Source: Paenibacillus tundrae (GTDB taxonomy: Bacteria; Bacillota; Bacilli; Paenibacillales; Paenibacillaceae). From it: 64,000 bases of DNA. A program made the position numbers and the translations under genes. The stretch spans positions 1,612,001 to 1,676,000 of the forward strand of contig NZ_CP145605.1 of assembly GCF_036884255.1 (NCBI RefSeq), written 5' to 3'. Positions 1 through 64,000 of the stretch are shown here, piece after piece. Under the pieces are notes generated by a model, which saw nothing but the letters and a program-made list of their open reading frames with translations, searched no databases and had not been told where the DNA came from. How positions within the stretch are numbered: the first letter of the stretch is position 1; every line of letters begins with the position of its first letter.

Positions 1-434
1 CCATCTTCCAGAATGCGAGCGATGGGGAGCGTAGGAAGCTCGGAGAGCAGTTGCTCAGCTAGCTCCAATGTAGGTGGGGCTAGCATGGCTCTACGTTCAG
101 GGGTAAACTTAATCAGTGGAAGCTTCCCTTGAAGATAGGGGATTTCATCGGCATGTGCCCAGATTTCGACGTCAGGTACAGCTTCGACCAGCGCACCGAG
201 ATTACCGATATGGTCAATATCCTGATGTGTGATAATAATGCGCTTAAGCTCATGAAGCTTTGCACCCGCATCTTCGAGTGCAGATTGCAATTCAGCAAAC
301 TGTCCAATCATGCCTGTATCCACCAATGTAATTCCATCTTCATCACGCAGCATCACGGGATAAATCGGACTGTTACCAGTGGGTGTAGGAATGTTGAGAT
401 GAAGAATGGTGATATCAATAGGTTGTATATTCAT
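1..434 (-). CDS. MBL-fold metallo-hydrolase (partial, C-terminus outside window)
   Basis: The reverse strand reads openly from an ATG at 434 to the window edge, giving about 144 residues of a metallo-beta-lactamase-fold protein. The zinc-binding motif THQDIDH lies near residue 74, after an LVDTG strand typical of the fold. Family members are hydrolases of varied substrates (thioesters, lactones, cyclic phosphodiesters), so the substrate cannot be named. A GGAGG stands unusually far (about 27 nt) upstream of the ATG and no nearer in-frame start was found. The C-terminal half, with the remaining metal ligands, lies outside the window. Confidence 0.8.
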   Translation of the reverse strand, partial: MNIQPIDITILHLNIPTPTGNSPIYPVMLRDEDGITLVDTGMIGQFAELQSALEDAGAKLHELKRIIITHQDIDHIGNLGALVEAVPDVEIWAHADEIPYLQGKLPLIKFTPERRAMLAPPTLELAEQLLSELPTLPIARILED

Positions 435-580
435 ATTCGTTACCGGATTCGTTCCGGAGCACCTCCCTAAATAGTATGTAGCTTATATTCAGTACCGAAA
501 ATGTACACAGTCGGAATGTCATGTAGGTAGTGAGTTCATCCCGTCTTCGCATTACTAAGAACGAGGATTTCGTACTTTGA

Positions 581-797
581 GAGGTTGTTCAAAAAGTCCA
601 CTTTTGATTACGAGGGATGCCTGACGGCATCTCAGCGTCGAATATGGAATTCAGCTGAAATAAGTTGATGCTTACGAAGGTTGTTTCCCTAGGAAACAAT
701 GTAGTTGCTCACGTAGTTTGCCTACGCTCCGCTACTCCATTTCTATCTTCATTCCATCTTCTCGGTACTGAAAACCGTCCTTTTAGAACACGTACTT
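581..797 (+). repeat. MITE-like dispersed repeat, copy 1
   Basis: This non-coding element begins GAGGTTGTTCAAAAAGTCC and ends with CCTTTTAGAACACG, so its ends form imperfect terminal inverted repeats around GTTCAAAAAG. It closely matches copies at 10,074-10,290 and 32,910-33,090, including the internal stretch CACGTAG...CTACGCTCCGCTACTCC. No reading frame for a transposase is present. Its right end supplies the stop and last codons of the reverse-strand gene at 783-1319. Confidence 0.75.
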
Positions 798-1319
798 TAA
801 GTGTTTTCTGTATTGTTTAATGGTATTCAAAATCCACTCTAGCGTTTGTTCCGCATTGCTATCCTGCCCAACGATTGAGGCGAAGGAGAAGTTGGAATGA
901 ATTAGTTTGTTTCTTGCTTTGAATACCTTGGTTAGTTCGTCATCGTCATTCTCTGCCCCGGGTTTCACAGCAATGTGTTGGCTTCTTAATTCTGCTTGAA
1001 GAATCTCGATATTTGATAAAGAGCGGTATGCAGGAGTTTTCATAAGTTGAACCGAATTGAATGTTTTTTGATAGGTTTGTTCATAGAGGCGAAGTAACCA
1101 TTGTTCAATGATGGAGCATAGTTCAATCGTCCATGAAGCATACTTTCGATCCTTACGATCATAAGTCAATCGATGGATCTCTTCCTCGTCCCATAGGTCA
1201 TGTTTCTTAAGCTGGCTTGAAATTCCCTTTTGCTGGAGCTGTTCATACTCCTGTTCAATCCATTTGATCTCATGCTTAGCTTCTTTTTTCAGTTTTTTGA
1301 AGTCTTGTTTGGTTAGCAT
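783..1319 (-). CDS. Hypothetical protein with HEPN-like RxxxxH motif
   Basis: This 178-residue, helix-rich, charged protein has no family I recognise with certainty. Near residue 136 it has RNKLIH followed by SN, which fits the R-x4-6-H signature of HEPN ribonuclease-like domains. The rest is compatible with an all-alpha fold. The start ATG follows an AGGGAGGC stretch. The last codons (KYVF-stop) lie inside the terminal repeat of the MITE-like element, which suggests insertion at the 3' end replaced the original C-terminus. A toxin or RNase role is only an inference from the motif. Confidence 0.6.
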   Translation of the reverse strand: MLTKQDFKKLKKEAKHEIKWIEQEYEQLQQKGISSQLKKHDLWDEEEIHRLTYDRKDRKYASWTIELCSIIEQWLLRLYEQTYQKTFNSVQLMKTPAYRSLSNIEILQAELRSQHIAVKPGAENDDDELTKVFKARNKLIHSNFSFASIVGQDSNAEQTLEWILNTIKQYRKHLKYVF

Positions 1320-1453
1320 AAGTCATAGCCTCCCTATAGGATCAGATGTGAATAAATTCTATTATCTCACATTGTCTTCTTTGGCTCAAAAAGTCAATCC
1401 GTACTCATTTAAGTCCATACTCATTCAAGCCGCAGTTTAAGAAGGGAAGTGTT

Positions 1454-2404
1454 ATGATGTCCAACATAATCTCCAATACCATATCCACGCCAGTGACCGA
1501 TTCAACGTCCAAAACAATGCTCAATCCCAATGCCGATCATAGGAAGAATCCAATCGCGATTGTAACGGGAGCGAACTCCGGCATGGGGCTGGCGACCACG
1601 ATAGAGCTTGCGCGAAAAGGTTATCATGTGATCATGGCATGTCGCAGTGAGCAGCGTGGACAGGCGGCGCTTCAGGAAGCACTCCGTCAGTCAGGCTCCG
1701 CTACCATTGAACTGATGCTGTGTGATCTCGGTTCATTGGACAGCATTCGTCAATTTGCCCATTCGTTTAATGAACGCTATGACACGCTGGATGTGTTAAT
1801 GAATAATGCCGGCGTAGTGATGGTGAAGCGCAAGGAGACCTCAGATGGGTTTGAGCAGAGCATAGGGATTAACCATTTGGGTCATTTCCTATTGACACTT
1901 CTGCTGATCCCGCCTTTGCGGCGTGCGCAGCAGGGACGGATTGTAAATGTATCATCCGGTGCATACAAAGCAGGCAAGATTCACTTTGAAGACCCACATT
2001 TACATAAAAGGTATAACCCCATCAAGGGCTATGCTCAGTCCAAGCTCGCCAATGTGTTATTCACTCGGATTCTGGCTCGCAAGGTAGCCGATAGCCGAAT
2101 AACAGTGAACTGCCTGCACCCCGGTGCGGTTGGCACAAGTATTGGTGTGGATCGGAACACGGGTTTTGGTACCCGTATTATGGCTTTTGTGGGCAAGCTC
2201 CCGTTCTTTCTTACCCCCGAAGAGGGGGCAAAAACGGCGATCTACTTGGCAACCAGCCCTGAAGTTGCAGGGGTGACCGGAAAGTACTTCTACCAGCAGA
2301 AAGAACAGAAATTGCAAGCCCACGCCACGGACGATGCTGTAGCTGAACGATTCTGGACGTGGAGCGAGCAGCAAGTAGGACTTGGGCCGAGCGAACAATT
2401 GTAA
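1454..2404 (+). CDS. Short-chain dehydrogenase/reductase (SDR family)
   Basis: This 316-residue NAD(P)-dependent oxidoreductase has the classical SDR pattern: cofactor motif TGANSGMG at residues 38-45, NNAG at 117-120, a catalytic Ser in NVSSGA near 167, and YAQSK (Tyr193, Lys197). The arrangement resembles the retinol dehydrogenase / protochlorophyllide reductase-like branch. About 30 residues precede the Rossmann fold, which is longer than usual. A GAAGGGAAG ribosome binding site precedes ATGATG. It stands alone between divergent and convergent neighbours. The substrate is unknown. Confidence 0.85.
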   Translation: MMSNIISNTISTPVTDSTSKTMLNPNADHRKNPIAIVTGANSGMGLATTIELARKGYHVIMACRSEQRGQAALQEALRQSGSATIELMLCDLGSLDSIRQFAHSFNERYDTLDVLMNNAGVVMVKRKETSDGFEQSIGINHLGHFLLTLLLIPPLRRAQQGRIVNVSSGAYKAGKIHFEDPHLHKRYNPIKGYAQSKLANVLFTRILARKVADSRITVNCLHPGAVGTSIGVDRNTGFGTRIMAFVGKLPFFLTPEEGAKTAIYLATSPEVAGVTGKYFYQQKEQKLQAHATDDAVAERFWTWSEQQVGLGPSEQL

Positions 2405-2448
2405 TGTCCTGTCATTGGGTTCCATGCTAATCTAGCATGTCGGATGTT

Positions 2449-4428
2449 TTATCTTTTGGCTTGCACAGCTTCATGAATTTGTTGAATCAGATCGTCTATC
2501 CGCTGAATGCCTTGATCGCCCTGACCGTACACACGGACAGAGGCTGACGAGGCATTTTTCTCATTCTCACCAAGGACGATGGAGTAGGGAACCTTCTCCA
2601 TCTGAGCTTCACGAATTTTGTACCCCAGCTTCTCGTTACGCAAGTCTGTCTCTACGCGAATTCCTGCTGCTCGCAGCGCTTGTTGAACTTCTAGAGCATA
2701 CTCAGCATAATGGTCTGAGACTGGTAGCAGCTTCACTTGTATCGGCGCAAGCCATAGAGGGAATGCACCGGCAAAATGCTCAGTGAGAATGCCGATGAAA
2801 CGGTCAATGGAACCGTAGATTGCACGGTGAATGACGACCGGACGGTGCTTCAGACGATCCTCGCCAATGTAAGTGAGATCGAACTTCTCTGGCATTTGGA
2901 AATCAAGCTGGATCGTTCCGCATTGCCAGCTGCGTTTCAGTGCATCAAGGATATGGAAATCAATTTTAGGGCCATAGAATGCGCCATCCCCTTCGTTAAT
3001 ACGGTAGCTGACTCCGCGCCGATCCAGAACATTTTGCAGTGCGCGTTCCGCCTGATCCCATAATTCCTCTGACCCCATAGAGTCTTGCGGTCGTGTGGAC
3101 AGCTCGATGCTATATTCGAATCCGAAAATATCGTACATACGTCCAATCAACGAGATTGCGCGGTTAATCTCTTCTTCGATCTGTTCAGGCATGACATACA
3201 GATGAGCATCATCCTGGCAGAATGTCCGTACACGCATCATGCCGTTTAACGCACCCGAGTATTCGTGGCGATGTACCTGGCCGAATTCCATCATGCGAAT
3301 AGGTAATTCGCGATAGGAATGAAGCTTGTTTTTGAAGATTAGCATATGCCCTGGGCAGTTCATCGGTTTCAGTGCAAACGTAGCATTGTCCACTTCGGAG
3401 AAGTACATATTGTCTTTGTAATGCTCCCAGTGACCAGATTGCTCCCACAGCCGATTATTCATCATGAGCGGAGTGCGAACCTCCTGGTATCCTTCTTGTA
3501 GCTGTAATTCACGGGAGAAATTCTCCAGCTCAGTACGGACAGTCATGCCTTTGGGTAGATAGAACGGCATGCCGGGTGCTTCCTCCGAGAACATGAAGAG
3601 CTCCAACTCTTTGCCTAGTTTCCGATGATCTCGTTTCTTCGCTTCTTCAAGCATGTGCATATGCTCATCCAGTTGTGCTTGGTTTGGAAAGGCAGTGCCG
3701 TAAATCCGTTGAAGCATTTTATTGTCCGAGTTACCACGCCAGTATGCGCCTGCGACATGAAGCAGCTTGAAGGCTTTGACGCGGCCAGTTGACGGAAGAT
3801 GTGGACCTCGGCATAGATCGATAAACTCACCTTGTTCATACAAGGAAATCTCAGCGTCCGCGGGTAAATCGTGAATCAACTCCAGCTTGTATGGATCCTG
3901 CATATCGCCAAAAATCTCAAGAGCCTGTTCGCGGTTAACGACGCGACGATTAATTTTCCAATTTTCCCGCACAATCTTGTGCATTTCCTGTTCTATAACT
4001 GCGAGATCATGAATGGAGAGGGCATGCTCCAGATCCACATCGTAATAGAATCCATCTGCAATGACAGGGCCAATGCCAAGTTTCACGTGCTCCGCACCGT
4101 AAATTCGTTTGATTGCCTGAGCCAGAACATGTGCAGTAGTGTGACGATAACGGTGAAGACCCTCTTCACTTTCGAGTGTAACGATAATAAGTTCGCAGTC
4201 CTCTTCAAGCTGCCGATCCAGATCGACATGTTGCCCGTTCACAATACCTCCTATAGCTTGCTTGCCCAGACTTATACGGATGGACGAAGCGACCTCTCCC
4301 ACAGTAATGCCTGCATGGTAATCCCGTACGGCTCCACCTTGGAGACGAACTTCGATATGCTGATTTGGCTGATTGGCTTCCTTTGCTTTTGCTTGGCCAG
4401 ATGGACTGAATTTTTCCTGATTATTCAT
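2449..4428 (-). CDS. thrS: Threonyl-tRNA synthetase
   Basis: The enzyme charges tRNA-Thr with threonine in the cytoplasm. It shows the full architecture: an N-terminal TGS domain, the editing domain with HTTAH, a class II catalytic core including MNCPGHM and the motif 3 region near HRAIYGS, and the C-terminal anticodon-binding domain. The length of about 660 residues is normal. I prefer the ATG at 4428, which has GGAG 10 nt upstream, over the GTG at 4437, which lies too close to it. A T-box leader stands directly upstream, so expression should rise when uncharged tRNA-Thr accumulates. Confidence 0.96.
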   Translation of the reverse strand: MNNQEKFSPSGQAKAKEANQPNQHIEVRLQGGAVRDYHAGITVGEVASSIRISLGKQAIGGIVNGQHVDLDRQLEEDCELIIVTLESEEGLHRYRHTTAHVLAQAIKRIYGAEHVKLGIGPVIADGFYYDVDLEHALSIHDLAVIEQEMHKIVRENWKINRRVVNREQALEIFGDMQDPYKLELIHDLPADAEISLYEQGEFIDLCRGPHLPSTGRVKAFKLLHVAGAYWRGNSDNKMLQRIYGTAFPNQAQLDEHMHMLEEAKKRDHRKLGKELELFMFSEEAPGMPFYLPKGMTVRTELENFSRELQLQEGYQEVRTPLMMNNRLWEQSGHWEHYKDNMYFSEVDNATFALKPMNCPGHMLIFKNKLHSYRELPIRMMEFGQVHRHEYSGALNGMMRVRTFCQDDAHLYVMPEQIEEEINRAISLIGRMYDIFGFEYSIELSTRPQDSMGSEELWDQAERALQNVLDRRGVSYRINEGDGAFYGPKIDFHILDALKRSWQCGTIQLDFQMPEKFDLTYIGEDRLKHRPVVIHRAIYGSIDRFIGILTEHFAGAFPLWLAPIQVKLLPVSDHYAEYALEVQQALRAAGIRVETDLRNEKLGYKIREAQMEKVPYSIVLGENEKNASSASVRVYGQGDQGIQRIDDLIQQIHEAVQAKR

Positions 4429-4460
4429 GTGAACCACACTCCAATTCTCAAATTAGAAGC

Positions 4461-4850
4461 GCAAAAAACACCCGTCCCGGAAAAGGGACGAGTGCGCTTA
4501 GCTCGTGGTTCCACCCTAATTTGGTTATGAAGCTATCCTTATTCGGCCAGCCGCCGGATACAGGAAACATCATAACCCTCATTGGAATCCGTTAACGGGG
4601 ATTAGGCGGTGAACTCTACTGGCCCTTGTATGCTCCAAATTCGAATAGGAACTCGTGGCTTAAAGGGGTGGTTCGAGATCACGGCTGCAGAGGGGTAACG
4701 CCGTTTCGTTCGCTGAAGAAGGTTTCACCAATCCCTTCTCTCTCTGGGCAGCACGCAAGCGGAATCATGTCTCTGGTCATCGCCAAATATACGAAATGAT
4801 AAGGCTTATCCGTCCAATGTGGAGGACTCCATATCAATTTTTTGGGAAAC
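4461..4850 (-). promoter_or_regulatory. T-box leader of thrS
   Basis: On the reverse strand the hallmark T-box sequence AGGGTGGAACCACG lies at about 4504-4517. It is followed by an intrinsic terminator with stem CGTCCC/GGGACG and a run of six T near 4466-4496. The upstream 300 bases are rich in potential stems, as expected for Stem I through the antiterminator. T-boxes bind uncharged tRNA and switch transcription on; the position before thrS implies tRNA-Thr. I did not assign the specifier codon or the exact promoter. Confidence 0.92.
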
Positions 4851-4894
4851 AGGTGTTACTTGAGTGTCGATTATATCGATTGAAAATTCAAAGG

Positions 4895-6673
4895 TCAAGT
4901 GATTTTATTTGGAGAGTCGTGTGAAATCCCGTCCCAGATCAATCGAATCTGTGTGCCTTGCTCGGGTACGGAATGCACTTCAATTCGACCTTTCATCGCC
5001 TCAATCAGACCCTTGGTTACAGCCATGCCTAGCCCTGATCCCACATCAGGAGTTCCCGTATCGGTTCCACGATAATAACGTTCAAATAACCTCCATACCG
5101 TCTTCGCATCCATACCTCTTCCGTTATCGGTAAACTGTATGCTGAAGTCTCCATCTCGTTGCCCAGCATGCACGCTGACGATGAGCTTGGTGTCTGTAGG
5201 GTTATGCAGCAGAGCGTTGGCGGTCAGATTATCTACAGTTCGTTCAAACGAAGGGATGTGAACTTGCCCGTAGACAGGAGCCGGTGCCGGTTGAAACTGG
5301 ATGCGACCTTGTCCATAGGCTGGATTGCGCTCAGCGCGCAGCACGAGATCATGAAGTAGCGTATTCACGTCAGTTCGTTCCACGTCTGGTTGATAGCCAC
5401 CACTGCGTAAGCGGTAAGTCATAGCAAGATCATTGACCAACCGATCCATATACATCGATTTGTCCAACATGATTGCCGCGAACTCCCGTACTTCCTCTTG
5501 AGACCAGCTATATTTATCCGCTTCAAGCATGTGGGCATAACCCTGTATAGAGGATAAAGGTGTCTTCAGATCATGTGTGATGCCTGCAATCCATTCCTCG
5601 CGAAGAGACTCTGTTTGCTTACGAAGCTCCTCGTCTTGTTTCAGCGTGCTGGATAACATTTGCATCGAATGCAGCACTTCGGCGTATACACGATATTTAC
5701 GCTTCCATTTGCCATTACGTCGTTGACTGCGAGGGATGCCATTGAGCCCAGTAGGCTCTTCGTAATGCCCTTTTTCCAGTCGTTGTAGCCATTGAAGCAT
5801 GTGCAGCATTGGGGAGCCAAAACGATTGGCGTACCATAGTGCCAACAGGATTAGTAATACAATTACGGACAGGATCAACACCAGCAGCGCCGGCTCCCAT
5901 ATAAACGTATAGGGATTTCTCTCATCTTCTGCTGCTGACAAACCGCTGGGGACACTGATCATCCAAGTCGTTCTAGTCTGTTCATCATATAGAGTGGCTG
6001 TGAATGCTCCATACCGGCTAGGGTAGCGGGCACGCAAAACGAGATCCTGAATGTTATACTCGCTTGGCACACCCATTGTAGGTTTGTTAAACGATTCTAG
6101 CTCCTTGCCGGAGGAATCCAATAGTTGAAGATAGGCCTTGTCAGCACGGATGGACGCTTGTTGTTCTGGCGCTATGACAAGCTTGCCGTTGGTAAAGGTG
6201 CTAGTCTGATGTACCTCGTTAAGTAAGGGTTTGGCTAGACTACGTTCTCCGTATAACAATGTAAAAACAATACCGTTTCTTTCTCGAATCATCATGACGA
6301 TCTGATAAGGAAATGGCTTAATTCCTTGCCAATAAGCAATTAGCTCTCCGGGTGCATAGTGAGTCGGAATATCGGAAGGGGTATGAAAAGCATCGATAAC
6401 CCTACCTTTATCATCAAGCATTTGCAGCCATCCCTGGTTTTGCTCCACCTGCTTCAGAAGATCGGGATCATAGTGAACGGTGCCATCGGATGAGATTTTT
6501 GCGGTATCAATTAGTTGATCTAGACCCGTGGTGGCAAAATCATCCACTAGGTTCACTTCATTCAACTTTTGCACTACCCAGAATGTCGCTGCTGATCCAA
6601 GTACCACAATTAGAAGAACTGCGCCAGCGAGCATACCGATAAATCGGGTCATCAATCTGCGCCGAATGCTCAT
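4895..6673 (-). CDS. Sensor histidine kinase
   Basis: This 592-residue membrane kinase has an N-terminal membrane segment (about residues 12-34), an extracytoplasmic sensor region of about 220 residues, and a second membrane segment around 262-283. It continues with a linker, a dimerisation H-box ITHDLKTPL near residue 367, and a HATPase domain with DNGRGMD and GSGLGMAV. It should autophosphorylate on the H-box histidine and pass phosphate to the regulator encoded just upstream. The two genes overlap by 4 bp, which implies translational coupling. The signal is unknown. Confidence 0.92.
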   Translation of the reverse strand: MSIRRRLMTRFIGMLAGAVLLIVVLGSAATFWVVQKLNEVNLVDDFATTGLDQLIDTAKISSDGTVHYDPDLLKQVEQNQGWLQMLDDKGRVIDAFHTPSDIPTHYAPGELIAYWQGIKPFPYQIVMMIRERNGIVFTLLYGERSLAKPLLNEVHQTSTFTNGKLVIAPEQQASIRADKAYLQLLDSSGKELESFNKPTMGVPSEYNIQDLVLRARYPSRYGAFTATLYDEQTRTTWMISVPSGLSAAEDERNPYTFIWEPALLVLILSVIVLLILLALWYANRFGSPMLHMLQWLQRLEKGHYEEPTGLNGIPRSQRRNGKWKRKYRVYAEVLHSMQMLSSTLKQDEELRKQTESLREEWIAGITHDLKTPLSSIQGYAHMLEADKYSWSQEEVREFAAIMLDKSMYMDRLVNDLAMTYRLRSGGYQPDVERTDVNTLLHDLVLRAERNPAYGQGRIQFQPAPAPVYGQVHIPSFERTVDNLTANALLHNPTDTKLIVSVHAGQRDGDFSIQFTDNGRGMDAKTVWRLFERYYRGTDTGTPDVGSGLGMAVTKGLIEAMKGRIEVHSVPEQGTQIRLIWDGISHDSPNKIT

Positions 6674-7437
6674 GATTGTGGAACCTGCTCAGGCTTAATG
6701 AGTTTGTATCCAAGACCTCGTACGTTGACTAGGAGCTCTGGGGTGGAAGGGTCGGCCTCAATTCGTTCCCGAATGCGATGGATGTGAACCATAACGGTAT
6801 TGTCGTCACTAATGGCTTCCGATCCCCAGACCCGTTCATATAATTCGGATTTCGTAAAAATACGATTGGGATGCTTACAGAAAAAGAGCAGCAACTGATA
6901 TACAAGTGCCGGGCAGGTAACGGTCATTCCCTCGACTCGTAGCTCTCCAGCCTGTTCCATCACCTGGAATCGGCCAAAATCATATACGTCTTCTTGTGGA
7001 TTTGGATATGACGTATTTACGTCGTTTTTTATATTTAAGCTGTTTGAGGCATTCGCTAATTTTGAAGGCAAGTAACGCTTGAGTAGTGACTTGATTCGGG
7101 CGACGACTTCGAGTGGATTAAAGGGTTTGACGACATAATCGTCACCCCCCACAGCGAATCCAGTTAACTTGTCATAATCCGTTGTTTTGGCGGTGAGGAA
7201 CAGAATGGGTGCATCGGTTACCTCTCGCAGAAATGGGCAGATTTCGAGTCCGCTTTTCCCCGGAAGCATGACATCCAGCACGATGCAATGATAGGTTTTG
7301 CTTTTGCAGGCTTCGAGTGCTGCTTCACCTGTTGTAACGGTATCGATATCAATAAACTGCTCTTTCAGCAGAACGGTGCGGAGCATATGTAATATGGCTT
7401 GTTCATCATCTACAAGGAGTAATGAGACGTGATTCAT
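6670..7437 (-). CDS. OmpR-family response regulator
   Basis: This 255-residue protein has a receiver domain (acidic pocket VDDE, phospho-acceptor Asp in VLDVMLPG near residue 55, Lys in VVKPFNP) and a C-terminal winged-helix DNA-binding domain ending NVRGLGYKL. A stretch of about 30 residues between the domains is Asn/Ser-rich and longer than usual. Its stop overlaps the kinase start. AAGGAGG precedes the ATG. It probably regulates its own operon, but no operator was identified. Confidence 0.93.
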   Translation of the reverse strand: MNHVSLLLVDDEQAILHMLRTVLLKEQFIDIDTVTTGEAALEACKSKTYHCIVLDVMLPGKSGLEICPFLREVTDAPILFLTAKTTDYDKLTGFAVGGDDYVVKPFNPLEVVARIKSLLKRYLPSKLANASNSLNIKNDVNTSYPNPQEDVYDFGRFQVMEQAGELRVEGMTVTCPALVYQLLLFFCKHPNRIFTKSELYERVWGSEAISDDNTVMVHIHRIRERIEADPSTPELLVNVRGLGYKLIKPEQVPQS

Positions 7438-7654
7438 GCTTGAAAGTGACCTCCTTAGGCTTCTGTCTGGCTCAGTTCATCATATCACTAAGATCGTTGA
7501 TCTGGAGCATGCGCTATCTTAACAGAATCTTAATTATGAGTTCCGTGGAAGTCAAAGAGTTATGTTAGGTGTAAGCATATGTTAGGCGCAGGATAAGATT
7601 CATTGTGTAGAGTTAACTCCAAGAGATAACGATTTTAATAAGGGGTGTGGAACA

Positions 7655-8806
7655 ATGAACAAGATACATGAAGAATTAGGGCATATGAGGCAACGGCAAG
7701 ATGAAGCAACCGCAGATTCGAAATCCCCAAATGCTGTACAAGTGAGATCACATTCGAAGAAGAGCTGGAAGTTATTTGCGATGTCACTGGCAGCCTGTAT
7801 GATTCTATCTGCATGTAGCAGTAATGTTTCATCTGATCAGGCAGGGCAACAGTCCGCAGCGCAGACATCTGATTCTACTCCAACAGTTGAAAATCAAGAA
7901 AATGATAAGCAAGAGGGCACTGAAGAACAATCGGGAACAGAGGTGCAAGCAGTGATCACACCAGATAATTTCTTAGATACATTGTTGAATGGTTCGAAGG
8001 ATGATATTTATAGTCAGATGAGCCCTGAGCTGAAAGAAGCGGTATCGCTTGAAGAGTTCAAATCATCTGCTGACAGTTTTTTGCAGGGGGTAACTACGCT
8101 TGACCAAGTGGTAGATGTGCAAATGAATAATTTAACTGAGCGTGTCTGGAAGGATGCAACTGGAACGAAAGGCATTCGCGCTTATTTTTCGGAAAAACAA
8201 ATTGAAGGCTTATCCATTCATGCTCTGGAACCTCATGAGGATACAGATAACAAGTATACCCAAACGGAGTTCCAGTTCCCTATGAAGGGCGAATGGTTTG
8301 TATTTTGGGGAGGCAATGATGTTCTGTCCAACTACCATTATGAGCATGAGACTCAGCGCTATGCACTTGATATCGTTCGAACGAAAGACGGTTTCAGTTA
8401 TCAAGATGATCCGACTAAAAATGAAAATTACTATGCTTTTGGTGAGCCGCTCTACGCTGCTGCGGACGGAACTGTCGTGGAAATTAAAAATGATCTCCCG
8501 GATAACACACCGGGTGTGATGAATGCGGAAGAACCAGCCGGCAACTTCGTAGTCATTGACCATGGTAATAAGGAGTACAGCATTACAGCGCATTTGAAGG
8601 AAGGGAGTGTAGCGGTTAAGAAAGGGGATGAAGTGAAGCAAGGCGACCTCATTGGAGAATTAGGCAACTCAGGTAACTCCAGTGAAGCACATTTGCATTT
8701 CCAAGTATCGGATGGGGCTGATCTGTTCACGTCCCGATCCATCAACATTCGCTGGGCAGATCAGAGTCAGCAGTTAACACGTGGTAACACCATTCAAGCG
8801 AGGTAG
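7655..8806 (+). CDS. Lipoprotein with M23 peptidase domain
   Basis: This 383-residue protein has a lipobox-like LSACSS near residue 50 after a hydrophobic stretch, so it is probably anchored to the outer membrane face. An unusually long hydrophilic N-terminus precedes the signal segment. A Gln/Glu/Thr-rich linker is followed by a DUF3887-like helical region (about 100-180) and an M23 endopeptidase domain. M23 motifs visible are HGNKEYSITAHL and HLHFQVSDG near the C-terminus, which includes metal-ligand histidines. M23 enzymes cut peptidoglycan cross-bridges. The gene is divergent from the adjacent two-component system and could belong to its regulon (inference). Confidence 0.85.
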   Translation: MNKIHEELGHMRQRQDEATADSKSPNAVQVRSHSKKSWKLFAMSLAACMILSACSSNVSSDQAGQQSAAQTSDSTPTVENQENDKQEGTEEQSGTEVQAVITPDNFLDTLLNGSKDDIYSQMSPELKEAVSLEEFKSSADSFLQGVTTLDQVVDVQMNNLTERVWKDATGTKGIRAYFSEKQIEGLSIHALEPHEDTDNKYTQTEFQFPMKGEWFVFWGGNDVLSNYHYEHETQRYALDIVRTKDGFSYQDDPTKNENYYAFGEPLYAAADGTVVEIKNDLPDNTPGVMNAEEPAGNFVVIDHGNKEYSITAHLKEGSVAVKKGDEVKQGDLIGELGNSGNSSEAHLHFQVSDGADLFTSRSINIRWADQSQQLTRGNTIQAR

Positions 8807-8849
8807 TTTCTGCATAATCCCATAATGGCTTAGAGCATCTCTTGATCAA

Positions 8850-8893
8850 AGGCGATAGGAAGGAGGCAATCCTTAATCTATCGCCTGTTTTCT
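8850..8893 (+). terminator. Intrinsic terminator after the M23 gene
   Basis: AGGCGATAG pairs with CTATCGCCT across a 19-nt loop and is followed by GTTTTCTT. It lies 43 bp after the M23 stop codon. Confidence 0.8.
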
Positions 8894-8991
8894 TATATGT
8901 GCAGCTATACAAATGTTATGGGTGACGATTGCGCCTGTATCCCGTTATAATATCGTCATAAAGTCGGATTGGACTGGATGATGGAGGCGTT

Positions 8992-9498
8992 ATGATGATG
9001 TTAGATCGTGTGCAGATTGAGTATGCCCGCATTGAGGATTTGCCAAGAATTGTGGAGATTTATAACTCGACGATTGAGAGTCGTATGGTTACAGCCGATT
9101 TGGAGCCGGTAACGGTTGAACAGCGCATTCCGTGGTTTGAGGAACACTCTTCCGATCGGCGTCCACTGTGGGTGATGAAGCAAGAAGGACAGGTTGTAGC
9201 CTGGGCGAGTCTGAGCTCTTTTTATGGACGGCCTGCCTATAATGGGACTGTGGAAGTGAGTGTCTACGTGGATCAAAATTGCCGGGGGATTGGCGCAGGC
9301 AGTCGACTGCTGAATACCATCTTTGCGGCGTGTCCACAACTTGGCATAAGCACTATTTTGGGCTTTGTCTTTGGACATAACGAACCTAGCTTAGGTTTAC
9401 TGCGCAAGCATGGTTTTGAGCAATGGGGCTATTACCCGGAAGTAGCTGTATTAGATGGGGTGAAACGAGATCTAGCGATTTTAGGTAAGAAAATATAG
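8992..9498 (+). CDS. GNAT N-acetyltransferase, phosphinothricin acetyltransferase-like
   Basis: This 168-residue GNAT-fold protein has the acetyl-CoA loop NCRGIGAGSRLL near residues 96-107 and the family features VEVSVYV and GFEQWGYYPEVAVLDG. The overall pattern resembles the Pat/Bar (phosphinothricin or methionine sulfoximine N-acetyltransferase) subgroup. GGAGG precedes three successive ATG codons, so the exact start is uncertain by one or two codons. The substrate is not determined. Confidence 0.85.
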   Translation: MMMLDRVQIEYARIEDLPRIVEIYNSTIESRMVTADLEPVTVEQRIPWFEEHSSDRRPLWVMKQEGQVVAWASLSSFYGRPAYNGTVEVSVYVDQNCRGIGAGSRLLNTIFAACPQLGISTILGFVFGHNEPSLGLLRKHGFEQWGYYPEVAVLDGVKRDLAILGKKI

Positions 9499-9594
9499 AT
9501 AACTCACCATGGTATCATCGTGGTAAATCATTGATTAGTTATATCGTTGAACGAGATAGATGATGAATTGCAGCCAAAGGGAGGCAGTTTCGTT

Positions 9595-10074
9595 ATGTTG
9601 CTGGATGATATTGAAATTGTAATGAAGCCTGAGATCAAGCTGGTAGGATACCAGGCGCAGGCAAGTCTGAACGAGGACATTCAGGGTAGCGTTGTGAGGA
9701 ACTTACGCGCAAAGTTGAAGTTGAATGCTCCGCACGTTCCTAATATGAAGCATGCTGGGATGTACCTTATCCAGATCTATCCGGATGTGGAATGGACGCC
9801 AGATGTGGTGTTCACTCATATTGTCGCGATTGAAGTCCAGGAGTCTCAGCAGATCGCTGAAGAGATGATTACGCACACTGTGCCAGCAGGTCGGTTTATA
9901 CGATTTATACACGCAGGTTCTGAAGCTGAGATTGATGAAACATATCATGCTGTGAATGACTGGCTTGTTAACAACGGATACGATGAGCCACGTGCATTTG
10001 ATATGGAACACTGGACAGAAGCGATGTTATCTGGGGAAGAAGAAACTCAAATCCAGATTTATGTTCCTATTTAG
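9595..10074 (+). CDS. GyrI-like / AraC effector-binding domain protein
   Basis: A stand-alone effector-binding (SOUL/GyrI-like) domain of 159 residues with the typical opening EIKLVGYQAQ and a closing strand QIQIYVPI. Such proteins bind small amphipathic molecules or act as sensors without a DNA-binding part. The start chosen is the ATG at 9595, which has GGGAGG about ten bases upstream; the longer frame from 9547 lacks a site. The stop codon coincides with the first bases of a MITE-like repeat. Confidence 0.82.
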   Translation: MLLDDIEIVMKPEIKLVGYQAQASLNEDIQGSVVRNLRAKLKLNAPHVPNMKHAGMYLIQIYPDVEWTPDVVFTHIVAIEVQESQQIAEEMITHTVPAGRFIRFIHAGSEAEIDETYHAVNDWLVNNGYDEPRAFDMEHWTEAMLSGEEETQIQIYVPI

Positions 10075-10290
10075 AGGTTGTTCAAAAAGTCCACTTTTGA
10101 TTACGAAAGATGCCTGACAGCATCTCAGCTTCGAATATGGAATTCAGCCGAAATAAGCGGGATGCTTACGAAGCTTGTTTCCTTCGGAAACAATGTAGTT
10201 GCTCACGTAGCTCTATCTACGCTCCGCTACTCCATTTCTAGCTTCATCCCATCTTCTCGGGACTGAAAACCGCCCTTTTTGAACATGCAA
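10074..10290 (+). repeat. MITE-like dispersed repeat, copy 2
   Basis: Full-length copy matching copy 1 nearly base for base in long blocks (GTTGTTCAAAAAGTCC, ACAATGTAGTTGCTCACGTAG, CTCCGCTACTCC). It lies immediately after the effector-binding gene and ends CCCTTTTTGAACATGC. No coding capacity is evident. Confidence 0.78.
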
Positions 10291-10329
10291 TATTAGTTAA
10301 CAGATTGTGTGGGAAAATATATGACATGA

Positions 10330-10369
10330 AAACTCTGATACGCCTAAATGGTGTGTCGGAGTTTTTTTG
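10330..10369 (+). terminator. Intrinsic terminator
   Basis: The hairpin AACTCTGATACGCC / GGTGTGTCGGAGTT is followed by a run of seven T. It probably ends transcription from the effector-binding gene through the repeat. Confidence 0.8.
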
Positions 10370-10606
10370 TTAAGTGGGTTCAGGATAGAAGAATTGGCAT
10401 AGAAGAAGGATGGAGCACATTGTTTGAGTTAGGGTTCGATCTAGTATTTAAGCTGTTAGAGGAATAAAACGTATACAAAAAAAGCTCGCTGTGATCCAAC
10501 GGGCTCCTCTCAATCATTACCATCACCAAAAAAGGATTGACGGTTAGACTATGGCATTCTATAATCGGTAGCAAGTAACTTGATATGTAAGGAGTCCTGA
10601 CATGAT

Positions 10607-11026
10607 ATGTTAGTAATTGACGAGGTGTATCACCATACAGCATTGCAAATATCATCGTCCGATTTATTGTACCTTATGGAACAGCTTAAGGTCAAAAAGG
10701 AAAATGAAATAGAGACTCTCAAGCATAAAATCGAACAATTTGAGCAGAAAAAACGTGCGGAAGAAATGGCATATCAATCTTTATCTCCAGTGCGCAAATG
10801 GTTCGCAGGACGTCCGGCTTCGCATCATCAGGCCGTAGAATATATGGTTCAGGTGAAGGAACGTTTTCGTAAAATGGAGCAAATTCGACGACGAATCCGA
10901 GACCTTGATCGGATAATCGAACAAATTCAACATCCTGACAGCATTGAGCGAGATGAGATTGAGCTTTCACCCGATACCATCCGTGAGATTAGGCAGCTAC
11001 GTGAAACGGAGGATGTACAAGCATGA
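10607..11026 (+). CDS. Coiled-coil hypothetical protein upstream of amt
   Basis: This 139-residue, highly charged protein is predicted to be largely helical, with heptad-like coiled coils at about 20-60 and 80-115 (EIETLKHKIEQFEQKK; RFRKMEQIRRRIRDLDRI). It has no membrane segment and no recognised domain. Its stop overlaps the amt start by 4 bp, so the two are translationally coupled and may act together, although it is not a GlnK/PII protein. The ribosome binding site before its ATG is AAGGAG. Confidence 0.72.
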   Translation: MLVIDEVYHHTALQISSSDLLYLMEQLKVKKENEIETLKHKIEQFEQKKRAEEMAYQSLSPVRKWFAGRPASHHQAVEYMVQVKERFRKMEQIRRRIRDLDRIIEQIQHPDSIERDEIELSPDTIREIRQLRETEDVQA

Positions 11027-12303
11027 CGTTAGAGAGCTTGAGCACGGGAATCGATACGGTCTGGGTAGTACTGAGCGCGGCCATGATTTTGTTGATGGAG
11101 GGTGGCTTCGCTCTGCTAGAGGCTGGCTTTGTACGTTATAAAAATAGTGTGAACATTATTATGAAAGTATTTGCTGACATTACGATTGGTACATTATTGT
11201 TCTATGCGATCGGCTTTGGCTTGATGTACGGTTCGGATGTTGGTGGTTTGGCTGGTGTTACCGGCTTCTTCTTAAATGGAGACTTATCTCACATTGATGT
11301 ACCTGTCTCATTAGAGACGTTCTGGTTGTTCCAAGCTGCGTTCACCATCGCCGTCATTTCGATCGTTTCAGGTGCGGTAGCTGAACGGATTAACTTCCGT
11401 GCTTACCTGTTATATATCATCTTAATGACTGCGATTATTTATCCAATTGGTGGACACTGGGCATGGGGCGGCGGCTGGCTCAGCAAATTGGGTATGCAGG
11501 ACTTTGCTGGATCGGCAGTCATTCATGCCTTAGGTGGATTCTCTGCCTTAGCCGCTGCAATTATCATTGGCCCGCGTAAAGGGAAGTACACCCCACTTGG
11601 TGTAAGTGCGATTGCGCTTCCCAGTAACTTGCCGTTAGCCTCGGTAGGAGCCTTTCTGCTGTGGTTTGGTTGGTTCGGTTTCAATGCAGGGAGTACGCTT
11701 AGTGCAACAGATGTAAGGATCGGTCATATCGCCATTGTGACCATGCTATCGGCCGCTTCTGGCGGAGCAGCGACATTGCTGTATACGTTATTCCGCTTTA
11801 ATCGTTCAGATGCGCCTTCTGTCATTAACGGATCGCTTGCTGGGCTTGTTGGGATCACGGCAGGTTGTGCCTTTGTAGGTGATCTGGCAGCCATCTTTAT
11901 TGGCGCAGTATCCGGTCTGCTCATGATGGCTGCTACGAACTGGCTTGATCGTCGTCAGATTGATGATCCTGTAGGTGCTTTTCCTGTGCATGCTGTATCC
12001 GGCATGTGGGGCACGATTGCGGTAGGGTTATTTGCAACCGATGGAGGTTTGTTCACTGGTGGAGGATGGAGACTACTTGGTGTTCAAACGCTGGGGCTGG
12101 TTGCCCTCGTTGTCTGGGGATTTGTCATGACCTGGTTCGGACTGAAGCTGATTGGCAAGATTGTACCTGTTCGTTCGACGGAAGAAGAGGAGGATCTGGG
12201 TCTGGATATCAGTTACCACGGGGTGATGGCAGCTCATCAATCCCATGAATTTCTGGATGGAGAAGAGCACATGCGTGCTTTTCGAGAGAGTAATAGAGAC
12301 TAA
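11023..12303 (+). CDS. amt: Ammonium transporter (Amt family)
   Basis: This 426-residue polytopic membrane protein has the Amt/MEP signatures: FALLEAGFVR near the first membrane helix, GGHWAWGGGWL, the conserved HALGGFSALAAA with the pore His, and DPVGAFPVHAVSGMWG with the second pore His. Around eleven membrane helices can be placed. It should carry ammonium/ammonia into the cell. No PII gene is adjacent, which is unusual because amt is often paired with glnK; instead it is coupled to the coiled-coil gene. Confidence 0.94.
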   Translation: MTLESLSTGIDTVWVVLSAAMILLMEGGFALLEAGFVRYKNSVNIIMKVFADITIGTLLFYAIGFGLMYGSDVGGLAGVTGFFLNGDLSHIDVPVSLETFWLFQAAFTIAVISIVSGAVAERINFRAYLLYIILMTAIIYPIGGHWAWGGGWLSKLGMQDFAGSAVIHALGGFSALAAAIIIGPRKGKYTPLGVSAIALPSNLPLASVGAFLLWFGWFGFNAGSTLSATDVRIGHIAIVTMLSAASGGAATLLYTLFRFNRSDAPSVINGSLAGLVGITAGCAFVGDLAAIFIGAVSGLLMMAATNWLDRRQIDDPVGAFPVHAVSGMWGTIAVGLFATDGGLFTGGGWRLLGVQTLGLVALVVWGFVMTWFGLKLIGKIVPVRSTEEEEDLGLDISYHGVMAAHQSHEFLDGEEHMRAFRESNRD

Positions 12304-12328
12304 CGGCTATGCCGCTGGTCTTTTTTTA
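12297..12328 (+). terminator. Intrinsic terminator of amt
   Basis: The imperfect hairpin GACTAACGGC / GCCGCTGGTC overlaps the amt stop codon and runs into seven T. Confidence 0.75.
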
Positions 12329-12461
12329 TAACTTCTATGTTTCAGTTCTATTGAATTTTACAATTAGGCAGGGAAAGATGTCTTGGCGGAAGAATATACA
12401 GGTGTGAACCTGAATATGTCTCACCATAGATGTATTGTATTGTCTGAAGGGGAGGATCTTG

Positions 12462-13406
12462 ATGATTAAGCCTGAACAATGTGAACGCTTGACTAACAAA
12501 GCTCGTAAAACACTAGAAGAGTATGGATTAGGTGAAGTTTCTGACCTGCTCCTAGCATCTGGCCGCTGGGGCATTCGCCTCGATGTGTCCACGATTGATG
12601 AGTACCGTAGAACGGGCAATTCGCGAGTTGGTGGGAGTCCTGATCTGCCTGAAAAAATGGAATGGCCTGTGACGCAGGAAGGTGTACCGATGACCTTTTT
12701 GGCACAGTTGAATCTTGTGGATCTGTCACCTTATACACCGAATGACGGGCGTGGAAGTTTGCCGGAACGAGGGATGCTGTACTTCTTCGTTGGTGTGGAT
12801 GAACCCGCTTATAATATTGAACATCGTGTAATATTTGAGCCGGAGGCTCGGCATTTGGTAAAACGTGAACCAGAAGGCAGCACGGCTCTAGAACAAGCTG
12901 AATTTGTAGGTCATGCCGTAACTGTACTGCCGAATCTAGAGTTTCCTACATATGCCTATGTTGACTCTAAGGCGCTGAGTGCAGCAGCTGTTACACAACC
13001 TGATGTACAGCAAGAAGGGGAAGCAGATATTGATCTGTACGACCGATATCTGGACTTCGAATCCCATTGGAATCATCCGAGTTCGAAGAACTGGGGTGGG
13101 ATGTTTGGTTACCCTGATGGCCAGCACCCTGATGCTGAACATCAAGCGCTGCTTCAGATTGCGACTGGTGAAGAGTATGGTTATGACGAAAAGGCATGTG
13201 AGGAGAAGTTAACCGCTCATTATGATGGGGATCGGAACCGAGCCTTACAAGAACTTGAGGATACATTGCTGCTGCTGAAGATTGATACACATGACGAGAT
13301 TGGTTTCCAGTGGTGGGATTGCGGAGAGTTGCAGTTTTTCATTCGTAAGGCTGATCTGCTGGCAGGGCGGTTCGATCAAACGTATTGCTCTTTATATTCT
13401 AGCTGA
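12462..13406 (+). CDS. DUF1963 (YwqG-like) protein
   Basis: This 314-residue protein resembles the YwqG/DUF1963 family. Visible marks are the N-terminal RVGGSPDLPEKMEWP, the segment MTFLAQLNLVDL, and the C-terminal DEIGFQWWDCGELQFFI. The function of this family is not established. The ATG at 12462 is chosen because GGGGAGG lies 6 bases upstream; the longer frame from 12435 has none. It is a single-gene unit. Confidence 0.85.
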   Translation: MIKPEQCERLTNKARKTLEEYGLGEVSDLLLASGRWGIRLDVSTIDEYRRTGNSRVGGSPDLPEKMEWPVTQEGVPMTFLAQLNLVDLSPYTPNDGRGSLPERGMLYFFVGVDEPAYNIEHRVIFEPEARHLVKREPEGSTALEQAEFVGHAVTVLPNLEFPTYAYVDSKALSAAAVTQPDVQQEGEADIDLYDRYLDFESHWNHPSSKNWGGMFGYPDGQHPDAEHQALLQIATGEEYGYDEKACEEKLTAHYDGDRNRALQELEDTLLLLKIDTHDEIGFQWWDCGELQFFIRKADLLAGRFDQTYCSLYSS

Positions 13407-13480
13407 GGCAGAATCATATCTATTCGTATAATAAGCGTGCAATCCAAAGAGGAAAGTCTCTGAAAGAAATGAATTATCAT

Positions 13481-13545
13481 TGCGTGTTCAAAAAGGTCGG
13501 TTTTTCAGTACCGAATTAGAAAGCGGACTTATTAATCAACCTCTA
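13481..13545 (-). repeat. MITE-like repeat remnant, inverted
   Basis: The two ends of the same dispersed element are present in reverse orientation (GCGTGTTCAAAAAGG, then CAGTACCGA, then GCGGACTT and CAACCTC) with the middle deleted. It lies between the DUF1963 and DinB-like genes. Confidence 0.6.
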
Positions 13546-13710
13546 TAAGCAACAAAATGTCCCGAAACCCGTCTAATAGAGGGTAGAGGGGCTTTTTTTA
13601 TTTGTAAATGTTAAGTTTCAGATAACAATGGTTTATATATGAAGGAGGAATATCTTGGTTGTAAACCGATCATATGTTCTGTATAATGGGACGAAAAGGA
13701 AGTGTAGCTG

Positions 13711-14169
13711 TTGATTCAATCTGCATTTAAACATATCGACGTGGCAGTGACTTCACTTATTGATATATGTGACCAGCTGTCTGAGCAAGATCTAAAGTTA
13801 ACTCCAATTGAAGGGAAGAGACCTGTTGGAGAATTGCTATCCCATCTATCGGTGATCTGCCGAGCGGATGTATACATATCGGAAGGCGCCTCCGAAGAGG
13901 ATATGGTGACCTTTTATGAACAAAACAATCCACTGACTCTATGTCAGATCAAGCAAGCTCTTGTGGACAATCAGATGTATCTGTATCAGCGGTATAGACA
14001 GTTTAATACAGAGGAATTATTACAAGTGACCGATTCGTATTGGGGCGCTTCGTATAGCCGGCTGGAATGGTTGCTAGAAATTATGGGGCATGTTTATCAT
14101 CACAGAGGTCAGCTGTATACGATGCTTAACATGACAGGGAAAGATCTGAAGGTAAGGTTATTTGAATAG
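13711..14169 (+). CDS. DinB-like protein
   Basis: A 152-residue four-helix-bundle protein of the DinB/YfiT type. The likely metal-binding histidines sit in GELLSHLSVI (near residue 47) and in GHVYHHRGQL near the C-terminus, which is the usual pattern. DinB-like proteins include thiol transferases and damage-inducible proteins of unknown role. It starts with TTG, preceded by AAAGGAAG. It is a single gene. Confidence 0.78.
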   Translation: MIQSAFKHIDVAVTSLIDICDQLSEQDLKLTPIEGKRPVGELLSHLSVICRADVYISEGASEEDMVTFYEQNNPLTLCQIKQALVDNQMYLYQRYRQFNTEELLQVTDSYWGASYSRLEWLLEIMGHVYHHRGQLYTMLNMTGKDLKVRLFE

Positions 14170-14375
14170 AATAGGAGGTTTGTGCGATCAAAATGCACGA
14201 CGAATGAAGGATACATTTTGTGAACCATCGAATACATAGAAGGTAAGGTCGAATACGGAAGATCTTCTTCAGGGGAAACATAGACACTCACCGGCGAGGT
14301 ATCTCTCAGGCACACGTGCAGTCTATTTGCTGTGCGGGAAGAAATGCAGATCGTTAACCAACGGAGGGTTGCAAG
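14170..14375 (+). promoter_or_regulatory. Structured leader, weak glycine-riboswitch-like signature
   Basis: The 206 bases before the phosphotransferase gene contain CTTCAGGGGAAAC and, about 24 bases later, ATCTCTCAGGCA. Both resemble the conserved core blocks of glycine riboswitch aptamers. The expected 5' GGAGAG block was not found and no terminator is clear, so this may be a degenerate or unrelated RNA. GTGCAG...CTGTGC could form a small hairpin just downstream. Confidence 0.25.
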
Positions 14376-15317
14376 ATGGATAAGCAGGATACATATGATG
14401 TGTTGCAAGAGATGATGGCGAAGATCCCTGAACTACAGGGTGCTTTAATGATTGAACCAATCCACAAAGGCTATTCGACGGATTCGAAATTTAAAGTCCA
14501 ACGGTCTGGAGGAGAAAGCTGCTTGTTGCGGACATATGAATGGTCTCAGCAGACTGTGAAACAGACAGAGTATCGAATCATTGCTGAATTACACCGGAGG
14601 GGAGTTCGTTGCCCACAAGCGATTGCTATAGGTCAACTGAACGAGCAACAAGGTTATATGCTACTTAGCTACATTGAGGGGGAAGATGCGGAAGAAGTAC
14701 TGCCTCGAATGGACGAACAGAAGCAGTGGAGCATCGGTATTGAAGCAGGAGGGCAACTGCAGCGTATGCATGAACTGCAGATCGGGGAGCCTGCTGAATC
14801 CTGGTATGTGCGTAAGAGTAAGAAGCATCAGCGCTATGTAGATAAGTATCATCATTGCCCTATTCGTATGCGGAATGATCAGGCTATATTGACATTTATC
14901 GAAGAGAATATGAAGTGTATGAAGAACCGCCCGGATCGATTCCAGCATGATGATTTTCATCCAGGGAATCTGATCGTGAAGGACGAAAGGTTCGCGGGAG
15001 TTATTGATTTTAATCGTTATGATCAGGGTGATCCAGTTCATGAGTTTCTTAAGCTGGGTCTATTTGCTTCGGAGACGAGTGCGCTGTATTCGATTGGACA
15101 GATCCAGGGGTACTTCAACGGTGGAGATCCGGATGAGCTATTCTGGCGTATGTACTCTCTGTATATGGCTATGGCACTTATATCTTCTGTAGTCTGGATT
15201 CAACAAGTGAAGCCGGAGGAAACGGAGGATATGATGGCTAAGATTGAGCGAGTTCGGGAAGACCATGATGATTTTCGCAGATTGATTCCTAGATGGTATA
15301 ATGTGAAGAATTACTGA
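14376..15317 (+). CDS. Aminoglycoside phosphotransferase-family kinase
   Basis: This 313-residue protein has the APH/choline-kinase fold. The catalytic loop HDDFHPGNLIV (near residue 192) and the metal-binding GVIDFNRYDQGDP (near residue 212) are intact, and the nucleotide-binding lobe is at the N-terminus. Family members phosphorylate aminoglycosides, macrolides, homoserine or other small molecules, so the substrate is open. ACGGAGGGT precedes the ATG. It sits just before the VanRS-like pair, possibly in the same transcription unit. Confidence 0.85.
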   Translation: MDKQDTYDVLQEMMAKIPELQGALMIEPIHKGYSTDSKFKVQRSGGESCLLRTYEWSQQTVKQTEYRIIAELHRRGVRCPQAIAIGQLNEQQGYMLLSYIEGEDAEEVLPRMDEQKQWSIGIEAGGQLQRMHELQIGEPAESWYVRKSKKHQRYVDKYHHCPIRMRNDQAILTFIEENMKCMKNRPDRFQHDDFHPGNLIVKDERFAGVIDFNRYDQGDPVHEFLKLGLFASETSALYSIGQIQGYFNGGDPDELFWRMYSLYMAMALISSVVWIQQVKPEETEDMMAKIERVREDHDDFRRLIPRWYNVKNY

Positions 15318-15346
15318 TTCGGGATAGAATGGAAAGGAACAATGCC

Positions 15347-16048
15347 GTGGCACATCCAGCAACTATTCTGCTTGTGGATGATGAGCAGGAGATTATTAAA
15401 CTCATGGAGATTTATTTTGGCAATGAAGGTTATCGCGTGCTTACAGCACATGATGGTATCGAAGCTCTTGCACAATTGAAGAATGAGCGGGTTGATCTCA
15501 TTATCCTCGATGTCATGATGCCCAATATGGACGGCATTGAAGCTTGCATGAAGATCAGGGAAGAACAGAAGATGCCGATCATTATGTTGTCTGCCAAAAG
15601 CATGGATATGGACAAAATAACAGGGTTAAGCATTGGAGCGGACGATTATGTGACGAAGCCATTTAATCCGCTTGAACTTGTTGCTAGAGCCAAATCTCAG
15701 CTTCGGCGGTATCATACGTTTAATGAAGGTCGGGAGAAAACGGAGCATGAGTTGATCATTGATGATCTTGTTATCAATACAGATACACATGAAGTATGGG
15801 TAGATGAGCAGTCTATTCGTTTAACGCCTCGTGAGTTTGCGATTCTAGAGCTCTTGGCGCGCCATCAGGGTTCCGTGCTGAGTATGGAGCAGATCTATCA
15901 ACAGGTCTGGAAGGAAGAATTCATGGAGTCGAACAACACCGTAATGGTGCATATACGCAAGATTCGTGAGAAGATCGAAATGGATAGCAAACATCCCAAG
16001 TTCATACAGACCGTGTGGGGTGTGGGCTATAAGATGTTCAAGCCATAA
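15347..16048 (+). CDS. OmpR-family response regulator (VanR-like)
   Basis: The receiver domain (ILLVDDEQEI, phospho-acceptor in LIILDVMMPN, Lys in YVTKPFNP) is followed by a winged-helix output domain ending TVWGVGYKMF. GTG at 15347 is preferred as the start because AAAGGAA lies 7 bases upstream; an ATG at 15329 in the same frame has no site. The pairing with the following kinase resembles VanR/VanS-type systems that respond to cell-wall stress. Confidence 0.92.
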   Translation: MAHPATILLVDDEQEIIKLMEIYFGNEGYRVLTAHDGIEALAQLKNERVDLIILDVMMPNMDGIEACMKIREEQKMPIIMLSAKSMDMDKITGLSIGADDYVTKPFNPLELVARAKSQLRRYHTFNEGREKTEHELIIDDLVINTDTHEVWVDEQSIRLTPREFAILELLARHQGSVLSMEQIYQQVWKEEFMESNNTVMVHIRKIREKIEMDSKHPKFIQTVWGVGYKMFKP

Positions 16049-16105
16049 CGTGCAAGGATATGAGCGGTATTATACTGCCAAAGACCTGAACAGGGAGTAT
16101 CTGAG

Positions 16106-17257
16106 ATGAATTCTACATTGATTAATACGGTTCGCTGGAAATTTATCTATGCATTTCTGCTGAGCGGCATATTGACAGCGGCTATTTTGTATGGGGGCAG
16201 CAAGGTGGTTCAATCGATCCTGGCAGCACAGACCTATCCCAATTATTCGATCCCTGCAAGGGGAGTACGATGGCTAATCAACAACATTGGTTCTATACCG
16301 TTAATGTTGGTAATTGGTATTTTGGGGTTTGTGCTGTTCTTTTTCTTATTCACACGCAGGACGATCATGGTGTTGAATGAGATCACTGCGGGAATACAAG
16401 AAGTTGCCAAAGGGGAGCTATCGCATCGTATTGAAGTGAAGTCCTCCGACGAATTTGGTGTGGTAGCGGCCAGCATTAATCAGATGGCAGAGCAATTACA
16501 ACTATCGTTGGAAGAGGAACGGAATGCGGTTGCCGCCAAAAATGATCTGATCACAGGTGTGTCTCATGATCTGAGAACGCCATTAACGTCAATTCTTGGG
16601 TTTCTGGAATACATCGAGAAGGATCGTTATCAGGATGAGATTGAAATGCGTTATTACGTTAGTATTGCTTATGAAAAGTCCCTAACGTTAAGGAAGCTCA
16701 TTGATGATTTATTTGAATACACCCGGGTAAGTGGTGGGAATCTGCCTTTATCTATGACAACACTGAATCTAAACTCGTTTCTGATGCAGCTTGCCGAGGA
16801 ATTTACGCCTATGTTAGAGGAGGCAGGTATGACGTATACGTTTGTTGGGAGACAGGAGCCATTATGGATTGAGGCTGCACCGGGAGAATTAGTACGTGCA
16901 TATGAGAATCTATTTAGTAATGCCATTCGTTATGGCTCCAAAGGAAAGGTCATGGAGATTGGATTAGAGCTTGAAGGAGAAGAGGCTGTCGTGCGAATTA
17001 GCAATTACGGTGACCCGATCCCTGCACAGGATTTGCCTTATTTATTTGATCGTTTCTACCGGGTGGACAAGTCTCGTTCGCGTGAAACAGGAGGTACCGG
17101 GCTTGGTCTTGCCATTGCCAAATCCATGATTGAGCTACATCACGGCACGATCGCCGCATATAGTGACAAGGGCAGAACCGATTTTGTGACTCGCTTTCCA
17201 ATAGCCTCGCCACTTGCAAGTGCTCGGTCAGTGGATGACCATGATACCCGTTCTTAG
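16106..17257 (+). CDS. Sensor histidine kinase (VanS-like)
   Basis: This 383-residue kinase has two membrane segments (about 14-38 and 68-90) with a short external loop, a HAMP-like linker, an H-box VSHDLRTPL with His near 153, and a HATPase domain with ENLFSNAIRYG and GGTGLGLAI. The small external loop suggests sensing within the membrane, as in VanS-type kinases. It lies 57 bp after its regulator. The truncated gene at 17674 is a diverged partial copy of the same architecture. Confidence 0.92.
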   Translation: MNSTLINTVRWKFIYAFLLSGILTAAILYGGSKVVQSILAAQTYPNYSIPARGVRWLINNIGSIPLMLVIGILGFVLFFFLFTRRTIMVLNEITAGIQEVAKGELSHRIEVKSSDEFGVVAASINQMAEQLQLSLEEERNAVAAKNDLITGVSHDLRTPLTSILGFLEYIEKDRYQDEIEMRYYVSIAYEKSLTLRKLIDDLFEYTRVSGGNLPLSMTTLNLNSFLMQLAEEFTPMLEEAGMTYTFVGRQEPLWIEAAPGELVRAYENLFSNAIRYGSKGKVMEIGLELEGEEAVVRISNYGDPIPAQDLPYLFDRFYRVDKSRSRETGGTGLGLAIAKSMIELHHGTIAAYSDKGRTDFVTRFPIASPLASARSVDDHDTRS

Positions 17258-17331
17258 ATGAACTTTACCATTTTAGCTATGTTAAATGTGCTTGTAGCTT
17301 CTATATAAATTGAACTAAACATATACACGAG

Positions 17332-17515
17332 AACGGAGAGGACAGAAATAACATGGAGAAGCGGAGCGTTCGCCTGAAAGCTTTCTGCAAGAAAGCTACA
17401 TCGAAAGCGTAAGCTATCCCTGGATTTTACCTTTGGAAAAGGAAATCAAAAAAATCTGGGGATAACAGCGATCGTAAGGTTATTCTGTCATCGAAGTGGC
17501 AAGTGTAACCATTCT
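17332..17515 (+). repeat. Intergenic dispersed repeat, second family, copy 1
   Basis: This non-coding, stem-rich stretch includes GAAAGCTTTCTGCAAGAAAGCT-like complementarity and GGGGATAACAGCGATCG. Related blocks (CGTCTGAAAG, CAGAAAGTTACATC, AGCATAAGCT, GGGATAACAG) recur in the same order at 20,392-20,620. No protein is encoded. Confidence 0.45.
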
Positions 17516-17567
17516 TTAAGTCAATTCATATAGCACAATCGTATGAGGGTGATTAGTTCAACGCATG

Positions 17568-17608
17568 TTAAGAAAATGATAAGAAGTTCGTTACATTTTT
17601 ATTAAGAA
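17568..17608 (+). promoter_or_regulatory. Candidate response-regulator operator (TTAAGAA direct repeats)
   Basis: TTAAGAA at 17568, ATAAGAA at 17579 and TTAAGAA at 17602 form direct repeats spaced about one and two helical turns apart, typical of OmpR-family binding sites. They lie about 65 bp before the pseudo-kinase/PBP pair, so the VanR-like regulator is a plausible binder (inference). Confidence 0.35.
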
Positions 17609-17673
17609 GTACACGGTATCCTAAACTCAATGATCGAAGTTAGATAGATATCTACATTGAGGAGGGTGCCGAT

Positions 17674-18360
17674 ATGAATTCATTACTACGTACGGTTAGA
17701 TCGCGATACATATACATCTGTGGAGCAAGCGCGCTGCTTAGCGTGGTGCTCCTGTTTGTCGTTTATCAAATGTTACGATTCGCGCTTACGCATCTGTCTG
17801 CAGGGGGGACATCATGGTTACCTCAGCTCATTCGCTGGGGAATCCATAATATTGGAACTCGGCCTATTATTATCGTTGTCGGAGCGGCCTTATTCTTAAC
17901 CTTCTTCTGGATTCGATCGCAGAAAATTACGGATGATCTTCAGCGTATATCCCAAATGACCCATGCTTTAGCGAGCGGGGATACGGGTAAACGCGTTGAT
18001 GTTCTAAGCGGTGGAGAGCTGCGCCAGATTGCTGCTCAGTTGAACGAGATTGCTTTTCAGATGGAGCAGGAGCGAATGAATGGGGGAGGGAGCCCCGAAA
18101 GTGAGGATGGCTGGAATAAGAAAGAGATAGCCAGCAATGAGCATACCGCAAGTGTGCAGGATAACGCCGTAGAGGTAGACTTACCGGTGAAGCTTACCAT
18201 CTATAGCATTCTCTCTTCTCTTGAAACCATTATTGAAGGACGGTACCAGGATGAGGCTGAGCTCCAGCATTGGGCTCGATTGACGTATCAGAAAACATTA
18301 AGCCTTCAACAAGCCCTCGACGTCGCAGCGTTACATCAACAGGTGAGCAAGGGGGATTAA
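17674..18360 (+). CDS. Truncated histidine-kinase-like membrane protein (pseudo-kinase)
   Basis: This 228-residue protein has the same opening as the VanS-like kinase (MNSLLRTVRSRY versus MNSTLINTVRWK), two membrane segments (about 12-34 and 62-82) and a HAMP-like region. Its end aligns with the kinase dimerisation helices: SILSSLETIIEGRYQDEAEL matches SILGFLEYIEKDRYQDEIEM. The phosphorylatable H-box is replaced by VDLPVKL and no ATPase domain follows. The reading frame is clean, with GAGGAGGGTG before the ATG, so it may be a functional signalling modulator rather than debris. It is followed 2 bp later by a penicillin-binding protein gene. Confidence 0.78.
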   Translation: MNSLLRTVRSRYIYICGASALLSVVLLFVVYQMLRFALTHLSAGGTSWLPQLIRWGIHNIGTRPIIIVVGAALFLTFFWIRSQKITDDLQRISQMTHALASGDTGKRVDVLSGGELRQIAAQLNEIAFQMEQERMNGGGSPESEDGWNKKEIASNEHTASVQDNAVEVDLPVKLTIYSILSSLETIIEGRYQDEAELQHWARLTYQKTLSLQQALDVAALHQQVSKGD

Positions 18361-18362
18361 CA

Positions 18363-20381
18363 TTGAAATTTGAAATGATACCCAAGGCTAGCCATGATCG
18401 ACCTGCAGCAAAATACTCCGAAACGCAAACCCGAGAGCGTGTACCGATCATACGTGAGAAATTATCTAGACTAGAAGACTCCACTGTTAAGGAAGCACTC
18501 GGATTACGGCGTAGAGTGAAGTTTAATGTCAAAGTAAAACGCGGAATTTATTATGCTTTTGATGCATCAGTGGTTATCGTGATGGTGTTACTGATTGGAT
18601 ACGTGTACATGGTGACCTATGGTGAACGCATGATTCGAAGTCATCCTGCCATAACCTCCAAGATATCCTCAACGACGATTCTGAACTCAGAGGGAGCAGA
18701 AATAACGAGGCTACTAGCTGGTACAAATGGCTATGCAACGCATGCCGACCTCAACGAAATGCCGAAAGTATTGAAGCAAGCTTTTCTAGCTACAGAGGAC
18801 AGACGCTTCTATAAGCATGATGGATTGGACTACATCGGTATTGGGAGAGCAGTGGTACAGGATGTAATTAACCTTGATCTAAGTCAGGGAGGAAGCTCCA
18901 TTACGCAGCAACTAGCGAGGAATCTGTATCTCAATGGAGACAAAACAATGGTTCGTAAAGTGAATGAAATGTCCATCGCCATAGCCTTAGAGAAGAAGTA
19001 TGCAAAGGATGACATTCTCGAATCGTATCTGAATCAGATTTACATGGGACAGGGGCTATACGGTGTAAAGGCAGCAGCATGGCGTTATTTTGGCATTAAG
19101 GATTTGCGTCAATTAGAGCTCTGGCAGGTCGCAACGCTAGCGGGAATTCCTAAAGGGCCATCCATCTATAATCCGATTGATAACGCAGGTTTATCTAAGG
19201 ATCGACGTGCGGTAGTGCTCACCCTTATGCATGAACAAGGAATAATTACGAGAAAACAAATGCAGGAAGCTCGCAAGGTGGATTATGTGCCTCCTGCTAC
19301 TACGGCTTCAATGAATTTGTCTGCACCCCAGCCTGCTTACGCCTCTGCTATAGATGCGGTCATACAGGAGGCCTCACAGTTAACTGGCAGAAGTGTCGCA
19401 GATATTCAATCAGCAGGCTGGGTCATACATACTGGATTGTACAGTCGTGCCCAGTTGGCGATGGAAGAGGAGTTTCGCCAATCTGCTCACTTCACAGATG
19501 ACCGTGCCGATGAACGGGTTCAGGCGAGCATGGTCATTATCGACCAACGAAATGGAGAAGTGAAAGCGATGATGGGTGGACGCAACCCTCGAAGAGGTGA
19601 CATGAACCGAGCCACGAGAGATGCCCGGCAGCCTGGCTCGGCATTTAAACCTATTATTGCGTATGGGCCAGCGCTCGAATCGGGGAAATTCAATGCAAAT
19701 AGTATTTTACAGGATAAACGGGTGCGATATGGCAACTATCAACCGAGTAATCTGGGAGGACGTTATCAAGGTTCAATTACCATGACTGAAGCACTCCGGA
19801 AGTCAGTTAATGCACCAGCAGTATGGTTGCTAAATGAGACCGGAATGCAGCGTGCCCAGCAGTTTGCTGCGCATTTGGGGATTGAGCTTGGTCAAGAGGA
19901 TCTTCACTTGTCGAGTGCTCTAGGGGGATTGCATCAAGGGGTGTCTCCTCTGAAAATGGCTCAGGCGTATACCGTATTTGCGAACCAAGGAAGATTCAAT
20001 ACCGCGCATCTCATTCGAGAGATTACCGATGCACAGGGACGGAACATTTATGTGCGTAAGGCAGAGAATGAGCAGGTCATTTCTCCCAATACAGCCCGTG
20101 TTATGACCGCTATGCTACAGAATGTAGTCAATCATGGCACAGGAGGCAAGGCGCAATTACATGGATATCAGGTGGCGGGCAAAACAGGTACAACCCAGGC
20201 TGCATTGCCTGGCGTGAAGAAAGAGGCGAATCGGGATCTATGGTTTGTAGGTTATACGAACAAGTGGACTGCGGCAGTGTGGATGGGGTTCGATTATACG
20301 GATGCGGAACATTATATGCTAGCAAACAGCGGAGCAGCGGCGAATTTGTTTGCATCGGTCATGAGGCGTGCGTTGCCATAG
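18363..20381 (+). CDS. Class A penicillin-binding protein (transglycosylase/transpeptidase)
   Basis: This bifunctional peptidoglycan synthase of about 672 residues has one N-terminal membrane anchor, a GT51 transglycosylase domain (ATEDRRFYKHDG, GGSSITQQLARN) and a transpeptidase domain with SAFKP (active Ser), SVNAP and KTGTT. It builds and cross-links glycan strands outside the membrane. TTG at 18363 is chosen as the start because AGGGGGA lies 7 bases upstream; an ATG at 18270 would overlap the previous gene by 91 bp and adds no conserved sequence. It forms an operon with the pseudo-kinase, next to a VanRS-like system, which suggests a wall-stress response. Confidence 0.93.
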   Translation: MKFEMIPKASHDRPAAKYSETQTRERVPIIREKLSRLEDSTVKEALGLRRRVKFNVKVKRGIYYAFDASVVIVMVLLIGYVYMVTYGERMIRSHPAITSKISSTTILNSEGAEITRLLAGTNGYATHADLNEMPKVLKQAFLATEDRRFYKHDGLDYIGIGRAVVQDVINLDLSQGGSSITQQLARNLYLNGDKTMVRKVNEMSIAIALEKKYAKDDILESYLNQIYMGQGLYGVKAAAWRYFGIKDLRQLELWQVATLAGIPKGPSIYNPIDNAGLSKDRRAVVLTLMHEQGIITRKQMQEARKVDYVPPATTASMNLSAPQPAYASAIDAVIQEASQLTGRSVADIQSAGWVIHTGLYSRAQLAMEEEFRQSAHFTDDRADERVQASMVIIDQRNGEVKAMMGGRNPRRGDMNRATRDARQPGSAFKPIIAYGPALESGKFNANSILQDKRVRYGNYQPSNLGGRYQGSITMTEALRKSVNAPAVWLLNETGMQRAQQFAAHLGIELGQEDLHLSSALGGLHQGVSPLKMAQAYTVFANQGRFNTAHLIREITDAQGRNIYVRKAENEQVISPNTARVMTAMLQNVVNHGTGGKAQLHGYQVAGKTGTTQAALPGVKKEANRDLWFVGYTNKWTAAVWMGFDYTDAEHYMLANSGAAANLFASVMRRALP

Positions 20382-20391
20382 CCAAAAATGC

Positions 20392-20620
20392 GAAGAGGTG
20401 AAGAAGTTCTCTGGAAGAAAGTGACTTCCCGAGAATTGCTTCGTCTGAAAGTATTGGAGCAGAAAGTTACATCAGTAGCATCAGTAGCATAAGCTTTGCC
20501 TGTATCCCCGAAATTCATCTGTGTAGGCTTAAAAGTGCATGTTCATAAGTGAACTTGTTGAACGGCCTTTAAATCTAAACTATAGGGATAACAGGCGACA
20601 TTTACGAGATCAATATATAC
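20392..20620 (+). repeat. Intergenic dispersed repeat, second family, copy 2
   Basis: A diverged relative of the repeat at 17,332-17,515, sharing ordered blocks such as CAGAAAGTTACATC, GCATAAGCT and GGGATAACAG. It lies just after the PBP gene. Confidence 0.4.
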
Positions 20621-20701
20621 GAAGTGTTGCGTAGTTATGTTCCTGGGTTTTTATTTTAACTAATCTAACCTGACTAGGTTGTTGCTACTACGTTGATGTA
20701 G

Positions 20702-21160
20702 TTAGGTTTTGGATCGGAATAAATGAGGTGTACGTCGAATCATCTGATTCAGCACCTCGGACAATACAAGTCCAACGGCGATGGCGCCGGATAACATGAG
20801 TGCTTTGGCGGCAAGCTCTACGGCGGCATTATAATCATTTTGCACAAAGCTACGCATCGCATTGTAGGCCAGTCCACCTGGAACGAGGGGAATAATACCG
20901 GCTACGCTGAAAATAATGACAGGTGAACGGAACATCCGGGAGAATAACTGGCTGATCACACCAACTGCAATCGTGGCAGCAAGCGTAGCAGGAACTGCAT
21001 CGGCTGCATACTCCAGCACTACATAGATGATCCAACCAATCATGCCAACAAAACCGCCGTGTAACAACATCCGGCGCGGGGCGTTGAAGATAATTCCGAA
21101 CGCTGCCGAAGCAACAAAGCTGGTCAGGGCTTGTTCTATAAAATGAAGCATCATCTGCAC
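20702..21160 (-). CDS. Threonine/serine exporter, ThrE C-terminal half (DUF3815)
   Basis: This 152-residue polytopic membrane protein has four to five hydrophobic helices and the motif GIIPLVPGGLAYNAM, characteristic of the DUF3815/YjjB half of ThrE-type exporters. In the split form two small proteins together make the transporter. It follows its partner with a 9-bp gap. The substrate of this copy is not shown by the sequence. Confidence 0.87.
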   Translation of the reverse strand: MQMMLHFIEQALTSFVASAAFGIIFNAPRRMLLHGGFVGMIGWIIYVVLEYAADAVPATLAATIAVGVISQLFSRMFRSPVIIFSVAGIIPLVPGGLAYNAMRSFVQNDYNAAVELAAKALMLSGAIAVGLVLSEVLNQMIRRTPHLFRSKT

Positions 21161-21169
21161 TCCTTCGTC

Positions 21170-21997
21170 TTACATAAAAAGTGAAAATACAACAGCTATA
21201 CCTGTGCCGATGGCAAACGCGGTTAGAAATGCCTCGGCTCCCTTAGATAACCCAGACACGAGATGACCTGCCATCAAATCCCGCACAGCATTGGTAATAA
21301 GCAGTCCTGGTACGAGCGGCATGACAGAACCGATGATGATTTTGTCCAGCTCGTGGCCTAATCCAAGATAGACCAGCAGAAATGCGAATATACCGATCAC
21401 AAATGAAGCTGTTAGCTCGGCAAAGAATTTGACAAGCACCAGGCGGTGAAAGGCGATCACTGCTGCATAACCGGTGCCACCACAGATCAGTGCCGGGATA
21501 AAGTCACCCCAACCTCCGCCAAACATAATCGTAAAACAGCCACTAGACAATGCAGCAGCCGTAAGCTGCACAGCAAAGGAGTAGGAGGAAGGCTGTCCTT
21601 CGATTTGTTGTAACAACCCGTAGGCATCGATGGCAGATAACTCACCTTGTCCAATTCGCCTTGATATGGCATTCACCTCGGATACCTTGTGCAGATCCGT
21701 TGTTCGTTCGGAGATGCGAATGAGTTTTGCCGGTTCGGTCGCATCCACTGAGAAAAAAATGCCTGTAGGCACAACATAACTATGCGAATGGGGTAATCCA
21801 AGCGCTGCAGCCATACGTTTCATCGTATCTTCTACACGGTAAGTTTCTCCGCCGCTCTGCAGCATAATTTTTCCTGCGAGCAGACATGTAGCAATCACGC
21901 GCGATTGTTCTGAATTTGTCGTACTATTTCCCGCCATTTCTGTCTCAGGCTGAGGGATGGGGGGAGGGTCATGCGGTATGTATTCCAACCGGATCAT
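21170..21997 (-). CDS. Threonine/serine exporter, ThrE N-terminal half (DUF1212)
   Basis: This 275-residue protein has a cytoplasmic N-terminal region (about 30-130, including MLQSGGETYRVEDTM, typical of DUF1212/YjjP) and five membrane helices with MPLVPGLLITNAVRDL. With the adjacent DUF3815 protein it should form a complete ThrE-type amino-acid or metabolite exporter. The first 25 residues are Pro-rich and poorly conserved, so the true start could be downstream. Confidence 0.87.
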   Translation of the reverse strand: MIRLEYIPHDPPPIPQPETEMAGNSTTNSEQSRVIATCLLAGKIMLQSGGETYRVEDTMKRMAAALGLPHSHSYVVPTGIFFSVDATEPAKLIRISERTTDLHKVSEVNAISRRIGQGELSAIDAYGLLQQIEGQPSSYSFAVQLTAAALSSGCFTIMFGGGWGDFIPALICGGTGYAAVIAFHRLVLVKFFAELTASFVIGIFAFLLVYLGLGHELDKIIIGSVMPLVPGLLITNAVRDLMAGHLVSGLSKGAEAFLTAFAIGTGIAVVFSLFM

Positions 21998-22132
21998 ACT
22001 CCGTTTCTTATAAGATAGGGCTTAAGCCGACACCATTGTATCATATTTCACACGAGAGAACGGAAACATACTGTACGAATGGGTGAACACCTATATAAGC
22101 GACACGAATTAACACGATATACCTAATGGAAA

Positions 22133-22168
22133 GGCTCCGCTTCAAACCCGTAGGGCCGAAACGGAGCC
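22133..22168 (-). terminator. Hairpin downstream of 22195-22500
   Basis: GGCTCCG and CGGAGCC pair around an inner CCC/GGG stem. On the reverse strand it is followed by a short T-containing stretch. It probably terminates the small gene to its right. Confidence 0.55.
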
Positions 22169-22194
22169 ATGTCAAACTTAAAAATGAATTCAAA

Positions 22195-22500
22195 CTACAT
22201 CAACAAAGTAATGACCAACAGCTCATACAGCACTAATGGCAAAATCGTTGGTCCAAACAAAGCTCGCGGCTCAGGGTAGCCATGCATCGGCGTAACTTGA
22301 AGATATAGAATCCCCCGGTCTGCGCTAATGATAACTCCTTCCCATACCTGACCATCGATATTCTGAACTTGGACTTTCTTGCCTATATGTTGCCGAGCTG
22401 TATGATGAATCATATTCCGCACGCTATGTACGGATTGAAGCATAGGTGTATTCGCCTGATAGACGACGCGTGTCGACGGTGTGGATGTAGACTCAGACAT
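22195..22500 (-). CDS. Small membrane-associated hypothetical protein
   Basis: This protein of about 101 residues has a central Sm-like beta segment (HIGKKVQVQNIDGQVWEGVI) and a hydrophobic C-terminal helix (PLVLYELLVITLLM). Similar small proteins with an RNA-binding-like barrel plus a membrane tail occur in Paenibacillus-type genomes, but I cannot assign a function. The ATG at 22500 is chosen because GGAAGGG stands ten bases upstream. Confidence 0.62.
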   Translation of the reverse strand: MSESTSTPSTRVVYQANTPMLQSVHSVRNMIHHTARQHIGKKVQVQNIDGQVWEGVIISADRGILYLQVTPMHGYPEPRALFGPTILPLVLYELLVITLLM

Positions 22501-22677
22501 GATGCACAACCCTTCCTTTGAATAAACTTCTTACTTCAAGGTATGCATCTGCCTATAAAAGGTGACTACACCAACACCATATCTATGAGTACTACTGAAG
22601 CTGGTTAAGCCGTAAATATTGAGCCTTACACCAATTTACTTCTTCCAAGTGAGTTGCCTAGATCACTTTAGTCTAGT

Positions 22678-23997
22678 CTATGGATTAACCGGAATATCAA
22701 CCGAGAACGGTGATTGACTTAATACCGGGTATGAGAATAACTCCATATCCAAAGCGCCTTGTGCAGAAGCACCATTCTTGATTGTGACAGACGCTTCAGC
22801 AACGGAAGGGCTCCATCCCAACTGGCTGACCTCGAATGATTTTCCCTTACGATCCTTAATATTGGTAAATGACAAACCTGAGTTGGCATTCTCCGAATCT
22901 GTAATATTGAAGTGCAGTATCATATCTTTACCTTTAATTTCTTTCTTAAGGAATTTCAAGTTCTTCGGACCACCCTCGATCTTACCCGATGTTGGGTCAA
23001 TCTGTATATTCAGTTTATCTTTGTCCACGGCTCTAATCCCAGACGCATGTAAGGTCAGTTTTTTTGGAATAGAGAAATACATACTTTCGAAGAAAGCAGA
23101 CATCCCATCCTCGGGAAGCGATGCTTCTTTTGTTGTCCATACTCTACCTTGCTCATCCACGAGCTGCAGATCACCAATGCCAAAGATCTTTTTGGTGTTC
23201 TTCGGGTCATAGGTCATGTCCAGCACAAGCCGAGTTGGATATAACGTAGCTTGGTTTACATTAATTTGCTGACCATCTACAACTAAGGTTTCGTTAACAG
23301 GGATAACCCTTTTCATGCCTTGGGTTAAGCTGTGATCGACGGGAAATGTAATTCTCCACTCGTTTGCGTCAGCTTCTTTGCTTTCTTTAAACACAACGGT
23401 TAAATCTTGTGGTGGTAAAGATTCGGTAAAGGATACATTAATCATATTCTCATAGATGTCTTCATCTGAAGTTGGATTAGGGTACGAATAACTAAATCCA
23501 ACGGGAAGATCCTTACCATCTTTATCAAGCAATTTGATGTCGTACATCAGATTTTTGGGATTTTGGATGCCTTTCATTGTGTAGAAAATAACCATACGTG
23601 ACTCATCCGTAATTACACCCTCGATGGTCACAGAAGTACCATTATGCTCGTCGGTTATACCCACCTTCTGTAATAGGGATTGATCGATCGCCATCATCAG
23701 CCCTTTATCCTGACGAATCAGACTCACAATGCTATCCATCCCAGGCAATTGCTCTACGAAGGAAGCAAAAGCAGGGGACACCCGGATACATCCGGTAAAA
23801 ATAAGAATGATTGCTGCGGCTGAAACGGAGCTCATCATCCAGCGCAATCGGGATTTACGCTGGCGTGTAGCTTTACGAATGCCAGCTTGCACAGCCTGCT
23901 GCGTGGTGGCTTCGGGTATGGACAGGGCATCATATTCTAATTTGCGACGATGTAGACGTTGTTCCAGATCTTCAATAGGTTTCATTTCATCAGACAT
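22678..23997 (-). CDS. DUF4179 membrane protein, probable anti-sigma factor
   Basis: This 439-residue protein has a cytoplasmic N-terminus of about 50 residues, one membrane segment (about 53-72, SAAAIILIFTG) and a large external domain matching DUF4179 (TDESRMVIFYTMKG, typical beta-rich repeats). It is encoded 1 bp after an ECF sigma factor. By position and topology it should hold the sigma factor at the membrane and release it on an external signal. Confidence 0.85.
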   Translation of the reverse strand: MSDEMKPIEDLEQRLHRRKLEYDALSIPEATTQQAVQAGIRKATRQRKSRLRWMMSSVSAAAIILIFTGCIRVSPAFASFVEQLPGMDSIVSLIRQDKGLMMAIDQSLLQKVGITDEHNGTSVTIEGVITDESRMVIFYTMKGIQNPKNLMYDIKLLDKDGKDLPVGFSYSYPNPTSDEDIYENMINVSFTESLPPQDLTVVFKESKEADANEWRITFPVDHSLTQGMKRVIPVNETLVVDGQQINVNQATLYPTRLVLDMTYDPKNTKKIFGIGDLQLVDEQGRVWTTKEASLPEDGMSAFFESMYFSIPKKLTLHASGIRAVDKDKLNIQIDPTSGKIEGGPKNLKFLKKEIKGKDMILHFNITDSENANSGLSFTNIKDRKGKSFEVSQLGWSPSVAEASVTIKNGASAQGALDMELFSYPVLSQSPFSVDIPVNP

Positions 23998-23998
23998 A

Positions 23999-24445
23999 TT
24001 ATGTATCTCCTTTCGTTCCTAGTTGATCACGGAGCTGTCCGAGTGCTCGATGCAATCGTGATTTTACGGTTCCGGTCGGAATGCCGAGAATCTCGGCAAC
24101 TTCTGTTAAGGGGAAACCTTCAAAATAACTCAGAATAATAATCTGTTTGCAATCTCGATCCAATGAAGATACAGCAGCAGCCAAGTCAGGGTCTTCAGGT
24201 TGATCCCAACTACTGGATTCCTGAATATCGGTGATCTGGCTGAATCGGCTTTTGCGTTTACGTTCATCGGCACAATAATTGAGGAGAATGCGAATTAACC
24301 AGGTGCCGAAGTAGGATGGTTCCTTTAACTTTTTGAGTTTGCGAAAGGCTCTATAGGTGGATTCCTGTATCGCTTCCAGTGCATCGGCTTCGTTATGCAG
24401 ATACGCATAGGCGATGCGATATAGTCGGTTCTGATGCATCTCCAT
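23999..24445 (-). CDS. ECF-type RNA polymerase sigma factor (5' end out of frame)
   Basis: Region 2 (NRLYRIAYAYLHNEADALEAIQE) and region 4 (EVAEILGIPTGTVKSRLHRAL) of a sigma-70 ECF factor are clear over 148 residues. Homologous coding continues upstream in the same frame as DPAELTVAAQQGDAEAFAALM, but no start codon lies between that and an in-frame stop. An excellent ribosome binding site AAGGAGGAG at 24512-24520 is followed by an ATG (24509-24507) that meets TGA at once. A 1-2 base indel near 24505 would explain this. The gene may therefore be translated poorly, or the assembly carries an error. Coordinates give the part from the first in-frame ATG. Confidence 0.85.
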   Translation of the reverse strand: MEMHQNRLYRIAYAYLHNEADALEAIQESTYRAFRKLKKLKEPSYFGTWLIRILLNYCADERKRKSRFSQITDIQESSSWDQPEDPDLAAAVSSLDRDCKQIIILSYFEGFPLTEVAEILGIPTGTVKSRLHRALGQLRDQLGTKGDT

Positions 24446-24622
24446 TAAGGCTGCAAAAGCTTCGGCATCCCCTTGTTGTGCGGCAACAGTAAGCTCGGCA
24501 GGGTCACATGGCTCCTCCTTTCGTGGATGTGTTGCGTATTAGACGGCGCAGCTCGCCAAACGGTTCTTGAATTTCCCCAAAAAATATAATATTTTTTGAT
24601 TGAGCCGTTCCCTCAAAATAAA

Positions 24623-24666
24623 TAACCGCCAAACTCCATGATACAGCTAAGGAGCCTAGCGGTTAA
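24623..24666 (-). terminator. Terminator of the ankyrin gene
   Basis: TAACCGC and GCGGTTA pair, with an inner CTCC/GGAG, and on the reverse strand run into TTATTTATTTT. Confidence 0.65.
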
Positions 24667-24692
24667 ACGTTTTCAGCATATGTGAGTGAGCA

Positions 24693-25217
24693 TTAGGACT
24701 TGGCTTCAAGGGCATCTCTCAGACATTGGGCTGCCAAGTGATTCTCTCTTTCAAGTGCAATATCCAGCGCAGTCTGTCCTGAATTGGACAGAGCTGATGG
24801 ATCAGCGCCATGCTGTAAAAGAAGCTCAATCAATTCAGCTTGATCAGTATGGAATGCAGCCGTATGAAGAGCGTTCTGACCATCGCTATCAAGAATGTTC
24901 GTGGCTGCGCCGTGTTCTAACAATAAGCGCACAACCTCCATCGAGCGTTCACCTGCAAGTGCGGCATGCAGCGCAGTATTGGACGGGATAAATGAGATTT
25001 TTGAATGAGAAACGGCATTAACATCGGCTCCCTGTGCTAGTAGAATACGCACCGCTTCGGATTGTCCATAATGCGCAGCGTACCCAAGCGGGGTGAGGCC
25101 ATCACTGTTTTCCGTATTGACGAGATCAGGCAGAGAGGCGAGTAATGTTTTTATTTTTACGATATCCCCGTTCTGACTAGCTTTGAATAGTTCGTTAATC
25201 TGTTCTTCATGAGCCAA
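24693..25217 (-). CDS. Ankyrin-repeat protein
   Basis: This 174-residue cytoplasmic protein consists of about four to five ankyrin repeats (DGLTPLGYAAHYGQ, NTALHAALAGE, GQNALHTAAFHTD, GQTALDIALERE). Ankyrin stacks mediate protein-protein contacts, and no catalytic domain is attached. It lies 15 bp after the GNAT-Nudix gene on the same strand and is probably co-transcribed. Confidence 0.9.
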   Translation of the reverse strand: MAHEEQINELFKASQNGDIVKIKTLLASLPDLVNTENSDGLTPLGYAAHYGQSEAVRILLAQGADVNAVSHSKISFIPSNTALHAALAGERSMEVVRLLLEHGAATNILDSDGQNALHTAAFHTDQAELIELLLQHGADPSALSNSGQTALDIALERENHLAAQCLRDALEAKS

Positions 25218-25232
25218 GTGGCAGACCTCCAG

Positions 25233-26342
25233 TCATTCTCCGAAATACATTTTCTTCACAGCATCAAGACCAGGAACAGCGAAGCAAGCGAGTGGAGATG
25301 GTAGATCATCCAATGGGAACCACCCGATCTCACCGATGGCTCCGCCTTCTTCTAGATTCCGAGCGACACCCCCAATAATCCGTGTGGAGTAGAGAAGAGA
25401 AATCCAATGCTCCTGCTGGTCGGGCTGAATCGTCTCTGCTGTGCAGAGCAACCGGTCGATGGAGATATCTAGATTGACTTCTTCCTTGATCTCCCGAATA
25501 ACTGCTGTTTCAGCAGACTCGTAAGGGTCGATTTTACCTCCGGGTATGCTCCAGGTGAATTGCTCTGGTTCACGGTTGCGCCAGACAAGTAGTACTTCTC
25601 TACGATCATTAACAATGACCGCACCTACGCCAATGCGAGGTTGAACAGAAGTGTTCTCACTGGTCGTGGACTGGGACTCAGATGCAGCACCGGAACCAGA
25701 AGTAGAGACTGAGGCGGCGTGTTGAAATTGATCTATGTTAACTGACGTTTTGTTTGAGACATTCGTACGAGTAGATTGAAAAGATAGAGGCGATTCTGTC
25801 TGCTTCGACCATTCCTCTGCAAGGATACTCATAGAGATGAGGTCATAGTGCCTTCCATCTCGTAATACGGCTGAACGCTGACGTCCTTCTACCTGAAACC
25901 CAGCTTTGAGGTACGCCTGCATCGCAGTCTCGTTATATTCGATGACTTCCAGTGCAATTCGGTTCAAATTCAATTCATGAAATCCATAGCGCATAATCAG
26001 GGCAAGCGCATCACTACCGTAGCCTTTGCCACGATCCTTTTCATCACCAATAGCAATGGCCAGACGCGCGGAGCGGTTATTCCATTCGATCCGGTAGAGA
26101 GCGGTGAAGCCAATATATCGATTGTCCTCTAGTGTACGCAAGGCAAACTCAAATCCATTATCTCTGCGGACAGAAGAAGAACCTGTTTCATCCGGCGTTA
26201 GCGGTACTGCAATGTCCGTATCTAGATTACGTAGATATCCATAATCGTCTGTGAAACGGGATAATCGCATACAATCTTCCGGACAGGGTGCTGCGAGCCG
26301 AACCTTGGAGCCTTGAAAATGATTGAAATGAAGTGGAGCCAT
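25233..26342 (-). CDS. GNAT acetyltransferase-Nudix hydrolase fusion
   Basis: This 369-residue fusion has a RimJ/RimL-type GNAT domain at about 10-175 (GDEKDRGKGYGSDAL acetyl-CoA loop, NLNRIALEV). A Ser/Thr-rich linker follows at about 176-232, then a Nudix domain with the box GGKIDPYESAETAVIREIKEE near 268-288. The first half should acetylate an amine and the second should hydrolyse a nucleoside diphosphate-linked compound. Both active motifs look intact. The linker suggests two independent domains joined in one gene. Substrates are unknown. Confidence 0.87.
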   Translation of the reverse strand: MAPLHFNHFQGSKVRLAAPCPEDCMRLSRFTDDYGYLRNLDTDIAVPLTPDETGSSSVRRDNGFEFALRTLEDNRYIGFTALYRIEWNNRSARLAIAIGDEKDRGKGYGSDALALIMRYGFHELNLNRIALEVIEYNETAMQAYLKAGFQVEGRQRSAVLRDGRHYDLISMSILAEEWSKQTESPLSFQSTRTNVSNKTSVNIDQFQHAASVSTSGSGAASESQSTTSENTSVQPRIGVGAVIVNDRREVLLVWRNREPEQFTWSIPGGKIDPYESAETAVIREIKEEVNLDISIDRLLCTAETIQPDQQEHWISLLYSTRIIGGVARNLEEGGAIGEIGWFPLDDLPSPLACFAVPGLDAVKKMYFGE

Positions 26343-26502
26343 GTTGCACCTCTTTTATCGATATGAAATCGTTCATTAATTATCATTATACTACGAATGA
26401 GCCCAGATCCGAAAAAGGGAATACCTGATTCACAATTCAATCCCATACGCCGTTCATGAAGCGATGATGTGCTTGTTCGCGGTTATGTATTTACAATCTC
26501 AA

Positions 26503-26527
26503 TAAAAAAAGCAGCCTACAGGCTGCA
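26503..26527 (-). terminator. Terminator of the flgB homologue
   Basis: GCAGCC TACA GGCTGC, followed on the reverse strand by seven T. Confidence 0.85.
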
Positions 26528-26537
26528 GTGTCGTGCA

Positions 26538-26945
26538 TTATTTTAGATCATTTAGAAGATTCTTTATCTTTTTGTAGTGTCCACTTACTCGATCGACCAT
26601 GTAATTGTACATCAATTGATTCTCCGCAAGATTCGACATTTCTTTGTCAATGTCAACGTTATTGCCGTTGTTGTTCATCGATGTGTTGTTGTCTTCTACA
26701 ATGCGGTAGGGTACGACAGGACCAGGAGTACTCACTGGAAAATGCTTCGGATGAGTCCGGTGTAAATCCAGATTATCTGTCTTGCCTTGCTCAACGATGC
26801 GTCTGAGTTCTTCTTGGAACTCTACCGACTTCTTCTTATAGTTCGGTGTATCCGCATTGGCAATGTTGTTAGCAGTTACATTATGCCGGGTAGTTAATAC
26901 TTGTAACAGCGATTCGTTACGCTTGGAAGTGTTTGTTTCGATCAC
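26538..26945 (-). CDS. flgB: Flagellar basal-body rod protein FlgB homologue
   Basis: This 135-residue protein has the FlgB/FlgC-type N-terminus (NVTANNIANADTPNYKKK) and the C-terminal helix ENQLMYNYMVDRVSGHYKKI. FlgB forms the proximal rod of the flagellum. Here it stands alone with its own terminator instead of heading a flgB-flgC-fliE operon, so it may be a second copy. The start is GTG with AAGGAG upstream. Confidence 0.85.
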   Translation of the reverse strand: MIETNTSKRNESLLQVLTTRHNVTANNIANADTPNYKKKSVEFQEELRRIVEQGKTDNLDLHRTHPKHFPVSTPGPVVPYRIVEDNNTSMNNNGNNVDIDKEMSNLAENQLMYNYMVDRVSGHYKKIKNLLNDLK

Positions 26946-27024
26946 GGCTCATTCTCCTTCACTGCAAAGTAATACCGTTACTCCTATAATAAGAAAATAT
27001 GTTGCATCATGTCAACAAATGACG

Positions 27025-27091
27025 AAAAGACAAACATATACCGAAGGCTCTCATGAAGCGAAGAACCTTACGGAATTATTGTTTGTCTTTT
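27025..27091 (-). terminator. Long hairpin between speD and flgB
   Basis: AAAAGACAAACA pairs perfectly with TGTTTGTCTTTT over 12 bp, with a partial inner CCGAAGG/CCTTACGG stem. It lies about 140 bp after speD and could act as its terminator, although the following T-run is short. Confidence 0.45.
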
Positions 27092-27232
27092 AACATCATC
27101 TTCATCTTGTGTTATTGGTGACATATCACGTTAATCGTAAAGATGCAATGAGTATCGTACTCTGCAAGAAGTGAAGGTTTCAATAAGAGGGCATCGCCTC
27201 ATGACAAAGGTGTCAGTTACCTTCAAGGTCGA

Positions 27233-28051
27233 TCATGAAGTAGGACGATTAATGTTTTTGCCATAATAGATCTCGTCCATCTCCAGCTTCAGCCACTCCG
27301 TAATTTCATGTTGTTCTGCCTTGCTTAGCTTATCCTTGGTGTACCCAAAGAGATAGTTATCCAGATCGAACTCCCTCAGCTTACATTTAGTATGGAAAAT
27401 GTTCTCCTGATAGACGTTCACATCAATCATGTCAAAGCTGCTCTTGATCTCATCCGGAATGTAGTTCTGGATAGAACCAATCTCATGGTCGATGAACAGC
27501 TTGCGTCCACTTGTATCACGTGTAAATCCACGCACACGGTAATCCATCGTCATAATGTCCGTGTCAAAGGAATGAATGAGGTAGTTCAGCGCTTTGAGAG
27601 GCGAGATTTCCCCGCAAGTGGACACGTCAATATCGGCACGGAACGTACTGATCCCTTCACTTGGATGAAATTCCGGATACGTATGAACCGTAATATGACT
27701 TTTATCCAGCTGCATCACGACGTTATCTGGCAACGGCCCCGGGGATTCATCGAAGGATTCCTCCGGAATTTCCACGATTGGTCCCTCGGATACGAGCATC
27801 GTTACACTAGCGCCTTGTGGGACGTAATCCTGCTGCGCCACATTCAGAACGTGTGCACCAATAATGTCGGATACATTTCTGAGAATTTTACTTAATCGTG
27901 CCGCGTTATATTGTTCATCAATGTATTCAATATAAGCCTCACGTTCATCTTTGGTTTTGGTATAACAGATATCGTACATGTTAAAGCTCAGCGATTTGGT
28001 CAGGTTGTTGAATCCGTGCAGTTGAATGCGCTGCTCGGGAGTTAATGTCAT
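27233..28051 (-). CDS. speD: S-adenosylmethionine decarboxylase proenzyme
   Basis: This 272-residue enzyme of polyamine synthesis decarboxylates S-adenosylmethionine to supply aminopropyl groups. The length and the processing site [11 protein letters not shown] (cleaved before Ser to form the pyruvoyl cofactor) match the long, Escherichia coli-type SpeD rather than the short Bacillus SpeH form. AAAGGGG precedes the ATG. No speE is adjacent in the window. Confidence 0.92.
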
Positions 28052-28256
28052 GGCTGCAGTTCCCCTTTATCCATACGACATAGTAATCGCAGTTTTAATA
28101 CTACTTATACCCATATTGGTGCCAAAAAAAACATGAGTAGGTCATAAGAGGCTTTTACATCTATCTTTACTTTTTAGTAAAATAAACCTTTCGATGTATA
28201 ACATACGGTTTTTTGACGTACGAGGCGATTACTGATGAAGAGGAGGGCTATGCCAG

Positions 28257-28592
28257 ATGGAATTCAGCTTTGGGAACGTTACTATTGTTCTCCCACCATT
28301 GCTCTTTTCAATGATTATGGTCATTATTATATTCCTGTTAGTAAGATGGAGCAGACAATTAGAAACAAGACGTTTTACGATTTTCTTTTATTTTTGGATC
28401 AGTACATTTAATACACCAATCTATTCTCATGCTACAACCGAAGGTTTCTTTCAGTTATCGCTACCTATGGGGTTTCTATTGATTTTATTATATTTTTCCG
28501 GGGGTAACAGATACCATCCAGCTAAAATGAAAGCGAGTCTATTAGGACTCTCCGTAGCGCTATACCAGCTAATTCTTCGATATTTAGGATAG
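28257..28592 (+). CDS. Small membrane protein
   Basis: A 111-residue hydrophobic protein with about three membrane segments (14-32, 40-60, 65-82). I recognise no family. GAGGAGGGC precedes the ATG. It is followed 4 bp later by another membrane-protein gene and the pair shares one terminator. Confidence 0.65.
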   Translation: MEFSFGNVTIVLPPLLFSMIMVIIIFLLVRWSRQLETRRFTIFFYFWISTFNTPIYSHATTEGFFQLSLPMGFLLILLYFSGGNRYHPAKMKASLLGLSVALYQLILRYLG

Positions 28593-28596
28593 ATAG

Positions 28597-28944
28597 ATGA
28601 ATAAGGATATAGAGGAGATGAGGGGAATGTCCATTTGGAAAAAGCAAATGATAATCTATATGGAATTCATAGGATTTTTGGTTATTGGCTTCATTGTTAC
28701 AGAAAATGTTATGAGAAATATTTATGAGCGTTTCAATATTCCTTTTATGGGGAACGTATGGGTTAACTGGTTTGGGGTCTCATATCTTTTGTTTTTCCTT
28801 TACACACTCATTTGTACGCTATGTATAAAAAAGAATGCTGATTTCTTCAGGAAACGCTTCAAATCGTTGATTTTCTGGGCTTTTCTAATTGGCTCTTTGT
28901 ATGTTATTTTTGTTCCATTTGTTAAAGGAGAGAATCCATTTTAA
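28597..28944 (+). CDS. Small membrane protein
   Basis: A 115-residue protein with three hydrophobic segments (about 20-38, 58-78, 90-108). No known domain was recognised. It is encoded directly after the previous membrane-protein gene, so the two are probably partners. The start could also be a later ATG at residue 8 or 11. Confidence 0.6.
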   Translation: MNKDIEEMRGMSIWKKQMIIYMEFIGFLVIGFIVTENVMRNIYERFNIPFMGNVWVNWFGVSYLLFFLYTLICTLCIKKNADFFRKRFKSLIFWAFLIGSLYVIFVPFVKGENPF

Positions 28945-28957
28945 TAGAACTCAAAAA

Positions 28958-29003
28958 AGGCTATCCCTAGTCATTTATATGACTCATGGGATAGCTCTTT
29001 TTA
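28958..29003 (+). terminator. Intrinsic terminator
   Basis: The long hairpin AGGCTATCCC / GGGATAGCTC, extended by TAGTCAT/ATGACTCA, ends in five T. It follows the membrane-protein pair. Confidence 0.85.
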
Positions 29004-29022
29004 CATCAATACCACAATAATT

Positions 29023-29604
29023 CTAGAAGGAAGTATCTTCGTAATGCTGTACATCATTCATCCGCTCATCCTCCGCGATGGATTGAATGTCCTCTGACGT
29101 TATGCTGATGATGGTATAGTCTTCATTCTGCTGTTTCTTCATTGCCTTTTCCTTCATAAACCGTGGACTGCCCTCGCCGGCATCCTCATCGTACACAAGC
29201 AATAGACCGTCGCTTTTGCGTAGTAGAAGATCGTCCCTCGCTGTGAACTGCCATGGACCAATATAGGGCTGCCGACTAATGGCACCATAGTAATCAACAC
29301 CTTGCAGGATGGAACGATAATACTCTTGTTTATCTTCCTTCCATTGTTCCTCAGGATTCTGAAAGGCAGTAATGATCGATAATTTCAGATCAGGGAATGT
29401 CTCTTTCAGCTCCAACACAACTTCACAGGCCCACAGATCCACGCCATATTGCCCTGGAGTTAGCACCCATTCCAGCCCGTCCTCTACAAGCGGTGTAAGA
29501 CGGGAGGCGATGGCTTTTTTGATATAAGGAATACCTTCATGCTTCTGTCCAAAAATCTGCAGTTCATGTGCCCGATAACCGGTAATCAGCAAGTTTTTCA
29601 GCAT
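29023..29604 (-). CDS. DUF1273 (YpsA-like, SLOG-type) protein
   Basis: This 193-residue protein matches the YpsA/DUF1273 family, a Rossmann-like SLOG domain related to DprA. Marks seen are the opening LLITGYRAHEL, TPGQYGVDLWACEVV and SDGLLLVYDEDAGEG. Homologues influence cell division in Bacillus and are predicted to bind nucleotide-like ligands. AAAGGAG precedes the ATG. It is transcribed towards the membrane-protein pair. Confidence 0.88.
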   Translation of the reverse strand: MLKNLLITGYRAHELQIFGQKHEGIPYIKKAIASRLTPLVEDGLEWVLTPGQYGVDLWACEVVLELKETFPDLKLSIITAFQNPEEQWKEDKQEYYRSILQGVDYYGAISRQPYIGPWQFTARDDLLLRKSDGLLLVYDEDAGEGSPRFMKEKAMKKQQNEDYTIISITSEDIQSIAEDERMNDVQHYEDTSF

Positions 29605-29646
29605 CGGTTGCTCCTTTCAGCGCGACTCCGTACCCGAGAGCTTCAG

Positions 29647-30792
29647 TTACTCCGCGGTTGCGTTATCTGCACGGAACGGATACAGGAATTGCTTCGGAAT
29701 ATCGGTCTCGAATGTCATCAGCTCATCGGTTGTTGGGTGGATAAACGAGAGCACACGTGCATGGAGTCCAAGGCGTCCCAGGTCTCTCGTGCGCGCACCG
29801 TACTTTTTGTCTCCTGCAATTGGATGCCCGAGGTCTTCCATATGCACACGAATCTGATTTTTGCGTCCTGTTTCCAATCGAACTTCAAGCAGAGAAAACT
29901 CACGATTGGATTTGAGACGTTTGTAGTGTGTTATCGCGTGCTGTCCGTCATTCGCCCGTGGACTTGAGTACATTTTCAGCGTTTTGGTTTCCTTCAGCCA
30001 GGAGGAGATCGTACCTTCCTCTTTGCTCACAGCACCTTCAACGAGAGCAACATAGACGCGATCCTGTACATTGTCTTTCCAGTTGTTTTGCAGCTTCTGT
30101 TGTACTTCTTCGCTTTTGGCAAACATCATCACGCCAGATGTATCCCGGTCCAGACGATGCACGACAAATATCCGATTGTTTGGATTCGTACGGCGCACAT
30201 GCTCCATCAACTGGCGGTAGGCTGTAAGGTCGTTGCTACGGTCAGCGGCGATGGATAATAGCCCAGCTTCCTTACGAATGACGATGATGTCATTATCCTC
30301 ATGCAAAATGTTCACTCCGGTCATGGAAGGGGCAGCGACGGCGCCTTCTTTGCTAATGGATACGGTCTGACCCGGCGTGAGCGCCAGGTTGAACTTCGTC
30401 ACAACCTTCTCATCTACGGATACCTGACCACGACCTAGAATGGACTTCACGGCATTACGACCATCCTTCAGATGCTTCAGCAGGAACGGTAGCAGTTCTT
30501 CTGGCTCTGTCACTTGATATTGGCGAGGTGGCTCTTGTTTACGATAATACGAATTGCCGGAGCGTTTAGACGCACCTGATGATTTGGCTTTGCCAGATCT
30601 TGCTTGGTTGCCTGTTGTTGAAGACTTGGCAGCTAGTGGCTTGTTCGTATTCGCTGTATTGCGAGATGTGGATGCAGAGGATCTGGATGATTCGGAAGAT
30701 GAAGCACCTGATCTCTGAGAGCGTCCCGCAGAGGGGCGGTTCGATGACTTTCCTTTGGATGAATTGCCTGTGGAACGTTTACGTGTATTCAT
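29647..30792 (-). CDS. RluA-family pseudouridine synthase with Ser-rich extension
   Basis: The enzyme isomerises uridine to pseudouridine in RNA. Visible are an S4-like RNA-binding segment (GRGQVSVDEKVV), the catalytic HRLDRDTSG with the nucleophile Asp, and the C-terminal GRKNQIRVHM. The first 95 or so residues are a low-complexity Ser/Arg/Lys/Thr-rich tail, which is unusual. ATG at 30792 is preferred because AGAAGGAG stands upstream; the longer frame from 30849 has no site. The RNA target is not determined. Confidence 0.9.
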   Translation of the reverse strand: MNTRKRSTGNSSKGKSSNRPSAGRSQRSGASSSESSRSSASTSRNTANTNKPLAAKSSTTGNQARSGKAKSSGASKRSGNSYYRKQEPPRQYQVTEPEELLPFLLKHLKDGRNAVKSILGRGQVSVDEKVVTKFNLALTPGQTVSISKEGAVAAPSMTGVNILHEDNDIIVIRKEAGLLSIAADRSNDLTAYRQLMEHVRRTNPNNRIFVVHRLDRDTSGVMMFAKSEEVQQKLQNNWKDNVQDRVYVALVEGAVSKEEGTISSWLKETKTLKMYSSPRANDGQHAITHYKRLKSNREFSLLEVRLETGRKNQIRVHMEDLGHPIAGDKKYGARTRDLGRLGLHARVLSFIHPTTDELMTFETDIPKQFLYPFRADNATAE

Positions 30793-30981
30793 AAATAATA
30801 ATCTCCTTCTGAACAGCCTGTACCGCTTGCGTGCATACGATCCGTTCATTTCGTTATGCAGTTCAATATACCATTAACCGGGTGTAAATAAAAATAGGTG
30901 TATAGAAACTGTTATTTATCCAATCGAACGAGAGTTGAGATTCATAGAATAGGATATCTCATTGCATTGGAGGTGTTACTC

Positions 30982-31389
30982 TTGGGTGTATTTCTCGATA
31001 TGAGAACCTCAATGAACTCAGGAAGCGTAGGATCGCCTAACACATCTTTATCCGTATCACCAGAAGTGTTCGGGTCAATTGGGCTGCAGACCTTAGGTGT
31101 TGCGAATCCCATTATCACCCTGAATGGCACAGTTGGTGTGACGGGAGAGCAAGGAGATACCTTCGTTGTTGAGTTGGTACGTGGTACGGTATATGATCCG
31201 TTCTTTGTCATCTATCGTGCCGAAGGTACGGTGGGTCAGACGGGCGGCGCTGAATTTCATTCCTTTACCGCACAGGATTTGGCTGCACCACCAGCACTGG
31301 AAAGTGTGTACACTTCATTTATATCCGGGGTGTCTACAGTGGCAAGAACAGGACCAGAGATGTTCTACGGCATTGCAGCTACGAACTAG
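30982..31389 (+). CDS. Exosporium/spore-surface-like protein
   Basis: A 135-residue protein rich in Gly, Val, Ser and Thr with beta-strand-like repeats (NPIITLNGTVGVTGEQGDTFVVEL), resembling small spore-surface or exosporium proteins of Paenibacillus/Bacillus. GGAGGTG lies 6 bases before the TTG at 30982, which I take as the start; the frame upstream of this lacks a site. The assignment is by general resemblance only. Confidence 0.55.
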   Translation: MGVFLDMRTSMNSGSVGSPNTSLSVSPEVFGSIGLQTLGVANPIITLNGTVGVTGEQGDTFVVELVRGTVYDPFFVIYRAEGTVGQTGGAEFHSFTAQDLAAPPALESVYTSFISGVSTVARTGPEMFYGIAATN

Positions 31390-31544
31390 TTTTCGACAAG
31401 ATGACCATGAGAACTTCCCGATCAATTCAAGAAATGCAGATTCGATGGCGTAACGTAATGGGTCAATAATGCCTGTAGGAAAAGTGATCGTAGATCAGGA
31501 CAATGGATCGAAATATTTAGACAGAGCAGTGCACAGAAGATAGT

Positions 31545-31690
31545 AGACAACAAAGTGCACATCAACAGAAGTAGTAAGTGGTAAGCAGTAAGCAGTAGGT
31601 TACAAACAGAAGCTCAAACAGCAAACAGTAAACAGAAAACCGGAAAACAGCAGCAATCATCATATAGAAGCAGCAATTAGCAGCGGTAAA
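31545..31690 (+). repeat. Low-complexity A-rich intergenic repeat
   Basis: This non-coding stretch consists of loosely repeated AAACAGAA/AGCAGTA/AAACAGTAA units. Similar AG-rich tracts follow the genes at 36,981 and 38,368. No gene was seen in 31,390-31,820. Confidence 0.5.
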
Positions 31691-31700
31691 AGGTCAACTT

Positions 31701-31744
31701 AAAAATCCCGGTTCCAGTATCGTAGGAGTCCGGGATTTTTTTTT
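31701..31744 (+). terminator. Bidirectional terminator
   Basis: AATCCCGG pairs with CCGGGATT, with nine T after it on the forward strand and five T on the reverse. It can serve both the upstream forward gene and the reverse-strand gene at 31,821. Confidence 0.85.
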
Positions 31745-31820
31745 AGTTATATTCCAGCCGTATTGTGATGCACCAATAGCATGAAGAGAGCCAGATGTAA
31801 TTCAAGAGCCACAAGCAAAC

Positions 31821-32531
31821 TCAGTTAGCACGGCCTTTCAGAATGATGTTGCCTGCTTTGCCAAAATCAATAGCAACCTTGCCCGCTAGGGCGGCCGTGC
31901 GCTCAGCGAGAACAACAGCATTAACGCCACAGGAGAAGAGAGCGACATCAAACGTATGCTGGTTCGTGACGATCCATTGCAGCGTTTCATCGGTCTGACC
32001 CCAGTTATCAAAAGGAAGGGCTGCTGCGATCTGCAGATGATACGGTTCTTGAACAAGCCGATCGCGAAGGGCATCAATCTCGCGAGTCACGAGCAGCACC
32101 CGTTTACCAGCAAGCATGGACCAGAACCGAGGCATCTGTACGAGCTCACGGTTGACACAAGCATGGCAGGTCATTGCTGGAGAGATGCCGTAGTGAGCAA
32201 ATAACATATCGGTGAGCGGTCGCTTGAGATAATCCGGAGCTTTAATCGTCATATCCCCTGGGGGAAGCACACCAACAATATTAGCTCGTTGTATAGAAGC
32301 GGCCACGTGATCTCTGAGCTGAAAATCGGGGAGACGAAGTCCCTTTTGACCTAAATTGGCTTTGATCGCCCAGCGTTCTTGAAGCACCTGCTCCACAGTC
32401 CAGACCGTTTCCTGAGACATGACAATATTCTCGCCATCGCCCACGCGAACGAGAGAAAAAGGACGCTGCTCTACAAGTGCTGCTTCGAGCTGATCAAGTA
32501 CACCATCCGTCTCAAGATAAATAGCATTCAT
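31821..32531 (-). CDS. GT-D fold glycosyltransferase domain protein
   Basis: This 236-residue protein has the motif FSLVRVGDGENIVMS near residue 25, matching the R-x-GDGE signature of GT-D-type (DUF1792-like) glycosyltransferases known from surface-adhesin glycosylation loci. It should transfer a sugar from a nucleotide donor. The acceptor is unknown. It lies at the edge of the glycan cluster on the opposite strand. Confidence 0.78.
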   Translation of the reverse strand: MNAIYLETDGVLDQLEAALVEQRPFSLVRVGDGENIVMSQETVWTVEQVLQERWAIKANLGQKGLRLPDFQLRDHVAASIQRANIVGVLPPGDMTIKAPDYLKRPLTDMLFAHYGISPAMTCHACVNRELVQMPRFWSMLAGKRVLLVTREIDALRDRLVQEPYHLQIAAALPFDNWGQTDETLQWIVTNQHTFDVALFSCGVNAVVLAERTAALAGKVAIDFGKAGNIILKGRAN

Positions 32532-32612
32532 TTTAGATGTAAACCTCCTTCGTATTCTATTGACCTATTCTATGTAATGGCTGCGCTAACGTTTTGTACG
32601 TTCGACCTGTAA

Positions 32613-32704
32613 AAGGCTATTCCATAAGTCCACTTTTGATGAGGTGATTACCTTCGTCCCATCTTCTGGGCACTGCAAACCAGACCTTTTTGAACACGCA
32701 CTAT
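32613..32704 (+). repeat. MITE-like repeat remnant (internally deleted)
   Basis: The left end (AGTCCACTTTTGAT) and right end (CCATCTTCT, CCTTTTTGAACACGCACTA) of the dispersed element are joined after loss of the centre. Confidence 0.65.
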
Positions 32705-32909
32705 AAGGCGAATCTTCGGGTGTATATCAATCTATTTTGTGAAAAGTAGTTCAAGTGTACTGACCGATTCTACTTCTATTTCATACGTTGTAGGGATGGC
32801 GGATAAGAGAATTACGCTATGAAAGTTGGTTGGAATGCAACAACGCATTACATGTATTTCTGCAAGGCATAGGCTGCAAAACTATGAAAATGTTCAAAGG
32901 CAACCAGAA

Positions 32910-33090
32910 GAGGTTGTTCAAAAAGTCCGCTTTTGATTACGAAGGATGCGCGAGTGGCATCTCAGCATCGAATATGGGATTCAGCCGAAATATCCGTTGC
33001 TCACGTAGCTTAGTCTACGCTCCGCTACTCCATTTCTATCTTCATCCCATCTTCTTGGTACTGAAAACCGACCTTTTTGAACACGCACTA
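32910..33090 (+). repeat. MITE-like dispersed repeat, copy 3
   Basis: A nearly complete copy (GAGGTTGTTCAAAAAGTCC to CCTTTTTGAACACGCACTA) with about 35 internal bases missing compared with copies 1 and 2. It lies between the GT-D gene and the glycan cluster. Confidence 0.75.
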
Positions 33091-33122
33091 GAAGAAAGGC
33101 TGTTTACATGAGGAGGGATGTT

Positions 33123-33812
33123 ATGTCTAGGAAAGTCGTTATTGAGATTAACTTCAACAATTATGGCATGGATCCGCAGCGGTTAACGAGAGAATGGCTG
33201 GAGCGACGGATGAGCATCTTTCGTACCTTTACGTTGCATTGCCTCAAGGCACAGACGAATCAGGATTTTCTTACCGTTGTGAAGCTGTCGAAGGAATCAG
33301 GCGAGTTGATGCAAGAAATTCTTGCGGAACAAGAGCCATTACCTTCTAATATTCGCTTTGGAACCAATATTGAGAGTGTGCGTGCCATTCTAGCTTTTGC
33401 ACAAGGGGCAGAACACATCTATATTGCACGTCTGGATTCGGATGATCTGTACCACCGTACCTTTGTTCAACAGTTATACGATATTCAGCCACAGCCGGAG
33501 ACGATGGCATTGATCAATCAGAACGGCTACCTGTGGGATAGTGTGAATCATGAGATGGCACCCGCATTTCATCGTTCTCCGCAGTTCTATGTCTACCTGT
33601 ACCGGACGGAGGAGTATGCTTCAGGCTATCGAGTGAAGCTGCCAGGCCGCGGTACGCATGGAAATGTAATTGATCTGCCGCACGAACTGCTCGCACCTCG
33701 CAATTATGTCAATATCGTGCATAGCAGCAACACATCGGTCAAAAAGGTACCACCGAAAGATCGTTTAAGCCGAGACGAGATGGCTCAGGTATTACGTGAA
33801 TTCATGATCTAA
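33123..33812 (+). CDS. Putative rhamnosyl transferase family glycosyltransferase
   Basis: This 229-residue protein resembles the putative rhamnosyl-transferase family: FRTFTLHCLKAQTNQDF near the N-terminus, a DxD-like motif RLDSDD near residue 104 and a C-terminal HSSNTS. It should transfer a sugar during surface-glycan assembly. ATG at 33123 follows GGAGG by 7 bases. It heads a run of five same-strand genes. Confidence 0.78.
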   Translation: MSRKVVIEINFNNYGMDPQRLTREWLERRMSIFRTFTLHCLKAQTNQDFLTVVKLSKESGELMQEILAEQEPLPSNIRFGTNIESVRAILAFAQGAEHIYIARLDSDDLYHRTFVQQLYDIQPQPETMALINQNGYLWDSVNHEMAPAFHRSPQFYVYLYRTEEYASGYRVKLPGRGTHGNVIDLPHELLAPRNYVNIVHSSNTSVKKVPPKDRLSRDEMAQVLREFMI

Positions 33813-33838
33813 CGATCTAATGAAGGAGGCATTCTTGC

Positions 33839-34828
33839 ATGATTAAAGGACAAATTATTTTGATCACTGGAGGAACAGGCTCCTGGGGACAGAAGCTGAC
33901 CGAGGTACTGCTGGAACAGGATCCGGCTGAGATTCGCATCATGTCGCGTAATGAGTATGCTCAGATCGCGATGCAACGTGATTTTGGTCATGATGCAAGG
34001 CTACGTTTTGTCATAGGAGATATTCGGGATTATGGAGCAGTGGAGGAAGCGTGCCGGAATGTGGATGTTCTCTTTCATTTGGCCGCACTGAAGCATGTAC
34101 CCGTATGTGAAGACCAGCCGGATGAAGCTTTCAAAACCAATGTCATTGGCACACAGAATATCATTAAAGCAGCCATTCGCATGAAGATTCCTAAGGTGAT
34201 TGATGTCTCCACCGATAAGGCGGTCGATCCAATCAACGTGTATGGCATGACCAAGGCGCTCGGTGAAAAGATGATGATTCGTGCGAATGGACTAAGTGAG
34301 CATACTAGATTTGTCTGCATCCGTGGTGGCAATGTGCTAGGAACAAGCGGCAGTGTCGTGCCATTGTTCCGTCGTCAGATTGATGAGGGCAAGGTGCTTA
34401 CGATTACGGACAAAGGCATGACACGCTTTTTTCTGACACGAGCGGAAGCGATACATTTGCTGCTTAAGGCGGCTGAGGCGGCGGTAGGCGGCGAGACATT
34501 TGTGATGAAAATGAAAGCTTGCAAGATGACCGATCTAGCCTCGGTCATGTTAGAGAGGGCGGGTCGCCCATCCTTTGACTATCAGGTTACAGGCATTCGC
34601 CCTGGCGAGAAACTACATGAAGTGCTCATCTCGCCCTTCGAATCACCTCGAACCTATAAGTATGATGAGCAATATTACGTCATATTGCCGCAAGAACCGG
34701 ACAAGCGCCTGCAAGATCAGTATAGTAGCCTGCCTCGTGTCACACTTTCCGAATACCGCTCAGACACTGCCATGATGAACAAACAAGCGATAGCTCAGTT
34801 TTTGCGTGCAGGCGGCTTTATTAATTAA
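33839..34828 (+). CDS. CapD/PseB-like nucleotide-sugar dehydratase/epimerase (SDR)
   Basis: This 329-residue extended-SDR enzyme has a cofactor motif TGGTGSWG near residue 10, LAALKHVPVCEDQPDEA near 80, and a YGMTKALGEKM active-site Tyr/Lys near 134. These are typical of UDP-GlcNAc 4,6-dehydratases/inverting epimerases (PseB, FlaA1, CapD). It would start synthesis of a modified sugar for a surface polymer or glycoprotein. GAAGGAGG precedes the ATG. Confidence 0.9.
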   Translation: MIKGQIILITGGTGSWGQKLTEVLLEQDPAEIRIMSRNEYAQIAMQRDFGHDARLRFVIGDIRDYGAVEEACRNVDVLFHLAALKHVPVCEDQPDEAFKTNVIGTQNIIKAAIRMKIPKVIDVSTDKAVDPINVYGMTKALGEKMMIRANGLSEHTRFVCIRGGNVLGTSGSVVPLFRRQIDEGKVLTITDKGMTRFFLTRAEAIHLLLKAAEAAVGGETFVMKMKACKMTDLASVMLERAGRPSFDYQVTGIRPGEKLHEVLISPFESPRTYKYDEQYYVILPQEPDKRLQDQYSSLPRVTLSEYRSDTAMMNKQAIAQFLRAGGFIN

Positions 34829-34847
34829 TAGAAGGGAGGCGGAGCGT

Positions 34848-36248
34848 TTGGAGATGGAAGGATTGCAAGACAACATACACAACCGCTCCCTTCTTGCTGC
34901 TGTCATTGGGCTGGGTTATGTGGGGCTTCCGATGGCGGTGGAGATGGCGCAGGCTGGTTATCAAGTACATGGCATTGATATTGATACCCTCAAGGTTGCG
35001 AGACTTCGAGCGGGGGATTCCTACGTAATCGGCATTGAGGATCAAGTGGTGCAGTCATTAACCGCAAACGGATTATTCACGGCAACAACGGATTATACGG
35101 CAGTCGCTAAGGCGGATATCGTTGTCATCTGTGTACCAACACCACTAACGCCAGGCCATCAACCGGATATTTCATATATCGCCGCAGCAGTCAAAGGCAT
35201 AACCCCTCATCTGAAGCAGGGAAGCCTCATCATACTGGAGAGCACCACGTATCCGGGAACGACGGAGGAGCATGTGAAGCAACCGATTGAAGCAGCCACA
35301 GGCTGGACGGTGGGCAAACAGTTCCATGTCTGCTATTCTCCTGAGCGGGTCGATCCAGGTAGTGTGAATTATGGGGTGAAAAATACACCGAAGATCATCG
35401 GAGGTGCTACAGCCTCCTGTTTAGCCTATGGAACAGCGTTCTACGGCTCGTTCTTGAATGAAATTGTGCCGGTGAGCTCTACCACCGTAGCTGAGACCGC
35501 CAAGCTGTTCGAAAATACGTTTCGCAGCGTGAACATTGCCCTTGTGAATGAGCTTACGCCTGCATGCGAGCAGATGGGAGTGAACATCTGGGAGGTGCTG
35601 GACGCTGCTGCGACGAAGCCGTTTGGATATATGCCTTTCTACCCCGGGCCGGGGATTGGTGGACACTGTATTCCGATTGATCCAATCTATCTGTCCTGGG
35701 CGGCAGAGCGACAGGGGTCGGAGCTGCAATTCATCAAACTAGCCGATGCAACGAACCGGGAGATGCCGGAACGCATGGTGGCACGGGCAGTGGAATTGTT
35801 AATGAAGAGTGGAATTTTCGTAAAGGATGCACGGATTGTGCTGGCAGGTATGGCGTACAAAAAAGATATTGACGACTTGCGTGAATCTCCCGCACTGGAT
35901 GTCTTCAGACTGCTGAGTGCAGCGGGAGCAGAGGTCGTCTTCACCGATCCGATGGTGCCTGTCTTCCGCAAGGACGATGGCACGATTATCCAAGCTCAGC
36001 CAGCCTCACCTGAACTATGGGCATGGGCGGATCTTGTGATTATTACAACCGATCATACCGGCTTTGATTATCAAGAGATGGCTGACCACGCGAAACGAAT
36101 TTTCGATACCCGTAATGCTACCCAAGGTGTCCATGGGGACAACATTGTGGTGCTTGGGCATCCAGCCCAAACGCCCGTCTTAACTGCTCTAGAGGAAACG
36201 GCAAGCCATTCGTCTGAACAGGTAGGAGATAGCAATGGCGAATCATGA
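34848..36248 (+). CDS. UDP-glucose/UDP-GlcNAc dehydrogenase family (nucleotide-sugar dehydrogenase)
   Basis: This enzyme of about 466 residues oxidises a UDP-sugar to the uronic acid with NAD. Evidence is the N-terminal Rossmann motif AVIGLGYVGLPMAVEMA, ESTTYPGTTEE, the catalytic-Cys region GPGIGGHCIPIDP and the C-terminal AGMAYKKDIDDLRESPAL. It resembles the WecC/UDP-N-acetylhexosamine dehydrogenase group. TTG at 34848 follows GGGAGG at good spacing; ATG at 34854 is an alternative. Its end overlaps the next gene by 14 bp. Confidence 0.92.
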   Translation: MEMEGLQDNIHNRSLLAAVIGLGYVGLPMAVEMAQAGYQVHGIDIDTLKVARLRAGDSYVIGIEDQVVQSLTANGLFTATTDYTAVAKADIVVICVPTPLTPGHQPDISYIAAAVKGITPHLKQGSLIILESTTYPGTTEEHVKQPIEAATGWTVGKQFHVCYSPERVDPGSVNYGVKNTPKIIGGATASCLAYGTAFYGSFLNEIVPVSSTTVAETAKLFENTFRSVNIALVNELTPACEQMGVNIWEVLDAAATKPFGYMPFYPGPGIGGHCIPIDPIYLSWAAERQGSELQFIKLADATNREMPERMVARAVELLMKSGIFVKDARIVLAGMAYKKDIDDLRESPALDVFRLLSAAGAEVVFTDPMVPVFRKDDGTIIQAQPASPELWAWADLVIITTDHTGFDYQEMADHAKRIFDTRNATQGVHGDNIVVLGHPAQTPVLTALEETASHSSEQVGDSNGES

Positions 36249-36981
36249 CCGGGTGAATGAACGATATTATGGCGAGATTAATTCGGAAGAGTCTCATGAA
36301 GCAACGAGGACACGTATTCACTGGATGTGCCGGGAAGCGACAGGCGAGCGAATGCTGGATGTCGGATGCAGTCAGGGGATTACCTCAATACTGCTAGCGC
36401 GTGAAGGCTTTCGGGTAACCGGCATTGATCTGGAGGAAGAGAGCATCCGGTTTGCGAAGGAAGAGCTGGCGAAGGAATCGAAGCCTGTGCGGAGTAAAGT
36501 GGATTTCCGGCTGATGGACATTACGCAGTGGAAGGAAAGGGCTGTCTTCGACACGGTACTGCTTGGTGAAGTGTTGGAGCATTTTGCACATCCCGAGAAG
36601 TTATTAATGCAGATCCATCGGTTATTGCATGAAAAAGGAACGCTGGTCGTGACGGTTCCCTATGGATATCATCCGTTTCATGATCATAAACAGACCTTCT
36701 ATGCAGGCAAGCTTGTGATGTGTCTGCTGCCGTATTTCGAAGTGGTGAAGCTGGAGGTTCATCATAAGTATCTATGCTGCGCTGCACGTAGACGCTGGGA
36801 AGTGAATCCATATATCTCGCCTGCGCCAAGTGAAATGAAAACATGGATGGAACTGGACTATGCCCATTTTGCCGAAATCGAACGGAGCCACCTACGACTG
36901 ATGAATCAACGGAAGAAGGCACTCGACAATGCTGTTGAGCAGGTAAAGCGTCTGCGCAAACAAGAAGCGGAGAAACAGTAG
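36235..36981 (+). CDS. Class I SAM-dependent methyltransferase
   Basis: This 248-residue protein has the SAM-binding motif MLDVGCSQGITSILLA near residue 40, GIDLEEESI and the post-motif LLGEVLEHF. The C-terminal 40 residues are a charged helix. It probably methylates a sugar or lipid in the same glycan pathway (inference from the operon). The start overlaps the preceding gene. Confidence 0.88.
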   Translation: MANHDRVNERYYGEINSEESHEATRTRIHWMCREATGERMLDVGCSQGITSILLAREGFRVTGIDLEEESIRFAKEELAKESKPVRSKVDFRLMDITQWKERAVFDTVLLGEVLEHFAHPEKLLMQIHRLLHEKGTLVVTVPYGYHPFHDHKQTFYAGKLVMCLLPYFEVVKLEVHHKYLCCAARRRWEVNPYISPAPSEMKTWMELDYAHFAEIERSHLRLMNQRKKALDNAVEQVKRLRKQEAEKQ

Positions 36982-37045
36982 TCAGAACAGTAAAAGTAGT
37001 AAGGTATAGTAAGAACAGTAAGAACAGTTAGAGAAGTAAGATAAG
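36982..37045 (+). repeat. Low-complexity AGTAAGAACAGT-type tract
   Basis: Short imperfect repeats of AGTAAGAACAGT follow the methyltransferase. The remaining 200 bp up to the next gene hold nothing recognised. Confidence 0.45.
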
Positions 37046-37249
37046 GCGGACACAACAAGTATAGAGGGAGAGTACGATATATCAAGCTAAGCTGCACCAA
37101 GGAGACTTATAGAATGGATGTACAACCGTAGGCTGTATTGAAAATAGGGCAAGTCTCAAGGGTAACAACTCGGAATATGAAAGTCATCACCCATGTTGAA
37201 TAAGATGCTTCATCGCATAAGTGTAGGGGCAAGGAAGGGGCATATATCC

Positions 37250-38368
37250 GTGATCACCATCAGTCTATGTATGATCGTGAAGAACGAAGAACGCACGTTG
37301 GCACGTTGTCTCGATTCGGTGAGTGGAATCGTGGATGAGACCATCATTGTCGATACAGGCTCATCTGACCGAACCATGGATGTGGCTGCGCAGTATACCG
37401 ACCAAGTCTACACATATGAATGGCAGGATGATTTTGCTGCAGCTCGTAATTACTCATTCGAGCAGGCCACGCAGGAGTATATCCTCTGGCTGGATGCAGA
37501 TGATGTGCTGTTGCCTGGTGATCAGGCAAAGCTTCGGGTGTTGAAAGAGCAGCTTCCGTCAGGTGGTGAGACGGAAGCTGTGGTTTTGAACTACACGCTG
37601 GCCGAGGGGGCGGAGGCAAGTCCGTTAGTGACGGACCGCCGGAACCGCCTGGTCAAGCGCAGCGCAGGGTGCCGCTGGCATGGCCGGCTGCACGAGCAGT
37701 TGAGCTTTCCGCGGAGCGGAGTGATGACGGCAGACATTGCCGTCACGCACCGCCGCGAAGCGAGCAATCATTCGGCGCGTAACGTGCGCATCCTGCGCAA
37801 ATGGATCGCCGAAGAGGGCGTAGCCCAGGGTCGCCTGCTGTTCTATTATGCAGGCGAATGTTATGACCGCAAGCGCTACGGGGCTGCGGTGCAAGGCTAC
37901 GAGAAGCTGTTGCAGGAGCCGCAGGGTTATCGCGAGGATCGATTAATCGCCTGTGCGCGACTTGCGGAATGTTATGAACGGCTGGGCAAGCCGAGCTATA
38001 AGCTCCGTGCGTTATTACAGTCGTTCCAGTTTGACCTGCCTCATGCAGACTTCTGCTGCGCGATTGCTTCTTGCTTTCAAGAACGTGGGGAGCATATGAC
38101 CGCAATCTATTGGTATATGCAAGCCCTAGATGTAGGCACTCGTGATCCGGGGTTCCGCCCCGTACCTGCGGCATGTCGATCCTGGCTTCCTCATGCCCGG
38201 CTCTCCTTGTCCTATGCACAATTGGGACATTGGGAACAGGCGCTTAAGCATAATGTTCAAGCGCTGGCATATGTGCCGACTGATCCCGGATTGCTCAGTA
38301 ATCGGGAGAAGCTAGAAGCGATGGTGCGTCAGACAACATCTGACGCAACCGGGATTGACAGCGAGTAG
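37250..38368 (+). CDS. Family 2 glycosyltransferase with TPR-like C-terminus
   Basis: This protein of about 372 residues has a GT2 domain (SLCMIVKNEERTLARCLDSV, WLDADDVLLPGD with the metal-binding DxD) and a helical C-terminal half with TPR-like features (RLLFYYAGECYDRKRYGAA). It is typical of SunS-like or spore/flagellin glycosyltransferases of Firmicutes. GTG at 37250 is preferred because GGAAGGGG stands 9 bases upstream; an ATG at 37193 lacks a site. The GC content of its middle is distinctly high. Confidence 0.87.
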   Translation: MITISLCMIVKNEERTLARCLDSVSGIVDETIIVDTGSSDRTMDVAAQYTDQVYTYEWQDDFAAARNYSFEQATQEYILWLDADDVLLPGDQAKLRVLKEQLPSGGETEAVVLNYTLAEGAEASPLVTDRRNRLVKRSAGCRWHGRLHEQLSFPRSGVMTADIAVTHRREASNHSARNVRILRKWIAEEGVAQGRLLFYYAGECYDRKRYGAAVQGYEKLLQEPQGYREDRLIACARLAECYERLGKPSYKLRALLQSFQFDLPHADFCCAIASCFQERGEHMTAIYWYMQALDVGTRDPGFRPVPAACRSWLPHARLSLSYAQLGHWEQALKHNVQALAYVPTDPGLLSNREKLEAMVRQTTSDATGIDSE

Positions 38369-38542
38369 AGGGAAGGAAGCGTAGAGCAAGAGCAGAGAAC
38401 AAGCAAAGAACAAGCAAAGAGTATGCAAAGAAACCAGCCCAGGGTCGTGATTAATAAGTAAGCTACGTGCTAGAATGTTTGCTCTAATCGTTTGATTTTG
38501 TTGTACTGCAAAAGGAAATAACGTATTTAAGCGTCACTGCTA

Positions 38543-39066
38543 CTACTGCTTCTCAGGTGAGAGGCAAAGCACGTATTCACCTTTCATACGCAGGCTCTTA
38601 CATGCAAAGTTCCATCCATCATAGATGTCCTCTTCAATATTCAGCGTTACGCTGTCATCATTATATTCGTTCCGGTTTTCAATCCGGAGCGTTTTTTCAT
38701 TTTCCCATTCAAGGTGGTTAGCTCCGCGGTGTTCAGCGCGATAGATGGTTTTCACAAAACTAGAGTCTGCACCATCAGATCCGTTTCCGGTGGATCGAAC
38801 ATCGACCCATAAGGTTACTCTCCTCCTTTCCCCGCACCACCGTAAGGAACACTATAGATTTCGGCTACATATTCACCGTTCCTTGAAGGCATCGAATAAG
38901 AAAGGTGCCCTTGTTCAGAACGATCGAATGTCGAAAAGTAAGGACGAAGCAGGATGTAAGCGAAGAGAATTAGTAGTAAGAATAGAAATGTAGTGAGAAT
39001 AGGATGTCTACGTATCCAGGGTTTACGTAAGTTGGTCGTGGGAGTACCAGACGCATCTTGGGTCAT
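38543..39066 (-). pseudogene. DUF5412-like single-membrane-span protein, frameshifted
   Basis: The first frame (39066 down to 38815) encodes an N-terminal membrane helix (TTFLFLLLILFAYILL) and the start of an external domain ending VPYGGAGKGGE-stop. The second frame continues the domain (VTLWVDVRSTGNG, then KTIYRAEHRGANHLEWENE to 38543). The frames differ by one base around the purine run at 38818-38832. Together they give about 170 residues resembling DUF5412 lipoprotein-like proteins. It is either a pseudogene or a homopolymer sequencing error. Confidence 0.6.
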
Positions 39067-39476
39067 AGGATCAAGTCTCCTTTGTAAGAGAGCATTTCGT
39101 TTGCAAGTTTTAGCTATGAGTTCAGTTCACACTAAAACTTGTAATAATGATAGCATAGAGAGTAATTTAATGATTGCAAATAAGTTAAAATTATCCTAAT
39201 TTGAGGGTGGAACGATTCAGGTTAATAGGTATCTAAAACCTTAGATTGATCTAGTCAGAGATAGGTGGAACTGAGAAGATTCGATTGACATGAAAACGCG
39301 GTTGCTCATTCGGGTCTGTCCCGTTAAACTAAAGGGAGCGGCGTTTTGCTTGACGGACAAGTCATGAGAACGCCATTTTGTTGTCAAGGATACGGCAATG
39401 GTGCCGTGTTCGGATGTCAGAATCGGATCGGACCAAGCTGGTGGAGGAACACCGGTGACAAGTAAGGAGTCTTTAC

Positions 39477-41357
39477 ATGAGTGTCCAAGCACCTACTTTA
39501 GAAGAAGCGCAGGGTCTCCTGCAAAAATATTATGGTTACCCCGACTTCCGCGAGGGTCAGAAAAAAATCGTATCCAGCCTGCTCGAATATGAGGATACGC
39601 TGGGCATTATGCCAACCGGGGGCGGTAAATCGATCTGTTATCAGATTCCCGCTCTGTTATATCCGGGACTAACGCTTGTCGTTTCCCCGCTCATCTCCCT
39701 GATGAAGGATCAGGTCGATGCGCTGACGACCGCTGGCATTGCCGCCGCTTACATCAATAGTACGTTAAGCGGCAAAGAAGTGAATGAACGCATCCGCGCA
39801 GCGCAGCGCGGCGATCTGAAGTTGCTCTACGTCGCGCCGGAGCGACTGGAGCTGGATTGGTTCCGCGATGAGATGGCGCAGTTGCCCATCTCGTGCGTAG
39901 CTGTGGATGAGGCGCACTGTGTGTCACAGTGGGGCCATGATTTTCGGACAAGCTACCTGGCGGTAGCGCCGTTTGTGGACAGTTTGCCGGAGCGGCCGGT
40001 GGTTGCGGCCTTTACGGCAACGGCAACGCCCGAGGTCATGGGCGATATTCTGCGTCTGCTGCGTTTGCAGGATCCGCAGACATACGTGACCGGACTTGGG
40101 CGGGATAATCTGGCGTTCAGCGTGCTGCGCGGTGAGAGCAAGAAGGATTTTGTGCTGAACTACGCGCGCGAGCATGAGAGTGAGCCAGGTATTATATATG
40201 CCGCGACCCGTAAGGACGTGGATGATCTACATCAACGTTTATTGCATGCAGGCTTGCCCGCAGGACGTTATCATGCAGGTATGACGGACGATGAACGGGC
40301 TCAGAGCCAGGAGCAGTTTTTGTACGATGATATCCGCGTGATGGTGGCAACGAATGCCTTCGGGATGGGGATCGATAAGTCTAACGTACGTTACGTACTG
40401 CATTACAGCATGCCGAAGAATATGGAGGCATATGTACAGGAAGCCGGACGTGCTGGACGGGACGGAGATCCAAGCCAGTGCATATTGTTATTCGGGGCAC
40501 AGGATATTATCACCCAGAAGTTCCTGATCGAACAGAACCCGATGGAGGGTGACCGGAAACAGAATGATTACCGCAAGCTGCAGCAGATGGTGGATTACTG
40601 TTATACAACACGTTGTCTGCGCAGTGCACAGTTGGACTACTTCGGTGAGGTGCATGAGGACAAGCCTTGCGGCATCTGCAGTTCCTGTACGGATGATCGC
40701 GAGCTGGTAGATATGACGATTGATGCACAGAAAATTTTCAGTTGCATTCATCGTATGCGTGAACGGTATGGTGTATCTCTGGTTGCTTCGGTGCTCAAAG
40801 GCTCCCGTGCCAAAAAAGTGTTGGATTACGGCTTCGATTCCCTGCCAACATATGGTGTGATGGGGAATCGCACGGAGCGTGAAATTGCAGAGATCATCAA
40901 CGTGATGGTATCGGAAGGTTATCTGATGCTGTCCGAGGGGCAGTATCCGGTAGTGCGTTTGCAGCCCTTGGCGGTGGAAGTGCTCAAAGGTCAGCGTGAA
41001 GTCATGCAGCGGGTGGTACGCAAGACGGCTGCAACAGCCTCGGGCACCAACTATGGTGGACGTCGTGGACGTGATGCGATGCCGTCTGCGGTTAATGAAA
41101 CGGTATTTGAGCAACTACGCTTAATCCGGCGTGATCTGGCGGCGAAGGAACATGTGCCGTCCTACATTATCTTCAACGATGCAACACTTCGCGAGATGAG
41201 TGTGGTATGTCCCAAGACGGAACGTGACATGCTGACAATTAAAGGGGTCGGTGAGGTCAAGTATCGTAAGTACGGATTACCGTTCTTGGAATTTTTCCAG
41301 AAACAATCGGGCGAAGAGGTTGATACGGATGATGATGCCTTTTACGAGTATGAGTAA
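39477..41357 (+). CDS. recQ: ATP-dependent DNA helicase RecQ
   Basis: This 626-residue 3'-5' DNA helicase carries Walker [18 protein letters not shown] box [14 protein letters not shown], motif [12 protein letters not shown], a zinc-binding RQC region ([19 protein letters not shown]) and a C-terminal HRDC domain ([20 protein letters not shown]). It acts in recombinational repair and replication restart. AAGGAG precedes the ATG. The 410 bp upstream (39,067-39,476) hold no feature I recognise beyond a possible promoter. Confidence 0.94.
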
Positions 41358-41495
41358 GGTGCTGGAATGGTAGATGAACATGTCTTGTATCGTTCAGGTG
41401 AGTGATTGAGTGAGCGCATGAGTATGACTATGAGTGCAGGATCAAGTATTTTTTTCAAAAATATGGTCTGGGTGTCCAGGCAAAGGTTGTGAACC

Positions 41496-43541
41496 ATGAA
41501 GGTTATTCTTTCTACATTAAATGCAAAGTATATCCATACCTCGCTGGCTTTGCGTTGTCTGAAGGCGTACAGTGAGAAGGATTTTGATATTGATATCGCC
41601 GAGTATACGATTAAAGACCCGGTCATGAATATTGTGTCTGATCTGTACCAACGCGGTGCGGACGTGATTGGGTTCTCGTGTTATATCTGGAACATTGAAG
41701 AGACGATTAAGGTTATTGATAATCTGAAAAAGGTTATGCCTGAGGTGAAAATTTTGCTGGGCGGGCCGGAAGTATCCTATGACACGGAATATTGGATGAA
41801 CCGGATTCCTAATGTGGATTTCATCGTTATGGGAGAAGGCGAAGAGACGCTGCATCAGCTGTTGACGGAGCTTACGGGCAGTAAGAAGTTCCACTTTGTA
41901 TACGGACTGGCTTATCGCAAAGGGGAAGAGGTCATTCTCATGCCAGGACGCCCGAAGGCGGATCTGAACGATCTGCCGTCACCGCATCGATTTGAAGAGG
42001 ATATCCCGGATCTCGGGAAGCGGGTTGTTTATTTTGAAACGAGTCGTGGTTGTCCATTCAGCTGTCAGTTCTGTCTATCCAGTATTGAGGTCGGCGTGCG
42101 GTATTACGATATCGAGCGGACGAAGTCGGACATTCTGTACCTGATTGAGAAGGGTGCGAAGCTGATCAAGTTTGTAGACCGGACGTTTAACATTAAGCGG
42201 GATTACGCGCTGGAGATGTTCAAATTCTTGATTGAGAATCATCAGGGGACGGTATTTCAGTTTGAAATTACCGCTGACATCATGCGTCCTGAGGTACTCG
42301 ATTATCTGGCAGAGAATGCGCCGCCGGGTACGTTCCGATTCGAAATCGGGGTACAGTCCACGAATGATCCAACCAATGAACTGGTGAAACGCCGCCAGAA
42401 CTTTACCAAGCTGAGCCGTACAGTGAACAAGGTGAAAGCCAGTGGAAAAATCGACCAGCATCTCGATCTTATCGCAGGACTACCGGAGGAAGATTACAAT
42501 ACGTTCCGTAAGACGTTTAATGATGTATTTGCTCTGGGGCCAGAAGAGCTTCAGCTTGGATTCCTCAAAATGCTGCGCGGTACGGGTCTGCGTCTCGATG
42601 CAGAGAAGTACAACTATACGTATATGGATCACGCGCCGTATGAAATTCTGGGCAGTGATGTGTTGCCGTTCAGCGACATCGTGCGCTTGAAGCGTCTGGA
42701 GGATGTGCTGGAGAAATACTGGAACGCACACCGGATGGATCATACGCTGAAGTATCTGATGGAGCAGGAGTTCAACTCGCCGTTTGATTTCTTCCAAGCA
42801 TTCGGGGATTACTGGGAAGGTCAGGGCTGGCAGAAGATTGGTCACCAATTGGAGGATCTATTCACCCGCCTGCACAGCTTCCTAGAGTCGCGGAATACAC
42901 CGCATATGGATATTGTGCTCGGTCTGATGAAGCTGGACTATTTCCTCGGACACAAGTACAAGCCACGCAAAATCTGGTGGGATGACGTACTCCAGAAAGA
43001 CCAGTGGGCGGGTTACATGAAAACGCTGGCTGAACGTCCGGAAGACGTCCGCTTGCCACGTGTTGCCGGTGCCGCAGGCTCGGCATGGCTGGAAAGCAGC
43101 GGCACGGGTGCGAGTGCCGCTGTGGGAAGTTCGGCTGCTGCCGGGGAAGACTCTGCCGCAGATGCGGCGGGTGTGATCGGCAGCGATGGCGAGGATGCTG
43201 CGGCGCTTGCAGCGCGCGACGCCGGGGTTATGTCCGCCGCGGATGGAGCGGCGGACGGGGTTGACGGCAACGCTTCGCGTGCGTTGCCGATGACCTCGGC
43301 CATGACCGCACAGACGGTCATGGGTGCCCGTGATTTCGCCGACCTTGGTCTCGGCGAAAAGGAACTGCAGAAGCACGCCGTATTGGACGTGCTTCCGTTC
43401 CGGCTTGAGCGAGTGCTTGCTGGCGCTAGCCCGCTTGCCGCGAAAGGGCGGACGCTGCTGGTCGTAGTATACCAGCAGCATGAAGGGCAGCAGGCGCAGT
43501 ATTACACGCTGCCGCTGGGAGAAGAAGCCGCTGCTATGTAG
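41496..43541 (+). CDS. B12-binding-domain radical SAM protein (DUF4080-like)
   Basis: This 681-residue protein has an N-terminal cobalamin-binding-like domain (GADVIGFSCYIWN, ILLGGPEVSYD), a radical SAM core with CPFSCQFC (cluster cysteines near 188-195), and a C-terminal DUF4080-like region. Such enzymes carry out radical methylation or rearrangement; the substrate is unknown. Between about residues 525 and 600 lies a striking Ala/Gly/Ser/Asp-rich low-complexity insert encoded by very GC-rich DNA. The gene stands 138 bp after recQ. Confidence 0.85.
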   Translation: MKVILSTLNAKYIHTSLALRCLKAYSEKDFDIDIAEYTIKDPVMNIVSDLYQRGADVIGFSCYIWNIEETIKVIDNLKKVMPEVKILLGGPEVSYDTEYWMNRIPNVDFIVMGEGEETLHQLLTELTGSKKFHFVYGLAYRKGEEVILMPGRPKADLNDLPSPHRFEEDIPDLGKRVVYFETSRGCPFSCQFCLSSIEVGVRYYDIERTKSDILYLIEKGAKLIKFVDRTFNIKRDYALEMFKFLIENHQGTVFQFEITADIMRPEVLDYLAENAPPGTFRFEIGVQSTNDPTNELVKRRQNFTKLSRTVNKVKASGKIDQHLDLIAGLPEEDYNTFRKTFNDVFALGPEELQLGFLKMLRGTGLRLDAEKYNYTYMDHAPYEILGSDVLPFSDIVRLKRLEDVLEKYWNAHRMDHTLKYLMEQEFNSPFDFFQAFGDYWEGQGWQKIGHQLEDLFTRLHSFLESRNTPHMDIVLGLMKLDYFLGHKYKPRKIWWDDVLQKDQWAGYMKTLAERPEDVRLPRVAGAAGSAWLESSGTGASAAVGSSAAAGEDSAADAAGVIGSDGEDAAALAARDAGVMSAADGAADGVDGNASRALPMTSAMTAQTVMGARDFADLGLGEKELQKHAVLDVLPFRLERVLAGASPLAAKGRTLLVVVYQQHEGQQAQYYTLPLGEEAAAM

Positions 43542-43560
43542 GTGCAGCGGCGTGGATGAG

Positions 43561-43653
43561 CACCGCGATTATTAACGCGGTGCATCGCCATGAGGTGCTG
43601 CCCATTTGGGCGCAGCACCTCACCCTTACGCGGCTTGCCATTGCACAAGCCGC
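43561..43653 (+). repeat. Cluster of three perfect hairpins
   Basis: CACCGCG/CGCGGTG (43561-43582), GAGGTGCTGC/GCAGCACCTC (43592-43621) and GCGGCTTG/CAAGCCGC (43630-43653) stand in tandem. None is followed by a T-run. The function is unknown; they lie between the radical SAM gene and the cassette-array recombinase. Confidence 0.7.
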
Positions 43654-43698
43654 GCTCCGTTCTACCTTTTACAACAGCATATAGGTTCCGAAAGCATC

Positions 43699-43750
43699 GG
43701 AAGGTCGTCTGATTCCCTAGGGGAGGAAGAAGGGCCTTCCTTTTTGTTTT
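43699..43750 (+). terminator. Terminator upstream of the recombinase
   Basis: GGAAGG pairs with CCTTCC, with an inner TCCC/GGGGA stem, and TTTTTGTTTTT follows. It insulates the recombinase gene from upstream transcription. Confidence 0.75.
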
Positions 43751-43798
43751 TCAGAATGATAGCAAAAGCAGAATCCACCCAATCTAAGGAGGTTTCCT

Positions 43799-44913
43799 AT
43801 GAATGAACATGCTACGACCAAAGAGACGATTACGATATCAAAAGGTTCTGCTGAGGTACTGCACATTTATATTCCATATAACCCTGCTCACATTGAGCGG
43901 ATTCGTCGGATCACGGGTAGAACGTGGCAAGCGAAAGAAAAAGTATGGGTCATCCCCTACACCACATCAGCTATACAGGAGTTCATGAATCAATTTGATC
44001 CAATTGATGTTCAGATTGCCCCAGAGTTGTGGGTGGAGAGTGAGGATTTACAGCAATGGAAAGCTAGCAAGGGAAACAGTGCATGGAGCAAAGAACCATT
44101 ACAGAAGGCATTAACATTACGAGGATACAGTCGCAAAACGATCAAAGCCTATTGTAATCAGATCGAACGCTTTCTGAGTAGCTGCCAAATTGAAAGTACA
44201 GCTGTGACTACTTCAGTAGTTCAACGTATTGTTTAAATTTGCTTGAGCGAGGGATTTCCCATTCCAGTGTAAACCAGACGATCAGCGCGATTTGCTTCTA
44301 TTGCAAACATGTGCTCCATCATCCTACAGAGATCCAGTATATTCGTCCCAAGAAGCAGACCAAGTTGCCACAAGTATTGTCTGAAAAAGAAGTAGCTCAA
44401 TTACTCACATCCGTAACTAATCTCAAGCATAAAACGATTTTGTTTCTCACGTATTCGTCTGGTCTTCGTGTAGGTGAAGTCGTTCGTCTACGTTGTAGCG
44501 ATCTGGATATTGAGCGCCAGACCCTTATTGTAGGGCAGGGAAAAGGTCAGAAGGATCGAAGAACCCTACTCTCCAATATTGCTTGGGAAATTGTGCAGAA
44601 ATATATAGTCGAATATAGACCCCAGCGTTGGTTATTTCCGGGACAATCTTCGGATCGGCATCTGACCGAGCATAGTGTGCAAAAGGTTTTTGAGGAAGCC
44701 AGACAACGCGCAGGCATTGTGAAAAAGGTTAGTATTCATGTCTTACGACACTCTTTCGCCACGCATTTACTGGAAAACGGTACAGACCTGCGCTATATCC
44801 AAGAGCTGCTTGGTCACACAAGTGCACGAACAACCCAGCGATATACGCATGTGAGTACCAAGAGTATTCAGCGTATTCAGAGTCCGTTGGATCGTCTGGA
44901 TCTGGGCGATTGA
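43799..44913 (+). pseudogene. XerC/D-type tyrosine recombinase of the cassette array (one-base frameshift)
   Basis: The N-terminal frame (43799-44236) has an extra domain (IYIPYNPAHIERIRRITGR) and a core-binding SAM-like domain. The second frame (44239-44913) has the full catalytic domain: Arg in SSGLRVGEV, Lys in GKGQKDR, HVLRHSF, LLGHTSARTT and Tyr in TQRYTHV, ending QSPLDRL. One missing T in the run at 44232-44234 would restore a 372-residue protein reading QRIVLNLLERGIS. The long insertion before the HxxR box that marks integron IntI proteins is absent. AAGGAGG precedes the ATG. It reads towards the array, the reverse of most integrons. As read it is probably inactive unless phase-variable or a sequencing error. 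Confidence 0.88.
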
Positions 44914-45047
44914 GTGTTGCTATAAATCTCCCTTTTTCGCCAAATTCTCCTTCGCAAATACCAGTGCTTGGGGTATCATATACGTAGTCGGATATCAGAC
45001 AGAACATGTGGTATTTACGAAGTACATAAATTAGATGTTATAGGAAG
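44914..45047 (+). other. Candidate attI-like insertion site
   Basis: Between the recombinase stop and the first cassette stands GTTATAGGAA at 45037-45046, without the hairpins of the attC-like sites. Its TTATAG matches, as a reverse complement, the end box CTATAAC of the first cassette. That makes G45037 the expected crossover base. A small inverted repeat ATACC/GGGTAT precedes it. Extent of the site is a guess. Confidence 0.6.
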
Positions 45048-45091
45048 TCAGCAAAAGACTTATTTTCATCAAAATAATGAAGGAGAATAAT

Positions 45092-45727
45092 ATGAAATTG
45101 TTAGAGCTTAGTAATATAAATAACTTGAAAGTTAAAGAAGGATTTTACAATGGAATTTCAGGTAAGGCGGTATTCAGCAAAAATAATAATATTCGTAAAC
45201 GTTATTTTTTGGAGAAACGCTGGGGTCAAGGAACGAATGTACTAACTGCACTTATGATGAATCCAAGCAAAGCGGCACATGATAATTCTGATGATACGGT
45301 CAACCAATTAATTGAGGTAGCTAAGAATAATAATTGTGATGCTCTATATGTAGTTAATGTATCAAGTTATATTGAGGGCAGTAGTAAAAAAATGAAAAGT
45401 GATAAATTTATTTTTGATAATATAAATTGGAGCTATATAGAACATGCTATATCAGAATCAAAGATAATATTTATTGGATGGGGAATGAAAGGGCAAAATG
45501 GGATATTACAACAAATTAAAAAGAATAGGAATGTAATAAGAACGTTAAATGAAGCAAAGGAACTTATTTACGCTTATGAATTTGTTCAATCTAAAAATAA
45601 GAAGTATATTAATAAACCTTTTTATTATGTTCCTCATCCTAGACCAATATGGAATAAAGAAAAGTATAGAAAACAGAGTTTGCATAAATTGACTTTAGTT
45701 CAATTTGATAGATTATTTAATAGATAA
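45092..45727 (+). CDS. Cassette 1: DUF1643 protein
   Basis: This 211-residue protein matches DUF1643: KRYFLEKRWG near the N-terminus, LMMNPSKAAHDNSDDTVNQL and the C-terminal YVPHPRP. DUF1643 proteins are frequent in mobile elements and have no established role. ATG at 45092 has AAGGAG seven bases upstream; the frame from 45077 includes the ribosome binding site itself. AT-rich codon use contrasts with the gene before the array. Confidence 0.82.
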   Translation: MKLLELSNINNLKVKEGFYNGISGKAVFSKNNNIRKRYFLEKRWGQGTNVLTALMMNPSKAAHDNSDDTVNQLIEVAKNNNCDALYVVNVSSYIEGSSKKMKSDKFIFDNINWSYIEHAISESKIIFIGWGMKGQNGILQQIKKNRNVIRTLNEAKELIYAYEFVQSKNKKYINKPFYYVPHPRPIWNKEKYRKQSLHKLTLVQFDRLFNR

Positions 45728-45793
45728 GAATATTCGAATTTCAATATACGATTAATTTTGTAAGCAAGATTATTCAATGAAGTCGCTGACATC

Positions 45794-45889
45794 CTATAAC
45801 ATAATATTCACGCTGCGGACATTCATCCTTGGTCTGGCAGTCGCCAGACAACCGACATACGTCGGTTCGCGAATACAGGAACGTTATCT
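45794..45889 (+). repeat. attC-like site 1 (class A)
   Basis: R''-box CTATAAC and R'-box GTTATCT. Hairpins are GGAC/ATCC, GTCTGGC/GCCAGAC and ACCGAC/GTCGGT; the outer arm is TATTCACG/CGCGAATA. Expected crossover is after G45883. Confidence 0.85.
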
Positions 45890-45917
45890 GAAATTCATGT
45901 TAGGAGCTGATTAAATA

Positions 45918-46673
45918 ATGATACACGAATACTTGGAATATCCAACTAAAGAGCAGTGGATAGAGATAGAAGAAAATTCGGAAATAAATTCCTTATATTT
46001 AGAAGTAAAACGACCAGAAATAAATGATCTTTTTGCTATGTTTGCAGAACAAGAATTAGCTAGTTGGATCAGATTGTTTAATAATAGACTTGGTCAGTCG
46101 AGAATGAGTTATATCTTTTTTAAACACTATTACAATAAAGGTATTCCTGATGAAGAGTGGTACATATCACCGGGTAAAGATGGACAATCAATTCAATACT
46201 TCCCTCATTTTAAGAAAGACGAAACAATTAACTACAAAGTGATGTTCGATTATTACGTCGATGCTTTCTATTACAAATTTTTCTCTGCATGGGATACTAT
46301 TTTTCATATCATAAATGTCCAATACCAATTTGATGTAGATAAAGATAAAGATTTTAATCGAAACATATTAACCAACCTTAATAAGGTTAACCCAGCTTTG
46401 AAGAAACAGTTTAATAAAACTAATTACTCTGAGGCATTTAAAAAATCAAGGGTACTTAGAAATGATATCACACATAATTTTGCTCCTAATGATATTAGTT
46501 CTGGAATAAGTAAAAAGAAAGAAGATGGGCAATTGAAAGAGATAAGCTTTGGCGTCGGAAGTTATACGCCGTCAAGCGAATTTGTTCAAAATATAGATGA
46601 AGTAATAGATGAGTTTATTAAATTTTTGAGGGTATTTAAAAGAGGGCTTGAAAGTAGTCCAAAGAAGCCATGA
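45918..46673 (+). CDS. Cassette 2: HEPN-like (Cthe_2314-type) protein
   Basis: This 251-residue helical protein has RVLRNDITHNF near residue 183, an R-x4-H motif typical of HEPN ribonucleases or their inactive relatives. The arrangement resembles the Cthe_2314 HEPN group. HEPN proteins often act as RNA-cutting toxins in antiviral or toxin-antitoxin systems. No antitoxin gene shares this cassette. AGGAG lies 11 bases before the ATG. Confidence 0.72.
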   Translation: MIHEYLEYPTKEQWIEIEENSEINSLYLEVKRPEINDLFAMFAEQELASWIRLFNNRLGQSRMSYIFFKHYYNKGIPDEEWYISPGKDGQSIQYFPHFKKDETINYKVMFDYYVDAFYYKFFSAWDTIFHIINVQYQFDVDKDKDFNRNILTNLNKVNPALKKQFNKTNYSEAFKKSRVLRNDITHNFAPNDISSGISKKKEDGQLKEISFGVGSYTPSSEFVQNIDEVIDEFIKFLRVFKRGLESSPKKP

Positions 46674-46678
46674 ACTTC

Positions 46679-46774
46679 AGATAACATAGTATTCACACTG
46701 CGGACATTCGTCCTTGGTCTGGTATACGCCAGACACCCAGCATGCGCTGGGTAGTGAATACGGGAATGTTATAT
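46679..46774 (+). repeat. attC-like site 2 (class A)
   Basis: R''-box AGATAAC and R'-box GTTATAT. The third stem is ACCCAGC/GCTGGGT in place of the usual ACCCGAC/GTCGGGT, a compensated change. Outer arm has a small variation (TATTCACA). Confidence 0.85.
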
Positions 46775-46880
46775 GACATCTTGCAGTCCAACCATTAAGG
46801 ATTAAAACAGATTGTATGATCAAATATAGATTATATTGATGATAAGAAATGAAAAATTCAATGGATAAGGTGGGGCAGCG

Positions 46881-47836
46881 ATGAAAAGAAATTTTCTTTT
46901 TGTTAATACGATTATATCTGAGCTTAATAGTACAAGAAATGAATTTGTTAAAATTAAAGAGGAATTAAATTCAGGACTTAGCGATATATTGCTAAAAGGA
47001 TTATTTACATACCAAGTTTCTAAATTTGAGACAACCTTGAATGAAATTATTAAAATGTTTTTGAATGCATTTCCTGAGAAGATCCAGAGAAAAGTTTTAA
47101 ACCTACAAAAGAAAAAGTTATCGAGAATTCAGAATCTTTAATATCTTCTGTTGTTGATAGTTATATAAATGAGCTTTCGTATAAAAATCTCCATGAATAT
47201 TTAAAGGTTTTTATTGATATAACAAGTATTGAAAAAAATACGGATGAAATTATTGATAAGTTAATAGAGATGAAAGAAACAAGGAATTTATTAGTTCATA
47301 ATGACTTAAAGGTTAATGAAATATATCTTGCAAAGTGTAAGAATTATAAAAGAGCTTCTGACAAGGACATAAATAAGTATATTGATTTTGATGAAGAATA
47401 TATCAAAGAATGTCTTAACCTTTGTGTTGATTTCATGGATTCTTATTTATTAACTAAACTTCAAATGAAGTATAAAGATTATACGAAGATAAAAGCTATG
47501 AAGGAAATATGGGATTATCTTTTTGATACACCTATTCTTAAATTTGATGATTTTTGGGAACATGATGGAACATATCTAAATTATTTTAAAATGGATGAGG
47601 AAACGTTGAAGGCAAAGATAACAATGTGTTCTACAACTGAAAAGATGAGTTTGTTCTATTTATTAATACAATACAGTGACTCATTAGTAGAAGCGTATTT
47701 AGAAAAATATCAATATAGATTATTGTCTCTTGGAAATCTACACGGAAAAAGAAAAGAGGATCACATATATTTACAAGCGATTTTGACCAAATATCCTAGA
47801 TTGTTTCAGCAAGACATCACGCATCATATAATATAA
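46881..47836 (+). pseudogene. Cassette 3: HEPN-like protein, frameshifted
   Basis: The first frame (46881-47141) gives an N-terminal helical part ending in a false tail KKKLSRIQNL. The adjacent frame resumes at about 47090 with TKEKVIENSESLISSVV and runs to 47836. The joined protein has about 318 residues with RNLLVHND, an R-x4-H HEPN motif, in the second part. The shift lies in the A-rich stretch 47085-47118. The stop codon falls inside the next recombination site. It is probably a decayed nuclease-type cassette gene. Confidence 0.65.
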
Positions 47837-47903
47837 TATTCATGCTGCGGGCATACGCCCTTGATCCGGCAGTCGTCGAGTCGTGAATACGGGAACATTA
47901 TAT
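47826..47903 (+). repeat. attC-like site 3 (class A, shortened)
   Basis: R''-box ATATAAT (core C changed to T) and R'-box ATTATAT (core G changed to A). One internal hairpin is lost, leaving GGGCATACGCCC and a fused remnant, so the site may be impaired. Confidence 0.75.
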
Positions 47904-47993
47904 GAAATGATTAACTATTTGAATTTCTTTTATTTAGTATCATAGAATTTATACCTACAATAAACAAATTGAAAAGGTTCGTTCAAACTAAGA

Positions 47994-48018
47994 AAAACCC
48001 CTTTCAACGAAGGGGCCA
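47994..48018 (-). terminator. Terminator of the reverse-strand cassette 4 gene
   Basis: CCCCTT/AAGGGG hairpin followed on the reverse strand by five T. Confidence 0.7.
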
Positions 48019-48030
48019 ACACAGAATATA

Positions 48031-48345
48031 TTAAGAAACAATTCCCCAGTCTCTTTGAACATGCCACTTCGGGTTATTCCAAGTAACTAGATCTAAAGGG
48101 TTAAAATATTCATCAGTTAGTAAGATTTCTTTTAACTGACCTGGTAATATGCTCAATACGTGACTACCGCTATCACTTGTATAATCATACATATGATATC
48201 TAGGCGATTTATCTTTGTATTTGTTACTTGGGCCATAATCGAAGGGAGCACAGAGTCGCTTTAATGAGTGTCCGTCTTCATTAGAAAAGAATGTTACCAT
48301 AATTTTTCTTTTTTCGTTAATAGCCTGTAAAAATAGCTCATGCAT
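48031..48345 (-). CDS. Cassette 4: hypothetical protein in reverse orientation
   Basis: This 104-residue protein contains MVTFFSNEDGHSLKRLCAPFDYGPS and a C-terminal Trp-rich WNNPKWHVQRDW; I do not recognise the family. It is the only cassette gene read against the array. It has its own AGGAGG, an AT-rich upstream stretch that could hold a promoter, and its own terminator, so it should be expressed wherever it is inserted. Confidence 0.68.
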   Translation of the reverse strand: MHELFLQAINEKRKIMVTFFSNEDGHSLKRLCAPFDYGPSNKYKDKSPRYHMYDYTSDSGSHVLSILPGQLKEILLTDEYFNPLDLVTWNNPKWHVQRDWGIVS

Positions 48346-48453
48346 CTCGCATTCCTCCTGGATTATTATTGAAATAACACTTTAATTTTATCATATTAAT
48401 TATATTTAAAGAAATAAATTACAATCATGGAGCACGAAGAAGGCATCCCAATC

Positions 48454-48549
48454 ATATAACATAATATTCACGCTGTGGGCATACGCCCTTGATTCAGCAT
48501 TCGCCGGACACCTAGCATTTGCTAGGTCGTGAATTCAGGAACGTTATCT
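48454..48549 (+). repeat. attC-like site 4 (class A)
   Basis: R''-box ATATAAC and R'-box GTTATCT. Third stem is ACCTAGC/GCTAGGT, another compensated variant; first stem is GGGC/GCCC. Confidence 0.85.
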
Positions 48550-48574
48550 GAAACCGATTGAAAGGAGTAGAAAA

Positions 48575-49336
48575 ATGAATAACCTACCATCAATTGAAGA
48601 AGGCGAAAAGATAGTCGCTGATCAACTGAAAGATGAATTGGAATTCCACATAAATTGTTGTAAGAGTTGTTGCAATGTTATCGCAAAGTCTATTGAGGCA
48701 TATCCAGATATAGATTTAGATAATGCAACAAGTTCAATTAAAGTTGTTACTTCCTTACTTGCAAAAGTTCTTAATGATTTAAGAACTGCTTCATTATTAT
48801 CAGCAACAGGATATCCGTCTCAGGCTGCAACTATTGTTTCATCATTATACGAATCTGCCTTTATGATAGCTTACATAGGAGATAATGATGATTTAGCAAA
48901 TAAGTGGATAGAACACGAAGATGCTACTAAATTATTTATCAATGTAAAGGAACTTACAAAACAAGGTTTGAAAAATATTGATGCACCAAATTACGAAGAA
49001 TTTTATCTACAAGAATACAATGATTATAGGCAGCTATGCATGATAAAACATGGTAATCCTTTAGTGCAAAAGAATCTCGTATTTTTAGTTGAAGGGAACT
49101 CGGTAATTGCTGATTTTGGACCAGAAACAAGTGAATTTTCTATAAAAATAAGCTGGTATGCGTTAGAAAAAGCAATAAATTATTCAATGATATCGATTTC
49201 AGCTTATATAAACTTTCATCTTATAGATAACACAACTTCTGAAATTATTGAACATTTTAATAGTGTAAAAGAATCTTACAAAGAAATGGGAAGAAGAGCA
49301 GTCGAGAGGTGGGGAATTGAAAATACACAGCCTTAA
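48575..49336 (+). CDS. Cassette 5: DUF5677-like helical protein
   Basis: This 253-residue all-helical protein has the pattern DLRTASLLSATGYPSQAATIVSSLYES followed by a WIEHEDATK segment, which resembles DUF5677 and related HEPN-like proteins. Cys-rich CCKSCCN near residue 29 is unusual. Function is unknown. AAAGGAG precedes the ATG. Confidence 0.65.
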   Translation: MNNLPSIEEGEKIVADQLKDELEFHINCCKSCCNVIAKSIEAYPDIDLDNATSSIKVVTSLLAKVLNDLRTASLLSATGYPSQAATIVSSLYESAFMIAYIGDNDDLANKWIEHEDATKLFINVKELTKQGLKNIDAPNYEEFYLQEYNDYRQLCMIKHGNPLVQKNLVFLVEGNSVIADFGPETSEFSIKISWYALEKAINYSMISISAYINFHLIDNTTSEIIEHFNSVKESYKEMGRRAVERWGIENTQP

Positions 49337-49362
49337 TAGTAGCTCAATGAAGAATCGGCACC

Positions 49363-49479
49363 AGATAACATAATATTCAAGCAGCGGCTCCTTTCGGAGC
49401 CTTGGTCTGCTAGATGGATTTCGTAGAGGAATTTCAGCAGACAACCCCTTTGGGGTTTATGAATACAGGAACGTTATCT
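49363..49479 (+). repeat. attC-like site 5 (class B)
   Basis: R''-box AGATAAC and R'-box GTTATCT. The outer frame is that of class A (TATTCAAG / TTATGAATA, CAGGAAC), but the inner hairpins are different: GGCTCC/GGAGCC, GTCTGCT/AGCAGAC enclosing GGATTTC/GGAATTTC, and AACCCC/GGGGTT. Confidence 0.82.
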
Positions 49480-49545
49480 GAAAGATACGTAGAGATAGAG
49501 AATAATCTGAACAAATAATAAGAACATGAATGTTAAGGGGGTTCT

Positions 49546-49866
49546 ATGGAGGAGTGGGAAGAGCTTATAGAAATATTACTAGATGAGAAGGCTTCATATG
49601 CTGAGCGAGATGATGCAGCCATGGATCTAAGTGAATACAATAATAAAACGGTAATAAAGACTTTAGTGATGACTGCCAATCATGATTTAACGGATGAGAT
49701 GATTAAAGCAAGTTGTGGAGAATCTTTAGCCATGATTTTAGTACAGAGCGATCAATTTGAGAAAGAGATTTACAAGCAATTAAAAGGCATAGCGAAAATA
49801 GAATTTGAAAGCTATGTCAGTTTAAAGAGAAGCGATTGGAAGACTTATTTAAATATACAAACATAA
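49546..49866 (+). CDS. Cassette 6: small HEAT-repeat-like protein
   Basis: This 106-residue acidic helical protein has the pattern EKASYAERDDAAMDLSEYNNKTVIKTL, which resembles a HEAT-like repeat pair. Such small proteins often serve as immunity or adaptor proteins, but no partner is present here. AGGGGG stands four bases before the ATG. Confidence 0.6.
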   Translation: MEEWEELIEILLDEKASYAERDDAAMDLSEYNNKTVIKTLVMTANHDLTDEMIKASCGESLAMILVQSDQFEKEIYKQLKGIAKIEFESYVSLKRSDWKTYLNIQT

Positions 49867-49899
49867 GAAGTAAGAAAAATCGAAGAAGACGTATCCATT

Positions 49900-49995
49900 A
49901 GATAACATAGTATTCATGTTGCGGACATTCGTCCTTGATCCGGCATTCGCCGGATACTCGACATACGTCGAGTCATGAATACAGGAACGTTAGAT
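49900..49995 (+). repeat. attC-like site 6 (class A)
   Basis: R''-box AGATAAC and R'-box GTTAGAT. Stems ATCCGGC/GCCGGAT and ACTCGAC/GTCGAGT; outer arm TATTCATG/CATGAATA, a compensated change of the usual TATTCACG/CGTGAATA. Confidence 0.86.
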
Positions 49996-50023
49996 GAAAT
50001 ATGACAATAGAAAGAGGAAAAAG

Positions 50024-50887
50024 ATGAAAGAATTATCACATACGTTAAAACAAGAGTTAGAATCAATGGGGGTTCATCTGTTTGAAATAGATGAAAGCAA
50101 TTTAAGCAAAACCAAGCAGTTCAAATACAACTGCTATATATATGATTCAGATAAACACTATACAAACCATGTGGTGTATATTAAAGATATAGTCGGCACA
50201 TTACATCCTTCATATGAAGGTCTATCATTTTTAGACATTTTCACAAAACTTAAAAGGAGAGAAAGAATTGTATCAAACTATTTGGAGAATTCATCCTATT
50301 ATACTGAACAATTAACTCGGGATATATCTGATGATGAAAATGATCGACCATGTTTTATAAAACTAAATGATGAATATTACGTTGATACCGGTAATCACCG
50401 AATTACTATTTGCAAATTAAAGGAATTTGATTATGTTGTAGGCGATGTTACGGAGCTTATTTGGAATCCAAACAAACAAAAATTGTGGGATGGGTATATT
50501 TATAGAGGCTTTAAGTTGGATTATGATTCAACTAATGATCGATTAACAGTCTTCTTTGATGACGATTATGTATACTTCGATGACCGTACGGTAATTGAAC
50601 TTACTGAATTCCTCATTCTTTATGATAAAATTTCAATACATAAATTAGGTTTTATTAAGAACAGAAAGTTAAGGAGTCAAAGTATGAAGTATAATTATTC
50701 AAATGCGAGTTTTCAATTTAATAGAGTATTCAATAAACTATTACAATTTAAAAAACAGCTGTTAGCATTTCATGAGGATTATACGTCATCTAACATAATA
50801 TTCACGCTGCGACTCCTAACGGAGCCTTTGTCTGTGGGAAGGAATTTCGAGAGGGATTTCAGCAGACAACCCCTCCGGGGTTCGTGA
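50024..50887 (+). CDS. Cassette 7: ParB/Srx-like fold protein
   Basis: This protein of about 287 residues contains YYVDTGNHRITICKLKE near residue 124, which resembles the D-G-N-H-R core of ParB/sulfiredoxin-like nuclease or NTP-binding domains. The last 33 or so residues are encoded by the recombination site itself, so this C-terminus would change if the cassette moved. ATG at 50024 is chosen for the AAAGAGG upstream; an earlier ATG overlaps the R'-box of site 6. Confidence 0.62.
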   Translation: MKELSHTLKQELESMGVHLFEIDESNLSKTKQFKYNCYIYDSDKHYTNHVVYIKDIVGTLHPSYEGLSFLDIFTKLKRRERIVSNYLENSSYYTEQLTRDISDDENDRPCFIKLNDEYYVDTGNHRITICKLKEFDYVVGDVTELIWNPNKQKLWDGYIYRGFKLDYDSTNDRLTVFFDDDYVYFDDRTVIELTEFLILYDKISIHKLGFIKNRKLRSQSMKYNYSNASFQFNRVFNKLLQFKKQLLAFHEDYTSSNIIFTLRLLTEPLSVGRNFERDFSRQPLRGS

Positions 50888-50904
50888 ATACAGGAACGTT
50901 AAGT
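50788..50904 (+). repeat. attC-like site 7 (class B)
   Basis: R''-box ATCTAAC and R'-box GTTAAGT. Inner stems GACTCC/GGAGCC, GTCTGT/GCAGAC and AACCCC/GGGGTT; outer arm TATTCACG/CGTGAATA as in class A. The cassette 7 gene reads into it. Confidence 0.82.
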
Positions 50905-51089
50905 GTAACTTCTGAAAGAAAACTGTAATACAAATTTAAAACTGATGAGTGCTTACTATTGGAAAGGGAACAGAGAAGCGGATTCTAAATTAAGCAAGAA
51001 AGAATTAAGAATTAATTCTTCTTTATTTGATGGCGTGTTTAAGCTATCAATTTTGATATGATAATAAAGAAGTATAGAAAAAATCAATA

Positions 51090-51824
51090 ATGCTAAAGGG
51101 AGATGATCTTATAAACATGTATAAGAAATTCATGATTTTCAGATGTCTAACTTCGTTTCATGAAATAGCTGCACTTTTTGATAAAAACCAAATGAGTAGC
51201 GTAGAATACATTTCCATAACAGATATAGAAACAAAGGAGTCTAAGCTTTATGATAGTCTGTTAATCAAGTATCGAAAACTGCAAGATAAGAGCGGTGTAG
51301 AATACATTAATAATTATCCTGAAAAACAATATAAGCATATAAACGAGGGAGAAGTAGTAGATGAAGAAATTGAGCTGCTATACTTTAGAGAGTACAAGAT
51401 AATTTTGTTTATATCCAATGTACTAAATATTAATTTATTGAGGAAAATCATACCTATTTATGATTACAAAAAAAATAACGAAGTAATGCTTCCTATTGAT
51501 ATACCGAATGAATATTTCAAGAAATTGTTAAAAGAAAATAATCTTAGTTTTAAAGAAATTACGTATTTTCAAGATGCAAGACTTGAAAACATTAATGCTA
51601 GTAAAATGGAAATTACATTTAAATTGCGAGATGGATTCTTAAAAAATATAAATGATTTAGGTATAGATCTATATGAGGCACAAATCACCGAAGTTAAATT
51701 TGAATATTATGGTGTTTTAATAAAACTAAATTCTAAAGGACGGGTATTACTGAATAAGTGGGTAGATGAATATGCATTGAAAAAAATAGTAGATTACTTG
51801 GCTGAAGGATTGGAGGAAATTTGA
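51090..51824 (+). CDS. Cassette 8, first gene: hypothetical protein
   Basis: This 244-residue protein without recognised domain has mixed alpha/beta character and is rich in Ile, Lys and Glu. Its stop (TGA) overlaps the start of the next gene (ATGA-type), so the two are translationally coupled. The true start is unclear: ATG at 51090 has no good ribosome binding site and an ATG at 51117 is an alternative. Confidence 0.6.
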   Translation: MLKGDDLINMYKKFMIFRCLTSFHEIAALFDKNQMSSVEYISITDIETKESKLYDSLLIKYRKLQDKSGVEYINNYPEKQYKHINEGEVVDEEIELLYFREYKIILFISNVLNINLLRKIIPIYDYKKNNEVMLPIDIPNEYFKKLLKENNLSFKEITYFQDARLENINASKMEITFKLRDGFLKNINDLGIDLYEAQITEVKFEYYGVLIKLNSKGRVLLNKWVDEYALKKIVDYLAEGLEEI

Positions 51825-52423
51825 TGGATTCGTTTCGAAGAATATCCGAAAATCCTATCTTTATATTTATAGCTAGTTTGTCATCAATAGTATCACTAAT
51901 AGTAAGCTATTTTTTCAATGAATCCCTTAATTGGATTATACTTTTAATTTGTTTTGGATCATTTTTACTTATAATTCTTTTAAATATTCAAAATAAAAAA
52001 ATAATTGGTATCATGGATAGAATTGATTTAAGCGTATCGACAAAGTCTATTGATCTTGAGACTGACAATGATGAAATATATAAGTCAATTAACGGATTTA
52101 TATTGTTTTACCATGGAACTTTATCTCAAGAAGCATTAAAAAAGAATCCAAAAGCATTAATCACTTTAACTGCTCCTTCCCAGTTAAAGTTATCAGTGCA
52201 AGTAGGGAAAAACTCGTTCATCAGAAACTCTTCTAACGACAAGCACATCATTGAAACAGCAATTACCAATGGTCTGGATTATATGATAATAATTTCATTT
52301 GAATTACATCAAAATGAGTTGAATGAATTCGAAAAATCTAGCAAGCATCTTCAAGTTAACGTGGTCTGTAATGAATTGGAATTGAACTATAGCGAAGCTA
52401 TTCTTATTCAAACCATGGGTTAA
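51824..52423 (+). CDS. Cassette 8, second gene: membrane-anchored hypothetical protein
   Basis: This 199-residue protein has two N-terminal membrane helices (about 12-30 and 34-52, IFIFIASLSSIVSLIVSY and WIILLICFGSFLLIILL) and a cytoplasmic C-terminal domain of about 140 residues that I do not recognise. GGAGG is within the end of the first gene, four codons before the stop. The coupled soluble/membrane pair is typical of two-component effector modules (inference). Confidence 0.62.
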   Translation: MDSFRRISENPIFIFIASLSSIVSLIVSYFFNESLNWIILLICFGSFLLIILLNIQNKKIIGIMDRIDLSVSTKSIDLETDNDEIYKSINGFILFYHGTLSQEALKKNPKALITLTAPSQLKLSVQVGKNSFIRNSSNDKHIIETAITNGLDYMIIISFELHQNELNEFEKSSKHLQVNVVCNELELNYSEAILIQTMG

Positions 52424-52575
52424 TAATATTTTAAGTTTAAGAATTAAACAAGTAATGTTTGCTAGTCTATGCTAGGACACACGAAGCAGATTAAAACTTC
52501 TATATTGAAAAGATGAGCAAAGTAAATCGATAAATTAAGAATAAGTTTAAGATACCTCAGGAAGTCAGAAGCAAC

Positions 52576-52671
52576 ACTTAACATAATATTCACGCTGCGG
52601 ATATTCGTCCTTGATCCGGCATTCGCCGGACACCCGACAAGCGTCGGGTCGTAAATACGGGAACGTTAGGC
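52576..52671 (+). repeat. attC-like site 8 (class A)
   Basis: R''-box ACTTAAC and R'-box GTTAGGC. Stems ATCCGGC/GCCGGAC and ACCCGAC/GTCGGGT; outer arm TATTCACG/CGTAAATA has one mismatch. Confidence 0.85.
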
Positions 52672-52709
52672 GAAAGAACGAAACATGTTACTTAAGAAAG
52701 GAAATGAAA

Positions 52710-53213
52710 ATGTCATCCAGCTCGTACTTGAAAGTATTGGGATTCTCTTTTATCGTAATGGCACTACTTAGTATTAAGAAGACTATAATACTAAGTGACT
52801 ATTTTTTGTTAAGTTTTTCTATTTCGGCATGGTGTTTTGCTTTTGCGGACTTTCTTAGATTTAGACCATTTATAGATGATAGAGAAAATAAAACTAGATT
52901 TATAAAGGTAGTTAACAATGTATTAATATACGTGCAGAGTCAAATTGGTAAGCTAAATTACATATTAGATATATTTGCAATATTGAGTCTAATTGTATTG
53001 CCTCATACACTTTCAAAGATGTTCCCCGATTTAGAACTGGTAAACTCATTTATGGTTCTGATGAGTATGGCTTTAATTTTACTTATGATAGGATTTAGAG
53101 ATAAAAAGAAAGAAATGATTCAAAGTTATAATTTGCGAAAAAAAATGATCGAATATGAGCTCGAAATATCTGAGTTGAAGAAGCAGATCGAAATGATTAA
53201 AGAAAAAGATTGA
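52710..53213 (+). CDS. Cassette 9: membrane protein with C-terminal coiled coil
   Basis: This 167-residue protein has four hydrophobic segments (about 8-22, 30-46, 80-98, 110-125) and a charged helical tail (KKMIEYELEISELKKQIEMIK). Unknown family. ATG at 52710 follows AAAGGAA at about eight bases; a frame upstream to 52611 merely runs through the recombination site. Membrane proteins of this shape are common abortive-infection effectors, but that is inference. Confidence 0.6.
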   Translation: MSSSSYLKVLGFSFIVMALLSIKKTIILSDYFLLSFSISAWCFAFADFLRFRPFIDDRENKTRFIKVVNNVLIYVQSQIGKLNYILDIFAILSLIVLPHTLSKMFPDLELVNSFMVLMSMALILLMIGFRDKKKEMIQSYNLRKKMIEYELEISELKKQIEMIKEKD

Positions 53214-53233
53214 ATGTGTAGCTATGTTCCGTC

Positions 53234-53329
53234 GTCTAACATAATATTCACGCTGCGGACATTCGTCCTTGGTCTGGCATTCGCCAGACACCCGACATGA
53301 GTCGAGTCGTGAATAAAGGAACGTTAGGC
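53234..53329 (+). repeat. attC-like site 9 (class A)
   Basis: R''-box GTCTAAC and R'-box GTTAGGC, fully consistent with the integron consensus RYYYAAC and GTTRRRY. Stems GTCTGGC/GCCAGAC and CCGAC/GTCGA-type. Confidence 0.87.
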
Positions 53330-53371
53330 GAAATTATTGCAATCAAATAATGAAAGGAAGGATAGTTGAAG

Positions 53372-53950
53372 ATGGGAATGCCTTCAAAATCAAAGATATT
53401 TGAATATTGGATGAATTGGTTAGCTGAGAAGGGAATTGATTGGGGAGAGCCGTGTTGTTGGGCATGTGGAAGGTTTTGGGGGGATAAATATGATATAAAG
53501 AAACCTCATGCAACTAGGGAAGAAATAATAAAGAATTGGGATAATGTCCCTTTACAAAGATGCCATATTATTGCCAAGCAATTTGACGGTACTGACGAAC
53601 CCTCAAATTTGTTTTTAATGTGCAGGGATTGTCATGATAAAGCTCCGAATACTAGATCGGTAGAAGCATTCTTAATATGGACAGAAAAGCAAAATTGGTA
53701 TGAGAATTTTAGAGATGAAGTAATGAAGGAAATGAAAAATTTTGGACTTGAAGACAGGATTGAAGAGCTGAACGAAATAATTGCAAATAGAGAGATAAAG
53801 GGTAAAATCATTGGAAACTTAGGGATACATATGAATCAGAATGGAAAAGGTGCTCAAATAACCATCTCAACATATATTTCAGCGTTATATGAATATCTAA
53901 AAGAACAAGACAAATTGAAAGTCTCCCAAGAAGGCAATAACCTCGCCTAA
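53372..53950 (+). CDS. Cassette 10: HNH endonuclease-like protein
   Basis: This 192-residue protein has a zinc-finger HNH signature: CCWACG near residue 28, LQRCHIIAKQFDG near 64, then NLFLMCRDCHDKAP near 83. This is the usual order CxxC, His, Asn, CxxC of HNH nucleases. It probably cuts DNA; whether it is a restriction-like or homing-type enzyme is open. The stop codon TAA is inside the R''-box (GCCTAA). GGAAGG precedes the start. Confidence 0.78.
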   Translation: MGMPSKSKIFEYWMNWLAEKGIDWGEPCCWACGRFWGDKYDIKKPHATREEIIKNWDNVPLQRCHIIAKQFDGTDEPSNLFLMCRDCHDKAPNTRSVEAFLIWTEKQNWYENFRDEVMKEMKNFGLEDRIEELNEIIANREIKGKIIGNLGIHMNQNGKGAQITISTYISALYEYLKEQDKLKVSQEGNNLA

Positions 53951-54040
53951 CATAATATTCACGCTGCGGACATTCATTCTTGGCCCGGCATTCGCCGGAC
54001 ACCCGACATACGTCGAGTCGTGAATACAGGAACGTTATAC
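53945..54040 (+). repeat. attC-like site 10 (class A)
   Basis: R''-box GCCTAAC and R'-box GTTATAC. Stems GCCCGGC/GCCGGAC and ACCCGAC/GTCGAGT. The preceding gene's stop overlaps the R''-box. Confidence 0.86.
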
Positions 54041-54111
54041 GAAAGTTCTGAATCACCAATGAAGAGTTAGAACTAACTTAACTAGATTATTACCAAAAAA
54101 GGAGCTATACA

Positions 54112-55272
54112 ATGGCCAATTTAAAAGTGTTTATATCTTCAACTTGTTATGATTTAAACGTAGTAAGATCTCAGCTTAGAAATTTCGTCAATAATTTCGG
54201 TTATGATCCAGTCATGAGCGATTATGCTGATGTATTATACGATCCGCGGGTACATACTCACACAAGTTGTGTTCAAGAAGTTACAAATTGTGACGTCTTA
54301 ATTTTAATTATGGGTTCCCGCTTTGGAGGGAAAGCAATTCCTAAAGCAGCCGAAGTAGTAAATCTGGAGTACCTGAAAGATAAAAGTAAAAGTAATAAAA
54401 TACTTGACGATTCTGCTAACCTGTCTATCACTCAATTAGAAGTTATTCGAGCAATAGAGTCAGGAATTCCAATATTCACCTTCGTAGAGAATAAGGTCAT
54501 GCATGATCATTTAGTTTACGAGAAAAATAAAGACAAAGAATTTATTGAAAGTTTAGATTTCCCATCTTTTGCTGATAAACCAGAAACAGCGAAGTATGTC
54601 TTTGAATTTATAAACTTCTTAAGGCACAGAATCGAAAATAACAGCATAGTTAGTTTTAATAGAATGGAGGACATAGAATCCTATCTAAGAAAACAATGGT
54701 CAGGATTACTTCAAAGATTATTGTATGAACAAAGATTTAAAAAGCAAGAAGAAATTAAAATAGACTATTTGGCAAATCAAATTGCCGATATAAAAACTGC
54801 GATAATGACATCTATTTCTAGTAGCGATCTAAAAGATACAGCAAGAGGTGCTATAAAATTTAGACATTTAGTAGATTTTTTTAGACAGCTGAAGAATTCA
54901 AATACAAGAGACTTACTATTATTAGACATAACATTTCAAGACCTTTTAACAAGATTAAGCATTATTGATATCATTTCTATTGATAATTCGAATAGGTTTA
55001 ATCGGTTAACTGCTTTAATACTTGAAGATGGGACATTTTTTGAATTGCGATATCCGATTGGTTTTATTGAAAGGCTTAAAGATGACTGGATGGAATTCAC
55101 TATTCTGAATCAAACAAGTAGACAAGCAATAATAAATGCTATCTACGATATTGATGATAATAGACCAATGAGAAATTTTCGATACATTGATAAGCAATTT
55201 AGTGATGTGTTTATTGAAAATCAAGACGGCGATTTGAATTTAGTACAAGATGAAGGAAATTCAACAGATTAA
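54112..55272 (+). CDS. Cassette 11: DUF4062 protein
   Basis: This 386-residue protein has an N-terminal DUF4062 domain: KVFISSTCYDLNVVRSQL at the start, CDVLILIMGSRFG near residue 64 and LEVIRAIESGIPIFTFV. DUF4062 has a TIR/SIR-like flavodoxin fold and occurs as the sensor or effector part of STAND-type and other conflict proteins. The C-terminal 170 residues are helical and unrecognised. AAAAGGAG precedes the ATG. Confidence 0.82.
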   Translation: MANLKVFISSTCYDLNVVRSQLRNFVNNFGYDPVMSDYADVLYDPRVHTHTSCVQEVTNCDVLILIMGSRFGGKAIPKAAEVVNLEYLKDKSKSNKILDDSANLSITQLEVIRAIESGIPIFTFVENKVMHDHLVYEKNKDKEFIESLDFPSFADKPETAKYVFEFINFLRHRIENNSIVSFNRMEDIESYLRKQWSGLLQRLLYEQRFKKQEEIKIDYLANQIADIKTAIMTSISSSDLKDTARGAIKFRHLVDFFRQLKNSNTRDLLLLDITFQDLLTRLSIIDIISIDNSNRFNRLTALILEDGTFFELRYPIGFIERLKDDWMEFTILNQTSRQAIINAIYDIDDNRPMRNFRYIDKQFSDVFIENQDGDLNLVQDEGNSTD

Positions 55273-55352
55273 TATTTTGATAAAAAGTTAGAACAATTAA
55301 ATTATAATTCTGGCTTCTTATTGTTTCGTATATTCAAAGGGGCAGCCCCTTC

Positions 55353-55448
55353 GCCTAACATAATATTCACGCTGCGGACATACGCCCTTGATCCGGCAGT
55401 CGCCGGATACCCGACATACGTCGGGTCGTGAATACAGGAACGTTAGGC
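55353..55448 (+). repeat. attC-like site 11 (class A)
   Basis: R''-box GCCTAAC and R'-box GTTAGGC. Stems ATCCGGC/GCCGGAT and ACCCGAC/GTCGGGT. A palindrome AAGGGGCAGCCCCTT abuts the R''-box on the left and belongs to cassette 11. Confidence 0.87.
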
Positions 55449-55583
55449 GAAACCTCATAGTAGATAGTAAATAGAGGGGAATACAATGATGTATTATGCT
55501 CTTATTCGTATGAACGAAGTTTTTCCACATAACAGTGATGTTGCTAAGTGGATAGTTTGGACCTATGTCAAGAAAGTAGACAC

Positions 55584-56420
55584 TTACGCGACGGATTTGT
55601 CCGTAAATTTCTTCGCAAAACGAGCAGGGGAAAGATAACCTAGCGCACCATGCATTCGCTTGCGGTTGTAATAGAACTCAATGTACTGGTAAATGGTGTT
55701 ATAAGCCTCTTCTGGATTCTTAAAACGAGGGTTACAGTGAATGAGTTCTTTCTTCAAAATACTGTGCCAAGACTCGATACATGCGTTATCGTAACAGTTT
55801 CCTCGGCGGCTCATACTGAGCTCCATACCATACGATTTCAGTTGCTCCACGTATTCTTTTGACGTGTACTGCGAGCCACGATCCGAGTGATGTAGCAGTC
55901 CTGGAGCGGGGCGTTTGGCCCGGTAAGCATCATTCAATGCACCTAGCACCAGACTCGTTTCCATATGGTTGTACAGACGCCAGCCTACAATTTCACGCGT
56001 ACATAAATCCAGAACACTGGCGAGATATAACCGGCCTCCTCGGCAGGGAATGTAGGTGATATCGGTGACCCATACGGTGTTCGGTTTGGACGTTTGAAAT
56101 TGCTGGTTCAGCGTATTTGGTGCAATGGGATGATGATGGTTAGAATCCGTCGTTTGGACACGATACCGAGGAGTGTGCACGGAACGAAGATTCATTTGAC
56201 GCATGTATATACTGACGGTACGGGAAGAGATTCTGTATCCTTCCAGATGGAGCGCATACGTAATTTTCGGACTTCCACACCGCTTCTGGTGGTCGTAGAA
56301 ATGAAATCGAATACGCTTCATGATCTCAGTTCTCCGGTGCTGCTGTTTACTTGTTCGATCCATCCGCCACTTGTAATATCCGCTCCGTGACACGTGTAAC
56401 AGAGTGCACATCTTCTCCAA
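55584..56420 (-). CDS. IS3-family transposase OrfB (DDE)
   Basis: This 278-residue integrase-core transposase has the DDE triad: WVTDITYIP (first Asp), LHHSDRGSQYTS (second Asp) and CIESWHSILKKE (Glu). A HTH_21-like region precedes it. OrfB is normally made as an OrfAB fusion by -1 frameshifting on the A7G stretch at about 56492-56498, so the listed ATG is only the first in this frame. It appears intact. Confidence 0.93.
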   Translation of the reverse strand: MEKMCTLLHVSRSGYYKWRMDRTSKQQHRRTEIMKRIRFHFYDHQKRCGSPKITYALHLEGYRISSRTVSIYMRQMNLRSVHTPRYRVQTTDSNHHHPIAPNTLNQQFQTSKPNTVWVTDITYIPCRGGRLYLASVLDLCTREIVGWRLYNHMETSLVLGALNDAYRAKRPAPGLLHHSDRGSQYTSKEYVEQLKSYGMELSMSRRGNCYDNACIESWHSILKKELIHCNPRFKNPEEAYNTIYQYIEFYYNRKRMHGALGYLSPARFAKKFTDKSVA

Positions 56421-56458
56421 AGAAAACAGGGAGCGATGGTTTTCCAGAAACTGAAACC

Positions 56459-56776
56459 TTAGCTCTTTGGTTTGCTGAAGATGTGCACTGCTTTTTTTAC
56501 AATAGCCAGTTCCTCTTGCGTGTCCGCAAGCGTATGCTCTTTCTCTTGAAGTAACCGGCGCATTTCTTTAAGCTCTGCTTCCAGTTCTTTCACTCGATCT
56601 ACGCTAGCTACGGGCTCATGTTTAAGTTCGCGATACTTGCCCATCCACTGGTGTAATGTACTTTTTGGAATGTTGAGTTCTTCTGCCAAGTCTCCGAGTG
56701 TCTTGGTCTGTTCTTGGATAAATTTTACCGTTTGTTTCTTAAATTCTTCATTGTATCGTTGCCGCTGTTCTCCCAT
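56459..56776 (-). CDS. IS3-family transposase OrfA (helix-turn-helix)
   Basis: A 105-residue protein with an N-terminal helix-turn-helix (FIQEQTKTLGDLAEELNIPKS) followed by a leucine-zipper-like coiled coil (RVKELEAELKEMRRLLQEKE). It binds the IS ends and supplies the N-terminus of the OrfAB transposase. The slippery AAAAAAAG lies near its end. Confidence 0.9.
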   Translation of the reverse strand: MGEQRQRYNEEFKKQTVKFIQEQTKTLGDLAEELNIPKSTLHQWMGKYRELKHEPVASVDRVKELEAELKEMRRLLQEKEHTLADTQEELAIVKKAVHIFSKPKS

Positions 56777-57338
56777 GTGGACACACCTCCGTTAGCCTTA
56801 TTATCCTTCTGTCCGTTATTGGGTGTCCACTTTTTATTCTAGCTCCAGTTGGACTGGCAATTGTACATAACGACTTTGTATTTCTCAAGAGAAAATTACT
56901 TAAAACTTCAGATGACATTTTGGACTGGATTTTTGAAACAACATCTGTTCTTAAAATTCTTACTGCCTCTCTAAGAGAAGCTATTTTCTACTTAGAAGAG
57001 TCTGAAAAATTGGAAGAGGTAAGAATTTATATTAATTCCCTACCTGAGTATATGATTCAGAAATATGAAATTCTCAAACAGCTATTTAGAAGCGGTGAGA
57101 AAGCAGAGTTATTGCAGAGATTATCTAATACAAGAAACATAACCTATCATTACACTAAACCTCAAAGAAAAGAGTTGTCAGAAGCATTAGAAGCATCAGG
57201 TGATGAAATTTTAGCTTATGAAGAGAATAATCAAAAGTTTTTCTTTGCAGAGCACATAAAGAATACGATTTTATTAAGATCCTTGTTTTCACCCAACGAA
57301 CTTAAGGTGGAAAAAGAGCTACCATTGAAGAGCTGATA

Positions 57339-57422
57339 ATGAGTATTAGAGAATCGATTGAAGTACTTATTGATTTTTCTAGCGAAGTAAGTAAACATTA
57401 TTTAAAAGCATTTTGTAAGTAA
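57339..57422 (+). CDS. Cassette 12: possible 27-residue peptide
   Basis: A short frame MSIRESIEVLIDFSSEVSKHY... starts 3 bases after the previous stop and ends shortly before site 12. It may be translated by coupling. The evidence is position only. Confidence 0.25.
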   Translation: MSIRESIEVLIDFSSEVSKHYLKAFCK

Positions 57423-57436
57423 TTCAATGAGGCATC

Positions 57437-57532
57437 GCCTAACATAATATTCACGCAGCGGACATTCGTCCTTGGTCCGGCATTTGCCGGACACCCGACA
57501 TGCGTCGGGTCGTGAATACAGGAACGTTATCA
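57437..57532 (+). repeat. attC-like site 12 (class A)
   Basis: R''-box GCCTAAC and R'-box GTTATCA. Stems GTCCGGC/GCCGGAC (loop ATTT) and ACCCGAC/GTCGGGT; outer arm TATTCACG/CGTGAATA. Confidence 0.87.
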
Positions 57533-57568
57533 GAAATCCTATTAAACAATTAAATGAGAGGAGAATTT

Positions 57569-58321
57569 ATGGGGCATTTAACAATAGCAGAAGTGAAAGA
57601 AATAAAAACACTTATTATGCAAGCTAGGAGTCTTGAGAAAACAATTGATGACATATTGAGCAGAGATGGTATGGAAGCTAATAAGTATACTTCATTTAAA
57701 TCAATGGCTCATATCTATAATGATATAGCTACAAGATCTGCAACAGTAATGAAAATTGGGAACTTCTACAAAATGAATACTGAAGAAATGAAGGGATGGG
57801 CAGATACACTTTGGCCAACAGCAAAAAGCATTTTAGAAACTGTTCTGATAAGCACACGTATCCTGATTTCCTCATTAGAAAGCAATATTGACTTTGTAGA
57901 AGAAGAAGTAGATAACATTGAGAGCTTTATTAAAACAAAATTAAGAAGTGTACTTTATGAAATTCCACAAAAAGAGAAGGAAGTTCAGAATGCTATAGAA
58001 AACTTATTTGTTGGAAAAGGTTTCAATAAAGCTATTGATTATGATAGAGAGACAGGGAAATTTAATTTCTCAGGTAGGGAATACATACCTGATTTTATTC
58101 TGCCCAAACTTAGAATGTGTATAGAAGTAAAATTGTTAAAAGATGTTGCTAAGAAATCCCAGATAATTGAAGAGATTAATGCTGACATAACTGCATACTT
58201 GAAAGAGTATGAAAATGTTCTTTTTGTAGTTTATGATCTTGGTGTTATACGAGATGAATTGGAATTCTGTAGAGACATTGAAAGTAATGAAGGCATAAAA
58301 ATAATAATAGTAAAACATTAA
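57569..58321 (+). CDS. Cassette 13: PD-(D/E)XK nuclease-like protein
   Basis: This 250-residue protein has a long helical N-terminal region and a C-terminal domain with YIPDFILPKLRMCIEVKLL, which fits the D-x(n)-E-x-K core of PD-(D/E)XK restriction-like nucleases, preceded by KGFNKAIDYDRE. Such C-terminal REase-like domains occur in many defence proteins. ATG at 57569 follows GAGAGGAG. Confidence 0.74.
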   Translation: MGHLTIAEVKEIKTLIMQARSLEKTIDDILSRDGMEANKYTSFKSMAHIYNDIATRSATVMKIGNFYKMNTEEMKGWADTLWPTAKSILETVLISTRILISSLESNIDFVEEEVDNIESFIKTKLRSVLYEIPQKEKEVQNAIENLFVGKGFNKAIDYDRETGKFNFSGREYIPDFILPKLRMCIEVKLLKDVAKKSQIIEEINADITAYLKEYENVLFVVYDLGVIRDELEFCRDIESNEGIKIIIVKH

Positions 58322-58352
58322 TGGATGCGTATTCTTAGGAGAATAGGACATT

Positions 58353-58468
58353 TGATAACATAATATTCAAGCAACGGCTCCGTTGGAGCCTAGGTCTGGG
58401 GGAGGGATTTCGAAGAGGAATTTCAGCAGACAACCCCGTTGGGGTTCATGAATAAAGAAACGTTATCA
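58353..58468 (+). repeat. attC-like site 13 (class B)
   Basis: R''-box TGATAAC and R'-box GTTATCA. Inner stems GGCTCC/GGAGCC, GTCTG/CAGAC and AACCCC/GGGGTT; the sequence between matches sites 5 and 7. Confidence 0.83.
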
Positions 58469-58503
58469 GAAACCGGCCAAAGAAAAGAGGCTAAATAATT
58501 CAA

Positions 58504-59409
58504 ATGAGAAAATCTCCAAAGAAGAAATTAAAAGAAATCTTAATGCAAAAAAATGCAGGTGTTTGTTGCGTATGTAAGAAAAGAGGGCAGGGACTTCACT
58601 TTCATCACATTGATGGTAATAACTCTAATACAGTTGAAGGCAATTTAGCTGTTCTATGCGTAAGAGATCATGATTTTCATCATAGACCACAGGTATATGA
58701 TGAACCAAATCATACTGAGTTAACAGAATCCGAAATTCGAGATTTTAAAATATCTTGGGAAGCTTTTGTTTATGAAGCTTCCCAAGATGATACAAAAGTG
58801 CTTGCGGTATTAAATGCTTATGGAGATTATGATAAGATTCACTCTCTAAGACTAATCTTTCAATGGGAAAACGAGAAAGTTGAATTTGAACGTGTTTATC
58901 ACTTGCTAGATGGACCAATGGATAAATTAATCGATAAAGCTCTAGAGGAAATATCATGGTTAGGTAAAGACATTAAATTAGTATTAATTGATAATCCTTT
59001 AGAAATTGAATATTGTCCATGTTGTAATAATAGTTATAGCAACACTATTAATAGTGGTTTTATTAAGAAGTTAAACAGTGGATCTTGGGAACAGGATTCG
59101 ATTTGCACAATCTACATCAATCCTGAACAACCATCATTAGCTATAACTATGTTTTTACAGAATGAAATGATCTATTCTGGAAGTTTACACCATTGTAAGA
59201 ATCAAAAGCTTCATTTTGTCTGTGATAATTTTGAGGAATCTATAGTTATCGATTCAGTACCAAGTGTTAGAACACAAGCTACAAAATCAATTGAAAAGAT
59301 AATAAGAGATTGGGAACCAGGGCAAATATTTATTGGTACAGGTGATCCTGATAAACCCCAAATAATAAATGGAATGATTTTACCCCGCTGCTGGGAACGT
59401 AAGAAGTAA
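58504..59409 (+). CDS. Cassette 14: HNH endonuclease domain protein
   Basis: This 301-residue protein has a compact HNH domain at the N-terminus (CCVCKKRG, LHFHHIDGNNSNT, NLAVLCVRDHDFHH) and a C-terminal half of about 200 residues with CPCC near residue 172, possibly a second metal site. The HNH part should cleave nucleic acid. The C-terminal domain is unrecognised and may provide specificity. The ribosome binding site is weak. Confidence 0.78.
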   Translation: MRKSPKKKLKEILMQKNAGVCCVCKKRGQGLHFHHIDGNNSNTVEGNLAVLCVRDHDFHHRPQVYDEPNHTELTESEIRDFKISWEAFVYEASQDDTKVLAVLNAYGDYDKIHSLRLIFQWENEKVEFERVYHLLDGPMDKLIDKALEEISWLGKDIKLVLIDNPLEIEYCPCCNNSYSNTINSGFIKKLNSGSWEQDSICTIYINPEQPSLAITMFLQNEMIYSGSLHHCKNQKLHFVCDNFEESIVIDSVPSVRTQATKSIEKIIRDWEPGQIFIGTGDPDKPQIINGMILPRCWERKK

Positions 59410-59452
59410 ACATTTAATGACTGAAGGTATATTCTAAAGTAGTGCCGACATC

Positions 59453-59548
59453 TGATAACATAATATTCACGCGGCGGACATTCGTCCTTGGTCCGGCATT
59501 CGCCGGACACCCGACATGCGTCGGGTCGTGAATACAGGAACGATAAGT
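59453..59548 (+). repeat. attC-like site 14 (class A)
   Basis: R''-box TGATAAC and R'-box GATAAGT, in which the first T of the GTT core is changed to A. Stems GTCCGGC/GCCGGAC and ACCCGAC/GTCGGGT. Confidence 0.85.
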
Positions 59549-59583
59549 GAAATTCCGAGGCGAAATTGAAAGGAAGGTAAGTG

Positions 59584-60114
59584 ATGTTTCATGGAGATCT
59601 GTTCAATGAATTTGAGACTGCAAAAAATTATCAAGAAGCCTTTCTGTCGATGAAAAGAGAGTGGGACAAAGGGAAGCGTGATTTGAGTATATGCTTGAAT
59701 TTAGGTTTTTTATCCTGGTATTTGAGTGTCGAATCTGGAAATACGTTTGTTACTGAGGGGCTTAATGAAAACGATTATGAGATGATTGAATTGACATTAA
59801 ACGAAGTTACAGAGAAAGGGATACATAATTTCTCTACAAAAACGCAGTTTTTATTGATTTTCGGTTATATGATTACGTTGTTTCCTCAACATTTTGGAGA
59901 CTATGAGCATTGGGAAAGCATAGGTAAAAACATGCTGTCAAAAGCATACAAGTTGGAACCAAGTGATCCAATAATTGAAATGCTTTTTCTTGCGGATAGT
60001 ATGAAAAGTGAAGGTTATAAAAATGCTTGTTTAAGAGCAAAAGAACATATTACAGACAGATTTAAGAATAAAGGATTAATGGATAAATATTTTCAAGACG
60101 TATTTGATAGGTAA
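59584..60114 (+). CDS. Cassette 15: hypothetical helical protein
   Basis: This 176-residue protein has TPR-like helical pairs (KNYQEAFLSMKREWDKGKRD; MLSKAYKLEPSDPIIEML). It resembles small uncharacterised proteins found beside polymorphic toxins, but no relation can be proven. AAGGAAGG precedes the ATG. Confidence 0.62.
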   Translation: MFHGDLFNEFETAKNYQEAFLSMKREWDKGKRDLSICLNLGFLSWYLSVESGNTFVTEGLNENDYEMIELTLNEVTEKGIHNFSTKTQFLLIFGYMITLFPQHFGDYEHWESIGKNMLSKAYKLEPSDPIIEMLFLADSMKSEGYKNACLRAKEHITDRFKNKGLMDKYFQDVFDR

Positions 60115-60128
60115 TTCAGAGGAACATC

Positions 60129-60224
60129 ACTTAACAATATATTCAAGCTGCGGGCATACGCCCTTGATCCAGCTTTCGCTGGATACCCGACATATGTCGG
60201 GTCGTGAATACAGGAACGTTATAC
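60129..60224 (+). repeat. attC-like site 15 (class A)
   Basis: R''-box ACTTAAC and R'-box GTTATAC. Stem two is ATCCAGC/GCTGGAT, compensated relative to ATCCGGC/GCCGGAT; stem one GGGC/GCCC; stem three ACCCGAC/GTCGGGT. Confidence 0.85.
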
Positions 60225-60240
60225 GAAAGGACCGAAGCGA

Positions 60241-60690
60241 GTGATATTTAATAAACCACTTGATCCATACGATTTTTTTCTTCAGTCCGAAGATAAAAAA
60301 TCACGCATCCTTTTTTTATTTAAAGACGTTGAATTAGAGCGATATAAATCCATTAACTACTTGGTACATATTAAGGACGATCAGTTTGCTGGACAAGCTG
60401 AAATCTGGATTGAGCATGAAGAAATCCATGACTTTATGGAAGGACTTTTAAAAGCTAAAAATAGCGAAGTCAAAACGATTCATTTAAAAGCAATGAGTGA
60501 TGAGGAGTTTAAAATGAGTTTTATCGATCAAAAAATGGGGCATTATGAAATTGCCTACTCCATTACAAAGAGAAGATATTCAAGAAACGGATTAATAGAA
60601 ACGACATTGAAAGGCTCTTTTGACTACGATAGTGAATTTTTAAACCTACTGAAAGAGAGCTTGAAGAGAATTAATAGACTGTTGTCTTAA
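60241..60690 (+). CDS. Cassette 16: WapI-family-like protein
   Basis: This 149-residue protein resembles small WapI-type immunity proteins in its layout (QFAGQAEIWIEHEEIHDFMEGLLKA in the middle, then beta strands). The family assignment is tentative. It starts with GTG preceded by GAAAGGA. If it is an immunity protein, no toxin is present in its cassette. Confidence 0.55.
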   Translation: MIFNKPLDPYDFFLQSEDKKSRILFLFKDVELERYKSINYLVHIKDDQFAGQAEIWIEHEEIHDFMEGLLKAKNSEVKTIHLKAMSDEEFKMSFIDQKMGHYEIAYSITKRRYSRNGLIETTLKGSFDYDSEFLNLLKESLKRINRLLS

Positions 60691-60718
60691 ACATTTGTGA
60701 GTAATTCAAGATCCCTTC

Positions 60719-60802
60719 GCATAACATAATATATAACGTTCCTGTATTCACGACTCGACGTATGCCGGACCAAGGGCGCATGCCCGCAGCGTGAAGTTAT
60801 CG
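60719..60802 (+). repeat. attC-like site 16 (class A, internally inverted)
   Basis: Outer boxes GCATAAC and GTTATCG are in normal orientation, but the whole interior (GTTCCTGTATTCACG ... CGCAGCGTGAA) is the reverse complement of the usual site. One stem is shortened. The inversion retains cassette boundaries. Confidence 0.8.
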
Positions 60803-60840
60803 GAAATTCCTTAAAACTTTATATGAAAAGAGGATCAATA

Positions 60841-61368
60841 TTGAGAACCAAAAAAAACGATAAGAATGGCATTGAATGGACGTATAGAGATATGAAATGG
60901 TCGATAGTTGTACTAGTTGCAATCATTATATTGATACTATCTTTACGAATCAGCGCAGATCAAAACGTCACTAATATTTTATCTATAGGCGGAAGCCTAG
61001 TGTCAATCATACTTGGGATTGTAGCTATATTAATTTCAGTTATACAAAATAACAGCTCTGCAAGATTAGATGGGCATGTCTCAACAACTTTAGCTTTAAT
61101 TAATCAAAAATTAGAATCAATAGACAGTCAAATTAATAAGATGGAACCATATTCTAAAGAAACAATAGACGCATCAGAAGTAGAAACTCAAGGAGAAAAA
61201 ATCACACGGATAAATGGCATCTATAGTACTAATAAGGAATGGGGAGGGCCTGAGTTTGTAAGAGAAATAAAAAAGGAATTATCTCTAATAAACGAAGAAT
61301 ATCAATTGATAGATTATAGTATTATACCGCTGAGAATTGGACAAGATAACGTATTTAAATTCTCATAA
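60841..61368 (+). CDS. Cassette 17: membrane protein
   Basis: This 175-residue protein has two N-terminal membrane helices (about 22-38 and 48-68) and a C-terminal hydrophilic domain with a short coiled coil (INQKLESIDSQINKM). Unknown family. TTG at 60841 is preferred because GAGG stands seven bases upstream; the ATG at 60823 lacks a site. Confidence 0.58.
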   Translation: MRTKKNDKNGIEWTYRDMKWSIVVLVAIIILILSLRISADQNVTNILSIGGSLVSIILGIVAILISVIQNNSSARLDGHVSTTLALINQKLESIDSQINKMEPYSKETIDASEVETQGEKITRINGIYSTNKEWGGPEFVREIKKELSLINEEYQLIDYSIIPLRIGQDNVFKFS

Positions 61369-61511
61369 GTTTATTGTTTAAAGGACATATTAAAGAAAAT
61401 TTATTGGAACAGATTATTCAAAGTACTTTGAGTAATATGGGAATCAATAGTTATCATAGCGAAGTATATATAAACGATAATTTGTAGTTGAATCTTTGAA
61501 GAAGGAACATC

Positions 61512-61607
61512 CGACAACATAATATTCACGCTGTGGGCATGCGCCCTTGGCCCGGCTTTCGCCGGACACCCGACATACGTCGGGTCGTGAATACGGGGAC
61601 GTTATAG
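61512..61607 (+). repeat. attC-like site 17 (class A)
   Basis: R''-box CGACAAC and R'-box GTTATAG. Stems GGGCATGCGCCC, GCCCGGC/GCCGGAC and ACCCGAC/GTCGGGT. Confidence 0.86.
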
Positions 61608-61673
61608 GAAATCAACAAACACACAAAGAGAACTTGTATTATTCAACATATTTTTTTGAGGAGAAGTGATTGA

Positions 61674-62141
61674 GTGAATAAAGACATTCTACTTGAATGG
61701 GACAGTAAGCATCGTGCGATGAAACGCACGAAAGAAAATTACTGGAAAACCTATAGGAAGTGGCGTGACGAGAACAAGAGCGATTATCATGATACTTTTA
61801 TGGGAAAGTTATATGATGAATTTATAAGTGTTGAAGAGCGTGCTATATACCTAAAATATAGTTTTAATACAGCAGAAGCCGTGCTATTTTGCTCTATTAA
61901 TATCTTTTACATAGAAGAGCAAATAGGAACTTATGATATAGAGTTCTTTTTGAACGGTGAGATCGCTGATGAATACCTGAATTTTGGAGACGTGTTACTT
62001 AAAGATCGTATGATTAAAGTAAAGTATAATTTGAAGACTGCAAGAAGCGCTTTAAAACTGGGATTTGAATTATCAGATATTATGAAAATCACAGAAATTC
62101 CACACAAATACATAGAAATATTAAAAGAAAAATATAGTTGA
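61674..62141 (+). CDS. Cassette 18: hypothetical protein
   Basis: This 155-residue, charged, mostly helical protein has no recognised domain (YWKTYRKWRDENKSDYHD near residue 23). It starts with GTG and has GAGGAG about ten bases upstream. AT-rich like its neighbours. Confidence 0.6.
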   Translation: MNKDILLEWDSKHRAMKRTKENYWKTYRKWRDENKSDYHDTFMGKLYDEFISVEERAIYLKYSFNTAEAVLFCSINIFYIEEQIGTYDIEFFLNGEIADEYLNFGDVLLKDRMIKVKYNLKTARSALKLGFELSDIMKITEIPHKYIEILKEKYS

Positions 62142-62193
62142 TATAAAGGGATGGTATAAGAAGTATAAGTGATTCGAAGAAGCTTCTGATATC

Positions 62194-62239
62194 CAATAAC
62201 ATAATATTCACGCTGCGGGCACATGCCCTTGATTTATCA
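62194..62239 (+). repeat. attC-like site 18 (truncated)
   Basis: R''-box CAATAAC, TATTCACG and the first hairpin are present (GGGCACATGCCC). The site then jumps from CTTGAT directly to TTATCAG, losing two hairpins, the L' arm and the G of the crossover core. Confidence 0.75.
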
Positions 62240-62263
62240 GAAAGACTATAAAGGAGGGAGAAG

Positions 62264-62950
62264 ATGAAGCTTTTTTCTGGAGTAGAGCCCTTAATTCAAG
62301 AAGCTGATCTTTTACAACCCTCAATATATACGCCACTTGGAACCATTGAGTTTTCGCTTTCTGTCTCCAACAAATGTTATCTTCCAACTCAATGTTTTCG
62401 ACTCAAACAAGGTGGTTCATTATACCAGTATAGCTATGACTTGTTTGATTGCGAATTAGTGGTCTGCAAACCTAAGCTCGATCTTGCTTCGCATCTGACA
62501 ATCGAGGAATGTTGGGGAGCCGTATTTAGAATTCAACCGAATAAAAACCGTCAGATTGATACATGTAGTTTTTCTTCTTATTGGCAGGAGGGATACAGCT
62601 GGAAAGATTACGGCTCTAATACCGGGGAACATCTTGAAGCTATTGAGTATGAGAACGAGAAATACCGATTACATGTAGGAACTCAGGATGGAGAGCTTTT
62701 AATGGCAAGACGAGATCGAGGCGATATGATTCCTAAATCGCTAAATTTGAATTCAGATTTTGAGAAACATGGTTTTATTATAAGTTCAGATCAAGGCATT
62801 GAAGTACCTATGACACGAATTGAATCTCAAGAGACATGCCAAGTACATTTTTTAACAGCTTGGAATCGAAAGATAGAAGAAGATATTTCCACATGGCTAG
62901 CGGTAGATTTACTTTCGAAACAAATACTAGAGGGAGAAGAACTTTTGTAA
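62264..62950 (+). CDS. Cassette 19: hypothetical protein
   Basis: A 228-residue protein of mixed alpha/beta character, rich in Trp/Tyr/Glu (HLTIEECWGAVFRIQPNKN). I do not recognise a family. AAGGAGGG precedes the ATG at good distance. It lies in the cassette bounded by a truncated and a degenerate site, so it is probably no longer mobile. Confidence 0.62.
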   Translation: MKLFSGVEPLIQEADLLQPSIYTPLGTIEFSLSVSNKCYLPTQCFRLKQGGSLYQYSYDLFDCELVVCKPKLDLASHLTIEECWGAVFRIQPNKNRQIDTCSFSSYWQEGYSWKDYGSNTGEHLEAIEYENEKYRLHVGTQDGELLMARRDRGDMIPKSLNLNSDFEKHGFIISSDQGIEVPMTRIESQETCQVHFLTAWNRKIEEDISTWLAVDLLSKQILEGEELL

Positions 62951-62979
62951 ACATGTTCAAAAGAAGTTTCTAGTCCATC

Positions 62980-63151
62980 CGATAACATGATGGCTTAGCT
63001 TATACATCACCTAACACATTGTTCATGTTGTGGACTTTCGTCCCTTGGTTGTGAGGTGTATAATAATGGAAGATAATCAGACAACAAACGCTCCAGCCCA
63101 AGATAAGAGCTATCTAAGGCTGGGGCGTTTCTTGAATACAGGAACTTTAGC
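62980..63151 (+). repeat. attC-like site 19 (degenerate)
   Basis: R''-box CGATAAC is followed by a second box ACCTAAC at 63009, a decayed arm GTTCATG and hairpin TGGAC/GTCCC. An unrelated insert contains a strong hairpin (CGCTCCAGCC/GGCTGGGGCG). It closes with TTGAATACAGGAACTTTAGC, where the GTT core has become CTT. Confidence 0.6.
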
Positions 63152-63218
63152 AGAAATTAGGGGAATGCTTAATTATTATAAAGATTAGATAAACTATTAT
63201 CTAAGGGTGGGGATTTCG

Positions 63219-63836
63219 ATGAGTAGCTTGTTACTAACTTCGTGTGGTTTTAATACTGAAGATATTAAGAATCAATTTCTGAGTTTGATTGAAAGAGATA
63301 TTTCTCAATTAAATGTATCTATTATTACAACAGCATCCCCTATGAAAGAAAATAATAGATATGCACAAAGGGCAGTGCAGGACTTCAAAGACATGGGGTT
63401 TCAGCATATTGATTTTGTAGATATAGAGTTTGATGATCCGCAACTTCTCATACATAGCGATGTTATATATATCAATGGTGGAAATCCATTTACATTATTG
63501 TTTTACGCTAAGAAAAGTGGTGCTGATGAAATTATTAAAACCTTGGCCGCACAGAATGTAATTATAGTTGGAGTGAGTGCTGGGACGTTATTACTGGGGC
63601 CGAATATTAACATTGTCGATTTCTTTACTCCACAGATGAACACAATGGATTTAACTGATTTTAAGGCATTAGGTCTAATCGACAAACTTATTTTTCCTCA
63701 CTATGATCGAGAGGACAAATTTAAAGATAGTACGAATAAAACAATAGAAGAGAGAATAGTAGCATTTGAATCCAATGAGAACTGTAAGGTGACAAGGCTT
63801 AAAGATGAAGAATATATCTCAATCTTAGTGGACTAA
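63219..63836 (+). CDS. Peptidase S51 (dipeptidase E-like) family protein
   Basis: This 205-residue protein has the S51 arrangement: DVIYINGGNPFTLL near residue 86 and the nucleophile elbow GVSAGT near 117, then a His-containing HYDRED near 167. S51 enzymes hydrolyse Asp-X dipeptides or cyanophycin, though many relatives are uncharacterised. ATG at 63219 has GGTGGGG upstream; GTG at 63207 is an alternative. It may be the twentieth cassette or the resumed chromosome. Confidence 0.82.
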   Translation: MSSLLLTSCGFNTEDIKNQFLSLIERDISQLNVSIITTASPMKENNRYAQRAVQDFKDMGFQHIDFVDIEFDDPQLLIHSDVIYINGGNPFTLLFYAKKSGADEIIKTLAAQNVIIVGVSAGTLLLGPNINIVDFFTPQMNTMDLTDFKALGLIDKLIFPHYDREDKFKDSTNKTIEERIVAFESNENCKVTRLKDEEYISILVD

Positions 63837-63858
63837 GCATGTTTTAGGAGGGGTCTAC

Positions 63859-64000
63859 ATGATATTAGAAAAAGTAATAAATAGAGTTGAAATACAAAGT
63901 GAATATAAGGATTTGGTTGATAAGTATATAGATCATGTACGTACCGAATTCAAAGGTGAAATTCATAGCATTTATATGTGCGGCTCAATTCCCAAAGGAA
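63859..64000 (+). CDS. Nucleotidyltransferase-like protein (partial)
   Basis: The frame begins at ATG 63859, has AGGAGGGG upstream and runs off the window after 47 codons. SIYMCGSIPKG near the end resembles the G-S-x(3)-G motif of the nucleotidyltransferase fold. It follows the S51 gene by 22 bp, suggesting an operon. Confidence 0.6.
   Translation, partial: MILEKVINRVEIQSEYKDLVDKYIDHVRTEFKGEIHSIYMCGSIPKG

What the first reader, a model, noticed from the sequence alone, without database searches (positions are those of the whole stretch)
43799..63151. Integron-like gene-cassette array in a Paenibacillus-type chromosome
Nineteen tandem units, each a promoterless-looking gene followed by a conserved folded site with R''-like (nnnTAAC) and R'-like (GTTAnnn) boxes, lie downstream of a tyrosine recombinase gene. 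Integrons are established mainly in Proteobacteria and a few other phyla. I know of no well-described system in Paenibacillus, though I cannot check this. The array would be a Gram-positive counterpart with its own site class and its own recombinase type.
Basis: partly seen in the sequence, partly recalled or inferred. Interest (0 to 1): 0.95.

Follow-up and report, generated by a model that had tools for sequence, protein, structure and literature searches.

The report
Integrons with a new recombinase type
A Paenibacillus chromosome carries a tandem row of at least 17 gene cassettes laid out like an integron, but beside a different kind of recombinase, which lacks the segment regarded as essential in known integron enzymes and is predicted to have inserted the cassettes one by one; relatives of this recombinase lie beside similar arrays in several other groups of Gram-positive bacteria, where integrons have been reported as extremely rare.

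Summary
The array is real and best explained as an integron-type gene-capture platform with its own recombinase lineage. Nineteen sites follow a tyrosine recombinase gene (broken in this genome) and the array runs past the window end. Decisive test: each cassette's 5' site box is complementary to the start of the same cassette, 65 of 72 positions, 0 of 100,000 permutations. This repeats in other arrays (360 of 432 own against 231 of 432 next) and in a known Vibrio integron (19 of 21 against 6 of 21). In 12 aligned Paenibacillus loci conservation stops at the attI core GTTA. In the stretches compared, 19 of 26 cassettes lack a counterpart of 397 nt or more in a relative 96% identical beside the array. 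Sites: 186 of 295 genomes of the family. In 18 loci of close recombinase relatives outside the family, 11 have rule-obeying sites and 15 an attI-like motif; in 10 loci of distant relatives, 1 and 0. The recombinase lacks the IntI insert and has a weakly assigned HARP-like N-terminal domain. Recombination itself is untested. New variant of the integron kind.

The parts
43799..44236 (+). Recombinase, N-terminal part (HARP-like domain plus start of the SAM-like domain); frame ends at a stop
   Evidence: intact relatives of 369-371 aa; 71% identical to P0003 residues 1-153
44239..44913 (+). Recombinase, catalytic part (Phage_integrase), in another frame than the N part
44951..44979 (+). Predicted promoter Pc into the array: TTCGCA-17 nt-TATCAT
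   Evidence: read in the sequence; conserved in the alignment of 12 loci; not tested
45020..45041 (+). attI: AAGTACATAAATTAGATGTTA, core GTTA at 45037-45040
   Evidence: homology to 8 of 9 other genomes ends at 45040-45042; alignment of 12 loci
45792..45894 (+). attC-like site 1
46677..46779 (+). attC-like site 2
47824..47908 (+). attC-like site 3 (inner part shortened; TAAT/ATTA instead of TAAC/GTTA)
48452..48554 (+). attC-like site 4
49361..49484 (+). attC-like site 5 (second stem type)
49898..50000 (+). attC-like site 6
50786..50909 (+). attC-like site 7 (second stem type)
52574..52676 (+). attC-like site 8
53232..53334 (+). attC-like site 9
53943..54045 (+). attC-like site 10
55351..55453 (+). 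attC-like site 11
57435..57537 (+). attC-like site 12 (best match to the model)
58351..58473 (+). attC-like site 13 (second stem type)
59451..59553 (+). attC-like site 14 (GATA instead of GTTA)
60127..60229 (+). attC-like site 15
60717..60806 (+). site 16: normal outer boxes, inner stem in inverted orientation
   Evidence: model hit on the minus strand at 60726-60804
61510..61612 (+). attC-like site 17
62192..62250 (+). site 18, 5' half only
63007..63157 (+). site 19, long divergent form
45077..45727 (+). cassette 1 gene, DUF1643
45918..46673 (+). cassette 2 gene, HEPN_Cthe2314
48575..49336 (+). cassette 5 gene, DUF5677
53366..53950 (+). cassette 10 gene, HNH endonuclease
54112..55272 (+). cassette 11 gene, DUF4062
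57554..58321 (+). cassette 13 gene, DpnII-MboI-like restriction endonuclease
59543..60218 (+). cassette 15, found 98% identical in a different array of the close relative G252

Best explanation
This locus is laid out as a chromosomal integron whose cassettes were likely inserted one at a time at a fixed attI site by the neighbouring tyrosine recombinase, which has a predicted HARP-like domain and would act on folded single-stranded attC-like sites. Shown from sequence: tandem cassettes, mostly of one gene, each ending in a folded site whose 5' box is complementary to that same cassette's own start; a conserved attI core just after the recombinase gene where homology between genomes stops; and close relatives that differ by whole gene-plus-site units. 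Inferred: that this recombinase does the cutting, that cassettes pass through circles, that new cassettes enter next to attI under the predicted promoter Pc, and that the HARP-like domain does the job which the I2 insert does in IntI. In this genome the recombinase reading frame is broken, so the array may be frozen or served in trans.
For: Own-start rule: 65/72 own against 41/68 next, 0 of 100,000 permutations; 360/432 against 231/432 in other fetched loci; known Vibrio integron 19/21 against 6/21. Fold with compensatory changes. attI boundary: 8 of 9 genomes break at 45040-45042; 12 loci conserved up to GTTA, then divergent. Turnover: of 26 G000 units, 7 have a match of at least 397 nt in the 75 kb of G252 compared, and one of these lies in the other array. 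Polarity: 31 recombinase places with a printed site on the same contig, nearest site on the same strand in 31, downstream in 29, within 10 kb in 25. Co-occurrence: 87 of 90 family genomes with a recombinase hit have sites against 99 of 205 without. Outside the family: Natronospora, 5 sites; a Desulfitobacterium, 33 candidate sites, own 90 of 100 against 57; 18 loci of close recombinase relatives, 11 with rule-obeying sites and 15 with the attI motif, against 1 and 0 of 10 loci of distant relatives.
Against: No recombination assay. The G000 recombinase is in two frames and no second copy appeared at E 1e-60. 99 of 205 family genomes without a recombinase hit still have sites. 7 of 18 close-relative loci showed no rule-obeying site; one of them has only 224 nt downstream. 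Of these 18, only 12 matched over the N-terminal domain. HARP assignment is weak: one member 0.2 bits over the Pfam cut-off, P0003 itself no match, PDB profile E 0.27, Foldseek E 0.20. No LexA-like box in 9 upstream regions. The exact crossover base is not resolved. Some cassettes break the rule, for example cassette 11 (2 of 4) and several.
Confidence: 0.88

Rival explanations
1. It is an ordinary IntI integron that reached Paenibacillus by transfer.
For: Same GTTA core and same own-start rule as a Vibrio integron; best solved relative of the recombinase is IntI 2a3v; the C-terminal SPLDRM resembles the IntI end.
Against: The IntI-specific insert is absent, while passages of PMC9668308 and PMC4792948 treat it as defining; the three IntI form a branch at 100/99 that excludes the HARP group, although the HARP group plus one Rufibacter row is held together at 80/67 only; the site model gives no hit in the Vibrio record; the recombinase has an extra N-terminal domain.
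Confidence: 0.05
2. The sites are recombined by host XerCD and the neighbouring recombinase is a passenger.
For: 99 of 205 family genomes without a recombinase hit have sites; G000's own copy is broken.
Against: Polarity and adjacency, co-occurrence (Fisher p 4e-18, not corrected for kinship), attI motif right after the recombinase in 15 of 18 distant loci. Arrays without an integrase are common in known integrons too (CALINs, passages of PMC9668308 and PMC9024848).
Confidence: 0.05
3. The repeats are a transposable or palindromic element inserted between genes that were already there.
For: Repeats of 85-151 bp with strong stems recur between genes.
Against: An inserted repeat would not match the start of the same unit; homology stops at attI; gene-plus-site units differ between close genomes and one sits in another array.
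Confidence: 0.02

Closest known systems
Sedentary chromosomal integrons with IntI (Vibrio type)
   Same: Recombinase gene, adjacent attI, tandem cassettes, sites with TAAC...GTTA boxes, own-start complementarity
   Different: Recombinase lacks the IntI-specific insert, has an extra N-terminal domain and lies outside the IntI branch; recombinase and cassettes point the same way here, while in the Vibrio record fetched the integrase points away; sites are a three-hairpin class of their own
CALIN elements (attC clusters without integrase)
   Same: The second array of G000 has no PF00589 gene near it
   Different: Sites are of this class; whether IntegronFinder would call them could not be tested
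XerA/XerC-like tyrosine recombinases (NF040815, generic name 'site-specific tyrosine recombinase/integron integrase')
   Same: Catalytic fold and motifs
   Different: Extra N-terminal domain and linkage to cassette arrays; the window's catalytic piece scores under the NF040815 cut-off (184 against 220 bits)
HARP / XPB damage-recognition / UvsW N-terminal domains
   Same: Weak similarity of the recombinase N-terminus to the SMARCAL1 HARP domain, structural resemblance to XPB and UvsW
   Different: Those sit on helicases (recalled); here the domain is fused to a recombinase; all scores are marginal, and unrelated folds (CASTOR1, eIF1) rank alike

Membership tests
IntI integron | Integrase with the IntI-specific additional domain (I2, near patch III) | tested here: not met
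   2a3v aligns in two stretches, chain residues 180-238 against 17 query residues; insert absent in the 10 members and relatives aligned beside three IntI. Definition from passages of PMC9668308 and PMC4792948
IntI integron | attI next to the integrase, where cassettes enter | tested here: met
   (position met; entry inferred)
IntI integron | attC sites: folded, inverted boxes, R' half supplied by the next cassette | tested here: met
IntI integron | Tandem compact cassettes, mostly one gene in one direction | tested here: met
   15 of 17
IntI integron | Bottom strand of attC folds more stably | tested here: inconclusive
   15 of 18 by DNA parameters, margins often under 1 kcal/mol
IntI integron | SOS (LexA) control of the integrase | tested here: inconclusive
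   No GAACN4GTTC-like box with at most one mismatch in 9 upstream regions; the box used is recalled
IntI integron | Promoter Pc reading into the array | tested here: inconclusive
   Conserved TTCGCA-17-TATCAT before attI
IntI integron | Recognised by the IntegronFinder attC covariance model | not testable with these tools
   model not held; Rfam has no match at gathering cut-offs in the window
IntI integron | Excision and integration shown | not testable with these tools
   only genome comparison
HARP domain (PF07443) | Match above the Pfam cut-off | tested here: inconclusive

The most novel reading that the evidence does not exclude
A second, separate lineage of integrons runs through Bacillota and reaches Treponema: HARP-integrons, in which an N-terminal branched-DNA-binding HARP domain replaces the I2 insert of IntI as the device for handling folded single-stranded attC sites, with its own attI, its own attC class and its own cassette pool.
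Probability: 0.6. Interest if true: 0.95.

Novelty: new variant of a known kind. Interest (0 to 1): 0.92.

Why it matters
IntegronFinder 2.0 found a single complete integron, and a few CALINs, in the Firmicutes genomes it examined (PMC9024848, passages). Here one site class alone is in 186 of 295 sampled genomes of one Gram-positive family, and a relative of the recombinase at E 1e-50 or better is in 34 of 398 sampled Bacillota genomes (not all of these matches cover the N-terminal domain). If the system works as inferred, the I2 domain is not the only way to recombine folded attC sites, which makes the origin of integrons directly testable, and a large uncharted cassette pool becomes visible (11 of 20 cassette-region proteins scanned have no Pfam match).

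Tried and rejected
Rfam search of the window: nothing at gathering cut-offs. A stem-based scan of the Vibrio record found no site; a Vibrio-specific pattern did, and it skipped sites in one long gap. The first flank-filtered scan missed the two Treponema sites of L088; the repeat search showed them. L089, the other Treponema locus, showed none, but only about 0.5 kb is held downstream of its recombinase. LexA boxes: none. Plasmid and phage collections hold no DNA match to the one regular site tried. PADLOC on 10 cassette-region proteins: a restriction-endonuclease-like and a weak ZorE-like match only. Crossover base from variants at the first core base: mixed, not resolved. Literature: the searches, in an open-licence PMC library without bioRxiv, listed no paper that by its title or abstract start describes this system; six papers were seen in passages only (PMC9024848, PMC8618304, PMC9668308, PMC8352920, PMC4909258, PMC4792948).

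Rows dropped or limited: the site pattern missed some sites, so some units there are merged cassettes, and only 75 kb of G252 was compared, so a counterpart elsewhere in that genome is possible; a 103-nt match of one further unit was not counted. One search paired places and sites by hand from the printed parts; two places it left out were added, and small fragments of genes already counted were not. One search counts units under 2,500 nt and includes a few overlapping false pairs. One search took 18 places outside the family; four others (G605, G458, G431, G688) lie too close to a contig end and the rest were not fetched; one of its ten comparison loci (L215) looks like a real array. and one search used stricter filters that lose weak matches; weak matches may include chance ones.
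Full report
What is there. The window is G000:C1:1612001-1676000 of a 6.53-Mb chromosome. A tyrosine recombinase gene at 43799-44913 is split over two frames; the G252 gene is open. It is followed by a 21-nt element ending in GTTA at 45037-45040 and then by 19 sites up to 63157. The array runs on to 1680374, and a second array without a PF00589 gene near it lies at 2606675-2614933. Sixteen sites are well formed, one is long and divergent, one has an inverted core, one lacks its 3' half.

The site. Each regular site has an outer TAAC/GTTA pair, an unpaired stretch, an inner TATTCACG/CGTGAATA stem and three hairpins. In 12 sites 95.7% of cells pair and 9 of 29 pairs are changed on both sides; sliding the partner by 1 to 3 columns drops pairing below 40%, though the structure was drawn from these sequences; one of the five measures does not exceed shuffles. 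15 of 18 sites fold more stably on the bottom strand under DNA parameters, often by little; the inverted-core site is no better than shuffled.

The own-start test. In an integron the bases after the 3' core belong to the next cassette, and the 5' box of a cassette pairs with that cassette's own start because the two meet in the circle (recalled). On 18 cassettes the 5' box matches its own start at 65 of 72 positions and the following start at 41 of 68; none of 100,000 random assignments reaches 65. In other fetched loci, the second array of G000 included: 360 of 432 against 231 of 432. Over 151 cassettes, window included, the three variable bases match the own start at 0.85, 0.81 and 0.78 against 0.48, 0.39 and 0.43 for the next. 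A known Vibrio integron gives 19 of 21 against 6 of 21. This is hard to explain without precisely excised units. Exceptions exist, such as cassette 11 (2 of 4).

The entry point. Against 9 other genomes, homology from the recombinase side ends at window 45040-45042 in 8; in G020 it ends at 45077, and one of two copies in G008 at 45052. In 12 aligned Paenibacillus loci the element AAGTACATA(A/G)ATTAGATGTTA is conserved and, apart from a few bases, the sequence after it is unrelated. A promoter-like TTCGCA-17-TATCAT is conserved just before; this is a prediction.

Turnover. Beside array 1 G000 and G252 are about 96% identical. Of 26 G000 units delimited, 7 have a match of at least 397 nt (89-98% identity) in the 75 kb of G252 compared; cassette 15 (98%) lies in array 1 of G000 but in the other array of G252.

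Spread. The site model hits 186 of 295 sampled genomes of the family at E 0.01 or less. A close recombinase is in 90 of them; 87 of the 90 have sites, 99 of the other 205 do too. For 31 recombinase places with a printed site on the same contig, the nearest is on the same strand in 31, downstream in 29, within 10 kb in 25. In the wider phylum 10 of 398 genomes gave a hit, 7 of them outside the family. Three of these hold arrays that obey the own-start rule: Natronospora cellulosivora (5 sites, intact recombinase upstream), a Desulfitobacterium (33 candidate sites, own 90 of 100 against 57; recombinase in pieces; genus by its glutamate synthase, 96% to Desulfitobacterium sp. PCE1) and G601 (5 sites). 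A relative of the Natronospora recombinase is in 34 of 398. I fetched 18 such loci outside the family: 12 match over the N-terminal domain, 6 only over the catalytic part at 54-65% identity. 11 of 18 (7 of 12 and 4 of 6) have rule-obeying sites downstream; shuffled sequence gave 1 hit in 95 runs. An attI-like GTTAnnnG(A/C)(A/C)A lies within 300 nt of the recombinase end in 15 of 18 and 0 of 10; background expectation 0.019. A Treponema contig shows the same arrangement with two sites, read by eye, the first with one mismatch.

Cargo. Of 20 cassette-region proteins scanned, 7 had a Pfam match (DUF1643, HEPN, DUF5677, HNH, DUF4062, DpnII-MboI, Peptidase S51), 2 are transposase ORFs and 11 had none; some smaller ORFs were not scanned.

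Judgement. It works like an integron with high likelihood. It fails the IntI-specific test, so it is not filed as an IntI integron but as a new variant with its own recombinase lineage. The passages seen (PMC9024848) call integrons extremely rare in Firmicutes; my ten searches listed no description of this system, within an open-licence library only.

Noticed in passing
window 55584-56776: An IS3-like transposase pair (rve and HTH_Tnp_1 matches) sits on the minus strand inside cassette 12.
   Followed up: no
window 60717-60806: A site with normal outer boxes but an inverted inner stem, as if the hairpin had flipped in place; the cassettes on both sides still follow the own-start rule (3 of 4 and 4 of 4).
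   Followed up: partly
G000:C1:2606675-2614933 (L052): Second array in the same genome with no recombinase near it; it shares cassettes with an array of G252.
   Followed up: partly
L104, L094, L095, L105 (G711): A Desulfitobacterium chromosome carries 33 candidate sites over about 50 kb beside a recombinase in three pieces.
   Followed up: partly
L088 9665-15837: Treponema contig: relative of the recombinase, attI-like GTTATATGCAATGCG and two sites; the first unit of about 4 kb carries two large minus-strand ORFs that were not searched.
   Followed up: partly
L161 4980-6023: A Chryseobacterium plasmid encodes a 38% relative matched from residue 13, so over the N-terminal domain too; no array was looked for.
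   Followed up: no
one search places on G605, G458, G431, G688, G707: In draft genomes several of these recombinases sit within 3 kb of a contig end on the array side, as if the repeats broke assembly.
   Followed up: no
window 49361-49484, 50786-50909, 58351-58473: A second stem type shares the outer boxes but has other hairpins; cassettes of both types are mixed in one array.
   Followed up: no
L163, L164: Recombinases next to IS91 transposases are the weakly supported nearest neighbours of IntI in the tree (86/74).
   Followed up: no
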